64,000 bases of DNA from NCBI GenBank assembly GCA_025766275.1, contig JAFKAC010000017.1, forward strand, positions 62,001-126,000. The letters are read 5' to 3'. A program made the position numbers and the translations under genes. The notes under the pieces are model-generated. The model worked only from the letters and a program-made list of their open reading frames with translations. It was not told the origin of the DNA and searched no databases. This document shows, piece by piece, positions 1-64,000 of the stretch (positions within the stretch are counted from its first letter, which is position 1; each line of letters starts with the position of its first letter). This DNA is from Lactarius indigo (lineage: Eukaryota; Basidiomycota; Agaricomycetes; Russulales; Russulaceae).

Positions 1-60
1 ACAAACAACTTGAACCGAAGTTGGACTCGGACGACACTGGTCCAGACTGGCATTTCCAGA

Positions 61-2439
61 AGTTCTTCGTTTTGTTTGATTTATGCCTGATAAAGTAGAC
101 GTGTGGACGTCCTGATGACGCCGGATCAATATCTTCTGTAAATCAAAGAAATACCCTTTGTGCGGTTCTTGAAATTAGCCTTTTGCGAGCACCGGTCTCA
201 GCAAGGGTCTCAGGCTGAAGCGCTGAAGAGTAGACAATGTCACGTGTTTGTACCGTGACTGCGCCAGACTCGGATGAGCCCTGGCAACGCTGGTCGGGAT
301 CGCCGTCACTGTTCTGTTGCTTCGCAGTACCTGCTTCGGATCACTAGTGTGGAGTATTCCACTTTCTGTTGTGTACACGGTTAAAGTATCCACCCGCAGC
401 TACTTATTGTTGCCTGGGCGGTGTTATGGAAGCTGTGCCAGCCTTTCTGACTTCCCTCGCGTCTACACCCTATCCCAAGTTGGGCTGATTAGCGTCCTGT
501 CAAAGTGCGCCGTCACGGTGTGCTCCGTAAATGTACTCCCATTGAGCGCTGTCCGAGTATCGGACAGTACTGTATCTCCTCTTTTGTCGTTCCTGGCCCT
601 CTTCTCGGACTCGATGATCATCCACTATGCAATGTTTCGGCCCCACCCGACCCATAGTATGCACCTCATCTCACTGGTTCCCCAACCCCCCCGGCCAGAT
701 TTATAGCCCCCACACCCACGATTATCGGACGTCATTCGGGTAGCCGCCAGCAGGAATCCCGCTTCCTTTGTAGAATCAAGTTCAATAAATAGTCGGGAAC
801 TTCAGCCTCCATCCGTCATCTTACGCCCCTTCCTCGCCTGGATATGCTCGCACTGAGGGTTCTCTTCGTCTCTCTCGCTATCGCTTCGTCCGTGGTTGGT
901 GCTCTTTCAAAGAAATCCTGCACCAAGCCGTCTGTCCGCAAGGAATGGAGAGCATTTAGCACCCAGGAGAAAGCGGCATGGATCCGAGCAGTCAACGTAT
1001 GTGTGAACACAGTACTGACTTGCGTGGTCTAATGATGTTGGCTCCAGTGCTTGTCACATTTGCCACACGACCCTGCTTTGACCGCGACTGTGGATCCCTC
1101 AGTATCACTCATTCCGCCAATCAATGCATCGGGCTCTTATTACGATGGTATGTCGTTATCCTTAGAATAGATAATTGGCATATTGACTTTCCGACAGATC
1201 TCGTGTATATCCACATGGATTTGAACACTCGAGTACGTCCAAACGGGTAAATACTATGATCGACGCTCGAATCAACGTGCTCTCCGATAGATCCACTTTA
1301 CCGGGCAATTCCTTCCTTGGCACCGCTGGTACGTGTACGTCCACGAACAAGCTCTCAAGCATAAGTGCGGGTACAAGGGGGTGTCTCCGTATTGGAACTG
1401 GACAATTGGTCGCTTCCCTCAGTCTCCCCAACGTCCAAAAGCTGACGATTTGTAGATGCCCCTGACTTTTTCGAATCGTCGTTTTGGAAGGACTCAAATC
1501 CTCAAAGTGGACTGGGCGGTTGGGGCGATCCGAATACCGACTACAGCGTGCCCGATGGAGGTTTCAAGGCTCTTCATCTCTCATATCCTTCGCCTCATAC
1601 ACTGCGCCGGAACTTCACACTCCGACCATTCGGGGACTTTTCTCCATCGGTATTCTTTACGGAACCCCAGAAGGAGGCCAACTCATCGTTCCTAGCCCCA
1701 GAAATTGAAAAACTCCTGGAGACGTCAGCGGGGGACTACAAGGGCTTTCAGGAAGCATTTGAGACGTTTGAGGTGAGATGAAAAAGACCGACTGCGTAAT
1801 TTCTAATTCATGTGTGACGTCAGGGTCCACATGGCGCCGTACACTTGATCATGGGGGGGTGAGTTTCTGCTTCCCGCCCACCTGACTTGACCCTTCTCAC
1901 TCCAAACCCATTTATGGCAGCGATTTAGGGGGCACCTGTCCAAAAAACGCCCCATCGAACTGCACTGCGGGACCGACATGGTCCCCTAACGGTGAGCACG
2001 TCTGCGCCGCACAATTTCCCTCCACAAGTTAATCGTCGTGTCTTTCAGACCCCCTCTTTTGGATGCACCACGCCGTAAGTTTCGTGCCACTCTTTGCTCG
2101 TGCTATGTAATGCCGCTTTCCCTAACGTTACGCTCTGCTTGGCGGCAGATGGTTGACAAGGTATGGTATGATTGGCAACACAGAAACCCGGAGAACGCAA
2201 AGAGTTTCTTCGGTGGTTCCGTCCAAGCCCTCCAAAGCTTGGACACATACAATCAGTTCCCCAACGGCGGTCCTCCGTTCCTCAACGTGAGGTTTTACTC
2301 TTTTTCTGAACATTGGAGCTAAACCAACGTATTTGTTTAGCTGAGTTCGACGATGCCGGCGGATGGATTGTTTTCGGAAGTCACAATCGGGGATGTGATG
2401 AATACGACCGATGGGATTTTGTGCTATGTCTATGAATGA
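61..2439 (+). repeat. left arm of tyrosinase tandem duplication
   Basis: This arm holds tyrosinase gene 1 and its upstream region. Near 61 it starts with a word (GTTCTTCGTTTTGT) that recurs near 3302. The segment around 460-700 matches 3835-4060 with small gaps, and all ten exons and nine introns match the right arm. The duplication therefore copied promoter and gene together, at an offset of about 3.3 kb. Confidence 0.75.
844..2439 (+). CDS. secreted short-type tyrosinase / catechol oxidase, copy 1
   Basis: The product is a type-3 copper oxidase acting on phenols outside the cell. The spliced model has ten exons: 844-996, 1048-1147, 1198-1232, 1291-1408, 1456-1772, 1824-1858, 1921-1991, 2049-2074, 2149-2286 and 2341-2439, giving 363 residues. 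A hydrophobic N-terminal signal peptide of about 20 residues precedes the mature part. Copper-A ligands are seen in VYIH, IHFTG and WHRW; copper-B ligands in HGAVH and in DPLFWMHHA, so all six histidines are present. The family-typical blocks SPYWNWT and MVDKVWYDWQ are intact. The length is near that of short secreted fungal tyrosinases and there is no long C-terminal shielding domain. A TATA-like AATAAATAG lies about 60 nt before the start. The tandem partner is at 4164. Confidence 0.93.
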
Positions 2440-3299
2440 GAGGATACATTTGGAGAAACTACTTTATGTCAGCTTCGTCGGATCGCTGAGAAGGATCGCA
2501 TGCGTCGGGTGCGGTGCAAGTGATGGAAGCATGGGAGGCCTGCGCTTTGACGCCAGTGAGAGGAGGTGTGTCTTTGAACTTACTACTGTAGATCTGTGTT
2601 CCTAGTAAGGACGCTTATAACGACGAGGAACATTTGGTTTTGTTTTTACAATACAAACAGGTTACTCTCCCCGGGATAGACGAACTAACATATATGCGCC
2701 GGTAAATTCAACACAGTATACATTATCACTTATCCCCAAGAGTACAGCATCTCCAAGTCGTGTGATGGTATTGAATTGAGCGTTTGGGCACTATCTTCGA
2801 GGACAACCAGATATAGTATGATCCGAAAAGCAAGGAAAAGCGCCGAAAGGTCGTGGACTCGTCGGAAAAATCACGCCTTCTCAACGTAGGGAATGCAAAA
2901 TGTCACCAGACAGCTCAGGTCTCGGCCTCTAACGCTTATTTCTGTGCCGGTGTAGAAGTGCAATCCTAGAGAAAAAACAGACTATGAGAGAGACAAACAA
3001 CCATCGACGCAGATGCAGACTGGCGTGAGACATCATGATGACGAAAGCAGTCCCCAGTAAGTCACTAATCACTGCCTGTGGGCACTGGCGGCGGCCTGGG
3101 CACTGGCTCCACGGCTTCAATTGGAACACCACCTTCCGCAAATCCTCCGAGCTTCCTTCTGTGCGGGGTCAATTCTGTCACGGTGCCTTTTCCTTCAATC
3201 TCTACAATTACTGTAGATCAGAAGGACGACATCCCTGGCCTTGACAACACAGACCCAGGCACACTGGCAGGACCAGCGGCTTGAGCCTTGTTGACTAGA
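2440..3299. other. intergenic, no gene seen
   Basis: About 0.86 kb between the two tyrosinase duplication arms. Only short overlapping open frames occur and none resembles a known protein. It holds the 3' flank of copy 1 and the junction of the duplication. Confidence 0.6.
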
Positions 3300-5764
3300 G
3301 GTTCTTCGTTTTGTCTGACTTACCTTGGACTTACCCTTGACCCAATGACCTGGGGTAGTGTCTTGGCGATTCAGAATCGATCTCTGTCGCATTTTTGTAT
3401 ACGCACCCTTCGTATGGTTGTTTACTCCCTGCAAGAGTGGCACCAAGAGCGGCACTAAGATAATTAAACAGAGAAGGTCACGTGTATGCGCCGCTGACAA
3501 GGCAGACTTCTGTATTTGCAACTGTTCGCAGGTTCTCATCGTAATATATTTAGCCCTGATGTTCCTCTCGAGTTGGGTCACATGGGACGAACTTCGTGAT
3601 CTCTACCCATAACTGGGCTCTGTTTTTCGTCTTGGAGATTGACCGGCGGAAAAAAAGTAGGCTTGTCACTTGTGTCTCCTGATATCGTACGGGATATCGT
3701 GTCCCATTTTGGACTACTAACTAATTAATTGATAGCGGGGAATTCCTCATTCTGCTGGATGGGTCCAAAACAACTCGTGGGTACTTACTTTTTCCAGAAC
3801 CGTGACACTGTTATTGATGCCGTACCCTTGCGTCCACGACCTCTCCCAAGTTTGGGCTGGATGGCGTTCTGTCCATGTGTACCGTGTGCCCCGTGGACGT
3901 GCTCTAATTGGGCGCTGTCCGACAATCGGGCAGTATCTCTCCTTTATCATTCCCGGTCGGGCTCAATAATAGTGCCCTATGCGATGTTTCAGCCCCGCCA
4001 TATACACTTCATCGCTGGTTTACAAAACGCCAGGACTGATCTGTACCCCTACACCCACGATTGTCGGACGCCACCCGGGTAGCCAACCACAGGAATTTGC
4101 TTCCATTATAAAGTCAAGTGCAATAAATTCTGGAATCTCTTTGCTTCCCTTCCTTGCACGGCCATGCTCGTCACTAGGGCCCCCCTTGTCGTTCTCACTA
4201 TCCTTTTGTCCGTAGTTGGTGTTCTCTCAAAGAGCGCCTGCACCAAGCCATCTGTACGCAAAGAATGGAGAGCATTTAGTACCAAGGAGAAAGCGGCATG
4301 GATACGAGCAGTCAATGTACGTGTGAAGCCCACAATACTGACTTGCATAGTCTAAATGGAATTGACTTTAGTGTTTATCACATTTACCGCACGACCCTGC
4401 TTTGACCGCAACTGTGGATCCCTCAGTATCACTCATTCCGCCAATCAATGCATCAGGTTCCTATTACGATGGTATGTCCTTGTCCTTAGAATAAATAGCT
4501 GGCATATCAACTTCCCAACAGATTTCGTGTATATCCACATGGACCTGAATACTCGAGTACGTACAGTGGATAAACTTTATGATCGCCGCTTGAATCAACG
4601 TGTACTCCGATAGATCCACTTTACTGGGCTATTCCTTCCTTGGCACCGCTGGTACGTGTATGTCTACGAACAGGCCCTCAAGAGCAAGTGCGGGTACAAG
4701 GGAGTGTCTCCGTATTGGAATTGGACAATTGGTCACTTCCCTCAGTCTTCCCGAATGTCCAAAAACTGATGACCCGTAGATGCTCCTGACTTTTTCGAAT
4801 CCTCATTTTGGAAGGACTCGAATCCCCAAAGTGGGCTGGGCGGCTGGGGCGATCCGAATACCGATTACAGCGTACCTGATGGAGGCTTCAGGAAGTTTCA
4901 TCTCTCGTATCCTTCGCCCCATACGGTACGCCGGAACTTCACACTCCAGCCTTTCGGAGACTTGCCCGCTTCGGTCTCTATGTTCTTTACGGAACCCCTG
5001 AAGGAAGCCAACTCGTCGTTCCTGGCCTCTGAAATTGAAAAACTCCTGGAGACGCCGGCGGGAGACTACAAGAGCTTTCAAGCCGCATTTGAAGGATTCG
5101 AGGTGAGAAGGAAGTGGCTAAATATAGATTCCTAATTTATGTGTGATACCAGGGCGCGCACAGCGCTGTGCACTTGATTGTGGGCGGGTGAGCCGCCACT
5201 TCATGCCCATATGACCTGATCCCTCTCATTCCAAACTACCTATTTAGCGATTTAGGAGGTACCTGCCCGAAGAATGCCCCGTCAAACTGCACCCCAGGAC
5301 CGACGTGGTCCGCTAACGGTGAGCCCACCTACGCCGAGAAAACTCCTCTATGAGTTAAATCTTTGTGTCCTTTAGACCCCCTCTTTTGGATGCATCATGC
5401 CGTAAGTCTCTTATCATGCTTTGCTCGCATCGTGCTGCGTTCCCTAACGTTACGCTCTGTTCGGCGGCAGATGGTTGACAAGGTATGGTACGATTGGCAA
5501 CACCGCAACCCGGAGAATGCCAAAAGTTTCTTTGGTGGCTCGGTCCAAGCTCTCCAGAGCTTGGACTCATACAACCAGTACCCCAACGGTGGGCCTCCAT
5601 TCCTCAACGTAAGGCTTAAAACTTCGTATTCTAAACCTTGGAGCTAAACCAACATATTTGTGTAGCTGAGTTCGACGATGCCGGCGGATGGATTATTTTC
5701 GGAAGTCACCATCGGGGATGTGGTGAATACGACTAGCGGTGTTTTATGTTACATCTATGAATAG
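3300..5764 (+). repeat. right arm of tyrosinase tandem duplication
   Basis: Second copy of the unit at 61-2439. The promoter segment (about 3600-4160) is more diverged than the exons, while intron positions and phases match throughout. Confidence 0.75.
4164..5764 (+). CDS. secreted short-type tyrosinase / catechol oxidase, copy 2
   Basis: Paralogue of the gene at 844 with the same ten-exon structure: 4164-4316, 4372-4471, 4522-4556, 4614-4731, 4780-5102, 5153-5187, 5248-5318, 5376-5401, 5471-5608 and 5666-5764, giving 365 residues. Exon 5 is two codons longer than in copy 1. A signal peptide is present and all six copper ligands are kept (VYIHMD, IHFTG, WHRW, HSAVH, WMHHA). One difference beside the copper-A site is YVYVYE here against YVYVHE in copy 1. 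There is no stop, frameshift or broken splice site, so both copies look functional. What distinguishes their substrates or regulation cannot be read from the sequence. Confidence 0.93.
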
Positions 5765-6031
5765 GAATGGGTGAATGAGAAATTTTGGAGAAGCTACATC
5801 CAAGGTTATATCATTTGTCCAAGTTACGTTATACATGGGGCTTCTACTTTTCTCACGTCCGCCACATCTGTCCGTTTCCCAGGCCATATACCAGCACAGT
5901 ACAACTATCCTTCTCCCTGATGGGATGACAGTTTGTCCGAATCTGAGATTGCCATCTGCGAACCGCAATTTGCCGATGGGCGAATTACCCGTGACAGGTC
6001 TGTGACCATTCTGGCCTCTTAGCGTTCGTGC

Positions 6032-7102
6032 ATGAAGCGAAACTGTCGCGCGATCCTCGTATCATACAGCGGATCATCCTCAGAGAATGAAGAAGAAATA
6101 CCACCGCCGCCTCCCGTCAAGAAGCGCAGACTTCCCGCACTAGCGTCGCACCTCATGCCTATCGTCCCGCTCGACGACCCGTCGAAGCACCAGGGTCGCA
6201 CACGCGCAACACCGCATGTCGAAGGGCAATGGGCTGCACATGTATACGTCTCGCTCGTACTCCGCGGTGCGTTGAGAGGCATCGTCGAGCGTGCTGTATC
6301 CATAGCGAAGCAGGAGGTGGCTGGCGTCCGCCTGCTGGGTGGTGCCGACTCAGACACGAACCCGGACTCCGTCGCAGCCGTGCGCGAGCTCCACGTATCG
6401 CTGACACGGCCGTTCTTTCTGCGCGCCCATCAAAAAGAAGAGATGAAACGTGCCGTGAGGGATGCCGCCAAGACACATCCTCCGTGAGTCCCTGCGCCAT
6501 CACACTCCTCTCATCGTCGAACTCCACTCCCTTCACATCCAGTGGCCTCCCTCGCTACCAGGTGACTGATATACATTTTTGTGTCTTAGATTCACGGCGT
6601 CGTTTGCCGCATTTTCGAATCTCACAAATGACGAGCACACCCGGACTTTTCTTTGCATGGAGGTTGGCGCGGGTCACAGTGAGGTATGTCTTCTCTTCTG
6701 GCCGTATCCACCTGTGTTCTGAGAACTGGTGGTATCGCCCAGTTACGTGCACTCTCGGATACCTTAACTCCAACCTTGCTTTCGTTCCATCAGAAAGAGT
6801 ACTACGAACAACCTCGGTTCCACGCGTCCTTCGCATGGGTACTTCTCGAGAGTCAGCCCCAGCCTACACCGTCCCAAACTCCAGAGCCCCCGATGCCCCT
6901 CCTCGCTTCACCGTCCTTAGGGGATCGCCCAAGCGAAGATACAAGTCTTTTCCCCACTGTTCCGCATCTACCCGAGACGACTATACCCGCGCTGAATGCC
7001 AGCCTAGGCTCCCAGCTTAAGGGCTCGGCTGGGATCTTCGAAGTAGGGGAAGTACGTATCAGAATCGGGAAGGATGTATTTGGTTGGGAACTATCGAGAT
7101 AG
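6032..7102 (+). CDS. USB1: USB1-type U6 snRNA 3'-end phosphodiesterase
   Basis: A 2H-phosphoesterase that trims the oligo(U) tail of U6 snRNA in the nucleus. Exons 6032-6483, 6590-6683 and 6743-7102 give 301 residues. The start is followed by an acidic, proline-rich N-terminus with a basic KKRR run. The two catalytic tetrapeptides are visible: HVSLT within LHVSLTRPFF in exon 1 and HASFAW in exon 3, together with the FxxFSNLTNDEHTRTFL block that is typical of Usb1/Mpn1. The C-terminus ends in an IGKDVFGWEL-like stretch also usual for the family. A proline- and serine-rich insert of about 60 residues follows the second motif. It lies tail-to-tail with the minus-strand F-box locus. Confidence 0.9.
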
Positions 7103-8216
7103 TGTGCTGCCTGCGCTGCCCAATTTGCAAGGGTTTTGACGTGGTCTTTCCCGCGACACCGCCTCAGCGCTTCTATCTCGGTGGACTTAACCGATGGTAC
7201 GAATACCTTGCCACGAAGAGGTTGCCTTTCCCTATGTACCTGGAACGAAGTAAGAACCAATACGGTACTCCATCTTCAACGAGGTGTATGCTTCTCTGAA
7301 CTTAGTTTGGCCGGCTCGGTGATCTTAGCCTTGATCGTGGTTGGGTTGTGCTCTGCACGCTCTGAGATACATGGCAAATGGTAAAGAGTCATCTGTTTCC
7401 CATCCTCGTCGTTATTAGTGACGGAAGACGGTTGTGATCACTCGGGAACCGTCGTTCCGCCCAGAACCAGCGGGACAGTACACCAACTTTCAATGCGAAG
7501 ATGACACTCGATCACAATTCTCTTGATATCGTTTTCGCCCCCAAAGATTAATGTATGTTATCATATACTATCGTTTTGAGCATGGCGCACCGAACGCCGC
7601 GACGCCCGGCTATTACCATCATCTCCTTCCGCGTCATGCCAGCCTGGCACCAAAGTTTGGCGTACACTCGTGCGGCCTGAGCGTGAGCAGCCACCAGGCC
7701 GCCACCGAATCGGAATATGTTATTCGCACCGCCATTCCCCAGGGATGCGACCTCACCTGTCCACTGGCATTGCCGCCACCTATACCAGGGAAATACGGCC
7801 GCGCGAGCTGCGTCATAACGATGCCGTTCGACATCCCGCCAGTCTCGGAGAAAGCGACTACTCATCCCCGAAGCCTGCTAGCGTAGCATGCTGATGGCCG
7901 CTGCTGTAGCAATCGCGTTCCTCATTCGGCGCAAAACCAAGTGGATTAAATACAAAAGAAAGCCACTGCATACGTCGGAGTCAGGGTGGGTAGTAAGTAA
8001 GTAAAAGAGTTATACAAGGGAATATGTGCCAGTGGCACAGGAATAGCACAGAAGCGAGGCAAGGAGTCAAAGTATGGGAACGAGGCACGCGGCAATTAAA
8101 GTACGAGGCGTCTGAGACCTGGCCGAGGTGATTGAAATGTGCGGGTTCGGGCTCAGCACTCGGGCTAGCCTTACAACGTTCTGTTGACTGAGTGATCGTC
8201 GGACCCGCAGCCGGCC
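7103..8216. other. intergenic, no gene recognised
   Basis: About 1.1 kb between two convergent genes. Overlapping open frames of about 110 codons on both strands (7548-7886) show no family resemblance, signal peptide or splice pattern that I can support. Confidence 0.55.
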
Positions 8217-10066
8217 TTATACCAGCGATCCGTATTGAATGCTGCTTGGGTCAAACCAGAGCTCCATGTCTCCGAGTGAGTCAGGAGAATCAAAATCGCT
8301 GCCGTCGTTCGTAAACATCTCAGACATATCAAATGGAGTGTCAGCTATAAAAACAGGGCCAATTCCAACCGGCGCCTTGAGCTTGGTGAAGGGCCCAAAG
8401 ATATCTAAGGCACGTAGGTCATTGTCCTGGGTACCGTGACTGCCGGAATAGGATTGTAATGCAGGATTCGAGATAAGTGTATCGGCGTGTGCGACTTCAG
8501 GGTGTTTACTTGCGAGGTGTTCACAGAATCGATCATAGTATCCCGACTTACACTCGAAGTCGCCACAGTAGGTGCACACGGGTAGATATGAGTGATTGTC
8601 TAAGAGGTGCCCTTTGAGTTCTTTCTGCTCTTTGAAAATGGAAAAACAGACGCGGCATGCGTATTCTCGCGCGTGTACCTCTATGGGGCGGCCGGAGAGC
8701 CATCGCGAAGTGGTGAATGACTGTACAGCATCCCACAGTGGCCCATCCACTGACATCGTCTCCTCTATTCGAAGGTTACGCAGAGCAGGGAGTACCTGTA
8801 TGCCGGTTGTGTGCACGCCATCTCCTGGACGCAGAGCATACAAGATGTCCGTCACGTGCCTTTGACTGCCAGCTAGACGAAAGTCTTTTGCGCCGCCGAA
8901 TGCGCGGATGAGATCCAGCCACTGTCCACCACCAATGTGATTCTGTCCACTTGATGAGTGTGTCATATTCACTTTGATGCCTAGATTTTCTACACGGAAT
9001 AGGGAAGGGGAAAAATAGTTGCAAATTTGAGTCATCGAGGACAGCTGCCAATTTAACCGCTCGCGGACTATTTGCAATTCGACCCTGGTAGGAGCTCCTG
9101 GCTCGGAAAAACAGATGGAAATGAAACCCGCGGAGGCTTGAATGTTTGCTTCGCTGAGCGACGTCTGCATTTCTATCCGCTCGATGAATCGGCCAAGCTG
9201 CGAGGTATCCATCGCGAATTGACTAAATAATGTGAGACAGATATCTCTGAGACGCGGTGTATCGATTTCAGCCACGAAGTTGTTCAAGTACTCGCTGGTT
9301 CCTCGATATTTGAGGCATGTGAGAGCAGGGAGAACAACGTTTTTCCCTAACTGTGGAGGCTCGCCAAGGGTGTTCTGGTGGGAGAAAGGAAGGAAAAGGA
9401 GTGAAAGTGTTTCAAGATGAATCATCCCAGATAAAGCGTCAACGAACGCATCTGGTAGAAAATACCCGACATCCGGAATTTCGTCGAGCTGAAGGTCTAC
9501 GAGACCCGTGGAAGAATAAAGGAGCTGCGGGAGGGCGAGAATGGTGACCCTAGTCAAGTGCAGAGTACGGAGGCGTGTGCCCCACTGAAAGGCGCTGGGG
9601 AGAGTCAACTGCATGTCGCCTAGAGACATGAGAGTAAGCTCTTCTAGCTCTGAAAATGGCTCAGAGATCGTGGAAAGACTCGCCAGGAGCGAGGTTGTGA
9701 TGGTGAGGCTTATGGAGCTAACACGATTAGACTGCTTGAGTGCAGCCACGATATTCTCCTCGCCCTCGTAAACTGGAGGACCGCAGAAAATGGGACCACG
9801 CATGGCACCCCTTCTGTGAGCTTCGTATCTTACGACGAGAGGAAAGGGTGGCCAATACTCCAACCTCTTCAAGATAGGCGTCCTTTGTGTGCAGTAGAGT
9901 CGGAGATGTAGAGCCAACGGTGATCCCAGGACGATCTGTCGCCACCTTCGGCATACATGCGTAAGCGTAGGCCAAAGTTGCGGAGAGGCATTCTGGTGAT
10001 GACGAAATATGTCCAGAACAACGTCATAGGAGAGCATCTCGATCGTGACCTGCTGAGAAAAAGCTC
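8217..10066 (-). repeat. F-box module 2 (downstream copy)
   Basis: Second unit of an internal tandem duplication, about 615 codons: F-box, LRR-like region, C2H2-like fingers. It shares blocks such as LTLPSxFxW, LPQLLYSS and LDLIRxFxGxKxFRLAG with module 1. Confidence 0.85.
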
Positions 10067-11656
10067 CTGCTCCAAGCACATTATTACGCTATAAAAACTG
10101 GCATTAGACAAACACTGTACCTATTCCACCGAGTCCATTGGTCGACGGTTGTTCAAATTCCAGTCCTATAAACTGACCCGAGAGCCGGCGTGAGTGCACG
10201 AAGGATAATACGGCATCCTGCAAAGGCGCATGACCCGGTTCAGGCTTCTGTATGCAGAGTTTTTGTAGGCCTGGTAGCACGGTTTCGCGCCGCATGTCAG
10301 AGTGTTGTAAAGCAAGCACGATGTCTGTCGAGATCTCGCCAGCTAAACGAAACCATTTCGTGCCTCTGAATGAGCGGATGAGTTCCAGCCATTGTTCAGT
10401 ACGATCCGGCCTACTTGACAGTCGCGTCGCCGTGATGCGTAGATCTTCCATACAAGAAGGGTGAGTGGAAAGCTGATAGCAGATTATTGCAGCCATGGAG
10501 AACAGCTGTCGGCTTAATGGCTCGCAGCACACTTGTAATTTAAGATAGGTAGGAGCTGGTTGAGTTAAGGAGATGGTGACGGAACGTTCGGAGAACAGGA
10601 TATCTGCTTGATGATATAATTGCTGCATTTTCGTCCGGTCGATGAATGCGCCAAGCTTTAAAGCGTTAAAGATGGGCTCGTCGATGGTTGTAATTTCAAT
10701 ATCCCTGAGACTAGGAGCGTCGATTCTGGTCAGATAGCCTTCCAAATACTTGGCGATTCCTCGTAAATCAAGGCGGGTGAGAGCAGGGAGGAAAACGATT
10801 TCCCAAAACGGCGAGGACACGTCAATGAAACCTGCAGTCGGAGGAAAGTGGAGTGAAAGTTCTCGAAGCAGGGTCATCTGGGAAAAGGCATGTAAAAAAG
10901 CCTTCATTGGGAGGTACGCAACTTCGTGAAGCCGAAGGTCCACGAGTTTCTTGGAAGAATAAAGAAGCTGGGGGAGTAGGGGAAAGGTGATCCTAGTGAA
11001 GTGGAGACTACGGAGTTGTGGGCACCATCTAAATGTGCTGGGTAGGGTCAGCCTCCTACCGACTTGATCTTGAGATAAAATAGCGAGGTCTTCGAGTTTA
11101 GATAAAGGCCCTTCAATTTTGAAAAGCTTTTCCCGGAGCGAGCTTGTGACGGTAAGGCTGATAGAGCTAATACGACCAGACTGCTTCAGTGCGGCGATGA
11201 TATTGTCCTCATCCTCAGGAGTAGGGGGATCGAGTGCCGGAGATCCCCCGTATTCCATGACTATAGGCAAGGCTGGCCAGAGATCTAATGTCTTCAAAAC
11301 AGGTGTTCCAGGAGTACAGAATATTCGAAGGTGTAGAGCCCATTGAGATGCGAATATGATATGTCTCCACTTGCGACATACGTGCACGAGCCCGGGCCAA
11401 AGTCGTGGAGAGGCATCCATATAATGACGAAATATGTTTAGAAGTACTTCGTCGGAAAGCTTCCCGATCGAGACTTGTCGAGGAATGAAATTTAATGAAA
11501 AATTTAGCGAGTGGACCAGGCACTAGCGGAAGATGTACCTATTCTAGCCTGAGGGCATTCGCTGGGCGCGGGAACGGGTCGAAGGGGCAATGTGAGTTGG
11601 GCACTGGCACGTCTATAAGGACACCCGCAACATTGACTGTCACTGACGTCACCCAT
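8217..11656 (-). CDS. tandem F-box protein with C-terminal C2H2 fingers (fused gene model)
   Basis: F-box proteins are substrate receptors of SCF ubiquitin ligases. Exon 1 is 11656-11539, with an ATG in good context. Exon 2 is 11473-10121, and exon 3 is 10066-8217, giving 1106 residues in one frame. Module 1 has DEVLLNIFRHY then VCRKWRHI, followed by LRR-like repeats. Module 2 repeats this (DVVLDIFRHH, VCRRWRQI) and ends with two zinc-finger-like units, CRVCFSIF..H..H and CTYCGDF..H..H. Module 1 lacks the fingers. The join uses a 54-nt intron (10120-10067) with GT, a CTAAT branch site and AG. Alternatively there are two genes: 10104-11656 stopping at a TAA just inside that intron, and a second starting at the ATG at 10037. 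The homology of both modules is certain; the fusion is inferred. Confidence 0.72.
10121..11473 (-). repeat. F-box module 1 (upstream copy)
   Basis: First unit of the duplication, about 450 codons. It is homologous to module 2 up to the region just before the zinc fingers, where the duplication joint lies. Confidence 0.85.
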
Positions 11657-13637
11657 GGTAGAGCACTGAAAAAACTTACTTTGGGGGGTGCATGAGAGTC
11701 AGGGGATGATAGATGGGGCAGTAATTCAAGTTGTTAGTGTACCCTCCGAGTCGGGCTCAGCCTCATGTAACACGCAAGGGCGAAGTTCCCACGCTATCTA
11801 GCTGGACAAGATTTGGGGTGTAGCCTGTAGGGGACGGCAAGCTTACTCACCGCATACACGCGAGAGCAACGTGCCCATTCTATGGCGGCCATTGCTATAC
11901 ACATCACTGTCCAGTATGTCGAGCAAGATGTTGAGTGTCGAGGGTGGACTATTGCTGGTAATCCACTACTAGTAAGGCCCCTTTCTTCCCACGTAACAAC
12001 GGCACCAACTCGAGACCCGAACCGCCAATTACTTGCCTTTGACTTTACCTCCTCCGAGTCTAACCTATATCCGGATACTGCCAACACCTTCGGCAAACTA
12101 ACAGATACACCCGCTACCGCTACCCAACAGCGTGTCGAACCCATTCGCTGAGCCCAAGTTTTCGCCCCCCAATCTAGACGGTGGCTCCACAGACTCGCTT
12201 TCCCCGGTCGTTGAGGGGAACTGAGCAGGCACTGAACACGCTGTTGATACGACAATGGCCAGCAATAACATTGCTAGTCCTCGCAAACGGCTGACCGCAA
12301 GCCGAGTGCCATCCGCTATGATCGACGCCATCACCAACAATGGCGTATATGGCGATGATGGTGATCCGGTAGAGAGTTGTCGTACTTCTGGCGGCAACGT
12401 CACGGTGTCCAACGTCGCTCATTCGCCCACGGGTGCTGCATAGGAGGAGGAGGCAGCGCAGACCTTACTCTTTTGATCACTCGGTCTGAGCGATCAAGAG
12501 CACAAGGTCTGGGTGGTGAGAATTTGGGTGGAAGCGATGATAGCAACACCGCGATGACTACAGCTGCACATCGGTGAGGTAGCAGGCTTAGAGGATGAGT
12601 ACTGTGAGTACTTTAACTCCCGTCTGATACTGTAACCCGAGTGTTCCTGCCTGCGCATCTGGACCGTGATCATCTCATTTCGTATGAACTGGCGTTCCTT
12701 CTTTCATCTTCATCCTCTTTTCATGCCTTGACTAACCCTTCAGGCCTTCGAATTGTGGGGATTACTTCGTATATCTTCCGTTTACTTTGTACTAGCATAA
12801 ATATTCCAGTTTCCCGGATGTTCTGAATATTCTTGTTTTGCAGCGACTAATATCTGTTATTCGTGCGCGTGTCTGGGACATTCGGGCAGGAATTATTGTA
12901 GGTTTTCCGAGGATTACCGCACGCCGCGCAGTTTGCGCTTTCGACTCTCGTAAATCTATACTCAACTGCAGTACGTCTGGCTGCATGTTCAGACCAGGAA
13001 ACATAGATTCAAAGCGTGGGAACGCAGGGAGACACGGGAATACGGCGCTTGGCCCTGCTTTCCCCGCACTTCGGTAATAGTGGCGGCAGCACCGCTCGCT
13101 ACTTTGACACAGGCGCGACCTTTGTTCGGGACTACCTGGTGACGTGGATTATCGCTATGGAGGTATTGGTTTCCTCTGAATTGGCTTCTTAGGGAACTGA
13201 CGCAAAGTCATCGCAGCGAGGGCCCCGAGTGGAGTCTCGCTGGGGCAAGCGCTGGGGCAGAAGGTCGGTGAGCTGATCCTTGCCTCAGCGGTTTGATGGG
13301 GACTGCTGATGGAAGCATGGTTCCAGGTCCGGAGTGTCTCAGGGCCTGCCTAACCGGAAGAGCAGGTGAGAAGCTCGAGCTTGTAAAGACGCGGCGCCGA
13401 AGTCTTACTTAGCAACTGTCGTCTTTCCCACAATGGGTCCGACTGGAAATTTACGCTACTTATCCTCGGCGCGGATGATCGGTTGGTCCTAGCCATCATA
13501 GCGACTCCCTACTCTAGGGTTGAATCCACCCGAAATCCATGGAAATGCCAATTGAGATGACTCGGCCGCGGATGGCCTCTTCCTGGCTCAGCGGCGGACT
13601 TTAAGAACCCCGCAAGGCTTCAGAAAATGTCCTTTTC
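11657..13637. other. about 2 kb without a recognised gene
   Basis: Short frames only. Around 12140-12180 (minus) and 12505-12550 (plus) two segments encode the same word LGGENLG in opposite orientation, suggesting old inverted homologous pieces. Nothing else is recognised. Confidence 0.5.
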
Positions 13638-14711
13638 ATGCATTCTAAACTCTTTTTACGTGCGGGTTTCCCACTGGCAGTCACAGTTGTTCTGGTCGTT
13701 GTTCCTGTGAGCATATAATTAGCCCTCAATCTGCGCATACATGTTACTAATCAATTCGTTCACAGTTGATATCCGCGACCTCCTCCCCTTTGCGACTTCC
13801 TCGAAGGGGACCTTACTTGGGTGACCCTATCTTTCAACGACGCGATGTGCTTCCTCAAGGGTGGTCCTCACTTGGGTGCTACACGTGGGTCTCTGTCCAT
13901 GATGCTTCTATGATAGAGCCCACTGCCTGTTGAATCGCATTAGGGACGACCCTTCACGGCCCACGCTCACATCGGTAGGGAATAGGGATTCGTTCAACAT
14001 GACGGTCGAGAACTGCGTTAGGTTTTGCGATAGCGGAAATCACATTTACGCCGGCGTCGAGGACGGCAAAGACTGTCGTAAGTGCGCCTCTTGACGAAGT
14101 TCCCTCCAGTTCCGTGACTCCTCCACACCAGATTGTGGAAACGTCACGACCGTCGGCGCAACGAATGCCCCGCCTGGAGATTGTAACTCCCCATGCGTCG
14201 GCGATATTAGTGAGACCTGTGGTGGCACTGACCATCTTAACCTTTATTGGAATGGTGCGACACCCCCGCCTCAACCCACCTTTGTTCAAGCCGTGAACCG
14301 GTGGTATTACGTCGGGTGCTTCAAGTAAGCATATACGCTTTTGCCCCTTTGTTTCGGAAGCGGACCTGTGACGTTTCGCAAAACAGCGACTCGAATGACG
14401 CGAGGGTTCTAACCGTGCAGAAACCCGTTGGCCAACACAACAACAGCGTCGAACGTTGCACCGATGCGTGCAAGGAGGGCGGCTACAGTCTGGCAGGTGT
14501 GGAATTTGCACAACAATGCTGTGCGTATTTCACTTCGTCTCTTTGGTGAACTTTCCTCTCTTGACCAAATTTCGCTCTTCAAGGGTGCGATAATAACATT
14601 AATAATGGTGGCGCGCAGATCGATACAAAGAATTGCATGTTAGCTTGCTCGGGGAATAGCTCTGAGATTTGCGGTGGAGCTAACGGTCTCGTCATGTACG
14701 TCGCCGATTAG
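13638..14711 (+). CDS. secreted protein with two WSC domains
   Basis: WSC domains are cysteine-rich carbohydrate-binding modules found in fungal wall sensors and secreted wall proteins. The gene was assembled from six small exons: 13638-13706, 13766-13884, 13944-14077, 14132-14324, 14387-14520 and 14584-14711, giving 258 residues. Exon 1 is a strongly hydrophobic signal peptide (start MHSKLFLRAG). Domain 1 runs from GWSSLGCYT through NMTVENCVRFC, YAGVEDGKDC and ETCGGTDHLNLY. Domain 2 runs from WYYVGCF through CTDACKEGGYSLAGVEF, a CW pair and SEICGGANGLVMY. All exon phases agree. There is no transmembrane segment or kinase or oxidase domain after domain 2, so this is a short secreted form. No exon exceeds 65 codons, so length-based gene finding would miss it. 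Confidence 0.85.
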
Positions 14712-15054
14712 TAGCATTTAGGTCCCCGCTTCGCATGGGAAAGTGGAAGGGTAGTGGGTGTTTTGCGCTTGCAGTACTGTAAGTGGTTCGTGACATATGC
14801 CCCCTCTGTGCAAACCTCATCTCCACCGATATTTTTCTGCGTACACATTGCGCAGCATACAACTACAGACGCGGTCACTGTACTATAGCAACGAGACCAC
14901 AGATGCCGCAGTTCAGATGGCGCCAAGAATATGGTCGTAGAGGAAGGTTATTGAGTAGGTACTCCATGGCAACGCCCCTTGTATGTGGTAAAGGGCGAGC
15001 CGAATTTTATACATATTGAGCCTGCAACGCAGTCTGGTTCGACGGGTTTCCATA
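14712..15054. other. short convergent intergenic region
   Basis: 343 bp between the stop of the WSC gene (plus) and the stop of the transporter gene (minus). No gene is seen; it should hold both 3' ends. Confidence 0.6.
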
Positions 15055-17363
15055 CTAGAAACCACTAACTGATTGCATAGTCTGGAAGATTCATATCAAG
15101 CGGGACCCGAACAAAGAAGAGAAAAACCCGAGACACGCACAAAAGGAGATGCCGTGGGACGGTCCAGGATGCCCAGCTCTTCTGGGGAGAACGGCATCCG
15201 CGGAACGACGAGTGTCCGCAACGGGATCAACAACAGGATGATCACGGGGAACCCGACCGCGGCTGGTAAATCAGTATCAGCCGGCCCGGGTACCCATTTC
15301 ATGGAAAAGCAGGTGGCGCACCAATAGTCTGCGTGATGGCAAAGGTCGCGCCGAACGCAACGAGCTGCAGCCCGACGAAGAGCAGGATGCGCGACTTACG
15401 CACGCGGCGGAGCGGTTCGCTCGATGGCGTTAGGGAGCGATCCGTGAGGAAGTAGAGGATCTTTTGAGTGATGCCGTTCCCAGAGAGCTCATCGAGGCCC
15501 ATATACCAGCTAAAGAATAAAAGGCACCGCGATTCGTCAGCCCTCCCGACAGATCGGCGGAAGCGCCACGCACAATAGGCCAACGATCACGCCTCGGTAG
15601 CGTAAATTATGTCAGTGTACAGGAGTAGCAGGGGGGGGAAAGGGCGTATTCACCCTGGGGTACCAGATTGAGGACGTGCAGGAATGGCCCGGTGAGCAGT
15701 ACGAGACATAACGAGCCCTGCGCGAGGTTCGACACGCGCTGCTCGACCACAGCGACGGGCACCTCGCGTGGCTGTTCCTTGATGCCGTCACGGAGCTCCT
15801 CGTCATCCTTAGTTTTCGGCTCGAGGCCGTGCACGAGAAGCGCGCGCGTGTGAATTGGTGCCTGCGGGATGAGCCCATTCGGCGCGGGCACGCCGAGCAG
15901 GCCCGCAAGGAACATGGTCACCCCGAGCAGCGCAAAGTCATAGTGGAAGCCCGCGGGCTTTCGCAGCGGGAACTGGGAGCCCTGTGCGATCAGCGACTGT
16001 GCGCAGCGTAGTAAATTCGTTAGAGAAAGACGTATAGGGGAGGAGAGAGGAGAGGACATACGGAGACGTTGTGGTCGAAAAAGAAGAGCACCCAGAGGAG
16101 GATCCCGAACGGAAGCGCGAGCGCGACCCACTTCCCGTCGAGTTGCCAGAAACGCACGAGCCACGAGCGGCCGTGTGCGGGCTGGAACGCCGGGCCGACG
16201 GGGAGCGTCAACGGACGGGCGGTATGAAAGCTGCCCCAGTACGCGACGGCGGAGGACGCCACGAGCGCGAGCGGCATACCGTAATCGGCACAGAAGCGGC
16301 GCACGTGCCTGTGGAAGAGCGCGGATTGGGAAAGACATTTGAAGAGGAAGGCGGTAACGAGCATGAGGAGCGCCAGGATGATAGCGGTGAGCGCACCGGC
16401 GGGTGAGGAAGCAGGGTCATTGAACTGGTACGTGAGGACTTGTATGCCAAATTGGAGGTACGTCCAGGCCACGTAGAACCCAAAGGCTTCGCAGGAGAAG
16501 AGAGTAACGTACTGCAAGAAGTTGCACCCTGACAGAATATCGTGTTAATGCCTGTATCGCACCCACTCAGATGCCGGACGGACAATTAAGCGCGGCCGTG
16601 ATCCAGTGGAAGATTGCTCCCCACAAGTAGACCCAGCCTATGAAATGCAGGTAATCAGGTGAGTCGGTCCGACCTTCGAGGATTTTAAATATGGTCTGGT
16701 TCAGGACGGAAATAGGACCTTGAACGTTGAGTGGGTCTCTAGGAAATGCGTAGACGGTGCGACAATGGACAGACCTGTCACGCCGGCGATGCATAGAGGC
16801 TGAGCCCCAAAGACAGAAAACACAAACGATGCCATGAAGGAGGAGAGCAGGACTTCGGATACGCCGTATTGACCAGTAACGACCGTCAAGTGCAGGGAAA
16901 ATGCGATTCCGGGGAGAACGCTGACATTACGACGATCAGAGTGACATGGGATGGGGGGTACGGGGAGCACAAAACGGAAAGGTTCAAAGGAGAAAAAAAA
17001 AAAAATCGAAACTCACTTGGCAAAGAGAATGAGGGCGGTCGCAGGGAGAACTCTATAATTCCAGGCATCCTTCCAGTCACTCAAGTACCACGGAGCGCGC
17101 GCACGTATATCCCGCACGATGCCTGCGCCGATGTTAACCGGGAGCCACGCCCGCAAGCGAGACACGATCGCAGTCCGTGAAGTGCCATGGTGCCCATGGG
17201 ATGTCGGGTTCGCAGAAGCGTACGTCGCAGGTGTAGAGGAACTCGTAGCACTTTTCTCCTCGACCCCACCACCCTGCGAGCTCGGCACTGTAGTTGGGAG
17301 TATGGTTGGAGGCTCCGGGGGTTCATGCGCAAACTCAGAACGCTTTTCGTCCGCGTTGGACAT
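15055..17363 (-). CDS. BOR1: Bor1-type HCO3-/borate transporter (SLC4 family)
   Basis: A plasma-membrane anion transporter family; fungal Bor1 exports borate. Nine exons: 17363-17017, 16920-16775, 16718-16584, 16528-16062, 15996-15654, 15592-15574, 15509-15322, 15262-15141 and 15081-15055, giving 597 residues (yeast Bor1 is of similar size). The N-terminus is hydrophilic, rich in S, P and T. Family blocks are LPGIAFSLHLTVVTGQYG, GAQPLCIAGVTGPISVLNQT, FFFDHNVSSLIAQGSQFPL, GVPAPNGLIPQAP, VEQRVSNLAQG and LRTLVVPR. Several hydrophobic helices surround them. Exon 6 is a 19-nt microexon that restores a GVIVGLFWYMG block. The last exon is 27 nt. A decayed copy lies upstream at 18.5-19.3 kb. Confidence 0.92.
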
Positions 17364-17385
17364 GGTGGGAGATGGCAAAGCCGAG

Positions 17386-17394
17386 TTATATAAG
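17386..17394 (-). promoter_or_regulatory. TATA-like box of the Bor1 gene
   Basis: On the minus strand the sequence reads CTTATATAA, about 25 nt before the start codon at 17363. That is close for a TATA box, so the 5' leader would be very short, or translation may begin from a longer transcript. Confidence 0.45.
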
Positions 17395-18499
17395 CGGTGC
17401 TCAACACCGTGGAACGGCCTTGGCTTGCAGGGCTGCCGCGGGCCCCAGAAAAAATTTAGTCTGCAAGCTGACGTCACCAGCATAACTGACCTGGTTGGTC
17501 CATCATCCTTGCTGATACCCTTAAAACATCGCAATTCGCGGTTCGTCAAAATAGCGCTATCCTTATTCGCGATGTGAGCCCTCGACGTTTTCCACGAGGC
17601 AATCCTTTTGAAAAAAAAAAAAAAAAAGGTGAACCATGCGTAAGTGTTGACAAGACACTCACGTGAGTGGAGACTCAGTGGAGCATAACGCATACACCAA
17701 ACACCGAAATGATCCGAGAAATGCGAAACTTCCTCGGGAGAAACTCTATCAATCAACATTTTTCCGATACAGTAGGGACGGCAGCGTGTACAGATGGTTT
17801 GCACCGCTCACTTGCGCTCACCATCAGTAGGCGCCGGAGTGAGCCATGGCGACGTATCCTCATCCTTCACAGCGTTGAGGAGAAGTGTGCACCATTCAGG
17901 CGGCTTATATAGCCCTAATGGTGTAAGTTACTCTAGTACTATAGCATGAAAGAGATCGAGAATCGGGGTGAGCAGTGGCGCTTCTGAACCACCACATGTT
18001 GAAGCGCTACAAATAGAGCTAGCTGGCAGCTAGTGGTAGAACCGTAGGTGAGTGGTTTAGTCGATTCTTCGACATAGAAGAAAAGGGGAGCTGAGCGGTC
18101 CATAACTTTTAGCTCCGAGTTGCCCGCGGTATTCGTGCAAGGTCCGATATCGATGACTGGTTTAGCGCGCAAAAATGACAAACCGGCTTAGAGCAGGCGC
18201 TACTGTATGTCCGAATACTACTTCTTCGGGAGTGCGGGGCGAACCAATGGGGTGCCGCGTAATTACCACGACCAATCAAGATTCGGATGACGGTGTCCTG
18301 CGCGACCACGACCACTGTTGCTCGCCGGCGCCGGCAGCAGGAGCTGAAAAAGTACCCCTGTGCTCCCAACTCATAGAACGGAAACCCCAAATCTACGCAA
18401 CGAAGGAAATTGCCGCGAAAGTAACTCTTATGGACCCAAGCATGGACTCTCGCGAAGAGCCGCCTAGACGCCACGCGCTACAAGTGGAACCTACTAACC
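17395..18499. other. upstream flank of Bor1 gene, no gene recognised
   Basis: About 1.1 kb. It contains an A16 run near 17610 and short unrelated frames. It separates the working transporter gene from its relic. Confidence 0.5.
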
Positions 18500-19330
18500 C
18501 ATTGCATAAATTTCACTTAGGGGCGAGCGTCGTAGAGCGCCCAGCCGCTAGAGAAAAAAAAACGGGGTACTGTACCGACACTGGCCGGGCGGTTGGCTTT
18601 GCGCCGTGCCTTGGGACCTGCAGCGCCGTGACGATAAGTACTACGTGCGATGTGCGCAAGCTGCACGTGCGTAGTCGACTTGCGCTTCAGGATACCACTC
18701 TCGGACGGGCCCGTCAAGGAGTTGCGGGAAGGGAAATCCTCGAAAAGTGAGCTGCGGCGGACGCGAGGGTGGGAAGGCCAGGCCCCGTGCCGTCGGTAGG
18801 TGTCAGTGTGGGTAGTACGTTGTGCTGAAGTGGCCCGGTAGGGGTCGCGGAGGGCGCGACGAGGTACAAGGTCAGGCGACGTACAGTGATCGGCGCAGAA
18901 GCGGTGCATGTGCTATGGAGCAAGAGCGGGACTCAAGGGTGGTGGGAAACATAGGAAGCGCGATGGTGATGACCAAGACATGCGTGCAAAGTGAAGCATC
19001 GCTGAAATGCAGGGAGAAGAGAGGACAATGGATGCCGTACCGCCAAGCGCGCCGTACAGCGAGAAGGAGTCGCACCCTAAATTTCGAGAATGTCAGAAAC
19101 TGTTGGAACTAGATGAGGAAGTAACAAGTGCCGGGCGCAGCATCAGCCAGCGGAAGACGGTAGATATACAGTACTGTTTGGAGAATCAGATGGCGGTGAT
19201 AAGCCCATAGATATCGGATCACGGATTTCCGACCGATGGACCTGTTACGCCATCGATCCCAGGGTCTGGGCCCCGAACACGGAGAACGTGAACGTGGTCA
19301 TAAAACAGAAAAGGGAATGTCACGTCACAT
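18500..19330 (-). pseudogene. decayed copy of the Bor1-type transporter
   Basis: On the minus strand the DNA follows the working gene at 16.0-16.9 kb with many substitutions and gaps. Around 19310-19240 it matches the FSVFGAQPLCIAGVTG segment. Around 18990-18900 it matches the VTAFLFKCLSQSALFHRH segment and then CADYG, where the relic reads HRFCAD. Around 18890-18750 it matches the next helix, and around 18740-18600 the following region. No frame is open across it, and the segment corresponding to exon 3 is heavily changed. It is a relic of a tandem duplication of the neighbouring gene. The outer borders are approximate. Confidence 0.72.
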
Positions 19331-19949
19331 TTCCGTCTCAACCGAGTGTATCAGGAACGGTATGACACTAGGGACGTGTTCGAAAGCCTCCCTACTCGGA
19401 CTGTTTCCATAGTGCCCATTGGTGGCCTCTGTCCAATCGTTTTGATGCCGAGCATACGAACATGGATATTGTAAAATCCTCACGCACGGGTTACAGTAGT
19501 ATAATACAGTAATCGTACTGGGCACCGTAGTATGCTATTGCAATCGATCAATTGTCGCGGTCATCCAGTAGATTATTCCCTTTGCATCGGGGTACCTTGC
19601 GCAGCTGACCCTGTTATTACTGCTGCGGATCTACTGGTGTCAACGTGGACTTGGTCCTTGTCCAGAATGTGAGTCCACGGTCTGGCGTCTCGCATGTGGT
19701 TGAAAAAGGGTGCTTCTCCTCAGCCAAAGCGAGTGTCAAAAGATCAAACTGATATATCCCGGGCCGGGAGACACCGGGGAATATGTGTGCTTTAAAATTC
19801 AAATTACCGAATCGGACACGCGATTTTTCCCACACTAGTGGGCCCTGTATTGCCAGCCAGTGAGCCACTCTCGGCGTGGTACTTATGAGGCTTTCGTGCT
19901 CTCTCTCTCCTGCTTTTCGACCTTCCCACTTGCCCTGACTCACTCTACT
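19331..19949. other. intergenic, promoter side of hydrolase copy 1
   Basis: About 0.6 kb with no supported gene. A pyrimidine-rich leader (CTCTCTCTCCTGCTTTTCGACC) precedes the start at 19950. Confidence 0.5.
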
Positions 19950-21557
19950 ATGGCGACCCAGGATTCCAAAGATCCCTCTTTCCTGCAGAGGGCCCGCCAG
20001 TTCTTTCTAATCCTCGGTGGCATCTATGTCTGTCTGGTCGCACTAGGGACGACCCCTTTCGTGCAAAGAAAGTAAGCTGGATACGTCCGCTCATCTCGTT
20101 CTGCGCCGCCTGACCACCTTTAGCCTCCTCTACATGCACAACCTCAGGCTCCCTCCCTTTGCCCAATATGACATGCCAGAGAAGTACGACCTCGCGCGTG
20201 AGTCCATCACTCTCTTCATATCTGGGTTCGCGCTGACGCCCACCTTCATTTCACCTTTCCCACCTCATGCGTGCGCGCGACCAGCCTTCAAAACGCACAA
20301 TGTGCGCCTCCACACCGCCGACAACGAGACCCTCGGCGCCTGGTTCACCTTCTCGGATCCGTTCTACACCGCGAATAAGGCCTCCCTCCTCGCATCACCT
20401 TCCTCTTCCGCAGATCCCTCGTCCCCCGCTCCTACCACCGACGTCGACGCACACATCCGCAACGCGCTCCGCGCGCATCCGACGGTGCTCTTCCTGCATG
20501 GCAACGGCGGCACGCGGGCCCTGCGCTCCCGCGTACAGCACTACCAAGCCTTCGCCTCACGCCTGCGCGCAAACGTGCTCGCACCGGACTACCGTGGCTT
20601 TGCAGACTCGACCGGTATCCCAAGCGAGGCGGGCCTGTCGCTCGACACGCTCGCCGCGTGGGACTGGCTGCGCGCGCACGGTGCTGCGCCTGAGAACGTG
20701 CTCGTCGTCGGGAATAGCCTCGGGACCGGCGTTGCGGTACAATTCGCTAGCGCGCTGCAGGAGATGCAGGAGCTCGAGCGCGGAGGAGAGCCACAGCGCC
20801 CGCGCGGGGTTGTTCTGCTAGCGCCATTCAGCAGCATTGAGACGCTGCTCGATACGTATTATATTATGGGACTCGTACCACTGCTCGCCCCGCTCCGCAT
20901 ATTCCCTTTCGTCTCCAGTGAGTTTTTCCTTACTCGCTACAGTAGTCGCTTTGCGGTTTCGTGCCTCGGGTCCGACAAAGACCCCTCACACGAGCAAAGA
21001 AAAAAAACGCAAAGACCAAAAAAGGATAAATTGCGACCGCTGACCTGGCCCCTTCCGACAGGTTTCGTAAAGCGCTTTTTAGTCCACCGCTTCGATTCCC
21101 TCTCCAAGATCGTGGTAAGTTCCCTGCCCTTCCACATTCCCGTTTCCCCCGTGTGCTGTTACTGATAAATTGTCGTCGGCCGCAGTCCCTGAAGGTACCG
21201 TTGTTGATCGTGCACGCGGAGGACGACTGGGACATCCCGCACGTGCATTCCGAGACGCTCTTCGACGCCTTCCTCGAGCCGCACCTGCCCACACTCCCGG
21301 AGTTCACCGCTGCGATGGCGGGTGCGTCGGAAGAGGTTGCGGAGCGCATGACGGCGCTCGCGCAGGAGCGCGTGGCGCTGCGGAGCGAGCTCGTCGCGGT
21401 GCGGGATATGGCGCGCGTTGGACGTGCGGAGGTGTTTGCGCGGAACGCGGCGCATGGCGAGGTCGTGTTTCTTCGCACGCGGTGGGGCGGTCATGATAGA
21501 GTCGGACTTGTGGAGGGCGTGCAGGATTACATGGCGGAAATGTTCCGCTTGGGTTGA
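19950..21557 (+). CDS. ABHD12-like alpha/beta hydrolase, copy 1
   Basis: A membrane-anchored serine hydrolase related to ABHD12/ABHD13 (lysophospholipid or monoacylglycerol lipase type). Exons 19950-20071, 20124-20197, 20285-20917, 21062-21114 and 21186-21557 give 417 residues. An N-terminal hydrophobic segment (FFLILGGIYVCLVALG) is a likely membrane anchor. The oxyanion block is VLFLHGNGGTR and the nucleophile elbow is VVGNSLGTG. The DYRGFADSTG block is also seen. The acid is in HAEDDWDIP and the catalytic histidine in WGGHDRVGL. The order and spacing fit an intact hydrolase. A close tandem paralogue starts at 23146. Confidence 0.9.
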
Positions 21558-23145
21558 TTGATGCGTTACTCCTACTACCTTTTTTTTTTCGGTTTACATG
21601 GTAATGCGGCATACACACGCTCGCGTTTATTTATTTTTGTTTGTAAAAATCGGGGACCGTCACTGAACTCGGTTAGCGTGTGCTCATGCGATTATTCTTG
21701 GCATATATCGCGCAGGAGTACTGGACCCTCACCGTGATGGTTATGGTGGTGTAGAATATTGATGACTGCGATGGGTGGGTGTCGTAGGGGGTTCCACTGG
21801 ACCAATATACCATTCTCGGTAACCAACGTGGACCTGACCTGAGACCTGCTTTACGCCCGGGCGAGCTACTACCTGATAGACCACTGGCATTTCAACCGCG
21901 TGGCTGTTTGTCACCAAAGCCCTGGCTCGGAATAACGTATTTACACTGTGGTACCCCACTTTGTGAACAGGGCTGTCAAAAGTCTGCAGGGTGCAGGGTG
22001 CTAACAAAGCACCCTGGCCGCGCTTCCACTCGGATTCCCTCGCGGATTCCCCGCGCCCCTCTGTCAGACTATCTGACATGGTACGGGCGGCTGTGCTTGT
22101 ATTTTTTGCTCACACGACCACCATGTCACACGACCAAGTAAAATGACTCAGATGGTGTGTGGCGACATACGTAACTAGTCACATGTATGCATGCGATCTG
22201 CACTGGCAGAAACCACGCAGGTGCCGCGGCCTTGCGTCCTGCGCTTTGCGCCACTCCCACTTGTTTTCCAACGAAAATTTCCAGCGGGAATAATTGCTTC
22301 TGCTTCTGCTACCACTGCGCTCGTTTTGCTACGCACTGTTCATCATATGCACGACCGCCCTCCTGGTGACGTCCCTCCCTGGTATGCTTCGGCAGGTCAC
22401 GAACAGCGGGCGTATCATGTCTTCAGGCACAGTGACGCCAGCGAGTCCGTTGAGCTCTGCTCTGGGGTGATCGCCTCAATGCCTTATCAACGTATCTATG
22501 CCATCGGATTCGGCGCTTGCCGGTCTCTTCGTTGAGCCACAACACGACCCTCGCCGGTGCTAGCCGTTAGTGATGTGTACAGCTATCAAGGAAAGAAGCG
22601 CAACGCAAACGCGTGGTTCCCGGGCGCTGCGAGGCTTCACGCGTTCTATCAGATACACACTGACAGGGGACTGATATGTGCTTGTTTGTTTTTGCTTCGG
22701 AAAAGGGTTCCCCCCCCCCAAACGTCATGCGTCTTCTGTTTTTCTCTGTTTTTCTCTTGGGCGCCTCTGAGGGTGAACTAACAGAAAAGGCATTATCGGG
22801 TCGTGTGCTACCGGCGGTGGCCTCACGGTCGTCCTGCTTTCAAATTCGATCGACAGCCGCTACTGTTTTCCACGCTACAGGACCAAACAGATGTTGCGAT
22901 ACCGGGACCTCTCTCCCTTCTTTCCGTGGACCGCGCTTTTTGCTAGGTTGCATGGCGTCTTTCTGGATTTTCTATGCATGTTTGCTTTCTCGGGTCCAGG
23001 AACGCATCGTAGTGGGGCACTAATAAACCCCCCAACGCTACGCGCGAGCTCTCGGACCCCACCATCTTCCTACTTTTCCCCCTGTTTCTCGCACCCCCCA
23101 CGCATACACTAACATTTTTTTTCGCGTATCCTCGCAAAATACTAG
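21558..23145. other. 1.6 kb spacer between the hydrolase genes
   Basis: No gene recognised. It holds short frames on both strands, a C10 run near 22710 and a T10 run just after the copy 1 stop. Confidence 0.55.
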
Positions 23146-24937
23146 ATGACGGCGGTGGTCCGAGTTCCTCTTGCTAAACGCCTGGGCTTCCTCTACAAAG
23201 CTCATCGGCTTTGTATGGTCCTTGGTGGCATCTATGCACTCTTGGTCGTGCTCGGAACGACGCCGTTCGCGCAGGGACAGTAGGTCTTCGTGCCCGTTTC
23301 ACGGCGCCAATTTTTCAAAACCTGGTCGTGTGACACTCAGACTTATCTTTATGCACAATCTCAAGTTCCCATTTTTTGCGCAATATGACATGCCAGAGAA
23401 GTACGACCTTGCCCGTGAGCAATTTTCCGTCGCCCCACAGAACAACTGAGCTCGAAAAATAATGTATTTGACTGTAGCCTTCAAAACACACAATGTCCAC
23501 ATTCACACGCCCGATAACGAGACCCTCGGCGCTTGGTTCACCTTCGCGGACCCATTCTACGCCACACACAAGGCACACCTCCTAGGTCACTCCAGCGTGC
23601 CCACCTCGAATCTCTCGTCCCCATCCCCACTCTCCTCGCGCGACGACCTGATCCGCGCGGCACTACGTGCGCACCCGACGATCCTATTCCTGCACGGAAC
23701 GACCGGGACGCGCGCGATGCGTATCCGGGTCCAGCACTACCTCGCCTTCGCCGCGCGCCTCCGCGCCAACGTCCTCGCACCGGACTACCGCGGCTTCGCA
23801 GACTCGACCGGCACGCCGAGCGAGGCGGGCGTCGTACTCGACGCGCGCGCCGCGTGGGATTGGCTGCGCGTGCGTGGTGCTGCACCCGCGAGCGTGCTCG
23901 TCGTCGGCAGCAGCCTTGGCACCGGCGTTGCGGTGCAGTTTGCTAGCGCATTGGAGGAGGAGGAGGCTGCGCGCAAGACGAAGAGCGGTGTTGCGGGCTG
24001 GGTGTACCCGGCGCCCCCGGCGGTCCGTGAGAGACCGCGGGGCGTGGTGCTCCTCTCCCCGTTTAGCAAGCTCGAGACGCTCCTCGATACGTACTATATC
24101 CTCGGGCTCGTACCGCTGTTCGCGCCGCTCAGGACGATTCCTTATCTCGCCAGTGAGTACAGTATCTCTTGTCTCAAATTTGCGGTCACACGAGCAAAAA
24201 AAAAAAAACTGACTGGCTTGCTTTGTGGGCGCCAAAAAAAAGATTTCATCAAGGGGTTTATGATCCACCGGTTCGATTCGCTCGCCAAAGTCGTGGTACG
24301 TGCTTTTCGTCCCCCCTTTCTAAGGCTTCCTCCCACGGCTCCCAAGAGGGAGTAAGGAGTTTCTTTCCTTCTGGGGAAGGTGCATTGCGGTTTCCCGCAA
24401 AAACACACCCCTATGTTTCGTCCTCCCGCCAGCACGTCGTCCCCCTCACGCGGGTATCTCGGGGTGTTCGGCCGGTTCCCTTTGATGATATACACGCTGA
24501 CGTACTGTACGGCCTTCTTCTTTTCTTTTTTTCAGAGTCTGAAGGCGCCGCTGCTGATCGTACACGCGGAGGACGACCTCGATATCCCAGTGTGGCACGC
24601 ACAGATGCTCTTCGATGCATTTCTGGAGAAGCACCTGCCAGCACTGCCAGAGATGACCCCCGAGATGACGGCGGTGATGGCGCCTCCGGACGAGGTGGCG
24701 GAGAGCGTCACGGCGCTACTGCAGGAACGCGCGGAGCGGCGGCGGGAGCTGGTGCGAGTGCGCGAGATGGAGCGCGTCGGACGTGTGAAGGTGTTCTCGA
24801 AGGACCGGGCGGACGGCGAGGTCGTGTTCTTGCATACGTGGTGGGGCGCGCACGACGTTGGGCTCGTAGAGGGCGTGCAGGATTTCATGGCGGAGATGTT
24901 CGATATGGATACATCTTCGGCACGCAAGTCTATATAA
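23146..24937 (+). CDS. ABHD12-like alpha/beta hydrolase, copy 2
   Basis: Tandem paralogue of the gene at 19950 with the same five-exon plan: 23146-23279, 23341-23414, 23478-24152, 24243-24295 and 24536-24937, giving 445 residues. The membrane anchor reads VLGGIYALLVVLGTTPF. The nucleophile elbow is VVGSSLGTG, the acid is in HAEDDLDIP and the histidine in WWGAHDVGL. The oxyanion block has changed from HGNGG in copy 1 to HGTTG here. The acceptor of intron 3 (about 24234-24242) is a run of A before AG instead of a pyrimidine tract, which may weaken splicing. An insert near residue 230 accounts for part of the extra length. Confidence 0.88.
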
Positions 24938-26096
24938 ATCACCTGATTAGACAACGATTTATCCCTCGCGATTTGGCAACGTTGCCAGGCAATGCCAGCG
25001 GGTATAGTATAGCAGTCTTGTTTGCGAATTTTAAATTAATTCGTTTCCTCATCAGGGCATCATCTTAGAAACACCCCACCTGCTTGGAATACATCTCATC
25101 CACGGAAAGAAACTCACGAAGTGTATGCTGGGCTCAGACCGTTCAGCTACCTATTTATTCTCCCGCCGCTGGACGTCACGGAGGCATCTTAGATATGTCC
25201 TAGGATATTCTGTAAACTGCGCTGCACGTGCCCGGTCTGGGTCTACGGCCCATACCCCGGGGTATAATCGATTCAAAAAAGAAAGTGTATACTGGGAATG
25301 CTCTCCTCAGAGGCGCAACAAAGTCCTTTGATGGCCTTGGTAGTCTGAGTCCGTCGGTGGAACGCAAGGTGAAACGACCATCCAACGACCATTCCCATAA
25401 GATCCTCCGCTGTCGCCTCTGTTTAGTAGACTACCTAATGAACTCTTTCTCCTTGTCTTTCCCGAAACATTACCGTGACTACGTAAGAGAAAACCGTCCC
25501 GGCCGCCGCTGACACCACTCCTTCCCCGCTTTCTTCCGCTCCGCCACACCCGAGGACAAACCTAAGGAGGAGCACGGAGACGACCTCGCCGCCACAGCAA
25601 TTCTCGTGCTCCTCACTCCTCGCATCCGCCACGGTGCAGACCTCGCACGCGGACATATTGTGTGCAAAGCCTCTTGACCTCTGCACCAAGGTGCGCCACA
25701 ACTTTCTCTATATCATGTCACATAGACACACGCTCATGCCCACTGCGGCACATCGGCATTCCCTGAGTGTTGGTATATATGTAATCGCACGCTTCCCTAA
25801 AGGCCTCAAAATCAACCCACAGAATGATGCCTAGCTAGCGCACTCACAGGCGCACCCCCTTCTCCTTCGCAAACCTGCTGACGCTGGTGCGTTCGACAAC
25901 TCTAACCTCGGCACACTGGGCGAGCCTAGGTTTGATTTCATGAGCGACTTGGCATCTCCTTCGCACCCCCCCTGCCCACGCCACCCCCACCACGTGCAAC
26001 TGTAACTTTTACGCACTGGATGTCTTCCAGCTTCCCAGCTGTTGGGGGGGTACTAACACGACACTGGTCAAAGTAGAAGGTGAATTATGAAATGCT
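24938..26096. other. intergenic with a fragment resembling 48.06-48.13 kb
   Basis: No gene recognised. The piece 25228-25300 (GTCTGGGTCTACGGCCCATA, then GGGTATAATCGATTCAAAAAA) resembles 48070-48125, which lies just before a relic of the unknown family described below. Confidence 0.4.
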
Positions 26097-27130
26097 TTGA
26101 CACAAAATATAGCCTCGAATTCGTCTGCTGTCCCCACTACGGTTGTGTCGATGGAGGAAGTGAACGAGGCGGTCTACGAATATGAGTATGAGCAACTTGA
26201 AATGAGTGCACTGTCTAGTCCAACCCTGGGGTCACTGTTACACCTGCTGGACATACACCTTCTGCCGTACCCAGGAATCTCGGCCTGTGAAGCCAAGCAG
26301 TGCCTCCGAAGGGGCCGAGGGCCAAGCCCTCGCAAGAAATGTGTTTCGGTCAACGTTGACCCACTCCAGTCTGAGGCCATCACAACTACCTCAGCCGCAG
26401 TCATCGCCGCCACACGCCACAGAAGAAATTGGATTGTTGGAGGCGGCACAATCTGTATCGATAAAGATGTATGGCAGCCCTCCTAATCTCTCACTCTCGC
26501 CGTCATCTTCCCCCATGCCTTCTACGCGCTTTCCGTTGAATCCTCGTGCTGTCGCCGGCAGTTACCTAATTCATAACCCTCTATCCGTAACATTTTTGTT
26601 GAGCAGTCTCTGCTCAGTGTACTCGTACTACCAACTGGATAGCCCTTCACCCTCGCCCACGACTGATACACTTCAAGTCCAGCTGTCGCCTTACGCCCTC
26701 TCTCTGCACACCGCTCCTCCTCGTACACATTCCCCTTCGAACCCAGCTCCAGCACCCAAAGGCAACCCTGAACAACTCGTGCCCACCGATCAACTATTTC
26801 AAGAGATCATACAGTACCACGAAGCTAATTGTCTCATGGAAGCTGCAGCCGCATTCGAGAGAAGCGCGAAAATGCCAGGAGGGAGTGGCGTAGGCATGTT
26901 GATGTGAGGGCTTATATTGCGGCGTGGTTGGGGCTGCCCGAAAGACGAGGTCCTCGGACTCTCCTGGCTGCGCCGTGCAGCGGAGGCGGCCATTGGCGAC
27001 CTCGAACATGCTCGCACGGGAATTGACGCAAGCGCAGTACGCGGCAAGCTGGTCCTCGCGATATACGAAGCCGGATAATGCTTCTTCCAAGGATGGGGCG
27101 TGAAGAAAGATCAGAAAATGGCAGGTCGTC
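26097..27130 (+). pseudogene. Sel1-repeat protein (Skt5/Chs4-like) pseudogene
   Basis: The reading frame from about 26206 encodes a serine/proline-rich leader, then PEQLVPTDQLFQEIIQYHEA and FERSAKMPGGSGVGMLM. These are typical of fungal Sel1-repeat proteins related to the chitin synthase activator Chs4/Skt5. TGA at 26905-26907 replaces the Trp codon expected next. The same frame then continues for 56 codons with Sel1 repeat sense (RRGWGCPKDEVLGLSWLRRA, then ARTGIDASAV) to a second stop, TAA at 27076-27078. Beyond it CFFQGWGVKKDQKMA is still readable. The remaining repeats are missing. Two nonsense changes plus loss of the 3' half show a dead, truncated copy. Confidence 0.82.
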
Positions 27131-27444
27131 GTGCCGTGCATCAACCTGTGAACTGAGGTACAGGGTGCGGGGTTGGGAACGCGAGAAGTATGAGATGAGT
27201 GATGGGATGAGCAGAGCGCAACTTAGAATAGGCACTTTAGTTGCTTTCGAGAACAATGACTCAAAGACTCGGCGACCCGATAATATTCAGAGTAAAAAAT
27301 ACCTATCACATAATAGGGAGGCCGGGAAACCTATACTAATTGACACGACGAAACAACTAGCAAAGCAAGCACATGGATTTTTACTGTAACAGATGCCCAA
27401 CGAAATATCATGGTCATTGGCTCCTCGTCTCCTTTCGATGTGCC
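27131..27444. other. short intergenic
   Basis: 313 bp between the Sel1 relic and the minus-strand unknown gene; nothing recognised. Confidence 0.5.
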
Positions 27445-28266
27445 TCAAAAGATGTTGGCCATTTCAAGCATGATGATAACTTGGAATTGGCCAGACGGGC
27501 CCGGTTCCAGACGGATCACGCTTACATATGCATCTGGGTTATTGAGGAAGTGGCCCGCCAGACGCCTCCGGTTCTCTGTGATTGATGCTTCAAGTATCGG
27601 AGCCTGGAGAAACCCCACATTAAGGGGGCCTGCTCTCTCTTGGACAGGTACATAGCGAAAGTTGTCTTGTATCCCCTTTGTCAAGATCTCAGCAATGAAT
27701 GTGAAGAAGGATTATAACACGCACGACAGCTTCTGGGGCGACCCACTGTTCCTGCATATGGTGTGGTCCAATCATGGGAGCTTCAACAGGATTGTTGACA
27801 CCTTGGTCTTGACCCACATACGGAGCAAAGGTATTCTGTAAGAGAATATGCAATCAGATCTTGTGTAACATCTTGCCATGATATAGGCAGCTCACATCAA
27901 AATCCCTTGGATGCTGTTGAGGGAACACGGTTTGCGGTCCGCGTTGCATATCAGAACACTGTGGACAGGGGCAATTTGGGGTGGCAGCATTTGCGTCCTG
28001 TCTGGGTGCGAGTGTATTTGGTTCAAAAACGGGGCCCGGATGTTCTGCAGTAGGTGGGATCTGGAGAATAAGGCACCAAAATGAGTGTTCATGGACGCAG
28101 GTATACGATAAGCTTGTACCACATGACGGTGCTGTGGGTCTGTAGAAGGGATGGTCCGTTGGCTTTCCATTTGAGAGAATTGAGGCTGTTGTGGTACGGT
28201 GATGAGTGGGTAAAGGATCTGAAAGTAGCTGTTGGGTTGCAGGGGGAGGTACTGGGGACACGCCAT
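27445..28266 (-). CDS. unknown clustered family, intact member S1
   Basis: I do not recognise this family. Four exons, 28266-28120, 28060-27896, 27835-27725 and 27675-27445, give 217 residues. Exon 1 is rich in Q and P (MACPQYLPLQPNSYF). Exon 2 begins IPPTAEHPGP and holds a cysteine cluster, NCPCPQCSDMQR. The C-terminal exon holds the most conserved part: RRLAGHFLNNPDAYVSVIRL, then EPGPSGQFQVIIMLEM. The same architecture, intron positions and size occur in genes at 36392 and 42693, and in broken copies at 47.7-49.6 kb. No signal peptide or transmembrane segment is seen. Intron 3 (27724-27676) uses an acceptor shared with the relics. Function unknown. Confidence 0.62.
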
Positions 28267-29502
28267 AACCTCCAGCCTTAAAAACCATGGCGTCTACCAG
28301 CCTGAGGCCAACCTGAGGCCGTCGCAAGGAGTGTTGGATATGATGGTGTGAGTGAGCCAAGCAGCAGGTCTAGTAAACCTCCGAGTAAATCTCCTTTTTT
28401 GGTAAGAAGTTTTTTGAGAATCTTGGATGGCAGTGGATACCACCGCCCTCGCCGCCGTTTTAAGCGCTACCTCCAAATACATTTAGCCATTCTCGGCGAG
28501 GGAGCGAGCAGATGAATTGGCTGCTCGGAAGGATGTTTCACACGTGCCCATCTTTCGGCATGGCACCACAATTCGTCTATAATCCGGTGACCATCTAGTT
28601 ATATATACAAACTGGTATAGTAGCTGGTAGCTGAGTTTTAATCCCTATAGCGTCTATTTCTCGTGCAACCCCCCCCGTATTCTTACTGTCACCCGAATGC
28701 ACCTCTATCGGTGGGCAGACGATGGATATACCTCCTCTCTGAGATACCCCCGGAGTTACACTGCACCTACGAGACGCTTGCCAGTGCCAGCATCCTCAAT
28801 GAGACTCATGGACGATTGGCCAAGTAACCTGGGCAAGTCTATGGAATTTTCTGGGCCTATACCGAGGCTCGGAGCTCGAGAACATCAACAAGGAAGAAGC
28901 AGGGTTCGCCAGAGGCATATTAGACGAGTCCGAGATACGGCCAAGTTTACCGGTCTCCAGCCTGACAGCAGAACGCATCTGCCAGGAGGTCTTGCGGTGA
29001 TAACACAGCCATAGAAAGGAGTGGGACGAGGTGAGAGCTTCTAGGTGAGAAGGAAAACATCACTGTTCGTTGTACGAAGCTACAAAACTTAAAGTAGTTC
29101 ATACAATATATTCTGTTGTCGACACATACATCTGTATCACTGCTTCCATTTGAGTCGTCCTTCATCACCAAACACTGGCCCTCACATGAATCAGCCCTGT
29201 CGTCCCTCTACGGGTAGCGACTCCTTGTGTGAACCAAAATTCACGGGGATTTATAACAAAACCTCGAGGGCTAGTGATACTCAGCAATAGGAGTAACGTT
29301 TACAGTAAAGTACTACACAAGTGTGTAGTGCACCAAATAAGATCTCCGGCTCGGAATAAACGATGTAGATGGGGCAATAATTGCATTATACGGAGAGGCG
29401 TAGTGTGCACCGAAAAGAATGAGGCTCATGACCTGAAGATAAGAGGAGTAAGGAAGATACCCTAGAGAAGAAACGGTAATCGGCCTACCCAATACATCCG
29501 AC
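28267..29502. other. intergenic with possible promoter of S1
   Basis: A TATATATA-like element near 28600 could serve the minus-strand S1 gene, although it is over 300 nt away. The region 28680-29020 is open on the plus strand but unrecognised. Confidence 0.4.
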
Positions 29503-29832
29503 CTACATCTCAATTACATCGAGCACTGCGGGACGCGATGTTGGTATGAGCTGACTGACAGAATATGTCACAGATTTTGACTCCGAGATGCTTCCCTGCT
29601 CAGTACTGTCAGCGCTTCTGCCCACAATGACGAGGACCGAGTATTTAAAATAGAGCGGTCGACTTACCCCACGCCGTCTCGAAGGAGGGAACTCGGTCAA
29701 TGGCACATCCGGCATTGACTGTGACCCGGTGAGCTGGTCCGCCATCGGAGTCGCGAACAGGCGCGAGATAGTGGACAGCACTGATCGGGAGAGTGTGGGC
29801 TGGGAGCGAGAGGGCGAGAATGGCTGCGACAT
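29503..29832 (-). CDS. hypothetical small protein, two exons
   Basis: Exon 1 (29832-29668, start MSQPFSPSRSQ, 55 codons) is S/P/R-rich and ends at a strong donor GTAAGT. An acceptor GAGCAG opens exon 2 (29595-29503), which keeps the phase and ends after 30 codons, giving 85 residues. A TATA-like element lies upstream at a plausible distance. It could be a genuine small gene or the 5' stump of a larger one. No family recognised. Confidence 0.35.
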   Translation of the reverse strand: MSQPFSPSRSQPTLSRSVLSTISRLFATPMADQLTGSQSMPDVPLTEFPPSRRRGVSRPLYFKYSVLVIVGRSADSTEQGSISESKSVTYSVSQLIPTSRPAVLDVIEM

Positions 29833-29938
29833 CAAGGGGTGCCTAATCTGTCTCCTTGGGCGGGTACGTGTGTGTGCGTTGGGGCTTTGTCGCGGGAGTG
29901 CGAATGGGTTGGAAAAAACGGAGCGCGGACGGTGTTTG

Positions 29939-29947
29939 TTATATAGG
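29939..29947 (-). promoter_or_regulatory. TATA-like box
   Basis: CTATATAAC on the minus strand, about 107 nt before the ATG at 29832, followed by a CA- and C-rich leader as in many fungal promoters. Confidence 0.4.
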
Positions 29948-29952
29948 AGGGA

Positions 29953-31507
29953 TTAGGAGCCAGGAGCCAAGCTCGGCCTTGAACCTGCCCAGGGCTCGGT
30001 GAGTCGGGCTTGGGGATGACATGTTGCGTCACTGTCAGCCGGACCAAGTCGGAAGCATCGAGTAAGCATCGCTCCCTGCATTGGGTCACCGAAATCGTGT
30101 TCGTGATGACTAATTGTAAACTTGGACATTTGGTCCCTTGTTGGTTGGATCACTGATCGCCTGCAAGATCGCCTGTATTCTTTCGATTCGCCTGTAGCGG
30201 TGACCAAGAATGAGCGTGATTGAATCAACGCCAATCGTCTCGGGCGGGAGAGGGCTTGAGGCTGAGGTGCAACCAAGGGTGCAACGACCTAGGGTTGGCA
30301 ACAGTTCGGCGACCGGCCTAACTTCCGAGCTCCCGAATGCCAAATATAGATACTCCTACGTCACACTCACTAGAAAGTTAGTAAGCCTTAAGTCACGGCA
30401 AAGTGGGGATGGGCGATCCTTTCAGCCTTGCGCACTCTGCAGGTGCAAGTACGACAACTCATTTCGATGCACTCTGTGTGCTCGCAGAATCATGGAGGCG
30501 TCATGATAGGGTCCCGACTGGGCGCGAGAAGTGTGGTGCGGGGAGTGCACTACCCTTGGCGCTACCAGCGAAAAGCTTTGGCAAAACCTGCCTCCGAGTT
30601 CTAGAGGTAGGCCGCCGATTTCGACCGATGGTGCCGCGGACATGAGAGAGTATTTCCTTGCGCACCCGTCTCCGATATAACCCCATCGTACCTGGCACAT
30701 CACTCCGGTGGTTCTGGGCCAAGGGTCAATTGACCTGTTTGGTCGATCCCTTTAACGTTGCCATCGGCCTCTGCAGCCCCTTGCCAGGCTGTTACAATAG
30801 ATTGAGCAACCGAAAGGCCCCATCCCGAAATAACCAGTCCCAGTCCCACGGACGAAGTGACTTAGATCTCGGAGATGTGCGCGCTCGAACGGGCTTAGTA
30901 GATAGGCCCAAAGTTGGACCTGGAAGTGTGTAATTGCTCCCGTTTGGTGTACGTGCCAGGAACATAAGAATCCTGGGCACAGGGATAACGCTGCTCCGAG
31001 TTCTCTCCTAGTCGTCATGTGTTATTTACCGACTCTCTGAAACCCCTCCCCTTCTCAGATGGCAGAGGATTGCTGAGGTATGAGACCAGTCGAGGTCTTC
31101 GGGGATGTGAAGTGGGAATTCTATCTTTGCCTAGGCAAGACTCGGACGTTCAACGGACACTTAGCATTTCTACGCTCTCGACCCCCACAAAGGAGCGGAC
31201 TTCATTGTCCTTCCGCGACCTTGCTCTAGAGCGACCCTATTAGCGGGTTTCGTCTTCCCACTGTCGTCTCACTGATGACATCCTCTTCGACGGCGCTTCC
31301 CCCCTGCTAATATCAGGTACGATTGTCACCATTGGCGAGCGCAGAGGCTCAGTTTTTCCCCTTGTATCGTCCTACCGCTGTGATCAGTGTGACAAGAGTC
31401 GATTGCAACACATTAGGTCATATCCCAGCTACGAACAATCCACCCCATCTCTTTGAACAACAAAACATTCGGGCATGGCAGCCACCGATAACAGCATCAT
31501 GGGGCGG
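29953..31507. other. 1.5 kb without a recognised gene
   Basis: Short frames on both strands. None has family resemblance, a splice plan or a signal that I can support. Confidence 0.5.
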
Positions 31508-32800
31508 TCAAACGGACTTCCAGCCACTGAGCCCGCGCTGGTCGACTTGTCCCTCCCACACGTCGGTGTCGGTGTTGTTGCGCCACACGAAGCGGCGCGA
31601 GGAGAGCCATAGCGACACTGTGCGCAGGCTGGGACAGAACGTGTGCAGCTCCGTGACGAGGGTGCGCTGCAGCGCGCCGGTTGGGAGCGGCATCCAGGTG
31701 CCGAGCTCGAACTCGAGCATCACGAGCGCCTCGAAACGTGTCAGCGCCTCGTGCACGGCAGTGCGCTGTAGGGACGCGCAACGACGGCGCAGCGATAAGC
31801 GACAGAGCAACCAAAAAAGAGCAAACGTCAGTAGATATGCCAGGCGCGCGGAAATAGAGAGGGGCTAGGGCTAGGGAGGGAGAGGGGGGCTTACCGGGCC
31901 GGTTGGCAACGGGAGTACGCCGAGGTATCGCAACTGCGGACAGTGCTGCGCGGCGAGCGCAACAATGTCGGCCGTGCACGCCTCCGGGACGTCAAATAGG
32001 CTCAGCGAGCGCAGTGTCTTGTGTGCGCATGCGAGACGCGGAATGAGGCGTAGCAGATGCGCGTCTCGGCCCGTGGCCCGCGCATCGGCACCGGAATCGC
32101 CGAGGACTTGCAGGTGCGTGAGCGGGTTGTGTACGACCGCGTGTGCGAGGCGCAGCGGACACTCGGCGGTGGCGAGGAAGGGTAGATCCATCTTCTCGGG
32201 CTCGGTCTCGGTCTCGGGTTCGGGTTCGGGTTCGGCAACTTCCGCCGTTGGGTGCGCCACATCGCCCGCGTTGGCTCCCTCGCGCGATCTTGCACCAGCA
32301 GGGGCCAGCTCAGGAGGAGAGAAATCGTCCGCGAGCTCGAGCACCAAGAGCGTTCGCAGCGCCGTCTGGGTGCGCACAAATGCCGCGGCTTGGGCTTCCA
32401 AGGGGAAGCAGAGGCGGAGGTCGCGCAGGCGGAATGACGGCGCGAGTGGCAGGACCCAGGATAGTTGCACGCCGCGCGCGTCAATGGCGAGGGCGTCGAG
32501 GCGTGGAAGGGCTTCGAGAGCGCGCTGAAGCGCTTGCCACACGCGCGGAGGGCCGGGCCCGAGGACGAGTCCACGGACATGTGTGGCCAACGCAGGTGTA
32601 CGTGCCAATGTTTCGCAAGCAAGGAGAGAAGTGGGGGGGTTGGTGAGAACAAGAGAATGGTACAGGCGCCGAGTGGCAGACGAATGAAAGGACTTTGTGG
32701 TAAGACAAAGGGAAGGAAGGTCGGCGACGCGTGCATACGACGTTATAATTGAGACAACGACGGGGTCATTCAAGGCAAGGGCTGCAGGAGAAGAGACCAT
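31508..32800 (-). CDS. F-box/LRR-like protein
   Basis: Exons 32800-31895 and 31765-31508 give 387 residues. The N-terminus (VVVSIITSYARVADLPSLCL) and the following SSATRRLYHSLVL resemble the degenerate F-box start of Agaricomycete LRR-type F-box proteins. After it come leucine-rich stretches such as LRDLRLCFPLE, LRTLLVLELADD and LRSLSLFDVPEACTADIVAL. An acidic repeat of E-P and E-T pairs lies in the middle. The intron (31894-31766) is long for this locus, has GTAAGC and CTACAG borders and keeps the phase. The motif evidence for the F-box itself is weak, so it may be only an LRR protein. Confidence 0.75.
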
Positions 32801-32929
32801 TACGAAAGGTGGCGATAGTTGACTCTCATCCCGGACATAACAGCGACCAATTTATTACTGTAATAGCGTGAGATGCGATACTTACACGAGTACGTCAAAG
32901 AGATAACAAACAGAATGGAACACAACAGT

Positions 32930-32934
32930 AAAAA
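32930..32934 (-). terminator. RNA polymerase III T-run
   Basis: Five T residues on the minus strand, a few nucleotides after the 3' end of the tRNA gene. Confidence 0.7.
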
Positions 32935-32937
32935 TAA

Positions 32938-33009
32938 TGCCCGCTGGCTGGATTGAACAACCGACCTCATCATTACGAGTGACGCGCTCTACCACTGAGC
33001 TAAGCGGGC
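32938..33009 (-). tRNA. tRNA-Thr (anticodon CGU)
   Basis: A 72-nt cloverleaf on the minus strand without an intron. The acceptor stem is GCCCGCT with AGCGGGC, the D arm starts GCTC, and the anticodon stem is CGTCA with TGATG around the loop CTCGTAA. The T arm is GGTTG-TTCAATC-CAGCC, and the discriminator is A. Anticodon CGT reads ACG (Thr). The B box GGTTGTTCAATCC is intact. Confidence 0.93.
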
Positions 33010-33180
33010 TTCCCTATTAAGTAGGACATTGTGAGTCGTGTACCACCTCATACCCATTGACAAATCACGACAAAATCCAGGTCCAGCCTAGCCACCCACA
33101 CCACTCACTCATACCCAGTCAAGCACCCTTTTCTTTAACATCTCCCACCAGTATAAGCTACCTAAATTCATACATATACC

Positions 33181-34923
33181 ATGGCGGACCCCACAAAAGC
33201 AGAGATGGATCAGGTCTTCAAGGTTCTCAAGACTGGCAAGGGTAACAAGGTGTGAAAAACTTCGCTGTATTTGTGATAACAGCTGATCTAGCTTTTAGAT
33301 GTGCTTCGACTGCCAAGCTCGCAACCCGACGTGGGCTAGTGTTACATTTGGCCTGTACATTTGTCTCGATTGTTCCAGTGTACACCGCAATATGGGTGTG
33401 CATATCTCCTTCGTTCGGTTCGTCCCTGCTCCGTCCTACATATGTACCGTGCCGTCTGACTCCATGCTTCCAAGTTCAACCAACCTCGATAGTTGGCAGC
33501 TCAACCAACTGCGAACAATGAAGGTCGGTGGCAATGGTTCTGCCACCGACTTCTTCACGCGACATGGTGGCTCTTCGTTACTCAGCGACTCTGATGTCAA
33601 GAAGAAATACTCGAGCCGCGTGGCCGAGCTTTACAAAGAAGAGCTTATTCGCCGCGTCAAAGAGGATATAGCCCAGTGCGCCGCGTTGCAATCGTGATCG
33701 ACTCCCTACTGCTTACCGCGCAAGTTCACCCACACAGGTTTCCGAACGGTATCGTCGTCGACGGCGTAGATACCTCTAAGTCTGCCGCTCAACCTGCTGC
33801 TGCAGCCGAAGAAGAGGACTTTTTCTCGTCCTGGGACAAACCCGCGCCCAAAGCCAAGCCCGCTTCCCCAAAACCCGCCGCACCGCCGTCTATCGGGCGC
33901 ACTGTGTCCGCCCCTACCTCCGCTTCCCCCTCGCCCGCCCCAGCTGCCGCAGCACCGCGCACCGTCACGTCCTCCTCCCTGCGCTCGAACTCCTCCGCAG
34001 CCACCAGCGCGCGCACACTCACCTCGAGCAGCGCTTCGTCCACAGGCACGGGCGCAGGTGCCGCGCGCCCTGCAAAGAAGGGCCTCGGTGCCAAAAAGGC
34101 CGCACCGGTGGACTTTGCGGAGGCCGAGCGCCGCGCTGCTGCTGAGGCTGAGCGGATCCGCCAGCTGGGCTACAATCGCGAGCGCGAAGAGGCCGAAGCG
34201 CAGGCAGCACGCGAGGCCGCAGCGCTTGAGCTGAAGAACAAGAACGCTGCCGCTACGAGCGCGGGCGCTAAACAGGCGGCCACTTCCGGCGCCAGTTCTG
34301 CGGACATGGAGAGGCTCGGAATGGGAGTGAAGAAGCTTGGTTTTGGTGCGTTGCCCCGCGCTCAACCAGCGGCACCGAAGACGTGTGTTGTTTTGCTTTT
34401 TTTTTTGCGCCCGGGAATTGCCGGTATAACTGACGTTTTTGTCTCGACGGACGTCATCTTTTGCCTAGATCGTCCGCACCCGTCGCAGACGACGCGCCAA
34501 CTACGGCCCGCGACCGTTTTGGGAGTCAGAAGGCGATTTCGAGCGATATGTTCTTCGAGCGGGGATCGTATGACCCCGACAGCGTCGCCGAGGGACGGGC
34601 GCGACTCGCGCAGTTCCAGGGTGCCACGTCCATCTCTTCGAACCAATATTTCGGTCGCGAGGAAGAGGAGATGGTCGCGCAGGGATCGGATGGAGGGTTG
34701 CTGGGTGATGGCAGCCTTGCAGGCATCGAGACCGCCGCGCGCGATGCTGTAACTCGTATCATGGCCAATCCTGACGTGCAGAATCTGGGTGAGAGCCTAC
34801 GTACTGGCGCCCTCAAGGTATGTGACCTTTCTCGAATGCAATGCGGGGATATCCGAATCACTGACGCTGGGGGTTGTTGTCGCCCAGCTCTCGGACTATC
34901 TGGCACAGATGTCAGAGCGCTAG
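33181..34923 (+). CDS. GLO3: Arf GTPase-activating protein, Glo3/ArfGAP2-3 type
   Basis: Stimulates GTP hydrolysis on Arf1 during COPI vesicle transport at the Golgi. Exons 33181-33249, 33299-33417, 33475-33675, 33738-34382, 34469-34817 and 34888-34923 give 472 residues. The GAP zinc finger is present: [17 protein letters not shown], then [20 protein letters not shown], with the catalytic Arg in [26 protein letters not shown] follows. The middle is low in complexity (A, P, S), then comes a charged coiled-coil stretch. The Glo3-type C-terminal motifs are seen: [29 protein letters not shown] and LSDYLAQM. The donor of intron 2 is a weak GTTCGT. A decayed duplicate lies at 40.4-41.3 kb. Confidence 0.93.
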
Positions 34924-36391
34924 GTTTACGGGTCCAGGCGCAGAATCTGTGGGTGTGGGATGGACGAGGAGCTAGTCGATGGCGTTCTTTTTTTTTCGAT
35001 CGAGACATTGGTTGTATGTCACCCTTGCCTAGATGAATCTGTACCCACCCAGCTGCGCGCTGTGAATCTGACCCACCCAGAGCTTCGAGTTTCTGATATA
35101 CCTTTCTGTGATGGGGGCGCGACATGCGCACGCGTGCGGTGTACGGAAGCCGCGCACAACCACTGGTAAACCTACAGCATTGGAAATTCGATTGATCGTA
35201 CTCGGAAACCCCCGAGACAAGTGTTCCTGTTCCCTCCGCTCCACTTCCCTACTTCGCTCGACTAGGGGCAGAGCGGCACGCCACTCACATTAGCTCGAAG
35301 AGGCGCCGGCACTAAAGTTAGTCTTGTGCGTTGTATGCTCCTTCTGGTGCTTGGGTTGTCTATACACTAAATAGCTTGAATGATGTCGACTTCCAGCGCT
35401 TTGTGCATGCCGACATTTCTGGACTCCTTGTAGTTGTCTGGAGCGTGGATGAACAGTGAGTAAGGATCGTTTAGCCCTTACTTGTCCTTTTCCTGTCTGC
35501 ACAAATTTTTTTGGCTCTCCCTTGGTCCTTTTATTTCGTCGTTTTAAATTCTTTAAAAAAAATCCCTCACATGCAACGAGGGTGAAGACGAAATCGTATT
35601 TCTTCTACAGACGTATGGCCCGCGGAAATCCAGACCTCCCCCTAAACCCCCCCGCTGATAGTTAGCGGAAGATCGAGTCGGATGCATTGGATGAGCCAAG
35701 GCCCGGGTCGAATAGGGCTTGCGTGGAATTCCTCGGTCTCAGCTCTCAGAAGCGGCAAGGGCCGGAATTACCGGCAAACCCCCTGGATGTTCAGCGCAGG
35801 GCCTGGCCCGCGGATCCACCTCGACGACTTCGTCAAGTCGACAACTACCGTGCTGGTTAGTATTTTCATGACACAGTGTTGGAATTGAGTTGGCTTTCCC
35901 GTCCCAGCGGTACCTTGGGGGAACCCATCCGTAGGAGTCGCTCTTTTATCCTAACTTCAGTAATAGGCGAGGTACTAGGAATCGAGGATCCTTGGTGGCC
36001 CAAAACATCAGGCGCCTAACGCGTTCGCCTGACCCCGCAGATCTCCGCCACTCGTCGTAGTCTACATAAGGCACGCCTGATAAAAATTGCATGGAAGACG
36101 CGGGTGTTCGAAAGCATGGAGCAAGGGACTCGTGTTACAGGCGCAACACCCCGCGCGTGTACCAACTTGCCACTCCTGGGCTGTTGCAACCCATTGCGGA
36201 CTGTCTTTTTGTTTTGATTACGGAGAGTGCCGTTTTTTCCTCCGAAGGCTCCAATCCCTGGAATCCGCACTAACACTCGCGTTCTTAGGCGCTCACTTCT
36301 GTGTTCTGGTGGGTCGTTCTATAAATTTCCCCAGTACCCGCCTTGTTTTTGTTTGGAAAACCTCCTCATCTCACTCAACAAAGGCTATCCA
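34924..36391. other. spacer, left copy of a duplicated region
   Basis: About 1.5 kb between the ArfGAP gene and unknown-family gene A. Most of it matches 41313-42692 with gaps, and 35860-36320 also matches 38900-39500. No gene is seen in it. Confidence 0.6.
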
Positions 36392-37232
36392 ATGGCCCAT
36401 GGAAGACGTGAACACCTGAAAGACGACCGCTCCAACGGAGAAACAAATCCTCGTTCCACAGAGGCGTCGCAGTACCACCCTTCCGAGAACGAACACACGG
36501 AAGTGCCGTCGCAGAGTATGGTGAGAATTCACGACGGTCCCCGGCGTAGTCATCCTGACCACCCACATGACTTGCTTGGAGCCCCCACCTGCTGCTCCGC
36601 ACTACTTTGGCTATGCTCCTTGGAACGCCCCACCACCGCATCCCGGCGTTCAGGAACCGTGGTATGCGGTACCGGGTGCCAATGATGGTGTCCCGGGCCA
36701 TGGCGCTTGGCACGAACCGCCGCGACACAATTACCCCCCTGTTCCAGCAATGGCATGTCTGCTTACCGCGATGGTTCTCGTCGCTAATGCACATTGTACC
36801 TCTAGAGCGCTGCGTTGAGGCACATAGATCAGGGAGCGGGAAGCGCCGGTGGAGCCATTCCATACCACTGGGATAACGGGAACCCTGCAGGTGCAACATG
36901 CGTTTACGCCGCCCCCCCGCTCGCTTCCGTGAGTTTTTTCTCTACACGCCGACTCAGTCTCTAGTCGCCTAACATACGAATAGAACTCTCAGCCTAACGG
37001 CGTGGCGGGCCCTACACCGGCGGCTAACGTTCACTCCGTAGTTGGCCCAGGTCCGGACGCGCAACCTTATACTCCCAGTATCGATGCGCCTGTTTCTTCA
37101 GAAGCTCTCATGTCCCTGGCAAGGAGCCTCCTCCTCGATCTGGGGACCCGCGTTAAGGCACTCAACATGGAAGCGAGCGGGCGTGGTGGTTTGAGAGTAA
37201 CCATCACACTCGAGACGGTGGACACCGTCTGA
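36392..37232 (+). CDS. unknown clustered family, intact member A
   Basis: Four exons, 36392-36520, 36582-36752, 36806-36928 and 36984-37232, give 223 residues. Exon 1 begins MAHGRREH and is hydrophilic. Exon 2 is rich in P, H, Y and W (PPPAAPHYFGYAPW, then HGAWHEPPRHNYPPVPAM). Exon 3 holds GGAIPYHWDNGNPAGATC, and exon 4 ends in the conserved block LARSLLLDLGTRVKALNME, then GRGGLRVTITLETVDTV. Intron 2 starts with GC instead of GT, as in member B. It is a close paralogue of the gene at 42693 and a distant one of S1. No signal peptide or membrane segment. Function unknown. Confidence 0.7.
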
Positions 37233-38869
37233 AGTTGTTGGGATAAGGTTGGGAATGGAGATTGTGAAGTATCCAGATGACCAAATATTGTCTAGAAGAA
37301 ATGACATGTGCCCTTCTCCCGCGGGACTGACCGAATTGCAAGCAACCAAAATGCCAGAAGCACGAGTAAGAGTGTTACATTAAGGGACAATAACGCCTCC
37401 TCTCCGTGCTGATAAAAAATAGTCAGCGCGGCTAAGTCACTAGTATCGAGGACACGTCCTACGTTTTCTCTACCAGCGTTTATTTCCTAAATCGGGACGA
37501 TCACAAGGATCATGGGATCACGCCGATCACGGCCATTACCACCGTTGTGCTGTACTGGGACAACTGACATCGACCGTTGTGAATTACTCTATTCCCACAC
37601 ACTTATAGTGAGCGGGTGCAATATCTCGGGTCCTAGCTCTTGTGACGAAGACCCAAATTTTACCTGTCCTATCCATTGCACATTTTTCCTCCCCTGCACG
37701 GTTCCTCCCCATTCTTTCCTCCGTCACTTCCCGGGCCATATTTTCCCCCTATAATATAAAAGTTCGTACGCAATACAAATATGGGTTTCTGTTGATACGG
37801 CTGGGAAAGCGGCCTACTACTCGGATTTTTCAAGTTTCTACTTCACCCCTTCAACAGGCCTTAGTGTGGAGCAGACATACCCAGCTTTACCCGCATCGCA
37901 CGACTATTCCCTTTCCAAACCTCCTTGAACGAAGAATGGGTGCTAAGCAGGACTACGCGTGCACTGGCATGGGTCAACTGTAGCCCACCCATCGCCCACG
38001 GTGGTAGCACTTATGACAGGCAAATCCGATCCTATTTTATTTTACTCATTCCCAATCATGCTCCCTCCCCTTCCAAGAATCGTCCACATCACTAGTCAAA
38101 CATCATATGCCAAAAAAGAATTATGTGTTCATGATCTCCGAGCTGCTGAGTAGTCATACTATTGTAAGTAGCAACGTGTGCCACCTTCGATAGACGAAGA
38201 AAGAAAATATTGCGGCCCACACACGAGATTAAGGACTCGTAGGTTCTGCCAGAATATGAAAGAGGTCTGACTCAGAAGTAGTATGTTGGGAGAGAATGAT
38301 GTCTATACAAATTAAATACAATAAGAATGAAGCGGGAGAGGGGGGGGATCAAGCCAAGTCCCGAAGATGCCGTGGAGGAAATAGTCTCGGGCGCTAGGGC
38401 TACTATGAAGACTGGATATTTGGTCCGAGAGAGAAAGAAGGGGTCACTGGTGGTAAATTGGTAATGGAAAGAGGGGAAATTGGGAAGTTGGAGTGGAGGC
38501 AGTGATACAAAGAAGGGTGGAGATGGGAAGAGGTGAGAGGGCAGTCGGTGGGCATATCTTAGGAGTAGGGGCAGGATGATGTGGAAAGGGTAGAGAGGCA
38601 GTAGGCGATTCTAACTCCCAAATCGCAAATCAAGAAGTTACATAATCACCAGACTGTAGCGGCAACCCCCGAAGCCATGTTTTTTTTTTTTTGGCTCCGC
38701 TCGCATGATCTCTCTCTGTTTTTCGGAGATCTATCTCCTTTGATGTTCCAAACGCATTCAGTCAACGTGTTCACGTATCCGCCAGCTGTCACTGTAAGTG
38801 CTGTAGATTAAGTGTCCCCCTTACATACAAATGTTTTTCGCTCGGTTTTTTGAGAGTCGGTCTTTGGTT
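37233..38869. other. 1.6 kb spacer with a purine-rich tract
   Basis: No gene recognised. From about 38320 to 38600 the plus strand is strongly enriched in G and A, with several GGGAAAGG-like words. Confidence 0.5.
38320..38600 (+). repeat. purine-rich low-complexity tract
   Basis: Imperfect G/A-rich DNA (for example AGGGGGGGGATC, GAGAGAAAGAAGGGG, GGAAAGAGGGG), non-coding in all frames. Confidence 0.5.
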
Positions 38870-38879
38870 TGAGTCGCAC

Positions 38880-39753
38880 GTCCCGGGGAATAACTAAATG
38901 GATTCAATAACAAAGCCCCCCGGTGTGTTCGGTGCGGCAACTCCCGAAGCATTTAGTGAGATATACGATGCTGTAAAGTACCGGTGTAACCAACGGCACC
39001 TCTCGGGTCTCGAGGCGTACAGTGCGGAATATCTCAGGACTTTACCAAGCTGACAGCTACTATGCCAACGAGTCGTAGATACACTGTTAGGATTGACTCG
39101 GCTTCCTTGTCCCAGCGGAACCTTGGTAGGACCTACTCGTAGGAATTGCCGTTTCATCCCAACCTACTGTACGGTGCTGAGTTATCTCACCAAGCCACAT
39201 TGTGTATGTTATGTATTAGGCGCCTACTCCTGACACCACAGATCCTCGCTACTCGTCACTCTGCGCTGGTATTTTAGCACGGGATTAGCGCGGGCGGCGC
39301 AACGCAGTGTGTGTGCCAGCCTGCCACTGCCGGACGTGAAACTGTTACATGTTACAGCTCATTACGGTCTTCCTGTTATGAATACGGGGATTGCCGTTTT
39401 GCCTTGGAGCGCGCCAGTCTCTTGTCTGGGGATCCGCACAACCATTCGCGATCTTAGGCGCCATTCTGTGTTCCGGCGGGTCGTTCCGACCACGCATAAT
39501 ACGGGCGAAGTGGGGTGATTGCCGTGAACTATTTGATCGACAAGTACCCGTTCAAGGAAGGCGACAGGGAAGGCGATATCTTTTCTTAACTTCCCAATAG
39601 TCCAGGACCAATGCTTTCGCCGCTTTTGTCCCTCATGGCTCCCTCGCTAGGTATTACAAACTGGATGCGCGTACCGATATAATCCATATGGAACCAAGTG
39701 GAGATGGTATCGTGGAGACGACTATCGCACTCAAGGTGGCAGACCTCGTTTAA
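38880..39753 (+). pseudogene. fragment of unknown-family gene with its 5' flank
   Basis: 38900-39500 matches the upstream flank of member A (35860-36320). After a deletion the end of the coding region remains at 39634-39753, reading SLARYYKLDARTDIIHMEPS and then GDGIVETTIALKVADLV before TAA. Exons 1-3 are missing, so it is a partial copy. The part 39840-39960 also resembles 44091-44200. Confidence 0.65.
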
Positions 39754-40429
39754 TACATTCAGAGAGCTGTAACAAGCAGAAGGGGTCGAGTAATATTAGT
39801 AAGGATTCTGTTGTTGCACATGATATCGAGAGAACAGAAAAACAAAACGTGGGGTTCACCTGCCAGGAGTCACTGTCCTAGATACGGCGTCCGGTCTGAC
39901 CGTGATTGTATCTATCATGACTGCATATGGGGAGACCAAGGTAGGAACAGGAGGCCCACACGGATAGTCCGTAAAGATCGCAGGAGGCGAGCGAGACCCT
40001 ATTGAACATTAGAAAATGGTGACCAATGACGCACCAAGTAGCTCCAGCCTCCAGGGCAGATCGGGTTTCTCGCTAGTAATCAAGCTCCAATAGCGAGAAC
40101 GCTGCGAATGAAAAATAACTCTCGAATACGTTGTCGGTGACTCTGTGGGATCAGAGAGACGGCCGGTGAGTTTCAGCTCACGCGGTGCGGTTGCTGTTAA
40201 ATCGGTTCGTGTGGCTGGTTATTGGGTGATCGGCGCTTCGCGCAAGAGTGGGTTTCATTTCAGAGGCGTGCAATTACAAGCTCCAACTCCAGCAGGGGTG
40301 TTTGTATGTCCGCGTCAGGTCGCGTCAGGCTGTCAAAGGTACAAGATCGTAAGTTACATGACGTACAGTACAGAATGTGATACTGTAGTCCTCGTTGCCC
40401 TTAGGACTGGCCCCTCGGCTCGGGGATTC
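39754..40429. other. intergenic, no intact gene
   Basis: Includes a weak match of 39845-39930 to the small frame at 44091. The frame open from 40145 runs into the ArfGAP relic. Confidence 0.45.
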
Positions 40430-41312
40430 CATATCCGCGGCCTCCCCACGCACTCCCCACGCACCATCACGGTTTCCCTGCTCCCCGAGTCCTTGCGCTC
40501 AAAATCAGCCTCAGCAGCCACCACATCGCGCACGCCCAACTTGAGCACTTCTTCTACCAGCATATGTGCCGCGCCCCCCGCAAGAGTCAAGAAGGGGCTC
40601 GCGGCGAAGAAAGCAGCTCCGGTGGACTTTGTGGAGGCTGAGCGCCGCGTGGCTGCTGAGGCTGAATCTTGGGTTGAACGGATTTGTAAGCTCGATCGCG
40701 AGCGCGAAGAGGCCGAAGCTTGCAGGCAGTACTCGACCTGAAGAACAGGAGCGCCGCCACTATTCCGCGTGCGTGCTAAACAGGCGGTATGGTGTAGATG
40801 TGGAGGGGCTCGGAATGGGAATGAAAAAAATGCTTGCTCGGTTTTGCAGTGCCCCCTCGTACGACTAGCGGCTACATGAGCGGCCACACATTTTTCCGCA
40901 CTCGGGAATTGCCGTGATAGACCTTTTTGTCTCCAACTTGAGCTTGAACCTAGCCACCGCACGTCATCGTACTGTATCATCTTTGCTCAGATTGACCGCA
41001 CCAGTCGTGTCGTGGAGGACGCGCTGACCACAGCCCGTGACCGCTTCGGAAACCAGAAGGCGGTTTCGAGCGATGTGTTCTTCGAGCAGGGTTCGTTCCA
41101 CGCGGCCCCTTTGATGTTCAAAACACACGACAACACTTCCGTCACCCAGTCACTGAGTAGATAAAGAGACCCCTTACGATGCTAACGTCTTTACAACAGC
41201 CGGCCTTGGTCGCATGTTCTGGGATATAACCCTTCTCAGCACGGGGATATCCGGAGTTTTGACGCTGGCGGCCGTATGACCCAATTCTCGGGTTATCTGG
41301 AACAGATAACAG
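40430..41312 (+). pseudogene. decayed copy of the ArfGAP (GLO3) gene
   Basis: 40440-40870 follows exon 4 of the ArfGAP gene at 33.9-34.4 kb ([20 protein letters not shown]; the parent has [20 protein letters not shown]). An insertion and frameshifts then end the frame at about 40741. Around 41000-41080 the DNA matches exon 5 (DRFGNQKAVSSDVFFEQGS), and around 41276-41312 the last exon (in the parent, [11 protein letters not shown]). The zinc-finger exons are absent. It is a 5'-truncated relic made by the same duplication that produced unknown-family member B. Confidence 0.85.
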
Positions 41313-42692
41313 AGCGCTCATTTTGGGAGGCGGCGCTGCGGAATTTGTGGGTGGGACGAGACGGAAAGATGCGTTCTTTTTTCGAGTTCTCGAGTGAGAT
41401 AGTCATCCTTGCCCCGAAGGTTCTGAACCAGCCGGGCTGTGTGCGTGAATCCGACCCTCTCAGAGCGCCGAAGGTCTGGTTTACCTTTCCATAATCGAGG
41501 CGCGGCATTGCGCGGGCAAGCGCGGTGTAAGGAAGCCGTCGAACTTGCCACCTAGTGACTGCAGAACTGTATTGGGAATTGACTGCTACGTCCACTTCAC
41601 TACGTGCCGTGCTCCACTACAGTCGGAAAGCCCCGAGAGAAGGTATAGTGCTCCACCCTTGTCCTACTCTCTACCGCGGTTCACGTGGTACCACTGATAA
41701 GAGCTCAGATATGCTTACGCTGAAGCTAGTCCTTGCATTGTAGTATACTCCTAGGCTGCTCTGCAGTAAGTTTTAGACTCTTTTCCACGACGACATTTCT
41801 AGCTGCCTCGAACAATTGTATTGTTTTACAGGGTGGAGTCTTCCAATTCTTACCTATCGTCCTGTCTGCACCAGATCATTTCTCGCTCCTTTTCGTATTT
41901 TAACAAACAAAAATCCACCACTTATGCCGAAGGTAACGACGTGATCGCACAAGGAATGGTCACCGGTCACCGATCACTGACACACCAGTCATTCCGTACC
42001 ACCGTGGAAGTGGTGCAGTCCGTGGTGAGCGGGAAATCCCGAACGTCTTCCAAAGCTTCCGTAGATGGTGAGCGTTAGTAAGTATAGGAGACAAAGTTGA
42101 TGCACAAACACCGAGTCGTATGGCGGTGTGAGTAGCGCCTCCAGCGCACAACTCCTCGGCTCAACTACGGCAACGGCCGGAAGTAGTTTGTGACAGGCCT
42201 TGGATAGAACGTTCCGAACCAGGTACCAGCAAAGTGAAAGTCTGAATGCCTGTGCTGGGCGAGCTCTTACCTTCTCCCGCCCCCGCAGATCTCCGTGACT
42301 CGTCTGTCTCGCTACTAGGTACACATGGAAGACGTAGAGTCGTAGTGCATGTATCGTAGCACCTAGACCCGGGTGAGCGGCGCAACCCCATGCATGCGAG
42401 CCAACTCGGTGCCAACTTGCCAATACTGGACTGGACTGGTCTGGACTGTTACATGTTACAGCCCATTAAGGAATACAAGCTTATTTTTGGTTCGGGGAGT
42501 GCCGCTTTGCCTCCGAGCGGCCAATCTCTGGTCTGCGGGAATCTGCGCAAACATTCACGTTCTTAGATGCTGTGCTGTGTCCTGGAGGTAGTTCTGACCT
42601 AGGTTCCAAACTGGTTAGAATGATATAAATCTGGCCAGCATCCACCTTGGTTCTTTCGAAAATATCCCATATCACACTACAAAGGCGATCCA
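41313..42692. other. spacer, right copy of a duplicated region
   Basis: Matches 34924-36391 in order, with gaps. It links the ArfGAP relic to member B exactly as the ArfGAP gene is linked to member A. No gene is seen. Confidence 0.6.
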
Positions 42693-43529
42693 ATGGCCCA
42701 TGGAAGAGGTGAATACTACCAGAGAGACGTCCGTTACAGTGCAGAAACATCTCTTCGATCTACAGATGCGTTTCAGTACCACCTTTCCAAGAATGATCAC
42801 ATGGACGGGCCACAGCATGGAACGGTGAGCATTCATGGTGGTCCCTAGTTGGCTTAATAGTAACCTACACGACTCGTTTTGAAGCCCCAGCCCACTGCAC
42901 ATTACCATGACTATGCCCCTTTGACTGCCCCACGGCCCCATCCAGGCCTTCAGGAGTCCTACTATGTGCCATCTGCCAATGATTGTGCCCCTAGCCATGG
43001 CGCTTGGGACAAAATGCGACATAATTTTCCTCCCGTTCCAGGAATGGCAAGTCCGCTCCTCATTGTTGTGTTCTCGTCGCTAACTCACATTGCAATTCTA
43101 GAGTGCTGCGTCTCGATACACAGATCATGGAACAGCGAACCCCGGTGGAGCTATTCCATACCACTGGGATAACAGGAACCCTGCAGGTGCAACATGCGCC
43201 TATGCCCCACCGCTCGCTTCCGTGAGTTTTTCTGCACCCCAACTCAGTTCGAGTCTCCAGTTGCCTATCATACCAAATAGTCCTCTCAACCTAACGGTAA
43301 TGCGGGCCTTACACCGTCTCCTAACGTTCGCTCTGTAGTCGGCCCCGGTCCAGATGGACAACCTTATCCCTCCGGTATCGATGCGCCTGTTTCCTCAGAA
43401 CCTCTCATGTCCCTGGCAAGAAGCCTCATCCTCGATCTGGAGACCCGCGTTAAGGTACTTAACATGGAAGTAAGTGAGCGTGGCGGTTTGAGAGTAACCA
43501 TCACACTCGAGACGGCGGACACAGTCTGA
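42693..43529 (+). CDS. unknown clustered family, intact member B
   Basis: Close paralogue of member A with the same plan: exons 42693-42824, 42885-43046, 43102-43221 and 43281-43529, giving 220 residues. It begins MAHGRGEYYQRDVRY. Exon 2 has HGAWDKMRHNFPPVPGM, exon 3 GGAIPYHWDNRNPAGATC, and exon 4 ends LARSLILDLETRVKVLNMEV, then ERGGLRVTITLETADTV. Intron 2 begins GCAAGT, the usual form of a GC donor. The coding region is open and all phases fit, while the ArfGAP copy on its left has decayed. That contrast suggests selection or recent duplication of the unknown gene. Confidence 0.7.
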
Positions 43530-43734
43530 GGTGGTTGGTATAAAGTTGGGAAGTTGGGAACGGAGGTTGTGGAGCATATTGATAATGAAATGCTGTCTGG
43601 AATAAATGGCACGCGTTCTTCCCCCCACAAGACCGACTGAATTGTGAACAATGTGAACAACAATTTCCAGAAACACTAGTAAGAGTGTCACATTAGGGGT
43701 CAGCACGGCTACTAGTATCAAGGACGTTGCGATG

Positions 43735-43997
43735 ACACAACCTACGTTTTATTTATTTTCTAAATTGGGGAAATCACAGGATCATGGGGCTGATCGGCTA
43801 ATACCCACAGCGGGGCCAGTACAAACAGAGAGTCTACACCTACCACCGAAAGCTCCAGGTCCTCCGAGTTTCTCAGGTCCCTGGCCAGACATTACATACT
43901 CGATCCGAGGACTAAGGTCGGCACAATCCACATGGAGCCGAGTGGGAACGGTCTCTTAGAGATGATTGTAACAATCGAAGTGGTGGACACCGTTTGA
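43735..43997 (+). pseudogene. C-terminal fragment of an unknown-family gene
   Basis: 43880-43997 reads SLARHYILDPRTKVGTIHME, then PSGNGLLEMIVTIEVVDTV and TGA. This is the last-exon block of members A and B. It is most like the fragment ending at 39753. Upstream exons are missing. Confidence 0.65.
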
Positions 43998-44090
43998 TGC
44001 ATTGGTATTCAGAGAGCTTATTGGGCAAAGGTGTAGAGTGGTACAACCGGAGAATGTTCTATCGTAAAAGCATGTAGGAAAAAGAGCCAA

Positions 44091-44300
44091 GTGTCGGACA
44101 CTCTTTCAGAAGTCACTGTTCCAGATGCGGCGCCAGGTCCAGCCATTATAATTAAAGTCGACCCCAAAGGGTTATATTTGATTGGAAAGGAATACGGAGA
44201 GGGGGGGATCCACGCAGTGTCGGTGTCTGTAGAAATTTTAGGAAGTGAGGGAGATCCTATCGGGCGCTGTAAAACGGGGTCAAATGACGTGCTACGGTAA
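44091..44300 (+). CDS. small hypothetical frame
   Basis: A 69-codon frame (MSDTLSEVTVPDAAPGPAII start) with alternating hydrophobic residues as in beta strands. A degraded relative lies at about 39845-39930. It may be a missing exon of the duplicated locus instead of a gene of its own. Confidence 0.25.
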   Translation: MSDTLSEVTVPDAAPGPAIIIKVDPKGLYLIGKEYGEGGIHAVSVSVEILGSEGDPIGRCKTGSNDVLR

Positions 44301-45042
44301 GTAGCGCCATGGCTGTCTCAAAGGGCAGTGGTTGGGATCCCGGCCAAGGATCGAGTTTTGAGTTTCGGCGCCGGGAATGCTGTGCACGAAAACAACTACG
44401 GATGCCGTTGGTGACCCTACGGGATTAGTTTATTACCGCATTACATCTGTCCAGTTTGTCAGGTCCAATGAATACCCCCTCTTAGTCCCCTTCCTGATGG
44501 AAATATTTGTTCATCTACGCCTTCAGCGCATTGCACAAGCAAGCCGTGCGTCCGCGTCAGGCTGTAAAAGTTTGGTCGCTGTACATACGTACATGATAGC
44601 CCCGGCTCCTCGGATCAGGTATTCCACATCCGCGGAGCCCAAGTGCTCTTCCTTGCTAAGGCGATTGCTGGTTTTTTGTTGCACGGATTATCTGCCGTGG
44701 CACGAACAAGGCCACGATCGAGACCACGATTGTCTGGGAAATATGAAGGACGGAAACTGGGCCCGCCTTCCAAGCATGCTAATCAAGCCCGACAACATAG
44801 GCCAAAGGATTGCCACTATTTGTGTAACAAGAGCTTAACTGAGATCGAGAACGGTGGTTCATACGTTCATACATGAAGTTGGGTTGAAGTCGTTGATTGG
44901 GATTGGGTTAGGGTTTGCGGCACGCGCCATCCGGTTTGTTTGTATTTCATCGCGGGTTCATCAGCCTCGACGCACTTACACCCCCACTCGCATCTACACC
45001 AACGAAGCGATCTATCCCACCTCCATCTATTCCACGACAACT
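44301..45042. other. intergenic with a third ArfGAP-linked fragment
   Basis: 44540-44650 matches 40310-40450, the DNA before the ArfGAP relic. This suggests a third, shorter copy of the duplication. Otherwise it is the promoter side of the EB1 gene. Confidence 0.45.
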
Positions 45043-46121
45043 ATGGGCGAGTCGCGTTCTGACCTTCTTGCATGGCTCAACGAGCTACTGCAGATCAACT
45101 ATACCAAGATCGAGCAATGCGGTACCGGCGCTGCCTACTGTCAGATCCTCGACTCTATCTATCGTGTGTTTTTCGATAATTTCTTCAATCCTTGTTCACA
45201 AGTTTGTAAATCTACAGTGGACATTCCCATGACACGCGTCAAAATGAACGCAAGACACGAATACGAATTTATAGCGAATTTCAAAGTGATGCAGAATGTT
45301 TTCAAAGCCAAGCGGATAGAGAAGGTGCGTTCGTGTCCTTGTCCAACACAACCTCTTTCTTATCTTTGTAAATGCAGCCCATCCCCGTAGAAAAACTAGT
45401 CAAATGCAAAATGCAGTACGTCATTTGTTTTTTTTTTCTCGCCTCGCGTCAGAACCGCCACGCCGACTTTTTCACGTGCCCCCACCTTAACCAGGGATAA
45501 TCTCGAGTTTATGCAATGGATGAAACGGTTCTGGGATACCAATTACCCAGGACACCCATACGATCCCGTTGCGCGGCGGCGTGGCCAGGCAACCGACACG
45601 CCTGCGACTCTAGCCCCTCTCGCGGCGCGCTCAACGGCTACCCCCGGCGCTGGCAGCGGGCGCTCTGGAGGAAAGACGCCTATCGGTGGACATCGCGCGG
45701 GGAGTGCAACGGCCGTGCGCCATGAGGCGGTGGCCGAGCTTCAGGCACAGCTGAAAGAGATGTCCACGCACCTCGAAGGTCTCGAGAAGGAGCGAGACTT
45801 TTATTTCGCCAAGGTCTGTATTCTTTCCTTTCTTCCTACGCGTGGTGGCGCGTGTTTTCTTGTTGTTGTTGTTGTTTGGCTCACGCATGTACACTCACAG
45901 CTGCGCGATATCGAGATCCTGGTGCAGAACCAGATGGAAGAACTAGCAAAGGATGGTCGTGAAGATGCGACGCTGAATGAGATTCAGAAGATATTGTATT
46001 CGACCGAAGTACGCAGTCCATTACTCCTTCCTACTATGTAGTTTTGCCGACAAGTACACGACAGGACGGCTTTGAGGTACCGGAAGGCGGGGTGGCTCCA
46101 GATGAGGAGGAGACGTTCTAA
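45043..46121 (+). CDS. EB1-family microtubule plus-end protein (Mal3/Bim1)
   Basis: Tracks growing microtubule ends and recruits partners there. Exons 45043-45163, 45218-45324, 45378-45415, 45495-45813, 45901-46008 and 46065-46121 give 249 residues. The N-terminal calponin-homology domain is clear: SDLLAWLNELLQINYTKIEQ, CGTGAAYCQI, RVKMNARHEYEFIANFKVMQ and KLVKCKMQ. The segment FMQWMKRFWDTNYPGHPYD closes it. A G/S/A-rich linker follows, then a coiled coil (VAELQAQLKEMSTHLEGLEK to LRDIEILVQNQ) and an acidic tail ending EEETF. That is the EEY/F-type end recognised by CAP-Gly domains. The length is near the family norm. Confidence 0.94.
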
Positions 46122-46445
46122 GCGGGCCTCTTGTCTTACACACGTATAGCTAAGCATCACAACATCAATCATACCCCGTAGTTCCCCGCCTTTGCTTTGT
46201 CTGGTCTCTAGTACCGCTGTAATTTCTGCGTCTTCGTTAGTATATTCTACCCAATTGAAGCGAGCGTGGCTGAGTCAAAATACAACCTGATCGACATGAT
46301 TTACTGATAAGCTATCTCAATTGGGGTACGTTAGTTACCCTGCCCGCTGATCTTCCCCCGCAAGCCCCTGTGCCTTATATTGTAGGCCTGGGAATTCCTC
46401 GGACCGGAATTGGCTGCGTCGTTGAGCTGTCGTTGAGCGCCGTAA
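46122..46445. other. short intergenic
   Basis: 324 bp between two genes on the same strand; no feature seen beyond the flanks. Confidence 0.5.
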
Positions 46446-47495
46446 ATGGCAACTCGGCTTTTATCCCGCTTGCACAGGAGATCCACCCTTCGTAAAACCA
46501 CCATCAACAGCGCGATGACGTCCACATCTTCGACAAACTCAAATCGACAACGGTGGCCTCCCCCGCAACGAAACACTCCCGCGTCCGGAGAGCCCAGCAA
46601 CGCCACCCACCATGCTCGATCTTCACGGCACCCCCAAACCCAAGGGCAACAACGCTCGACACCTCGCCCAACTCACTTCCTTGCGCTCCCCATCGGCCAT
46701 CATGCCAACCTCCGCAACACCGTACAGACCCTCACGGCCTCCTGGCTCGCGCACGACCCGCCGATCGAAGGGCTTGACCCCTCCATCGTCGTCCAGCCGC
46801 GCCGCCTGCACCTCACGCTAGGCGTCATGGCTCTCGCGCCATCCCCGTCTAGCCGTGCCAGGGTGGACCCTGCAGTCGAGCAGGAAAAGGAGAAGGAGCG
46901 CGGCCTCGCAGCCGCAACGCGGCTCCTCGCGGACCTCGCTCCCCGCATCCGCGCCGTCCTCGCGCGTGCACCACTGCGCGTGCCGCTGGGCAGGCTCACG
47001 GTCATGCAGCCCGACGCGACACGCGCACATGTGCTTTATGCAGAGCCTGATACTTCCTCACCGGATGGCCGCCGCCTCCGCGCGGTTTGCGGTACGCACT
47101 TGCTTCCTCCGTGGGTTGGATTGTCGTGACTGATATTGCCCTCAGAGCTCGTCCGCGATGCATTTATGGAGGCGGGCTTTCTCGCTGCCGATCGCCGCCC
47201 ACTCAAGGTACGCTACGATGCACTCTCCATACCAGACGTGCACTCATGCCAGTGGTGTCGTTAGCTACACTGTACGCTCCTCAACACCAACTACCGCCGC
47301 CCGGTACCCGGCCAGCGGCGCGCTGCTGGGCGTGTTCCCTTCAACTTCACGACGTTCCCGTCCGCAGCGCGTGACAACTCTGACCTTGGCATGTGGGCGG
47401 TAGACGAGCTGCAGATATGTGAGATGGGGAGCTGGGCGCCGGATGGGGCTTATGTGCGGGTCGCTGGATGCGACCTTCGACCTGAGAATAGTTGA
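46446..47495 (+). CDS. AKAP7/ASCC1-like 2'-5' RNA ligase-fold (2H phosphoesterase) protein
   Basis: Exons 46446-47091, 47146-47207 and 47265-47495 give 312 residues. The AKAP7 2'-5' RNA-ligase-like domain starts at THFLALPIGHHANLRNTV. The two 2H motifs are HLTLG (after VVQPRR) and HCTLLNT (exon 3). The family end block WAVDELQICEMGSWAPDG is followed by YVRVAGC. Members of this fold act as 2',5'- or cyclic-phosphate RNA esterases or as RNA-binding parts of larger complexes; which one applies here is unknown. The N-terminus is a basic, low-complexity tail of about 85 residues. A copy of the 3' end lies at 48921-48976. Confidence 0.88.
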
Positions 47496-47689
47496 CACAG
47501 CACGTTGAATTTGATCTCGGAGTAAACTGATACAGTAGGGTCGGTTTACGTGCTAAACTGCCCCACGAGTTTGTAGGCCCAATGCGCGATTGTAAATTGG
47601 CCCGATAGTGGTGTGCAACCCCCAAATTCACATGATCCAAAAAAAAACTCAAAACCCAAAACAACCGTTTGACACGTGTAGATGCGTAT

Positions 47690-48420
47690 GTAAGCATTTT
47701 CCTTGCATTCGTATTACAGTACGGTGACTATGGTGGAAGATCCAGGTTGATCCACGAGCAGTCACACCCGTCCTCAGGTCGTGCTTCCAAGTTCCCATTG
47801 TATGTCTACCTCCCAACAGGACAGCTCCGCGATTCATCCACCATGCCAGTGCACGCAAGACGAGCATGGGTACGACCCCAAAGTTGGCAGGAAGGATAAC
47901 AGAGTGCATACGTTGCCCGGGCTGCTAAGGCAGAGGGAAAATACACGTCGACGAGGGGCCAAAGTTGGAGATTTCTCAGTACGAAGTACTTTAAAAAACA
48001 TATTACTGCCAGGGAGCGCCTTCACATTACAATCCCCCCCACCCCTTAGTGTAGCTTGTTCATGCTGCGTCCGGTCTGGGCCCACAGTCTTCAGCCGGGA
48101 TATAAATGGATCCAAAAAAAAAAAGCCTATATACCGACAGGTGAAGATGCTACTATCCAGAATTGCCGTTGTGCATTGTGTTCTGATATACGGCGCACTC
48201 AACTTGACAATACATGGGCAAAGTTTACCCTCTGCAAACCGCCGTGCGTGCTAATACCCTCCTCCCTTGCATGCCCATCATCAACGTCCTGACATAGCGA
48301 ATCCAAGATAACTTCGACTGTGCACCTATCTACGAGAGAGCGCTGGCAGGCCCCGGGCTCACTTTATCACAGTCAGCTCTATATGAGACTATAGTTTTGA
48401 ATGTCGAGCTAATGCCTCAT
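47690..48420 (+). pseudogene. broken unknown-family copies (S2)
   Basis: Two pieces related to exon 2 of S1/S3 are seen: 47796-47875 (MSTSQQDSSAIHPPCQCTQD) and 48144-48235 (DATIQNCRCALCSDIRR). In the second, exon 2 sense runs straight into exon 3 sense (DNTWAKFTLCKPP). The last-exon start follows at 48299 (RIQDNFDCAPIYERA) and then loses resemblance. There is no continuous frame. Confidence 0.55.
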
Positions 48421-48920
48421 AATCAGGAGCTGGACAGATCCTAGAACAAACCATGCTTGTCCGGCCGATTGGTTAATTCCAGGAACGAAAACCTGTCCAT
48501 AAAGTATTGATTGGCAAGAAGCACGCCAGCATAAAATTACGTACTACTAGTAAAGGCAACAAAGGCAACAATGAGAGAAATGGTCGCAAGGTCTGTTGCA
48601 TCCCCGTTGCATCCCCGTCACAGCGTGGGCTAAATGTAGTGTCCCGTGGGACCCCTTATCAATCCCTACAGGTTAGGGGCACCACCTCGTGTTTGCCTCG
48701 AGGCTCAATATCGGGTCGGGTGTATGATTTAGAGCAAGCCTGGAGGAACGAGGCATGGAATAGGCGCATGTTTCACCCTCCGCGTAGGTCGCTGGGAACC
48801 CGGAAATGATATACAGTATGCCAATCCCGGGTTGGAGAAATGGAAGGAAATCGGCAAGAGCCGACATATAGTAATGATCTATCCATGGCGATCTATCTAC
48901 CTTACCTTTGACATTTAGCG
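48421..48920. other. intergenic, no gene recognised
   Basis: About 0.5 kb. It may contain the first exon of the S3 copy, which I could not define. Confidence 0.4.
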
Positions 48921-48976
48921 CTGGACGGGGCTTATATGCAGGTGTTGGATGCGACCTCCAACCAGAGCATAGCTCA
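48921..48976 (+). repeat. copy of the 3' end of the 2H-phosphoesterase gene
   Basis: Clearly similar to 47431-47490 (GGGGCTTAT, TGGATGCGACCT and the closing ATAG are shared). It shows that the S2 and S3 copies arose by duplication of a block that began inside the last exon of that gene. Confidence 0.65.
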
Positions 48977-48977
48977 G

Positions 48978-49602
48978 ATACCACCCACTCCAGAACCTCC
49001 GGGTCCCGCTTTCCAGCCAAATATGTCTGCCTACCAACAGGGTTATGATACAACCATTCAGAATTGCTCCTGTGCATGGTGTTCTGAGGTGCAGCGCGCT
49101 CAGGCCGCACCACCAACTCAGTACCCCATTGGACACCAGGACCCAAGGCACTTCGTAAGCAGCCTTCGTGACGACGATAGCGTCCCATAGCTGATCGCGT
49201 CCTCTTTCGAAAGGGCGCTGTCACTCCACATGCCAGTGTGAATCAGGACCAAGGTGTCGGCGGCCGTGTTGCCAGTGAAACTGCCTTGATTGCACCTGAC
49301 CGTGCATGGGCACAGTTCGTCCCTCCGCAAACTGAGGTGCGCCCTAATATTTTCCCCGCACACGCATGACTGAGGTCTTGACATAGAGGATCCAAGATAC
49401 CTTCGGCTATGCACCTATCCATGAAAGAGCGGGCCCTTCCAACACGGCGTTTCCCCGGGCTCCGACACTCGATGCGTCAATCGCAGAGAATCGCAGGCGA
49501 CTTGCGAGCCATTACCTTAACAACCTGGATACATATGTGAGCATGATCCGCCTAGAGCCAGGCGCATCTGGTCAATTCAAGTCATCATCACGCTTGAAAT
49601 AG
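48978..49602 (+). pseudogene. unknown-family copy S3, frameshifted near its end
   Basis: Exons matching 2, 3 and 4 of S1 can be read: 48978-49154, 49214-49336 and 49387-49602. Exon 2 has IPPTPEPPGPAF and the cluster NCSCAWCSEVQR. Exon 4 has RRLASHYLNNLDTYVSMIRL and EPGASGQF. Directly after that block one base is missing compared with S1. The frame shifts and stops at TAG 49600-49602, removing the last conserved strand. No first exon with an ATG was found. This is the most recent-looking of the broken copies. Confidence 0.6.
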
Positions 49603-50394
49603 CCAACGTCCTCTGAGACCCAGTTGAACGGAGATCATGAGCACAATACCCATGGGTACTAGGTGTGATTATAATTTGATGTTTGGTTTACTCGCTCTGT
49701 CGCTCGCGTTGATTGCCACGAGATACCATCGTGTATGTTGCTTCTTGGCTTGTGCCTCGCTTTGTCATGGTCCCGTATGAAGAATAGAATTTTGAGTTTC
49801 GAGTTCCAAGCTAGTGACTTAGAGTGGGAACTAACGTATGCCAGCACAAACTGAGCTTGTCAGCCCAACAGCAGGATTAAAAACCTAGCCAAGCAGTGCA
49901 CATTTATGGGTGTGGAAGGGAGAAGATATCACACAATAGCAGTAACAGAGGGAAGTCGCAAAGCAGAGAGATTCAGGAGACATTCGCGCAAGTATTCAGG
50001 GTGAAGAAATCGCTTCAGGGCGTGAGTATGAAATGATAGGTGATAAGAAGTCCAGCCCAATCTGCGGTATTTCGGGCTTTCACCTGCTTTACGGAAAGAT
50101 CAACATCAGCGGGGGAACTGGCGAGTGCTGGCGAGCGTCAGCTATAACGGGGGAGGGTTCGGGCCGAGGTGCCCAAGCAAGGGGGTGAGGTTAGGGTTAC
50201 CATCTCGCTCGTGGTTCTTGTCGTGGTTCGTCCAAAACAAAGAGAGGTTGGGGTGCGGTATTGAATATATTTCTGTGAGATTGTATTTCTAGTCTGCTCG
50301 TATTTTCACGTTCCATGCGGGCATTGTGCAAACCTGTGCGATTCCTTCGCACTCAGTCTCGATTCGCTGTTTCATACTTACGTGGATGCCCAGT
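49603..50394. other. intergenic, left flank of the retrotransposon
   Basis: About 0.8 kb without a recognised gene. It ends in the left target-site copy CCGCT (50395-50399). Confidence 0.5.
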
Positions 50395-50399
50395 CCGCT

Positions 50400-50690
50400 T
50401 GGAAGCCCGCTGAGTAGGGCGGATGACACTTAAGCTCAAACAGGGGCAGAACAGGAACCAAGCGTGGTTATTCAGACACAGGAAAGATCTCGTGATACGC
50501 GTATAAGAGAAAAGTAAAAGGGAGGAGAAGAAAGGGAAGATAAAAGATAATCTCTAGGGCGGCTTTAGCAGGGGTTTATATACGGCCATGGTTGTATTCC
50601 AGAGTCGTTGTCAGTTGTTTGTCGGCGTGAGCAGGTGATTGTCGACGTGAGCGGGTGATTGTCGGTACATGAGTAAGCGGTAGGCTTGCA
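50400..50690 (-). repeat. 3' LTR of element A
   Basis: 291 bp, TG...CA. It contains TATATAAA on the minus strand (about 50574-50581) and three imperfect 20-bp repeats around 50617-50680. Confidence 0.9.
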
Positions 50691-50699
50691 CCCCTCCCC
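50691..50699 (-). promoter_or_regulatory. polypurine tract of element A
   Basis: GGGGAGGGG on the minus strand, directly before the 3' LTR. This is the usual place for the plus-strand DNA primer. Confidence 0.75.
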
Positions 50700-50755
50700 G
50701 GTATGGTTAAAGAAAAGTTTAGAAAGAAAAAAGGTGAAGGAAGGGTGTAAGGTAA

Positions 50756-52534
50756 TCATGCACGCAAAGGGGGGATCGTAATGGTGAGTTTTGGGGTGGT
50801 GTTGTTTGACGTTTCATTGGTCTGGTGGTCTTTCTTCCGGGCTTGCCAGACGTCCAACGCCTCGCAGTCTTCAAGTTCTCTGGACGGCAACCATTTATCT
50901 CCTTCGGGACCTTCGCCACGCCAGCGGATGAGGTATTGTGTTCCTTTCCCACGGCGCCGTTCGTCAACGATTTTGTCCACCCAAAATTCTGGTTCACCAT
51001 CTAGTATCACTGGTTCTGGTGGGTTGAGCGCACGTTGGGGGAAAAGTTTGTCGTCGTTTTCGTTGAATGGTAGAATCTCCGACGTGTGGAAGACAGGAAA
51101 AGTGTGTGGGTTCTCAGGCATGTCTAGCGTGACTGTGGAGTGCGCCTCATCAGTGGAGAGTACGCGGTACGGGCCATCGAAGCGAGGCATGAACTTAGCT
51201 GCTCTCGGCCCTTCGCCCTTTTTGTATTCTCGGCGCCTGTGTGCTGTTGACAGTATGACCCGGTCTCCCGTATGAAAAGGAAAAATGAGTCGCCGATTCT
51301 TGTTGGCTTGGTGGGCTTGTGTGACTTTCGCAGCTAGGAGGTTGTCTTGGGCTTCGAGTTCAAGGCCTTGCATTCTTTCCACGATGTCACGCGCCTTCGC
51401 GTCGTCTCCCGTGTCGTCCGGTTGTGGGAGTATTGGTGGCAACAACCGTGGCGATTTTCCAAACCGGAGTTGGAATGCCGTGTATCCCGTAGACGCGTTT
51501 ACCGTGTTCATAATGTCGAACCGTATCTTTGGTAGTAGTTGTGCCCATCCCCGTTGATCACGTTCAACCGCCAATCGTATGCACTGGATGACAGTTTTGT
51601 TGGTTCGTTCACTAGCTCCGTCTGTTTGCGGGTGATACGCCGTGGACATCTTTAGCTGTATTCCGGTTAGTTTGTGTAGTGCCCGCCAGAAGCGTGATAG
51701 GAACAGTTTATCTCGGTCAGAGACAATATCCAGTGGCAGGCCGTTCTCACAGTACCAGTGCGTGAAGAATAGCTCTGCTAGTTTCTCGGCTGTTAGCATT
51801 GTTGATGTCGGGATGATTCGTATGTCGGAACCCAGCCGGTCTGTAAACGTTACTATGCAATCATAAGCTTTGTCGGGGGGGAGCGGGCCAATGAAGTCGA
51901 TGGCGACTGAGTCGCATCGTCGGTCTGGGATGGGTAGGGGGTGGAGAGGCCCAATAGGTTTTGCTGTGATTGATTTGTTGCGTTGGCAATCTGCGCAGGC
52001 GGGTATGTATGCTTGTTCTAGTTCCTTGCGCATCCGTGGCCAGTAGTAAGAAGTACGCAGCGCGTCATATGTTTTTGTGGCACCAAAGTGTCCGAGCTTA
52101 TCGTGGGCGAGGCGGAAGAGAGTCTCGCGTACGTTTCCACTGGGGGGAATTACAAGTCGGTTATCAATGAACCAGAAACCGTCTTTATGTTGCACGTTGC
52201 TCATGCCTGCGGCGGCGCTAGCGAGTTTTTCTATAAAAGGGTCTGTGGCGTAGCCTTTCCGTATTTCATCTAAGATGGCATCTTCAAGTTCGAAGTGGGA
52301 ACGAATCGTCTTATGGTGTGTCTTTGAAAGTATAGCTGCAATTGTGGTTGTGGTGGGGTCCGGTAAACGTGACAGGGCATCAGCGACGCTATTTTGGTCC
52401 CCTGGTAGGTAGTGTATTGTGGCGTCAAATTGGGAGAGGAATTCCATCCAACGGGCTTGTCGCCTTGAGAGGTCACGTTGTGTGCCAAAGTGTTCGAGTG
52501 TTTTGTGGTCTGTCCAGACTTCAAAAGTGAAACC
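50756..52534 (-). CDS. element A pol, 3' part (RNase H end, integrase, chromodomain)
   Basis: Continuation of the frame that starts at 63466, resuming at the nested-insertion border. It holds the second half of RNase H (EVWTDHKTLEHF, then DQNSVADALSRL). The integrase zinc-binding HHCC (LGHFGATKTYD to CADCQRN) follows. The DDE core is seen in AIDFIGPLP, VSDRDKLFL and HPQTDGASERTN. A C-terminal chromodomain has FWVDKIVDERRRGKGTQYLI, then RWRGEGPEGDKW. The domains are intact. It cannot be made as one protein with the 5' part while element B is present. Confidence 0.9.
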   Translation of the reverse strand, partial: GFTFEVWTDHKTLEHFGTQRDLSRRQARWMEFLSQFDATIHYLPGDQNSVADALSRLPDPTTTTIAAILSKTHHKTIRSHFELEDAILDEIRKGYATDPFIEKLASAAAGMSNVQHKDGFWFIDNRLVIPPSGNVRETLFRLAHDKLGHFGATKTYDALRTSYYWPRMRKELEQAYIPACADCQRNKSITAKPIGPLHPLPIPDRRCDSVAIDFIGPLPPDKAYDCIVTFTDRLGSDIRIIPTSTMLTAEKLAELFFTHWYCENGLPLDIVSDRDKLFLSRFWRALHKLTGIQLKMSTAYHPQTDGASERTNKTVIQCIRLAVERDQRGWAQLLPKIRFDIMNTVNASTGYTAFQLRFGKSPRLLPPILPQPDDTGDDAKARDIVERMQGLELEAQDNLLAAKVTQAHQANKNRRLIFPFHTGDRVILSTAHRRREYKKGEGPRAAKFMPRFDGPYRVLSTDEAHSTVTLDMPENPHTFPVFHTSEILPFNENDDKLFPQRALNPPEPVILDGEPEFWVDKIVDERRRGKGTQYLIRWRGEGPEGDKWLPSRELEDCEALDVWQARKKDHQTNETSNNTTPKLTITIPPLRA

Positions 52535-52539
52535 GAGAA
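52535..52539 (+). repeat. left target-site duplication of element B
   Basis: GAGAA, repeated at 60416-60420. Confidence 0.95.
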
Positions 52540-53069
52540 TGTAACGTCGCCACGACGTTTAGCTCGACTTGAGCTCGATTGGCGGTAACAACTTAGCTTT
52601 AATGACGTCTCAGTCCTTGAAGACACGAAGGTCCAAGGCTTTGCCTTGAGTGAATACACGAAGGTACACCGGCAAGTCAGAGGTCTCTGAGTTACGATAG
52701 GAATGGGCGAAGAGGTTTGGGGCAGAAGAGAGATGAGAGAGAAAGAAGACAAGTGACGATTCAAGAAGACCAAGATGGCGTTTCTTGGTCTTCACGAGAC
52801 AGTTTAAATACAAGTCGAGCAGGCTTAGAAGCGCTGCTATGAGTCACAGTAGGTAGCGTCCAACGTATCGCAGAAACAACTCGAACCCTAATACTACTAG
52901 TACCAGTACTAGTGGCGTCAGTCCTCAGTCAGCTATCGAGCCCTTATCGCCTATCGCACTATCGTATCACCGTAGGTAAGTCCGTCACTAATATACCTTA
53001 CCGCCGTAGTGACAACCGGTACAGTAAGGGTATCCACACAACCGAGTCCGTACGAGTCGAAACGTGACA
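52540..53069 (-). repeat. 3' LTR of element B
   Basis: 530 bp; the minus-strand orientation begins TGTCACGTTTCG and ends CGACGTTACA. Identical by eye to 59886-60415. Confidence 0.95.
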
Positions 53070-53083
53070 TCACCCCCTTTTTA
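53070..53083 (-). promoter_or_regulatory. polypurine tract of element B
   Basis: On the minus strand AAAAAGGGGGTGA lies immediately before the 3' LTR. Confidence 0.8.
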
Positions 53084-53246
53084 GCGTGAGACTCCCGACT
53101 CACCGAAAGTCCCTAGCCGGCCATTCCCTTTGTTCGTCGGCAATGCGCTCGAGTGCGGTCGCGCGCTCCAACCTGTAGATGGAGTCCTGGCGGTCGCTCT
53201 GCGCGCACGCGATCATGTCTCGCAGCTGCGCCACCCTCGCCCGAAG

Positions 53247-56200
53247 TCATTCCAGCTCGAAGCTGGCCGCGCGGTAACGCGTGACTTCCGCTGTGAGCGT
53301 CTCATCATTGATGCGGTTGAGGGCGCGGTCCGTGAACTTGTCCGCGGCGAAAATGACGAGGTCTTCATGGGGGTACGTGGGGCGTAGCGCGGCACTGACG
53401 TGTGGCTCGGCGTAGAGGGGCTTACCGTACAAATGGGGGGAACCAGGTATCACCCCGAGTATAAGGGGGTCCGCCCCTCCGATGATCTGGACGTGGGATG
53501 CGTCCCTCTCTACTTCGTCGGGCCCGGTGATGGGGTATGGAATGTGATGGGGTCGTCGATTTGCCCGGAACCCCTCAGGCGCAATAACGTGCGCGGGGTC
53601 GTCAGCGGCGGTGAAGGGACGGTGGTCTGCGGCGCCCGGTACACGCACACGTCCTCGATACATGGGGGACCCGTCGGAGTTGACGAGCCAGGGTGTGATG
53701 CGGGGATTAGTAGGGTCGCTTTTCGTTCGAAGGAAGGGGTGGCGCGCCGGGTAGTAATCGTCGTCGTCATGGCCAGCCTCAGCAGCCTCCATCGCTGCCG
53801 CCGCTCTCGCATCTCTCTCAGTCGGGCCGCGGCTGAGTCTAACTGTTCCTTCTGCCACTCCGCCGCTACCCTCCTCCAACCGTCCAATTCGTACTCCAGG
53901 AGAGCTTGAACGCTTGTCGTTGCTCGGGAAAACTCCGCGAACGCCGACGAGGTCGTCGCTTGGGGGGATGGCCGCGATGGGCTCGCGCACCCCATGTTCG
54001 TCGCGGAAGACATGGGCGACGGCGGACTCGTCGTCGGGCTGTTGCGTGGGGTCGGGGAATCGGGCAAGGACATTTGCCCATTCTTGTGCGGTGATACGGC
54101 CCTCTGGCTGGCCGACAGGTGTGTACGGGGTGATTTGGGTGTTGGGAATCTCAGTCTCGTCGTCTTCTGCGAGGAGGGCCCGAGCGTCTTCTGCAAGGGA
54201 GTCGAGGAGTATCGCTTGGGTGACATGTCGCAGTGGGGAAGTGGGCATGAGAGTGGAGATGATAGAACGAAGGAAAAGGGGATGGCTTTCCTGAGTGACG
54301 ACCGATCCCTTTTTAACTGTTACTCCGTGTGCTCGCGCCTCCTGAAAGAGGCGGAGTGCTTCCGGCGCGAAGACGTCATCTTTGTTGACCCACTGGTTCT
54401 CCGAGTCTGGGTACCCCTTCCACTTGACGAGATATTGAAGCCTTCTTCCTCTGCCGAAATGCCGAGAGTCCAGAATGGCCTCGACTTCGTACTCTTCTTC
54501 TCCATCGATCAATTCAGGCGGTGGTTGTGCGAAATTTTCCCCGTGAAGGGGGGTTTGCTTGTATGGCGTGAGGAGATCGATGTGAAACACTGGGTGGATA
54601 CTCCACTGCGTGGGAAGTTCCAATCGATAGTTATAAGGGGACATCACCTGTGTCACCCGAAACGGTCCGTGGCGTCGCGCCGCTAATTTCGCCGTGGGCT
54701 GATTGGTTCGAAGGTGCTTCCCTTCCAGCCACACGAGGTCCCCTATCTTGAAATTGGGCGTATCTTTGTTGCGCACCCACGCCTCCTGAGCTCGTTTTAT
54801 GAGGCGTTGGGCGTCCTCTCTGGCTTCTTTCAGCTGTGTCAGTCGTCTTGTGACCTGCGGAAGGGGAGATGGCTTATCGGTCCAATCCGCTTGCGGGTTA
54901 TATCCCATCAGAAGCTGAAACGGGGATTGTTTCGTGTGCTCATGTGGCCAGTTGTTATGAGCGAATTCGGCGATTGGCAGATAAGCAACCCAGTTGTCTT
55001 GTCGCTCATTTACCCAGAAGCGCAGGTACTGTTCCAACCACTGGTTGGTGCGCTCGGACTGTCCATCGGTCCGCGGGTGGTACGCCGTCGATATGTTTTG
55101 CTGGATGCCTAGGACTCGGCATACTTCTCTGGTGAATTTTGACGCGAATCGCGGATCCCTGTCACTAATGCACTTGCGCGGTAATCCGAAGCGTTTAAAC
55201 ACATGAGCAACGTACAGGGCTGCGGTTTCCTCGGCTGTTATCTCTTCTCGACAGGGGATGAAGATGGAGGCCTTGCTACAGTCGTGGTCCGTGACTGTCA
55301 ATATGCTGTCGTACCCTTGTGACAGCGGTAGTTTGGTGATAAAGTCCATGGCTATGGTCTGGAAGGGTACAGCGTCCAGTACTGGCGTGATGGGATGCAG
55401 CGCAGCTCGTATGGGTCTCGTGTTCACTTTGTTTCGCTGGCACTCCGCGCAGCCTTGGACGTATTCGTACACGTCTTTTCGCAGTCGCGGCCACCAGTAA
55501 TGTCGCTCCAGGATTCGCTGTGTCCTTGCCACTCCGGGGTGGCCGTGTATCGGTAAGTCGTGGTGGTCGTGTATTAGCACTCGATACGTCGAGGCTGGTC
55601 CGGTGATTACGAACCTGCCGTCTTTATACCATTCCCCTTCTATCTTTTTGAGGTTATGGGGGTCTACCCACATTTTGATTACTTCGTCGTCTTGTTGGTG
55701 ACGCGGTTGGAGCAGGTTCGGGTTTGCGGTGAAGGTGCGTGCGACGTTGAGAGTTCTCACAAAGACCTCGGGAGGTAGGACAACCACTTCACTGTTGTCG
55801 TCTTCTCCCTGATTATAGTCGGGTCGTCTTGAGAGTGCGTCTGCTCGCCCGTTGTTCTTTCCTTTGATGTGGTGAATTTCGAAGTCGTACTCAGAGAGTT
55901 CGAGTACTTCCCTGGCAACTCGTCTGCTGATCTTCTGCGGCGACCTCCAATATTGTAGGTTGAGATGGTCTGAGTAAATTTTGATTTTATGTGGGGCTCC
56001 GGCGAGTAGCGGTCTCCAGTTTCGTAATGCCTTGACTATTGCGAGCAACTCCAAGTCGTAGATGTCGTAGTTGCGTTCTGCTTCCGAAAGTGTGGCGGAG
56101 TAATAGCCTATGGGATGTCGTTTTCCGTCAGACTTTCGTTGCAAGAGTACGGCTCCCACCGCGTATCCGGAAGCGTCAACTTCCAATTCAAACGGATCTT

Positions 56201-57845
56201 GGAGGATCGGGTGCGCCAGCACCGGTTCTTCGGTCACAAGGCATTTGAGGGTGTTGAATGCGTTGTTTTCCTCGTCTGTCCACCTCCATTCTTCGTCTTT
56301 CCTAGTCAATTTGGTGAGTGGTTTAGCATGGGTTGCGAATCCGCGGATGAAAAGTCTGTAAAAGTTGCAGAAGCCCAAGAACGATCGGACGTCTTTGACT
56401 TTTGTCGGCGTGGGCCAGTCTTTGATGCCTTGAACTTTTACAGGGTCCATTTGGGTCACCCCCCTTTCAAGGATTACCCCCAGGTAATCCATCCGCGGTT
56501 GGTGGAACAGGCACTTCTCGAGTTTGAAGTAGAGGTCGTGCTTGCGTGCGACGCCCAGAACGTCGCGTACGGCGGCTATATGGGCCGCTAGATTATGGTC
56601 AAAATGAGTGGCTATGCCGATATCGTCCATGTAAACACGTATTGTGGTTCCCAGCCGTTCATGCTTTGCAATCGTATCGCGGTAGATGTGATTCATCATC
56701 GCCTGGAAGGTTGCGGGGGAATTGGTGAGGCCGAAGAACATGACTGTAGGTTCAAAGAGGCCGAATTTAGTCTTAAATGCCGCCTTCTCCTGATCTCCAT
56801 CGCGAATGCGGATGTTGTTATAGCCCCAGCGGATATCAAGCTTTGTATAGATGTGGGCGTTGCTGAGGTCCAGAATAAGATCTTGAATGAGCGGCAGCGG
56901 GTATTGGTTGCGAATGGTGTGCGAATTAATTACGCGGTAGTCCTGTACCGGGCGTAGCTTTCCGTCCTTCTTTTTGATAAAGAAGAAAGATGAGGCGTAC
57001 GGGGAAATAGAAGGGCGCAAGTATCCCTGTTTCAACTTTTCATCGAGGAACTCTTTTAATTCGCCCTCTTCTTTTTGCGTCATGGGGTAGATCTTGCAGT
57101 CGATCGCTGCTGGCGCCGATGGCTTGAAGTCGATGGCATGATCCCAAGGTCGGGATGGAGGGAATCGGTGCGAAGCCTGCTCGTTAAACAGCATACTGTA
57201 CTCTGCGTACACCGGCGGCAGCACCGCTGCCGTTTGCTGTTGTTTTGCCGATATTGCCAACTCTGTCGAGGTAGTGGCCCTTATGGAGGTTTCTTCTTCC
57301 TCTAATTCTTGGATGATTGCCTCCTTCTCTGCTACAATTAGAGCCCGCACGGCGGGCGTCGTGAGTAGTTCTTCGGTAGTCGCTAGAACTACCGGTTGCA
57401 TGTCCGGATGCATGGTTGCTGTGGCCCAACTAATCGTCGGCTCGAAGGCACTCAGCCATGGATAGCCCAGTACCATGTCTTCGCTGCCGAGGTCGGTGAC
57501 CAAAAAGGTCATTCTTTTAATCTGTCCGTGTGTTTTCACTTCTAGGTTAACATAATGAGTGATTAACCCAGCTTTGTTTTCCGTATTATCTATGTTCCAT
57601 ATTTTGCGAGGTGTTTCTAAGGGCCATATCGGGATTCCTGCCCGGGCCGCCATTCGTGGTCGGATGAAATTATCGGTGGCTCCGGAGTCCACCAGTGCGT
57701 TTGTTTCAGTCGTTTGGTAATTCGTGCGGACAGTCACTGGGATTCGCAAAGATCGATAGCGCGTTGTCACAATTACAGAATTACATCGTAAAGCCCTCAC
57801 CCAGACTGACGGGTTCAGGCGTTCTGAAAACCCTCTTTTCCCCAC
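53247..57845 (-). CDS. element B pol polyprotein
   Basis: About 1530 codons, in the -1 frame relative to gag and overlapping its end. In order: aspartic protease (ALVDSGATDNFI), reverse transcriptase (catalytic YMDDIG), RNase H (LEVDASGYAVGAVLLQ, then GKNNGRADALSRR), and integrase. The integrase has the zinc-binding part (HGHPGVARTQRIL to CAECQRNK) and the DDE core (AMDFITKLP, ISDRDPRFA, HPRTDGQSERTN). A chromodomain (YEVEAILDSRHFGRGRRL, YLVKWKGYPDSENQW) follows. About 350 further residues of charged, proline-rich sequence come after it. There is no ATG of its own at the start, consistent with expression by frameshifting from gag. Confidence 0.93.
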   Translation of the reverse strand: MGKRGFSERLNPSVWVRALRCNSVIVTTRYRSLRIPVTVRTNYQTTETNALVDSGATDNFIRPRMAARAGIPIWPLETPRKIWNIDNTENKAGLITHYVNLEVKTHGQIKRMTFLVTDLGSEDMVLGYPWLSAFEPTISWATATMHPDMQPVVLATTEELLTTPAVRALIVAEKEAIIQELEEEETSIRATTSTELAISAKQQQTAAVLPPVYAEYSMLFNEQASHRFPPSRPWDHAIDFKPSAPAAIDCKIYPMTQKEEGELKEFLDEKLKQGYLRPSISPYASSFFFIKKKDGKLRPVQDYRVINSHTIRNQYPLPLIQDLILDLSNAHIYTKLDIRWGYNNIRIRDGDQEKAAFKTKFGLFEPTVMFFGLTNSPATFQAMMNHIYRDTIAKHERLGTTIRVYMDDIGIATHFDHNLAAHIAAVRDVLGVARKHDLYFKLEKCLFHQPRMDYLGVILERGVTQMDPVKVQGIKDWPTPTKVKDVRSFLGFCNFYRLFIRGFATHAKPLTKLTRKDEEWRWTDEENNAFNTLKCLVTEEPVLAHPILQDPFELEVDASGYAVGAVLLQRKSDGKRHPIGYYSATLSEAERNYDIYDLELLAIVKALRNWRPLLAGAPHKIKIYSDHLNLQYWRSPQKISRRVAREVLELSEYDFEIHHIKGKNNGRADALSRRPDYNQGEDDNSEVVVLPPEVFVRTLNVARTFTANPNLLQPRHQQDDEVIKMWVDPHNLKKIEGEWYKDGRFVITGPASTYRVLIHDHHDLPIHGHPGVARTQRILERHYWWPRLRKDVYEYVQGCAECQRNKVNTRPIRAALHPITPVLDAVPFQTIAMDFITKLPLSQGYDSILTVTDHDCSKASIFIPCREEITAEETAALYVAHVFKRFGLPRKCISDRDPRFASKFTREVCRVLGIQQNISTAYHPRTDGQSERTNQWLEQYLRFWVNERQDNWVAYLPIAEFAHNNWPHEHTKQSPFQLLMGYNPQADWTDKPSPLPQVTRRLTQLKEAREDAQRLIKRAQEAWVRNKDTPNFKIGDLVWLEGKHLRTNQPTAKLAARRHGPFRVTQVMSPYNYRLELPTQWSIHPVFHIDLLTPYKQTPLHGENFAQPPPELIDGEEEYEVEAILDSRHFGRGRRLQYLVKWKGYPDSENQWVNKDDVFAPEALRLFQEARAHGVTVKKGSVVTQESHPLFLRSIISTLMPTSPLRHVTQAILLDSLAEDARALLAEDDETEIPNTQITPYTPVGQPEGRITAQEWANVLARFPDPTQQPDDESAVAHVFRDEHGVREPIAAIPPSDDLVGVRGVFPSNDKRSSSPGVRIGRLEEGSGGVAEGTVRLSRGPTERDARAAAAMEAAEAGHDDDDYYPARHPFLRTKSDPTNPRITPWLVNSDGSPMYRGRVRVPGAADHRPFTAADDPAHVIAPEGFRANRRPHHIPYPITGPDEVERDASHVQIIGGADPLILGVIPGSPHLYGKPLYAEPHVSAALRPTYPHEDLVIFAADKFTDRALNRINDETLTAEVTRYRAASFELE
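57811..57842 (-). promoter_or_regulatory. predicted -1 ribosomal frameshift signal (gag to pol)
   Basis: The heptamer G GGA AAA (57842-57836) is in the zero frame of gag, 19 nt before the gag stop. It fits X XXY YYZ, and slippage by -1 enters the pol frame. Two nucleotides later a hairpin can form: GGGTT and CAG (57833-57824, with a TT bulge) pair with CTGAACCC (57818-57811) around a 5-nt loop. The short spacer is unusual, so a longer-range structure may be the real stimulator. Confidence 0.72.
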
Positions 57846-59866
57846 AGGTCTTGAAGTATGAGGTCTTTCACCTCATCCGTACTGTTGGCTACCTGCGTCA
57901 GCCATTCCTTTGCTTGTTCTCCTGCTGTTTTTGCTGCTTTAATTTGTGGCGTGGGTGTCGTGCTAGGTGCTGGCGTCACATACCCTGGTAGTGACGGTTC
58001 GTATTGAGACGTGGGTCCCGGGGATCCTGGCCATTGTAGGGGCCAGGCGGTTTCCGTCATCCTGCTGCTAGATGGGGCGTTCTGCCATTGTCTCTGTTGT
58101 CGGGGGTACGGGCAATTTCGTGAGAGGTGGCCTGGCGCGTGACAGTTATAGCAAAGGACATTCCTTAAGTCTCTTCTAGACCCGCCTCTTCCTCGCCCTC
58201 TAACTCCGGGTCCTCCCTGTGGGGGGAAGGGTGGCGCTGGCCAGTCGTGATGAGGTAGTTTATTGAAGTCAATGTCCTCGGACCCGGCCAGTCGCACCTT
58301 GGCTCGATCGGCGGAGGTGTCCATGGCCCATGGGTTGGTCTGAGGTAGGTTCTGCGGGAGGGCCCATCCTGCGTTACCGGTTTGCTTTTTGGGCTGGGTT
58401 GTCGTATTCTTGTACTCGTTGAGTCGCGCCTTGAGATGGATATAGTTTTTTTGTCGCTTGAGGACAGCCCGCTTCCAGTCATCGAATGTTACTGGCTCGT
58501 CAAACTGGAACGCGTTTTTGAATAGTTCCTTGGGCAGACCCGATGTGAACAGGTCGATGGTTTGCGGTTCGTTGAGGTGATAATGAGCCTTCCGGGCTAA
58601 CTGTTCGAAGTCGTTGACGTACTTGTCAATGTCCTCTCCTGCCATTTTGAAGCCCTTTCGTAGTATGGCTTGTGCTTGTTCCCGTTCCAACGTATTTTCA
58701 AATCTCTGACTGAAGCCATCGGCTACCGCATCCCACAATCCTCGAGTGTAGGGGCTAATTCCTCGTTGTATTTGTCGATTGAGCCAATTCAGGAAGGATA
58801 GAACCCATTCGCTGACTGCTCCGCCTTTGATGTATGAGAGGAACAGGAGGCACCTCCTGTAGTCGTTGCGCATGATGGGGGCGTCTAGATTCATACCCCA
58901 ATAGACGTGCCACTGCGTGAGGAACTGGTCGACCTTAAGTCTGTCTCCGTCAAAAATAGAGGGTGGCTCGCCGGTTAATTTCTCGCTGGGGTGTCCTCTG
59001 TCTCCTCCTCCAGCGTTACCGCCACCCCCGCCTCCTCCACCCCCTCCACCTCCGGGCGGATCGAGGGGCGGCCCTCTTGGTGGTTCGGTTCTTCGCAAAT
59101 CGAACGGGATGCCTCCTCCTGATGGCGGTGGCGGGTCACCTCCTGGTCCTCCTATTCCCGGGGGCAGCTCCATTGCGGGTCGCCTTTCGGATGGGGGGTC
59201 TCCTCTATCAGAGCCTATAGCCCTGAAGATTGCGGCATCGTCTGCGGTCATACGTACTCCTGTGTCAGGGTTAATGGGCATAAGGATGGCCCTTGCTTCT
59301 TCCTGTACTGCTCGTGCTTCTTCCAGCGCGACTTCTTCCATGGCTCGCGTTATTGTGGCCATGATGGCTGGGGACCGGATGTGAATAGGTTCGGGTTCGG
59401 TGATGCGTGCGGACTCAGCTCGTTCTATGAGGAGATCTTGTATCGCTCCTCCGCTTGTTTCGGTCTGGTTTGGTTCTCGTCCCTCACTTTCTCCCTCCGA
59501 TTCTTCTGACACTACTTCTCCTGTGGAGTGTTCTCGTACTTGTCCGTCAATAGGCCCCCAATCTGCTCTGCTATTGAGTTCTCGTGCGTCAATGTCGCAG
59601 CGATATCTGGGTCCGGCTGGTCGTACGGCGTCCCACTGGGAGTCTATGGGGTTCCACGTAACTTCTACCCAACACAAATGGTCGAAGTTGAACTCAACTG
59701 GACGGAACCTCGAAGGTCCGTTAAACTCTACAAAGTATCCGGTCTCTTCTTGTCGCTCTCTCCAACTGGCAGCTTGTAGAAAGCGCGTAGGGACGTTTCG
59801 TTCTCCTCTTCTTGGAATTGAATACGGACGAAAACTCGTCCACTGGTCTCTGGTTGTTACGGCCAC
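57815..59866 (-). CDS. element B gag
   Basis: Open for 683 codons from the end of the primer-binding region. It has a retrotransposon Gag core (about residues 300-470) and a CCHC zinc knuckle, CYNCHAPGHLSRNC. A glycine- and proline-rich stretch precedes the core. The frame contains no ATG until residue 169 (59362). Translation therefore starts either at that ATG or, if the upstream 168 codons are used, at a non-AUG codon. The reading frame passes to pol through the frameshift signal at 57836-57842. Confidence 0.85.
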   Translation of the reverse strand: MAVTTRDQWTSFRPYSIPRRGERNVPTRFLQAASWRERQEETGYFVEFNGPSRFRPVEFNFDHLCWVEVTWNPIDSQWDAVRPAGPRYRCDIDARELNSRADWGPIDGQVREHSTGEVVSEESEGESEGREPNQTETSGGAIQDLLIERAESARITEPEPIHIRSPAIMATITRAMEEVALEEARAVQEEARAILMPINPDTGVRMTADDAAIFRAIGSDRGDPPSERRPAMELPPGIGGPGGDPPPPSGGGIPFDLRRTEPPRGPPLDPPGGGGGGGGGGGGNAGGGDRGHPSEKLTGEPPSIFDGDRLKVDQFLTQWHVYWGMNLDAPIMRNDYRRCLLFLSYIKGGAVSEWVLSFLNWLNRQIQRGISPYTRGLWDAVADGFSQRFENTLEREQAQAILRKGFKMAGEDIDKYVNDFEQLARKAHYHLNEPQTIDLFTSGLPKELFKNAFQFDEPVTFDDWKRAVLKRQKNYIHLKARLNEYKNTTTQPKKQTGNAGWALPQNLPQTNPWAMDTSADRAKVRLAGSEDIDFNKLPHHDWPAPPFPPQGGPGVRGRGRGGSRRDLRNVLCYNCHAPGHLSRNCPYPRQQRQWQNAPSSSRMTETAWPLQWPGSPGPTSQYEPSLPGYVTPAPSTTPTPQIKAAKTAGEQAKEWLTQVANSTDEVKDLILQDLWGKEGFQNA

Positions 59867-59872
59867 GATGGG

Positions 59873-59883
59873 ATCTTGGTCTT
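59873..59883 (-). promoter_or_regulatory. primer-binding region of element B (self-priming type)
   Basis: AAGACCAAGAT on the minus strand, two nucleotides inside the 5' LTR. It is an exact 11-nt complement of ATCTTGGTCTT at 60122-60112 in the same LTR, the predicted mRNA 5' end. It does not begin with the TGG expected for a tRNA 3' end primer. Confidence 0.7.
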
Positions 59884-59885
59884 AA

Positions 59886-60415
59886 TGTAACGTCGCCACG
59901 ACGTTTAGCTCGACTTGAGCTCGATTGGCGGTAACAACTTAGCTTTAATGACGTCTCAGTCCTTGAAGACACGAAGGTCCAAGGCTTTGCCTTGAGTGAA
60001 TACACGAAGGTACACCGGCAAGTCAGAGGTCTCTGAGTTACGATAGGAATGGGCGAAGAGGTTTGGGGCAGAAGAGAGATGAGAGAGAAAGAAGACAAGT
60101 GACGATTCAAGAAGACCAAGATGGCGTTTCTTGGTCTTCACGAGACAGTTTAAATACAAGTCGAGCAGGCTTAGAAGCGCTGCTATGAGTCACAGTAGGT
60201 AGCGTCCAACGTATCGCAGAAACAACTCGAACCCTAATACTACTAGTACCAGTACTAGTGGCGTCAGTCCTCAGTCAGCTATCGAGCCCTTATCGCCTAT
60301 CGCACTATCGTATCACCGTAGGTAAGTCCGTCACTAATATACCTTACCGCCGTAGTGACAACCGGTACAGTAAGGGTATCCACACAACCGAGTCCGTACG
60401 AGTCGAAACGTGACA
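59886..60415 (-). repeat. 5' LTR of element B
   Basis: 530 bp, identical by eye to the 3' LTR. The minus strand has TATTTAAA at 60156-60149, 34 nt before the predicted transcription start at 60122. Confidence 0.95.
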
Positions 60416-60420
60416 GAGAA
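60416..60420 (+). repeat. right target-site duplication of element B
   Basis: GAGAA, identical to 52535-52539. Confidence 0.95.
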
Positions 60421-63400
60421 GGTCCGTGCGCCATTTGCCCAGGGCTCGCACTATGGCCAGTAGTTCTTTTTCATGCACGGGGTAGTTCAACTCCGCACCT
60501 TTGAAGGCTCGTGAGTCGTAAGCCACTGGACGCACTGTTTCATAGGTCGGTCCGAATGTGAGGACAGCGCCTGACCCAATGTCACTAGCATCTGTTGTGA
60601 CAAAAATTTTGTGTTGTGGCATGAGCGAGGGGTCAATAGTTGTGAGGCATTCAGTAGAAGTGACCATTGCTTTAATGGCTTCGAAAGCGTTTTGATATCG
60701 TGATGTCCATTCGGGGAAGATTTTATCGCATTCCTTTGTGGTCAGCTCGTCAAGGATGCGTGTGTGGTCAGCAAGTTTGGGGAGAAACGGGGCCAGGTAC
60801 CGCACCAGGCCCAAGAATCCCCGTGCTTGTTTCGCGGTGGTTGGTCTAGGCCAGTTTATCACCCGGTCTGCTTTTCCTTCGTCCGCTTCGATCCCTTTTG
60901 CAGTGATGCAGTGACCGAGAAAGCGGATTTCTGTGGCGAAGAGTTTTGTTTTCTTTGGGTTGCAGTACAGTTTGTTGTCTGCGAGTGCCTGTAGGACAGT
61001 GGCCACGTTTTGCGTATGTTCGTCAACAGTTGTTGACCAGATCGCGATGTCGTCAATGTATACGTGACAGATGCGTCCGATCCACGGGCGTAGAGCCTCT
61101 GTGACTCGGCGTTGCTGTATTGCAGGCGCGTTCTTTATCCCCATGGGCATGACCACCCATTCGTAGAGTCCCCATGGCGTATTGACAGCCGTGAGCTCGA
61201 CATCATCAGGATGCATACGGGTTTGGAAGAAACTGTTTGTCATGTCGATCGACCCGAATACTTTCCCCATGGCAACGTCGGCGAGGATTTCGTTTATTCG
61301 TGGTATGGGGAAGCTATCTGTGATCGTGTTGCTGTTTAGTTGTCTGTAGTCGTTTACCCATCTGGGTAGTACTGTCGGGTCTGCTTTAGGTATAATAAAG
61401 GCAGCGCTACCGGCAGGCGCGGAGGACAGCCGGATGCGGCCAGCATCCAGATGCTGTTGAAGGAGCGTGTGCCAGGCTTCTTTCCATTTTTGTGGGCATG
61501 GGTAGTTCCTTGTCCTTATTGATTTGCTGGGATCCTTTAACCTGATGCGGGCGAGTGGCTTATCTGGTAGTTCGCTTGCATGAGGTGGGGGCTCAAAGAC
61601 GTGTTTAAATCGAGCACGAAGCTCTGTTTCTTTTGAGAGTAGCAGCTCGTCTTTCGTTAGGGTGTTTATACGATCTCGGATAGCTGCTAAGATGTCCGTA
61701 CAGTTCACGGCATGTTGGGTTCGTTTCTTTAACAAGTCATAGGATTGATGTCGATCTGTTACAGTACAGGTGCGTTCGGAGTAATTACAAACTATTTTGT
61801 TGATAGTCAAAAATGGAAGTCCAAGTATTAGGGGCATACAAAGCCCTGGTGCGATGACAGCGTGGAGAGGATGCGATACGAAGAGGCCGTCCAGGGAGGC
61901 CGGCTGGATGGTGACATAGTGTGTGATGTCTTCCGGGGGCTTTGTGGCATCAATGGCCACTGCGATCTGTTCTGGCTGACTAAGAGGTAGTTTGGGCAGT
62001 TTGAGACGTTCAACAACATCAGGTCTTATGAGGACCATGTGTGCTCCGCTGTCGATGAGAGCGTTCGCTTTTACCCGAAGATGATCTAGTGGGTTTGTTA
62101 ACGAACAGAACCAGGTAAGGTGTTTTCCTTTGAGGGGAGGTGGCACGCTTACCGACGCCAGGCTGGTTTTGGAATGTTCGGTGCTACTGTCCCCTGTCAG
62201 GGACGACGACGTTGGAAACACGGCGGCCACGAGATCCGCGGGAGTAGAGGCGTTTATGTTCTCGGTGATGGAGGCAACAGGTGCTGGACGAGCTGCCGTT
62301 TTGGCGTTCTTTGCTTTTATAGCGTCCTGCAGGGTGCGTGGCTTGTAGTCCTTTCCAGACAACGTTACGGTACACTTGTCGGCGTGATGTCCCGCATAGA
62401 AAACGCGGCACTTCAGACATCCCTCGTGATCATGCAGTAACCGGCGTTCATCATCGGTCAGTTTGGGTGGATAAAGGCCGGGTACCGAGTTTGTCGAGAC
62501 GCTACTTCCGCGTGTGAAGTCATTGCAGCCATTAGACGAGGGGTATTGCGATCGAGTCCCGATGTTTTGGCGTTTCGTCCTGTTTTTTGTTTCCCAGAAG
62601 TCTGCCATACGCTTCCATTCGTTTTGTCGACGATTATCAACATTTCGGATTTTTGCCATCCATTTGCGGAGATCTGTTTCCGCATTGATGTTCTCATCGG
62701 TCGCAATAACACGCAGTTCTTCATCAAGGGCAGTCTCCAGTTGTGTCCTCAGTTGGTCGTCATTCATGTGTGACTTTGTGTTGTGAAGGGAAACGTTGTA
62801 CGATAGTATTTTTGCAGCCCATACGTCGAACTTTTGGGATGGGTCGAGACAGGAGTTCAACATTTCGGTGCGGACGCTCTGTTCCCAGTTTGCAGGTAAC
62901 CATTGCTGCCGGAATTCCTTCATGAATTCGGCAAACGTCAATTTTATGAGGCGCTCACTGTCCTCCTGGGCCCAATCGTAGATGAGATCGTTTTCGAAAC
63001 AGCCTATGATGCGTGTGACCTTTACGTCATCGGATACGCCATCTTTGGCGTTGAGAAAATATGTCGAACAATGGTTTTCGAAGTCTCGAACAATCTTCGG
63101 AGTGATCTCACCATCCGTTAGGATCGGGGGATGTGAGAGGATAGGGTGTGACACGGTTGCCATCTTTTGATCTGACATCACGTTACGAATGTGTTGGATA
63201 ATGATAGCGTCGTCAGAAGAGTCTGGGTCTGTGTGGCTCGATAAGGAGGGTTCGTCGGGAAGATCTGAGGGCGGTGCTTCAGTAGGAGGGTTGGTGGTAG
63301 GCGTCTCGGTAGGAGGATTGACAGTGGGGATCTCGTTAGGAGTTTCGGTAGAGGGATCAACGGAGGGAGTCCCAGTAGGGGGATTTGTGTCAGAAGATTT

Positions 63401-63466
63401 TGTTGGGGAAGGAGGACGCTTCTGTACACGTTTGGAATGGCGGGTGGCCAACATTTTAGAAGACAT
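60416..63466 (-). CDS. element A gag-pol, 5' part (gag, protease, RT, start of RNase H)
   Basis: Starts MSSKMLATRHSKRVQKRP, followed by imperfect N-P-P-T-E-T-P repeats. The Gag region holds a CCHC-like knuckle with spacing C-X2-C-X6-H-X4-C (CLKCRVFYAGHHADKC). The protease has ALIDSGAHMVLI, the reverse transcriptase SIDMTNSFFQTRM and YIDDIA. The first half of RNase H (FVTTDASDIGSGAVLTFG) follows. Gag and pol are in one frame, unlike in element B. The frame runs into the LTR of element B at 60415 and stops there after a few foreign codons. It resumes at 52534 in the same phase, so the nested insertion is the visible lesion. Confidence 0.9.
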
Positions 63467-63693
63467 TTACGCGAAGAAGGGGAGGCAAGACAGTACAGAG
63501 ATATCGTTCACAGGACGTTGCAGGGTGAAGTTTGAACTTCCGGGACAATAGTTATTCTCAGGGCAGTAGAAGCGTGTAAGAGAGAGAGCGCGCAGTTCCA
63601 GAGAGGAAGAGACAGAAATTTGGGGGGAGGAATCGCGTGGTGGGAGAAGAGGATGATAGGGCGGGGTCGCTTGGCAAGATGTTCAAAAAAAAG

Positions 63694-63984
63694 TGGAAGC
63701 CCGCTGAGTAGGGCGGACGACACTTAAGCTCAAACAGGGGCAGAACAGGAACCAAGCATGGTTATTCAGACACAGGAAAGATCTCGTGATACGCGTATAA
63801 GAGAAAAGTAAAAGGGAGGAGAAGAAAGGGAAGATAAAAGATAATCTCTAGGGCGGCTTTAGCAGGGGTTTATATACGGCCATGGTTGTATTCCAGAGTC
63901 GTTGTCAGTTGTTTGTCGGCGTGAGCAGGTGATTGTCGACGTGAGCGGGTGATTGTCGGTACATGAGTAAGCGGTAGGCTTGCA
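63694..63984 (-). repeat. 5' LTR of element A
   Basis: 291 bp, TG...CA, two differences from 50400-50690. A T-run and GAACATC follow inside; no tRNA-type or self-priming primer site was recognised. The last 16 bases of the window are the right target copy and flank. Confidence 0.9.
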
Positions 63985-64000
63985 CCGCTGTCCCGTTTCC

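What the first reader, a model, noticed from the sequence alone, without database searches (positions are those of the whole stretch)
27445..49602. A clustered gene family of about 220 residues with no recognisable relatives
Members S1 (27445-28266, minus), A (36392-37232) and B (42693-43529) share four exons, three introns at matching places and 217-223 residues. All have a hydrophilic start (MA...), a proline-rich exon 2 and a conserved end. The conserved end reads roughly LA-x3-L-x5-V-x2-L-x-E-x2-GxxG-x-(V)-x-I-x-LE. At least four broken copies lie at 38.9-39.8, 43.7-44.0, 47.7-48.4 and 49.0-49.6 kb. I recognise no known domain. Repeated local birth and death is typical of fast-evolving lineage-specific genes, such as those under conflict or self/non-self roles, but no function is shown.
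Basis: partly seen in the sequence, partly recalled or inferred. Interest (0 to 1): 0.85.

Follow-up and report, generated by a model that had tools for sequence, protein, structure and literature searches.

The report
Milkcap-mushroom orphan gene family
These are real genes of an undescribed protein family seen so far only in milkcap and brittlegill mushrooms; most of each protein looks floppy, with a small folded tail, and the family looks old and kept by selection rather than a product of rapid genetic conflict.

Summary
The window is Lactarius indigo, one haplotype of a two-haplotype assembly. S1, A and B are real genes: four exons, three phase-0 introns, open in both haplotypes, matching GenBank models. 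They do have relatives: named hits come from 11 Lactarius species and Russula emetica, and the own genome holds at least 39 places with the conserved end. No significant Pfam or PDB match was found. A- and S1-types are homologous through that end (hhalign probability 89, E 2.1e-6), predicted as helix-strand-strand; most of the rest is low-confidence, probably disordered. The S1 branch also carries a conserved CxCxxC segment. Selection is purifying: dN/dS 0.45 between A and B, 0.42 pooled over alleles. S1-type paralogues form multi-species clades; mating-type genes were found only on other contigs. The conflict/self-recognition reading gains little support. Most likely these are non-secreted adaptor-like proteins whose tail binds itself or a partner, which is inference only.

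The parts
27445..28170 (-).
   Evidence: spliced model; open in both haplotypes; end of P0019; start by homologues
27448..27597 (-). conserved helix-strand-strand end of S1
   Evidence: profile match; structure of the L. psammicola homologue P0020
36392..37232 (+). A: intact A-type gene, exons 36392-36520, 36582-36752, 36806-36928, 36984-37232, 223 residues, GC-AG intron 2
   Evidence: open in both haplotypes; end of P0001
37095..37229 (+). conserved end of A
   Evidence: profile match
39637..39750 (+). last-exon piece of a decayed A-like copy (upstream DNA 39078-39491 resembles that of A and B)
   Evidence: 14.4 bits with the independent profile
42693..43529 (+). B: intact A-type gene, exons 42693-42824, 42885-43046, 43102-43221, 43281-43529, 220 residues, GC-AG intron 2
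   Evidence: other-haplotype allele identical to GenBank model P0006
43392..43526 (+). conserved end of B
   Evidence: profile match
43860..43997 (+). isolated last-exon fragment, open in both haplotypes
48132..48342 (+). remnant of an S1-type copy (parts similar to the 49-kb copy); conserved end not found
   Evidence: self-comparison; no profile match
49032..49613 (+). S1-type copy with CxCxxC segment; frame broken near its end in this haplotype, open in the other (C68:289902-290045, model P0050)
33299..35152 (+). ArfGAP gene beside A (approximate; duplicated with it)
   Evidence: Pfam PF01412 on 33299-33694; self-comparison
40490..41538 (+). partial copy of the ArfGAP gene beside B, 64-68% alike, domain region not matched

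Best explanation
Shown: a protein-coding family seen so far only in Russulaceae (Lactarius, Russula), of which S1, A and B are intact members in a cluster of L. indigo contig C79 (homologous cluster on C68), with further members dispersed in the genome. Shown: members share a C-terminal segment of about 45 residues, and the coding sequence is under purifying selection. Predicted: that segment folds as helix-strand-strand, most of the Pro/Ala-rich rest is disordered, and there is no hydrophobic signal-like start in the models examined. Inferred, the mechanism I think most likely: intracellular adaptor or regulator proteins. The helix-hairpin tail pairs with a second copy or with a partner through its exposed strand edge, while the variable disordered arm, with a possibly metal-binding CxCxxC loop in the S1 branch, chooses what is brought in; duplication makes paralogues with the same tail and different arms. 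By step: selected Russulaceae-restricted family about 0.93; tail as a binding module about 0.35; adaptor/regulator role about 0.25.
For: Relatives: 18 hits for A, 25 for S1, 257 for the profile of the end, of which 120 were listed; every named hit listed is Lactarius except Russula emetica P0092. Homology of the two types: hhalign probability 89, E 2.1e-6 for one comparison of separately made alignments. Gene models. Selection: A/B 0.45 (CI 0.31-0.68); A alleles 0.34, B alleles 0.48, S1 alleles 0.42, pooled 0.42 (0.27-0.64); pooled last 50 codons 0.30 (0.12-0.69), pooled rest 0.47 (0.29-0.82). Structure: H136-155, E160-169, E175-183; the last five ten-residue blocks at pLDDT 86, 87, 94, 94, 77; residues 62-123 under 50; the same order of elements in an A-type model. 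CxCxxC columns at 90% or more in the 22-row S1-type alignment, in one named Russula protein and two environmental relatives, and in a family-like place upstream of the end in 13 of 32 own-genome loci scanned. Orthologues in several species. Highest 12-residue mean hydropathy near the start 0.93 among 25 chosen models.
Against: No expression, localisation, binding or metal data. Self-pairing is a guess from a monomer prediction. The A-type model is weak (mean pLDDT 51.5). The A-type lacks the CxCxxC segment and so do 19 of 32 loci scanned, so a metal site is not a family-wide feature. The hydropathy scan is crude. Restriction to Russulaceae rests on a word-based, length-limited search that scored 7,996 candidates and listed 120 of 257 hits; longer proteins with the tail could not appear. 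Introns of B do not diverge more than its exons between haplotypes (8 of 174 against 34 of 663 sites), unlike A (14 of 169 against 26 of 669).
Confidence: 0.5

Rival explanations
1. A fast-evolving conflict or self/non-self family: paralogues and alleles diversify to be recognised.
For: Clustered paralogues and broken copies; 3 of 11 cluster positions compared differ in presence or openness between haplotypes; allelic protein identity 209/222, 202/220 and 165/182 for A, B and S1, against 197/198 for an ArfGAP exon, 298/308 for the ORF at 31.9-32.8 kb and 184/192 for the AKAP7-like piece.
Against: dN/dS below 1 in paralogues and pooled alleles; multi-species orthologous clades; mating-gene families found on other contigs; no transmembrane or signal-like start in 25 models by a crude scan.
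Confidence: 0.1
2. Sequence-specific DNA- or RNA-binding proteins with a helix-hairpin tail like a part of a MADS box or double-stranded-RNA-binding domain.
For: Same order of helix and two strands; SRF complexes and Loquacious dsRBD3 appear low in the fold lists.
Confidence: 0.1
3. Secreted symbiosis effectors (mycorrhiza-induced small secreted proteins).
For: Lineage-restricted small proteins in an ectomycorrhizal genus; the S1 branch has conserved cysteines.
Against: No signal-like hydrophobic start in 25 models; 12 of the gene numbers do not occur in the main text of the Lactarius-Pinus transcriptome paper PMC8417538 (supplements not available).
Confidence: 0.06
4. Not genes: chance open frames or a piece of a transposon.
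For: Gypsy-type elements begin about 1 kb beyond the last copy, and some copies are broken.
Against: Open in both haplotypes and conserved across species with introns in place; purifying selection; no transposon profile in the proteins.
Confidence: 0.02

Closest known systems
Unnamed Lactarius hypothetical proteins in GenBank (for example H4582DRAFT_402027, H4582DRAFT_1962185, H4582DRAFT_1962207 of L. indigo)
   Same: They are the other-haplotype alleles of B, A and S1
   Different: Annotated singly, without a family, domain or function
Taxonomically restricted (orphan) multigene families in general
   Same: Limited known range, no known domain, disordered, tandemly duplicated
   Different: Has a recognisable folded end, conserved introns and several orthologue groups
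MADS box (SRF-TF) core, or the first part of a dsRBD
   Same: Order helix, strand, strand in the model
   Different: No profile match, no significant fold match
Mycorrhiza-induced small secreted proteins (MiSSPs)
   Same: Small, lineage-restricted, ectomycorrhizal host lineage
   Different: No signal-like start seen

Membership tests
Taxonomically restricted gene family | homologues only within one clade | tested here: inconclusive
   all named hits Lactarius (11 species) or Russula emetica; search word-based, length-limited, 120 of 257 hits listed
Taxonomically restricted gene family | protein-coding with conserved frame | tested here: met
MADS box transcription factors | SRF-TF profile match | tested here: not met
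   no Pfam family for S1, A, B; in 22 S1-type members only two unrelated families, one member each, E 0.092
MADS box transcription factors | dimer with DNA-binding helix | not testable with these tools
   monomer model only
dsRBD | third strand and second helix after the first two strands (recalled) | tested here: not met
   the S1-type model ends four residues after strand 2
MiSSP-type secreted effector | N-terminal signal peptide | tested here: inconclusive
   hydropathy of first 40 residues at most 0.93 in 25 chosen models; no trained predictor was available
MiSSP-type secreted effector | induced in mycorrhiza | tested here: inconclusive
   12 gene numbers absent from the main text of PMC8417538; supplements not available
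Self/non-self or mating locus gene | linked to HD or STE3 genes | tested here: not met
   HD-type matches on C237, C256, C215 and STE3 matches on C113; the cluster is on C79/C68
Self/non-self or mating locus gene | diversifying selection | tested here: not met
   dN/dS 0.34-0.48 for alleles, 0.45 for paralogues, gene-wide estimates only
Transposon part | transposon protein domain | tested here: not met

The most novel reading that the evidence does not exclude
The helix-hairpin tail is an undescribed self-association fold that Russulaceae have spread over dozens of proteins with different disordered arms, and because the two nuclei of one mushroom carry different sets of intact members, the family helps tell nuclei or partners apart or tunes the dikaryon.
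Probability: 0.07. Interest if true: 0.75.

Novelty: new member of a known kind. Interest (0 to 1): 0.4.

Why it matters
Russulaceae are among the most species-rich ectomycorrhizal fungi (general knowledge), and genes restricted to them are candidates for what is special to the group. This report turns two genome-database guesses into a defined family with a profile, a predicted fold, old orthologue groups and two haplotypes to compare, so expression and binding tests can be aimed at named genes. If the conflict reading were true it would be more striking, but the selection data point the other way.

Tried and rejected

Mating-type linkage: HD matches on C237, C256 and C215 and STE3 matches on C113. 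C237 and C215 also hold dispersed family members, but over 500 kb from those matches.

Literature: eight searches showed no description of this family among the listings seen; from PMC8417538 I saw passages only, other papers as search listings only. The first of these searches assumed Rhizoctonia, a wrong first guess.

Direct BLASTP of S1 against B gave nothing significant (best E 0.47); the link needed profiles. The A-type tree places B outside A plus four other species' genes only with 88/90 support, so the date of the A/B split is open. The S1-type tree used 48 rows; six short named rows (P0030, P0042, P0072, P0079, P0081, P0138) and most unnamed rows were left out. One search read 14 minus-strand loci on the wrong strand; one search repeated them correctly.
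Full report
What the window is. The window is contig C79:62001-126000 of a 90.3-Mb, 291-contig assembly. Contig C68 of the same assembly has 1,129,905 bases, the contig length listed for L. indigo proteins P0001, P0006 and P0019, and its copy of B translates exactly to P0006. So the organism is Lactarius indigo and C68 carries the other haplotype, in opposite orientation.

The genes. A, B and S1 each have four exons and three phase-0 introns. Intron 2 of A and B begins with GC. All three are open on C68. GenBank models agree: B exactly, A and S1 as ends of models that start further upstream.

The broken copies. With a profile of the conserved end and one built without L. indigo I find six places in the window: S1, A, B, 39637-39750, 43860-43994, and 49465-49613, the last split over two frames. 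In the remnant near 48.1-48.3 kb the end was not found. The best of 20 shuffled windows gave 2.1 bits. The A region and the B region are one segmental duplication, including the ArfGAP gene: 75% alike over A/B, 64-68% over parts of ArfGAP, with no match to the region coding the ArfGap domain.

Relatives. A search with A gave 18 hits, with S1 25, and with a profile of the end 257 hits at E up to 10 among 7,996 scored candidates, 120 listed. Named hits come from 11 Lactarius species and Russula emetica. A-type and S1-type look unrelated in a direct comparison, but profiles built apart match through the last 64 columns with probability 89 and E 2.1e-6.

Census. Seven searches of the own genome give 39 distinct places with the end: 13 on C79, 10 on C68 and 16 on other contigs (C112 three, C215 three, C237 two, C51 two, C190 two, C264, C226, C191, C259 one each). 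These are lower bounds by the tool's own statement, and both haplotypes are counted. In L. tabidus two A-type genes and one S1-type gene bear close locus numbers on contigs of one length (V8E53_010654, 010656, 010672), so the linkage of the two types is probably old.

Anatomy. The predicted structure of an S1-type protein (L. psammicola P0020, 79 rows) has a helix 136-155 and strands 160-169 and 175-183, the last five ten-residue blocks at pLDDT 86, 87, 94, 94, 77; residues 62-123 are under 50. The A-type (P0006, 20 rows) shows helix 178-186 and strands 193-202 and 208-216 at lower confidence. No known fold stands out. S1-type members have a near-invariant CxCxxC in exon 2, also in Russula emetica and two environmental relatives; 13 of 32 own-genome loci scanned show it in a family-like place upstream of the end. 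The A-type lacks it.

Selection. Codon-bootstrapped dN/dS: A against B 0.45 (0.31-0.68); alleles of A 0.34 (0.14-0.84), B 0.48 (0.23-1.02), S1 0.42 (0.20-0.90), pooled 0.42 (0.27-0.64). Neighbours by a different script: ArfGAP exon 0.06, AKAP7-like piece 0.23, the ORF at 31.9-32.8 kb 0.31. So the genes are constrained, less than ordinary neighbours. In A the introns differ more between haplotypes than the exons (14 of 169 against 26 of 669 sites); in B they do not (8 of 174 against 34 of 663).

History. In a tree of 48 chosen S1-type proteins the L. indigo S1 allele P0019 pairs with L. psammicola (99/94) and then L. tabidus (91/94); other clades with 99-100% bootstrap hold four to six species. 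There are also likely recent duplicates, or alleles, within L. deliciosus and L. pseudohatsudake. This is a set of old paralogues with some turnover rather than wholesale rapid birth and death.

Haplotypes. Of 11 cluster positions that I could compare between C79 and C68, three differ: the 49-kb copy (broken in the window, open on C68), C79:133873 (one stop) against C68:267578 (none), and C79:186530, for which C68:247001-254671 holds only a 71% relative. A twelfth position, C79:101640, was not compared. I did not check assembly errors, nor how often ordinary genes differ in this way.

Mechanism. Nothing here shows function. The best-supported guess is a non-secreted adaptor or regulator, with the tail as self- or partner-binding module and a disordered arm that varies between paralogues. 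The conflict reading is left at about 0.1.

Noticed in passing
window 454-2437 and 3825-5762: A direct tandem duplication, 79% alike over 2 kb; the coded protein reminds me of tyrosinase (recalled; a piece of it had no Pfam match).
   Followed up: no
window 20047-21545 and 23450-24901: A tandem pair of alpha/beta-hydrolase genes, about 72% alike.
   Followed up: partly
window 8217-10088 and 10104-11522, minus strand: Two adjacent related long open frames without a Pfam match; F-box-like by recall only.
   Followed up: no
window 50400-63989: Gypsy-type retroelements, one apparently inside another: a 296-base repeat at 50400/63694 (99%) and a 532-base repeat at 52538/59884 (100%), with reverse transcriptase and integrase profiles.
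   Followed up: partly
window 36753-36805 and 43047-43101: GC-AG introns at the same place in the two paralogues A and B.
   Followed up: partly
L025 (C79:977799) and L027 (C237:295252): Two apparently decayed copies of one S1-type relative far from the cluster, with similar reading frames.
   Followed up: no
L014 (C191:3921) and L015 (C259:257027): A dispersed member on two contigs that are 99.4% alike over 3.1 kb, far closer than most haplotype pairs compared here.
   Followed up: no
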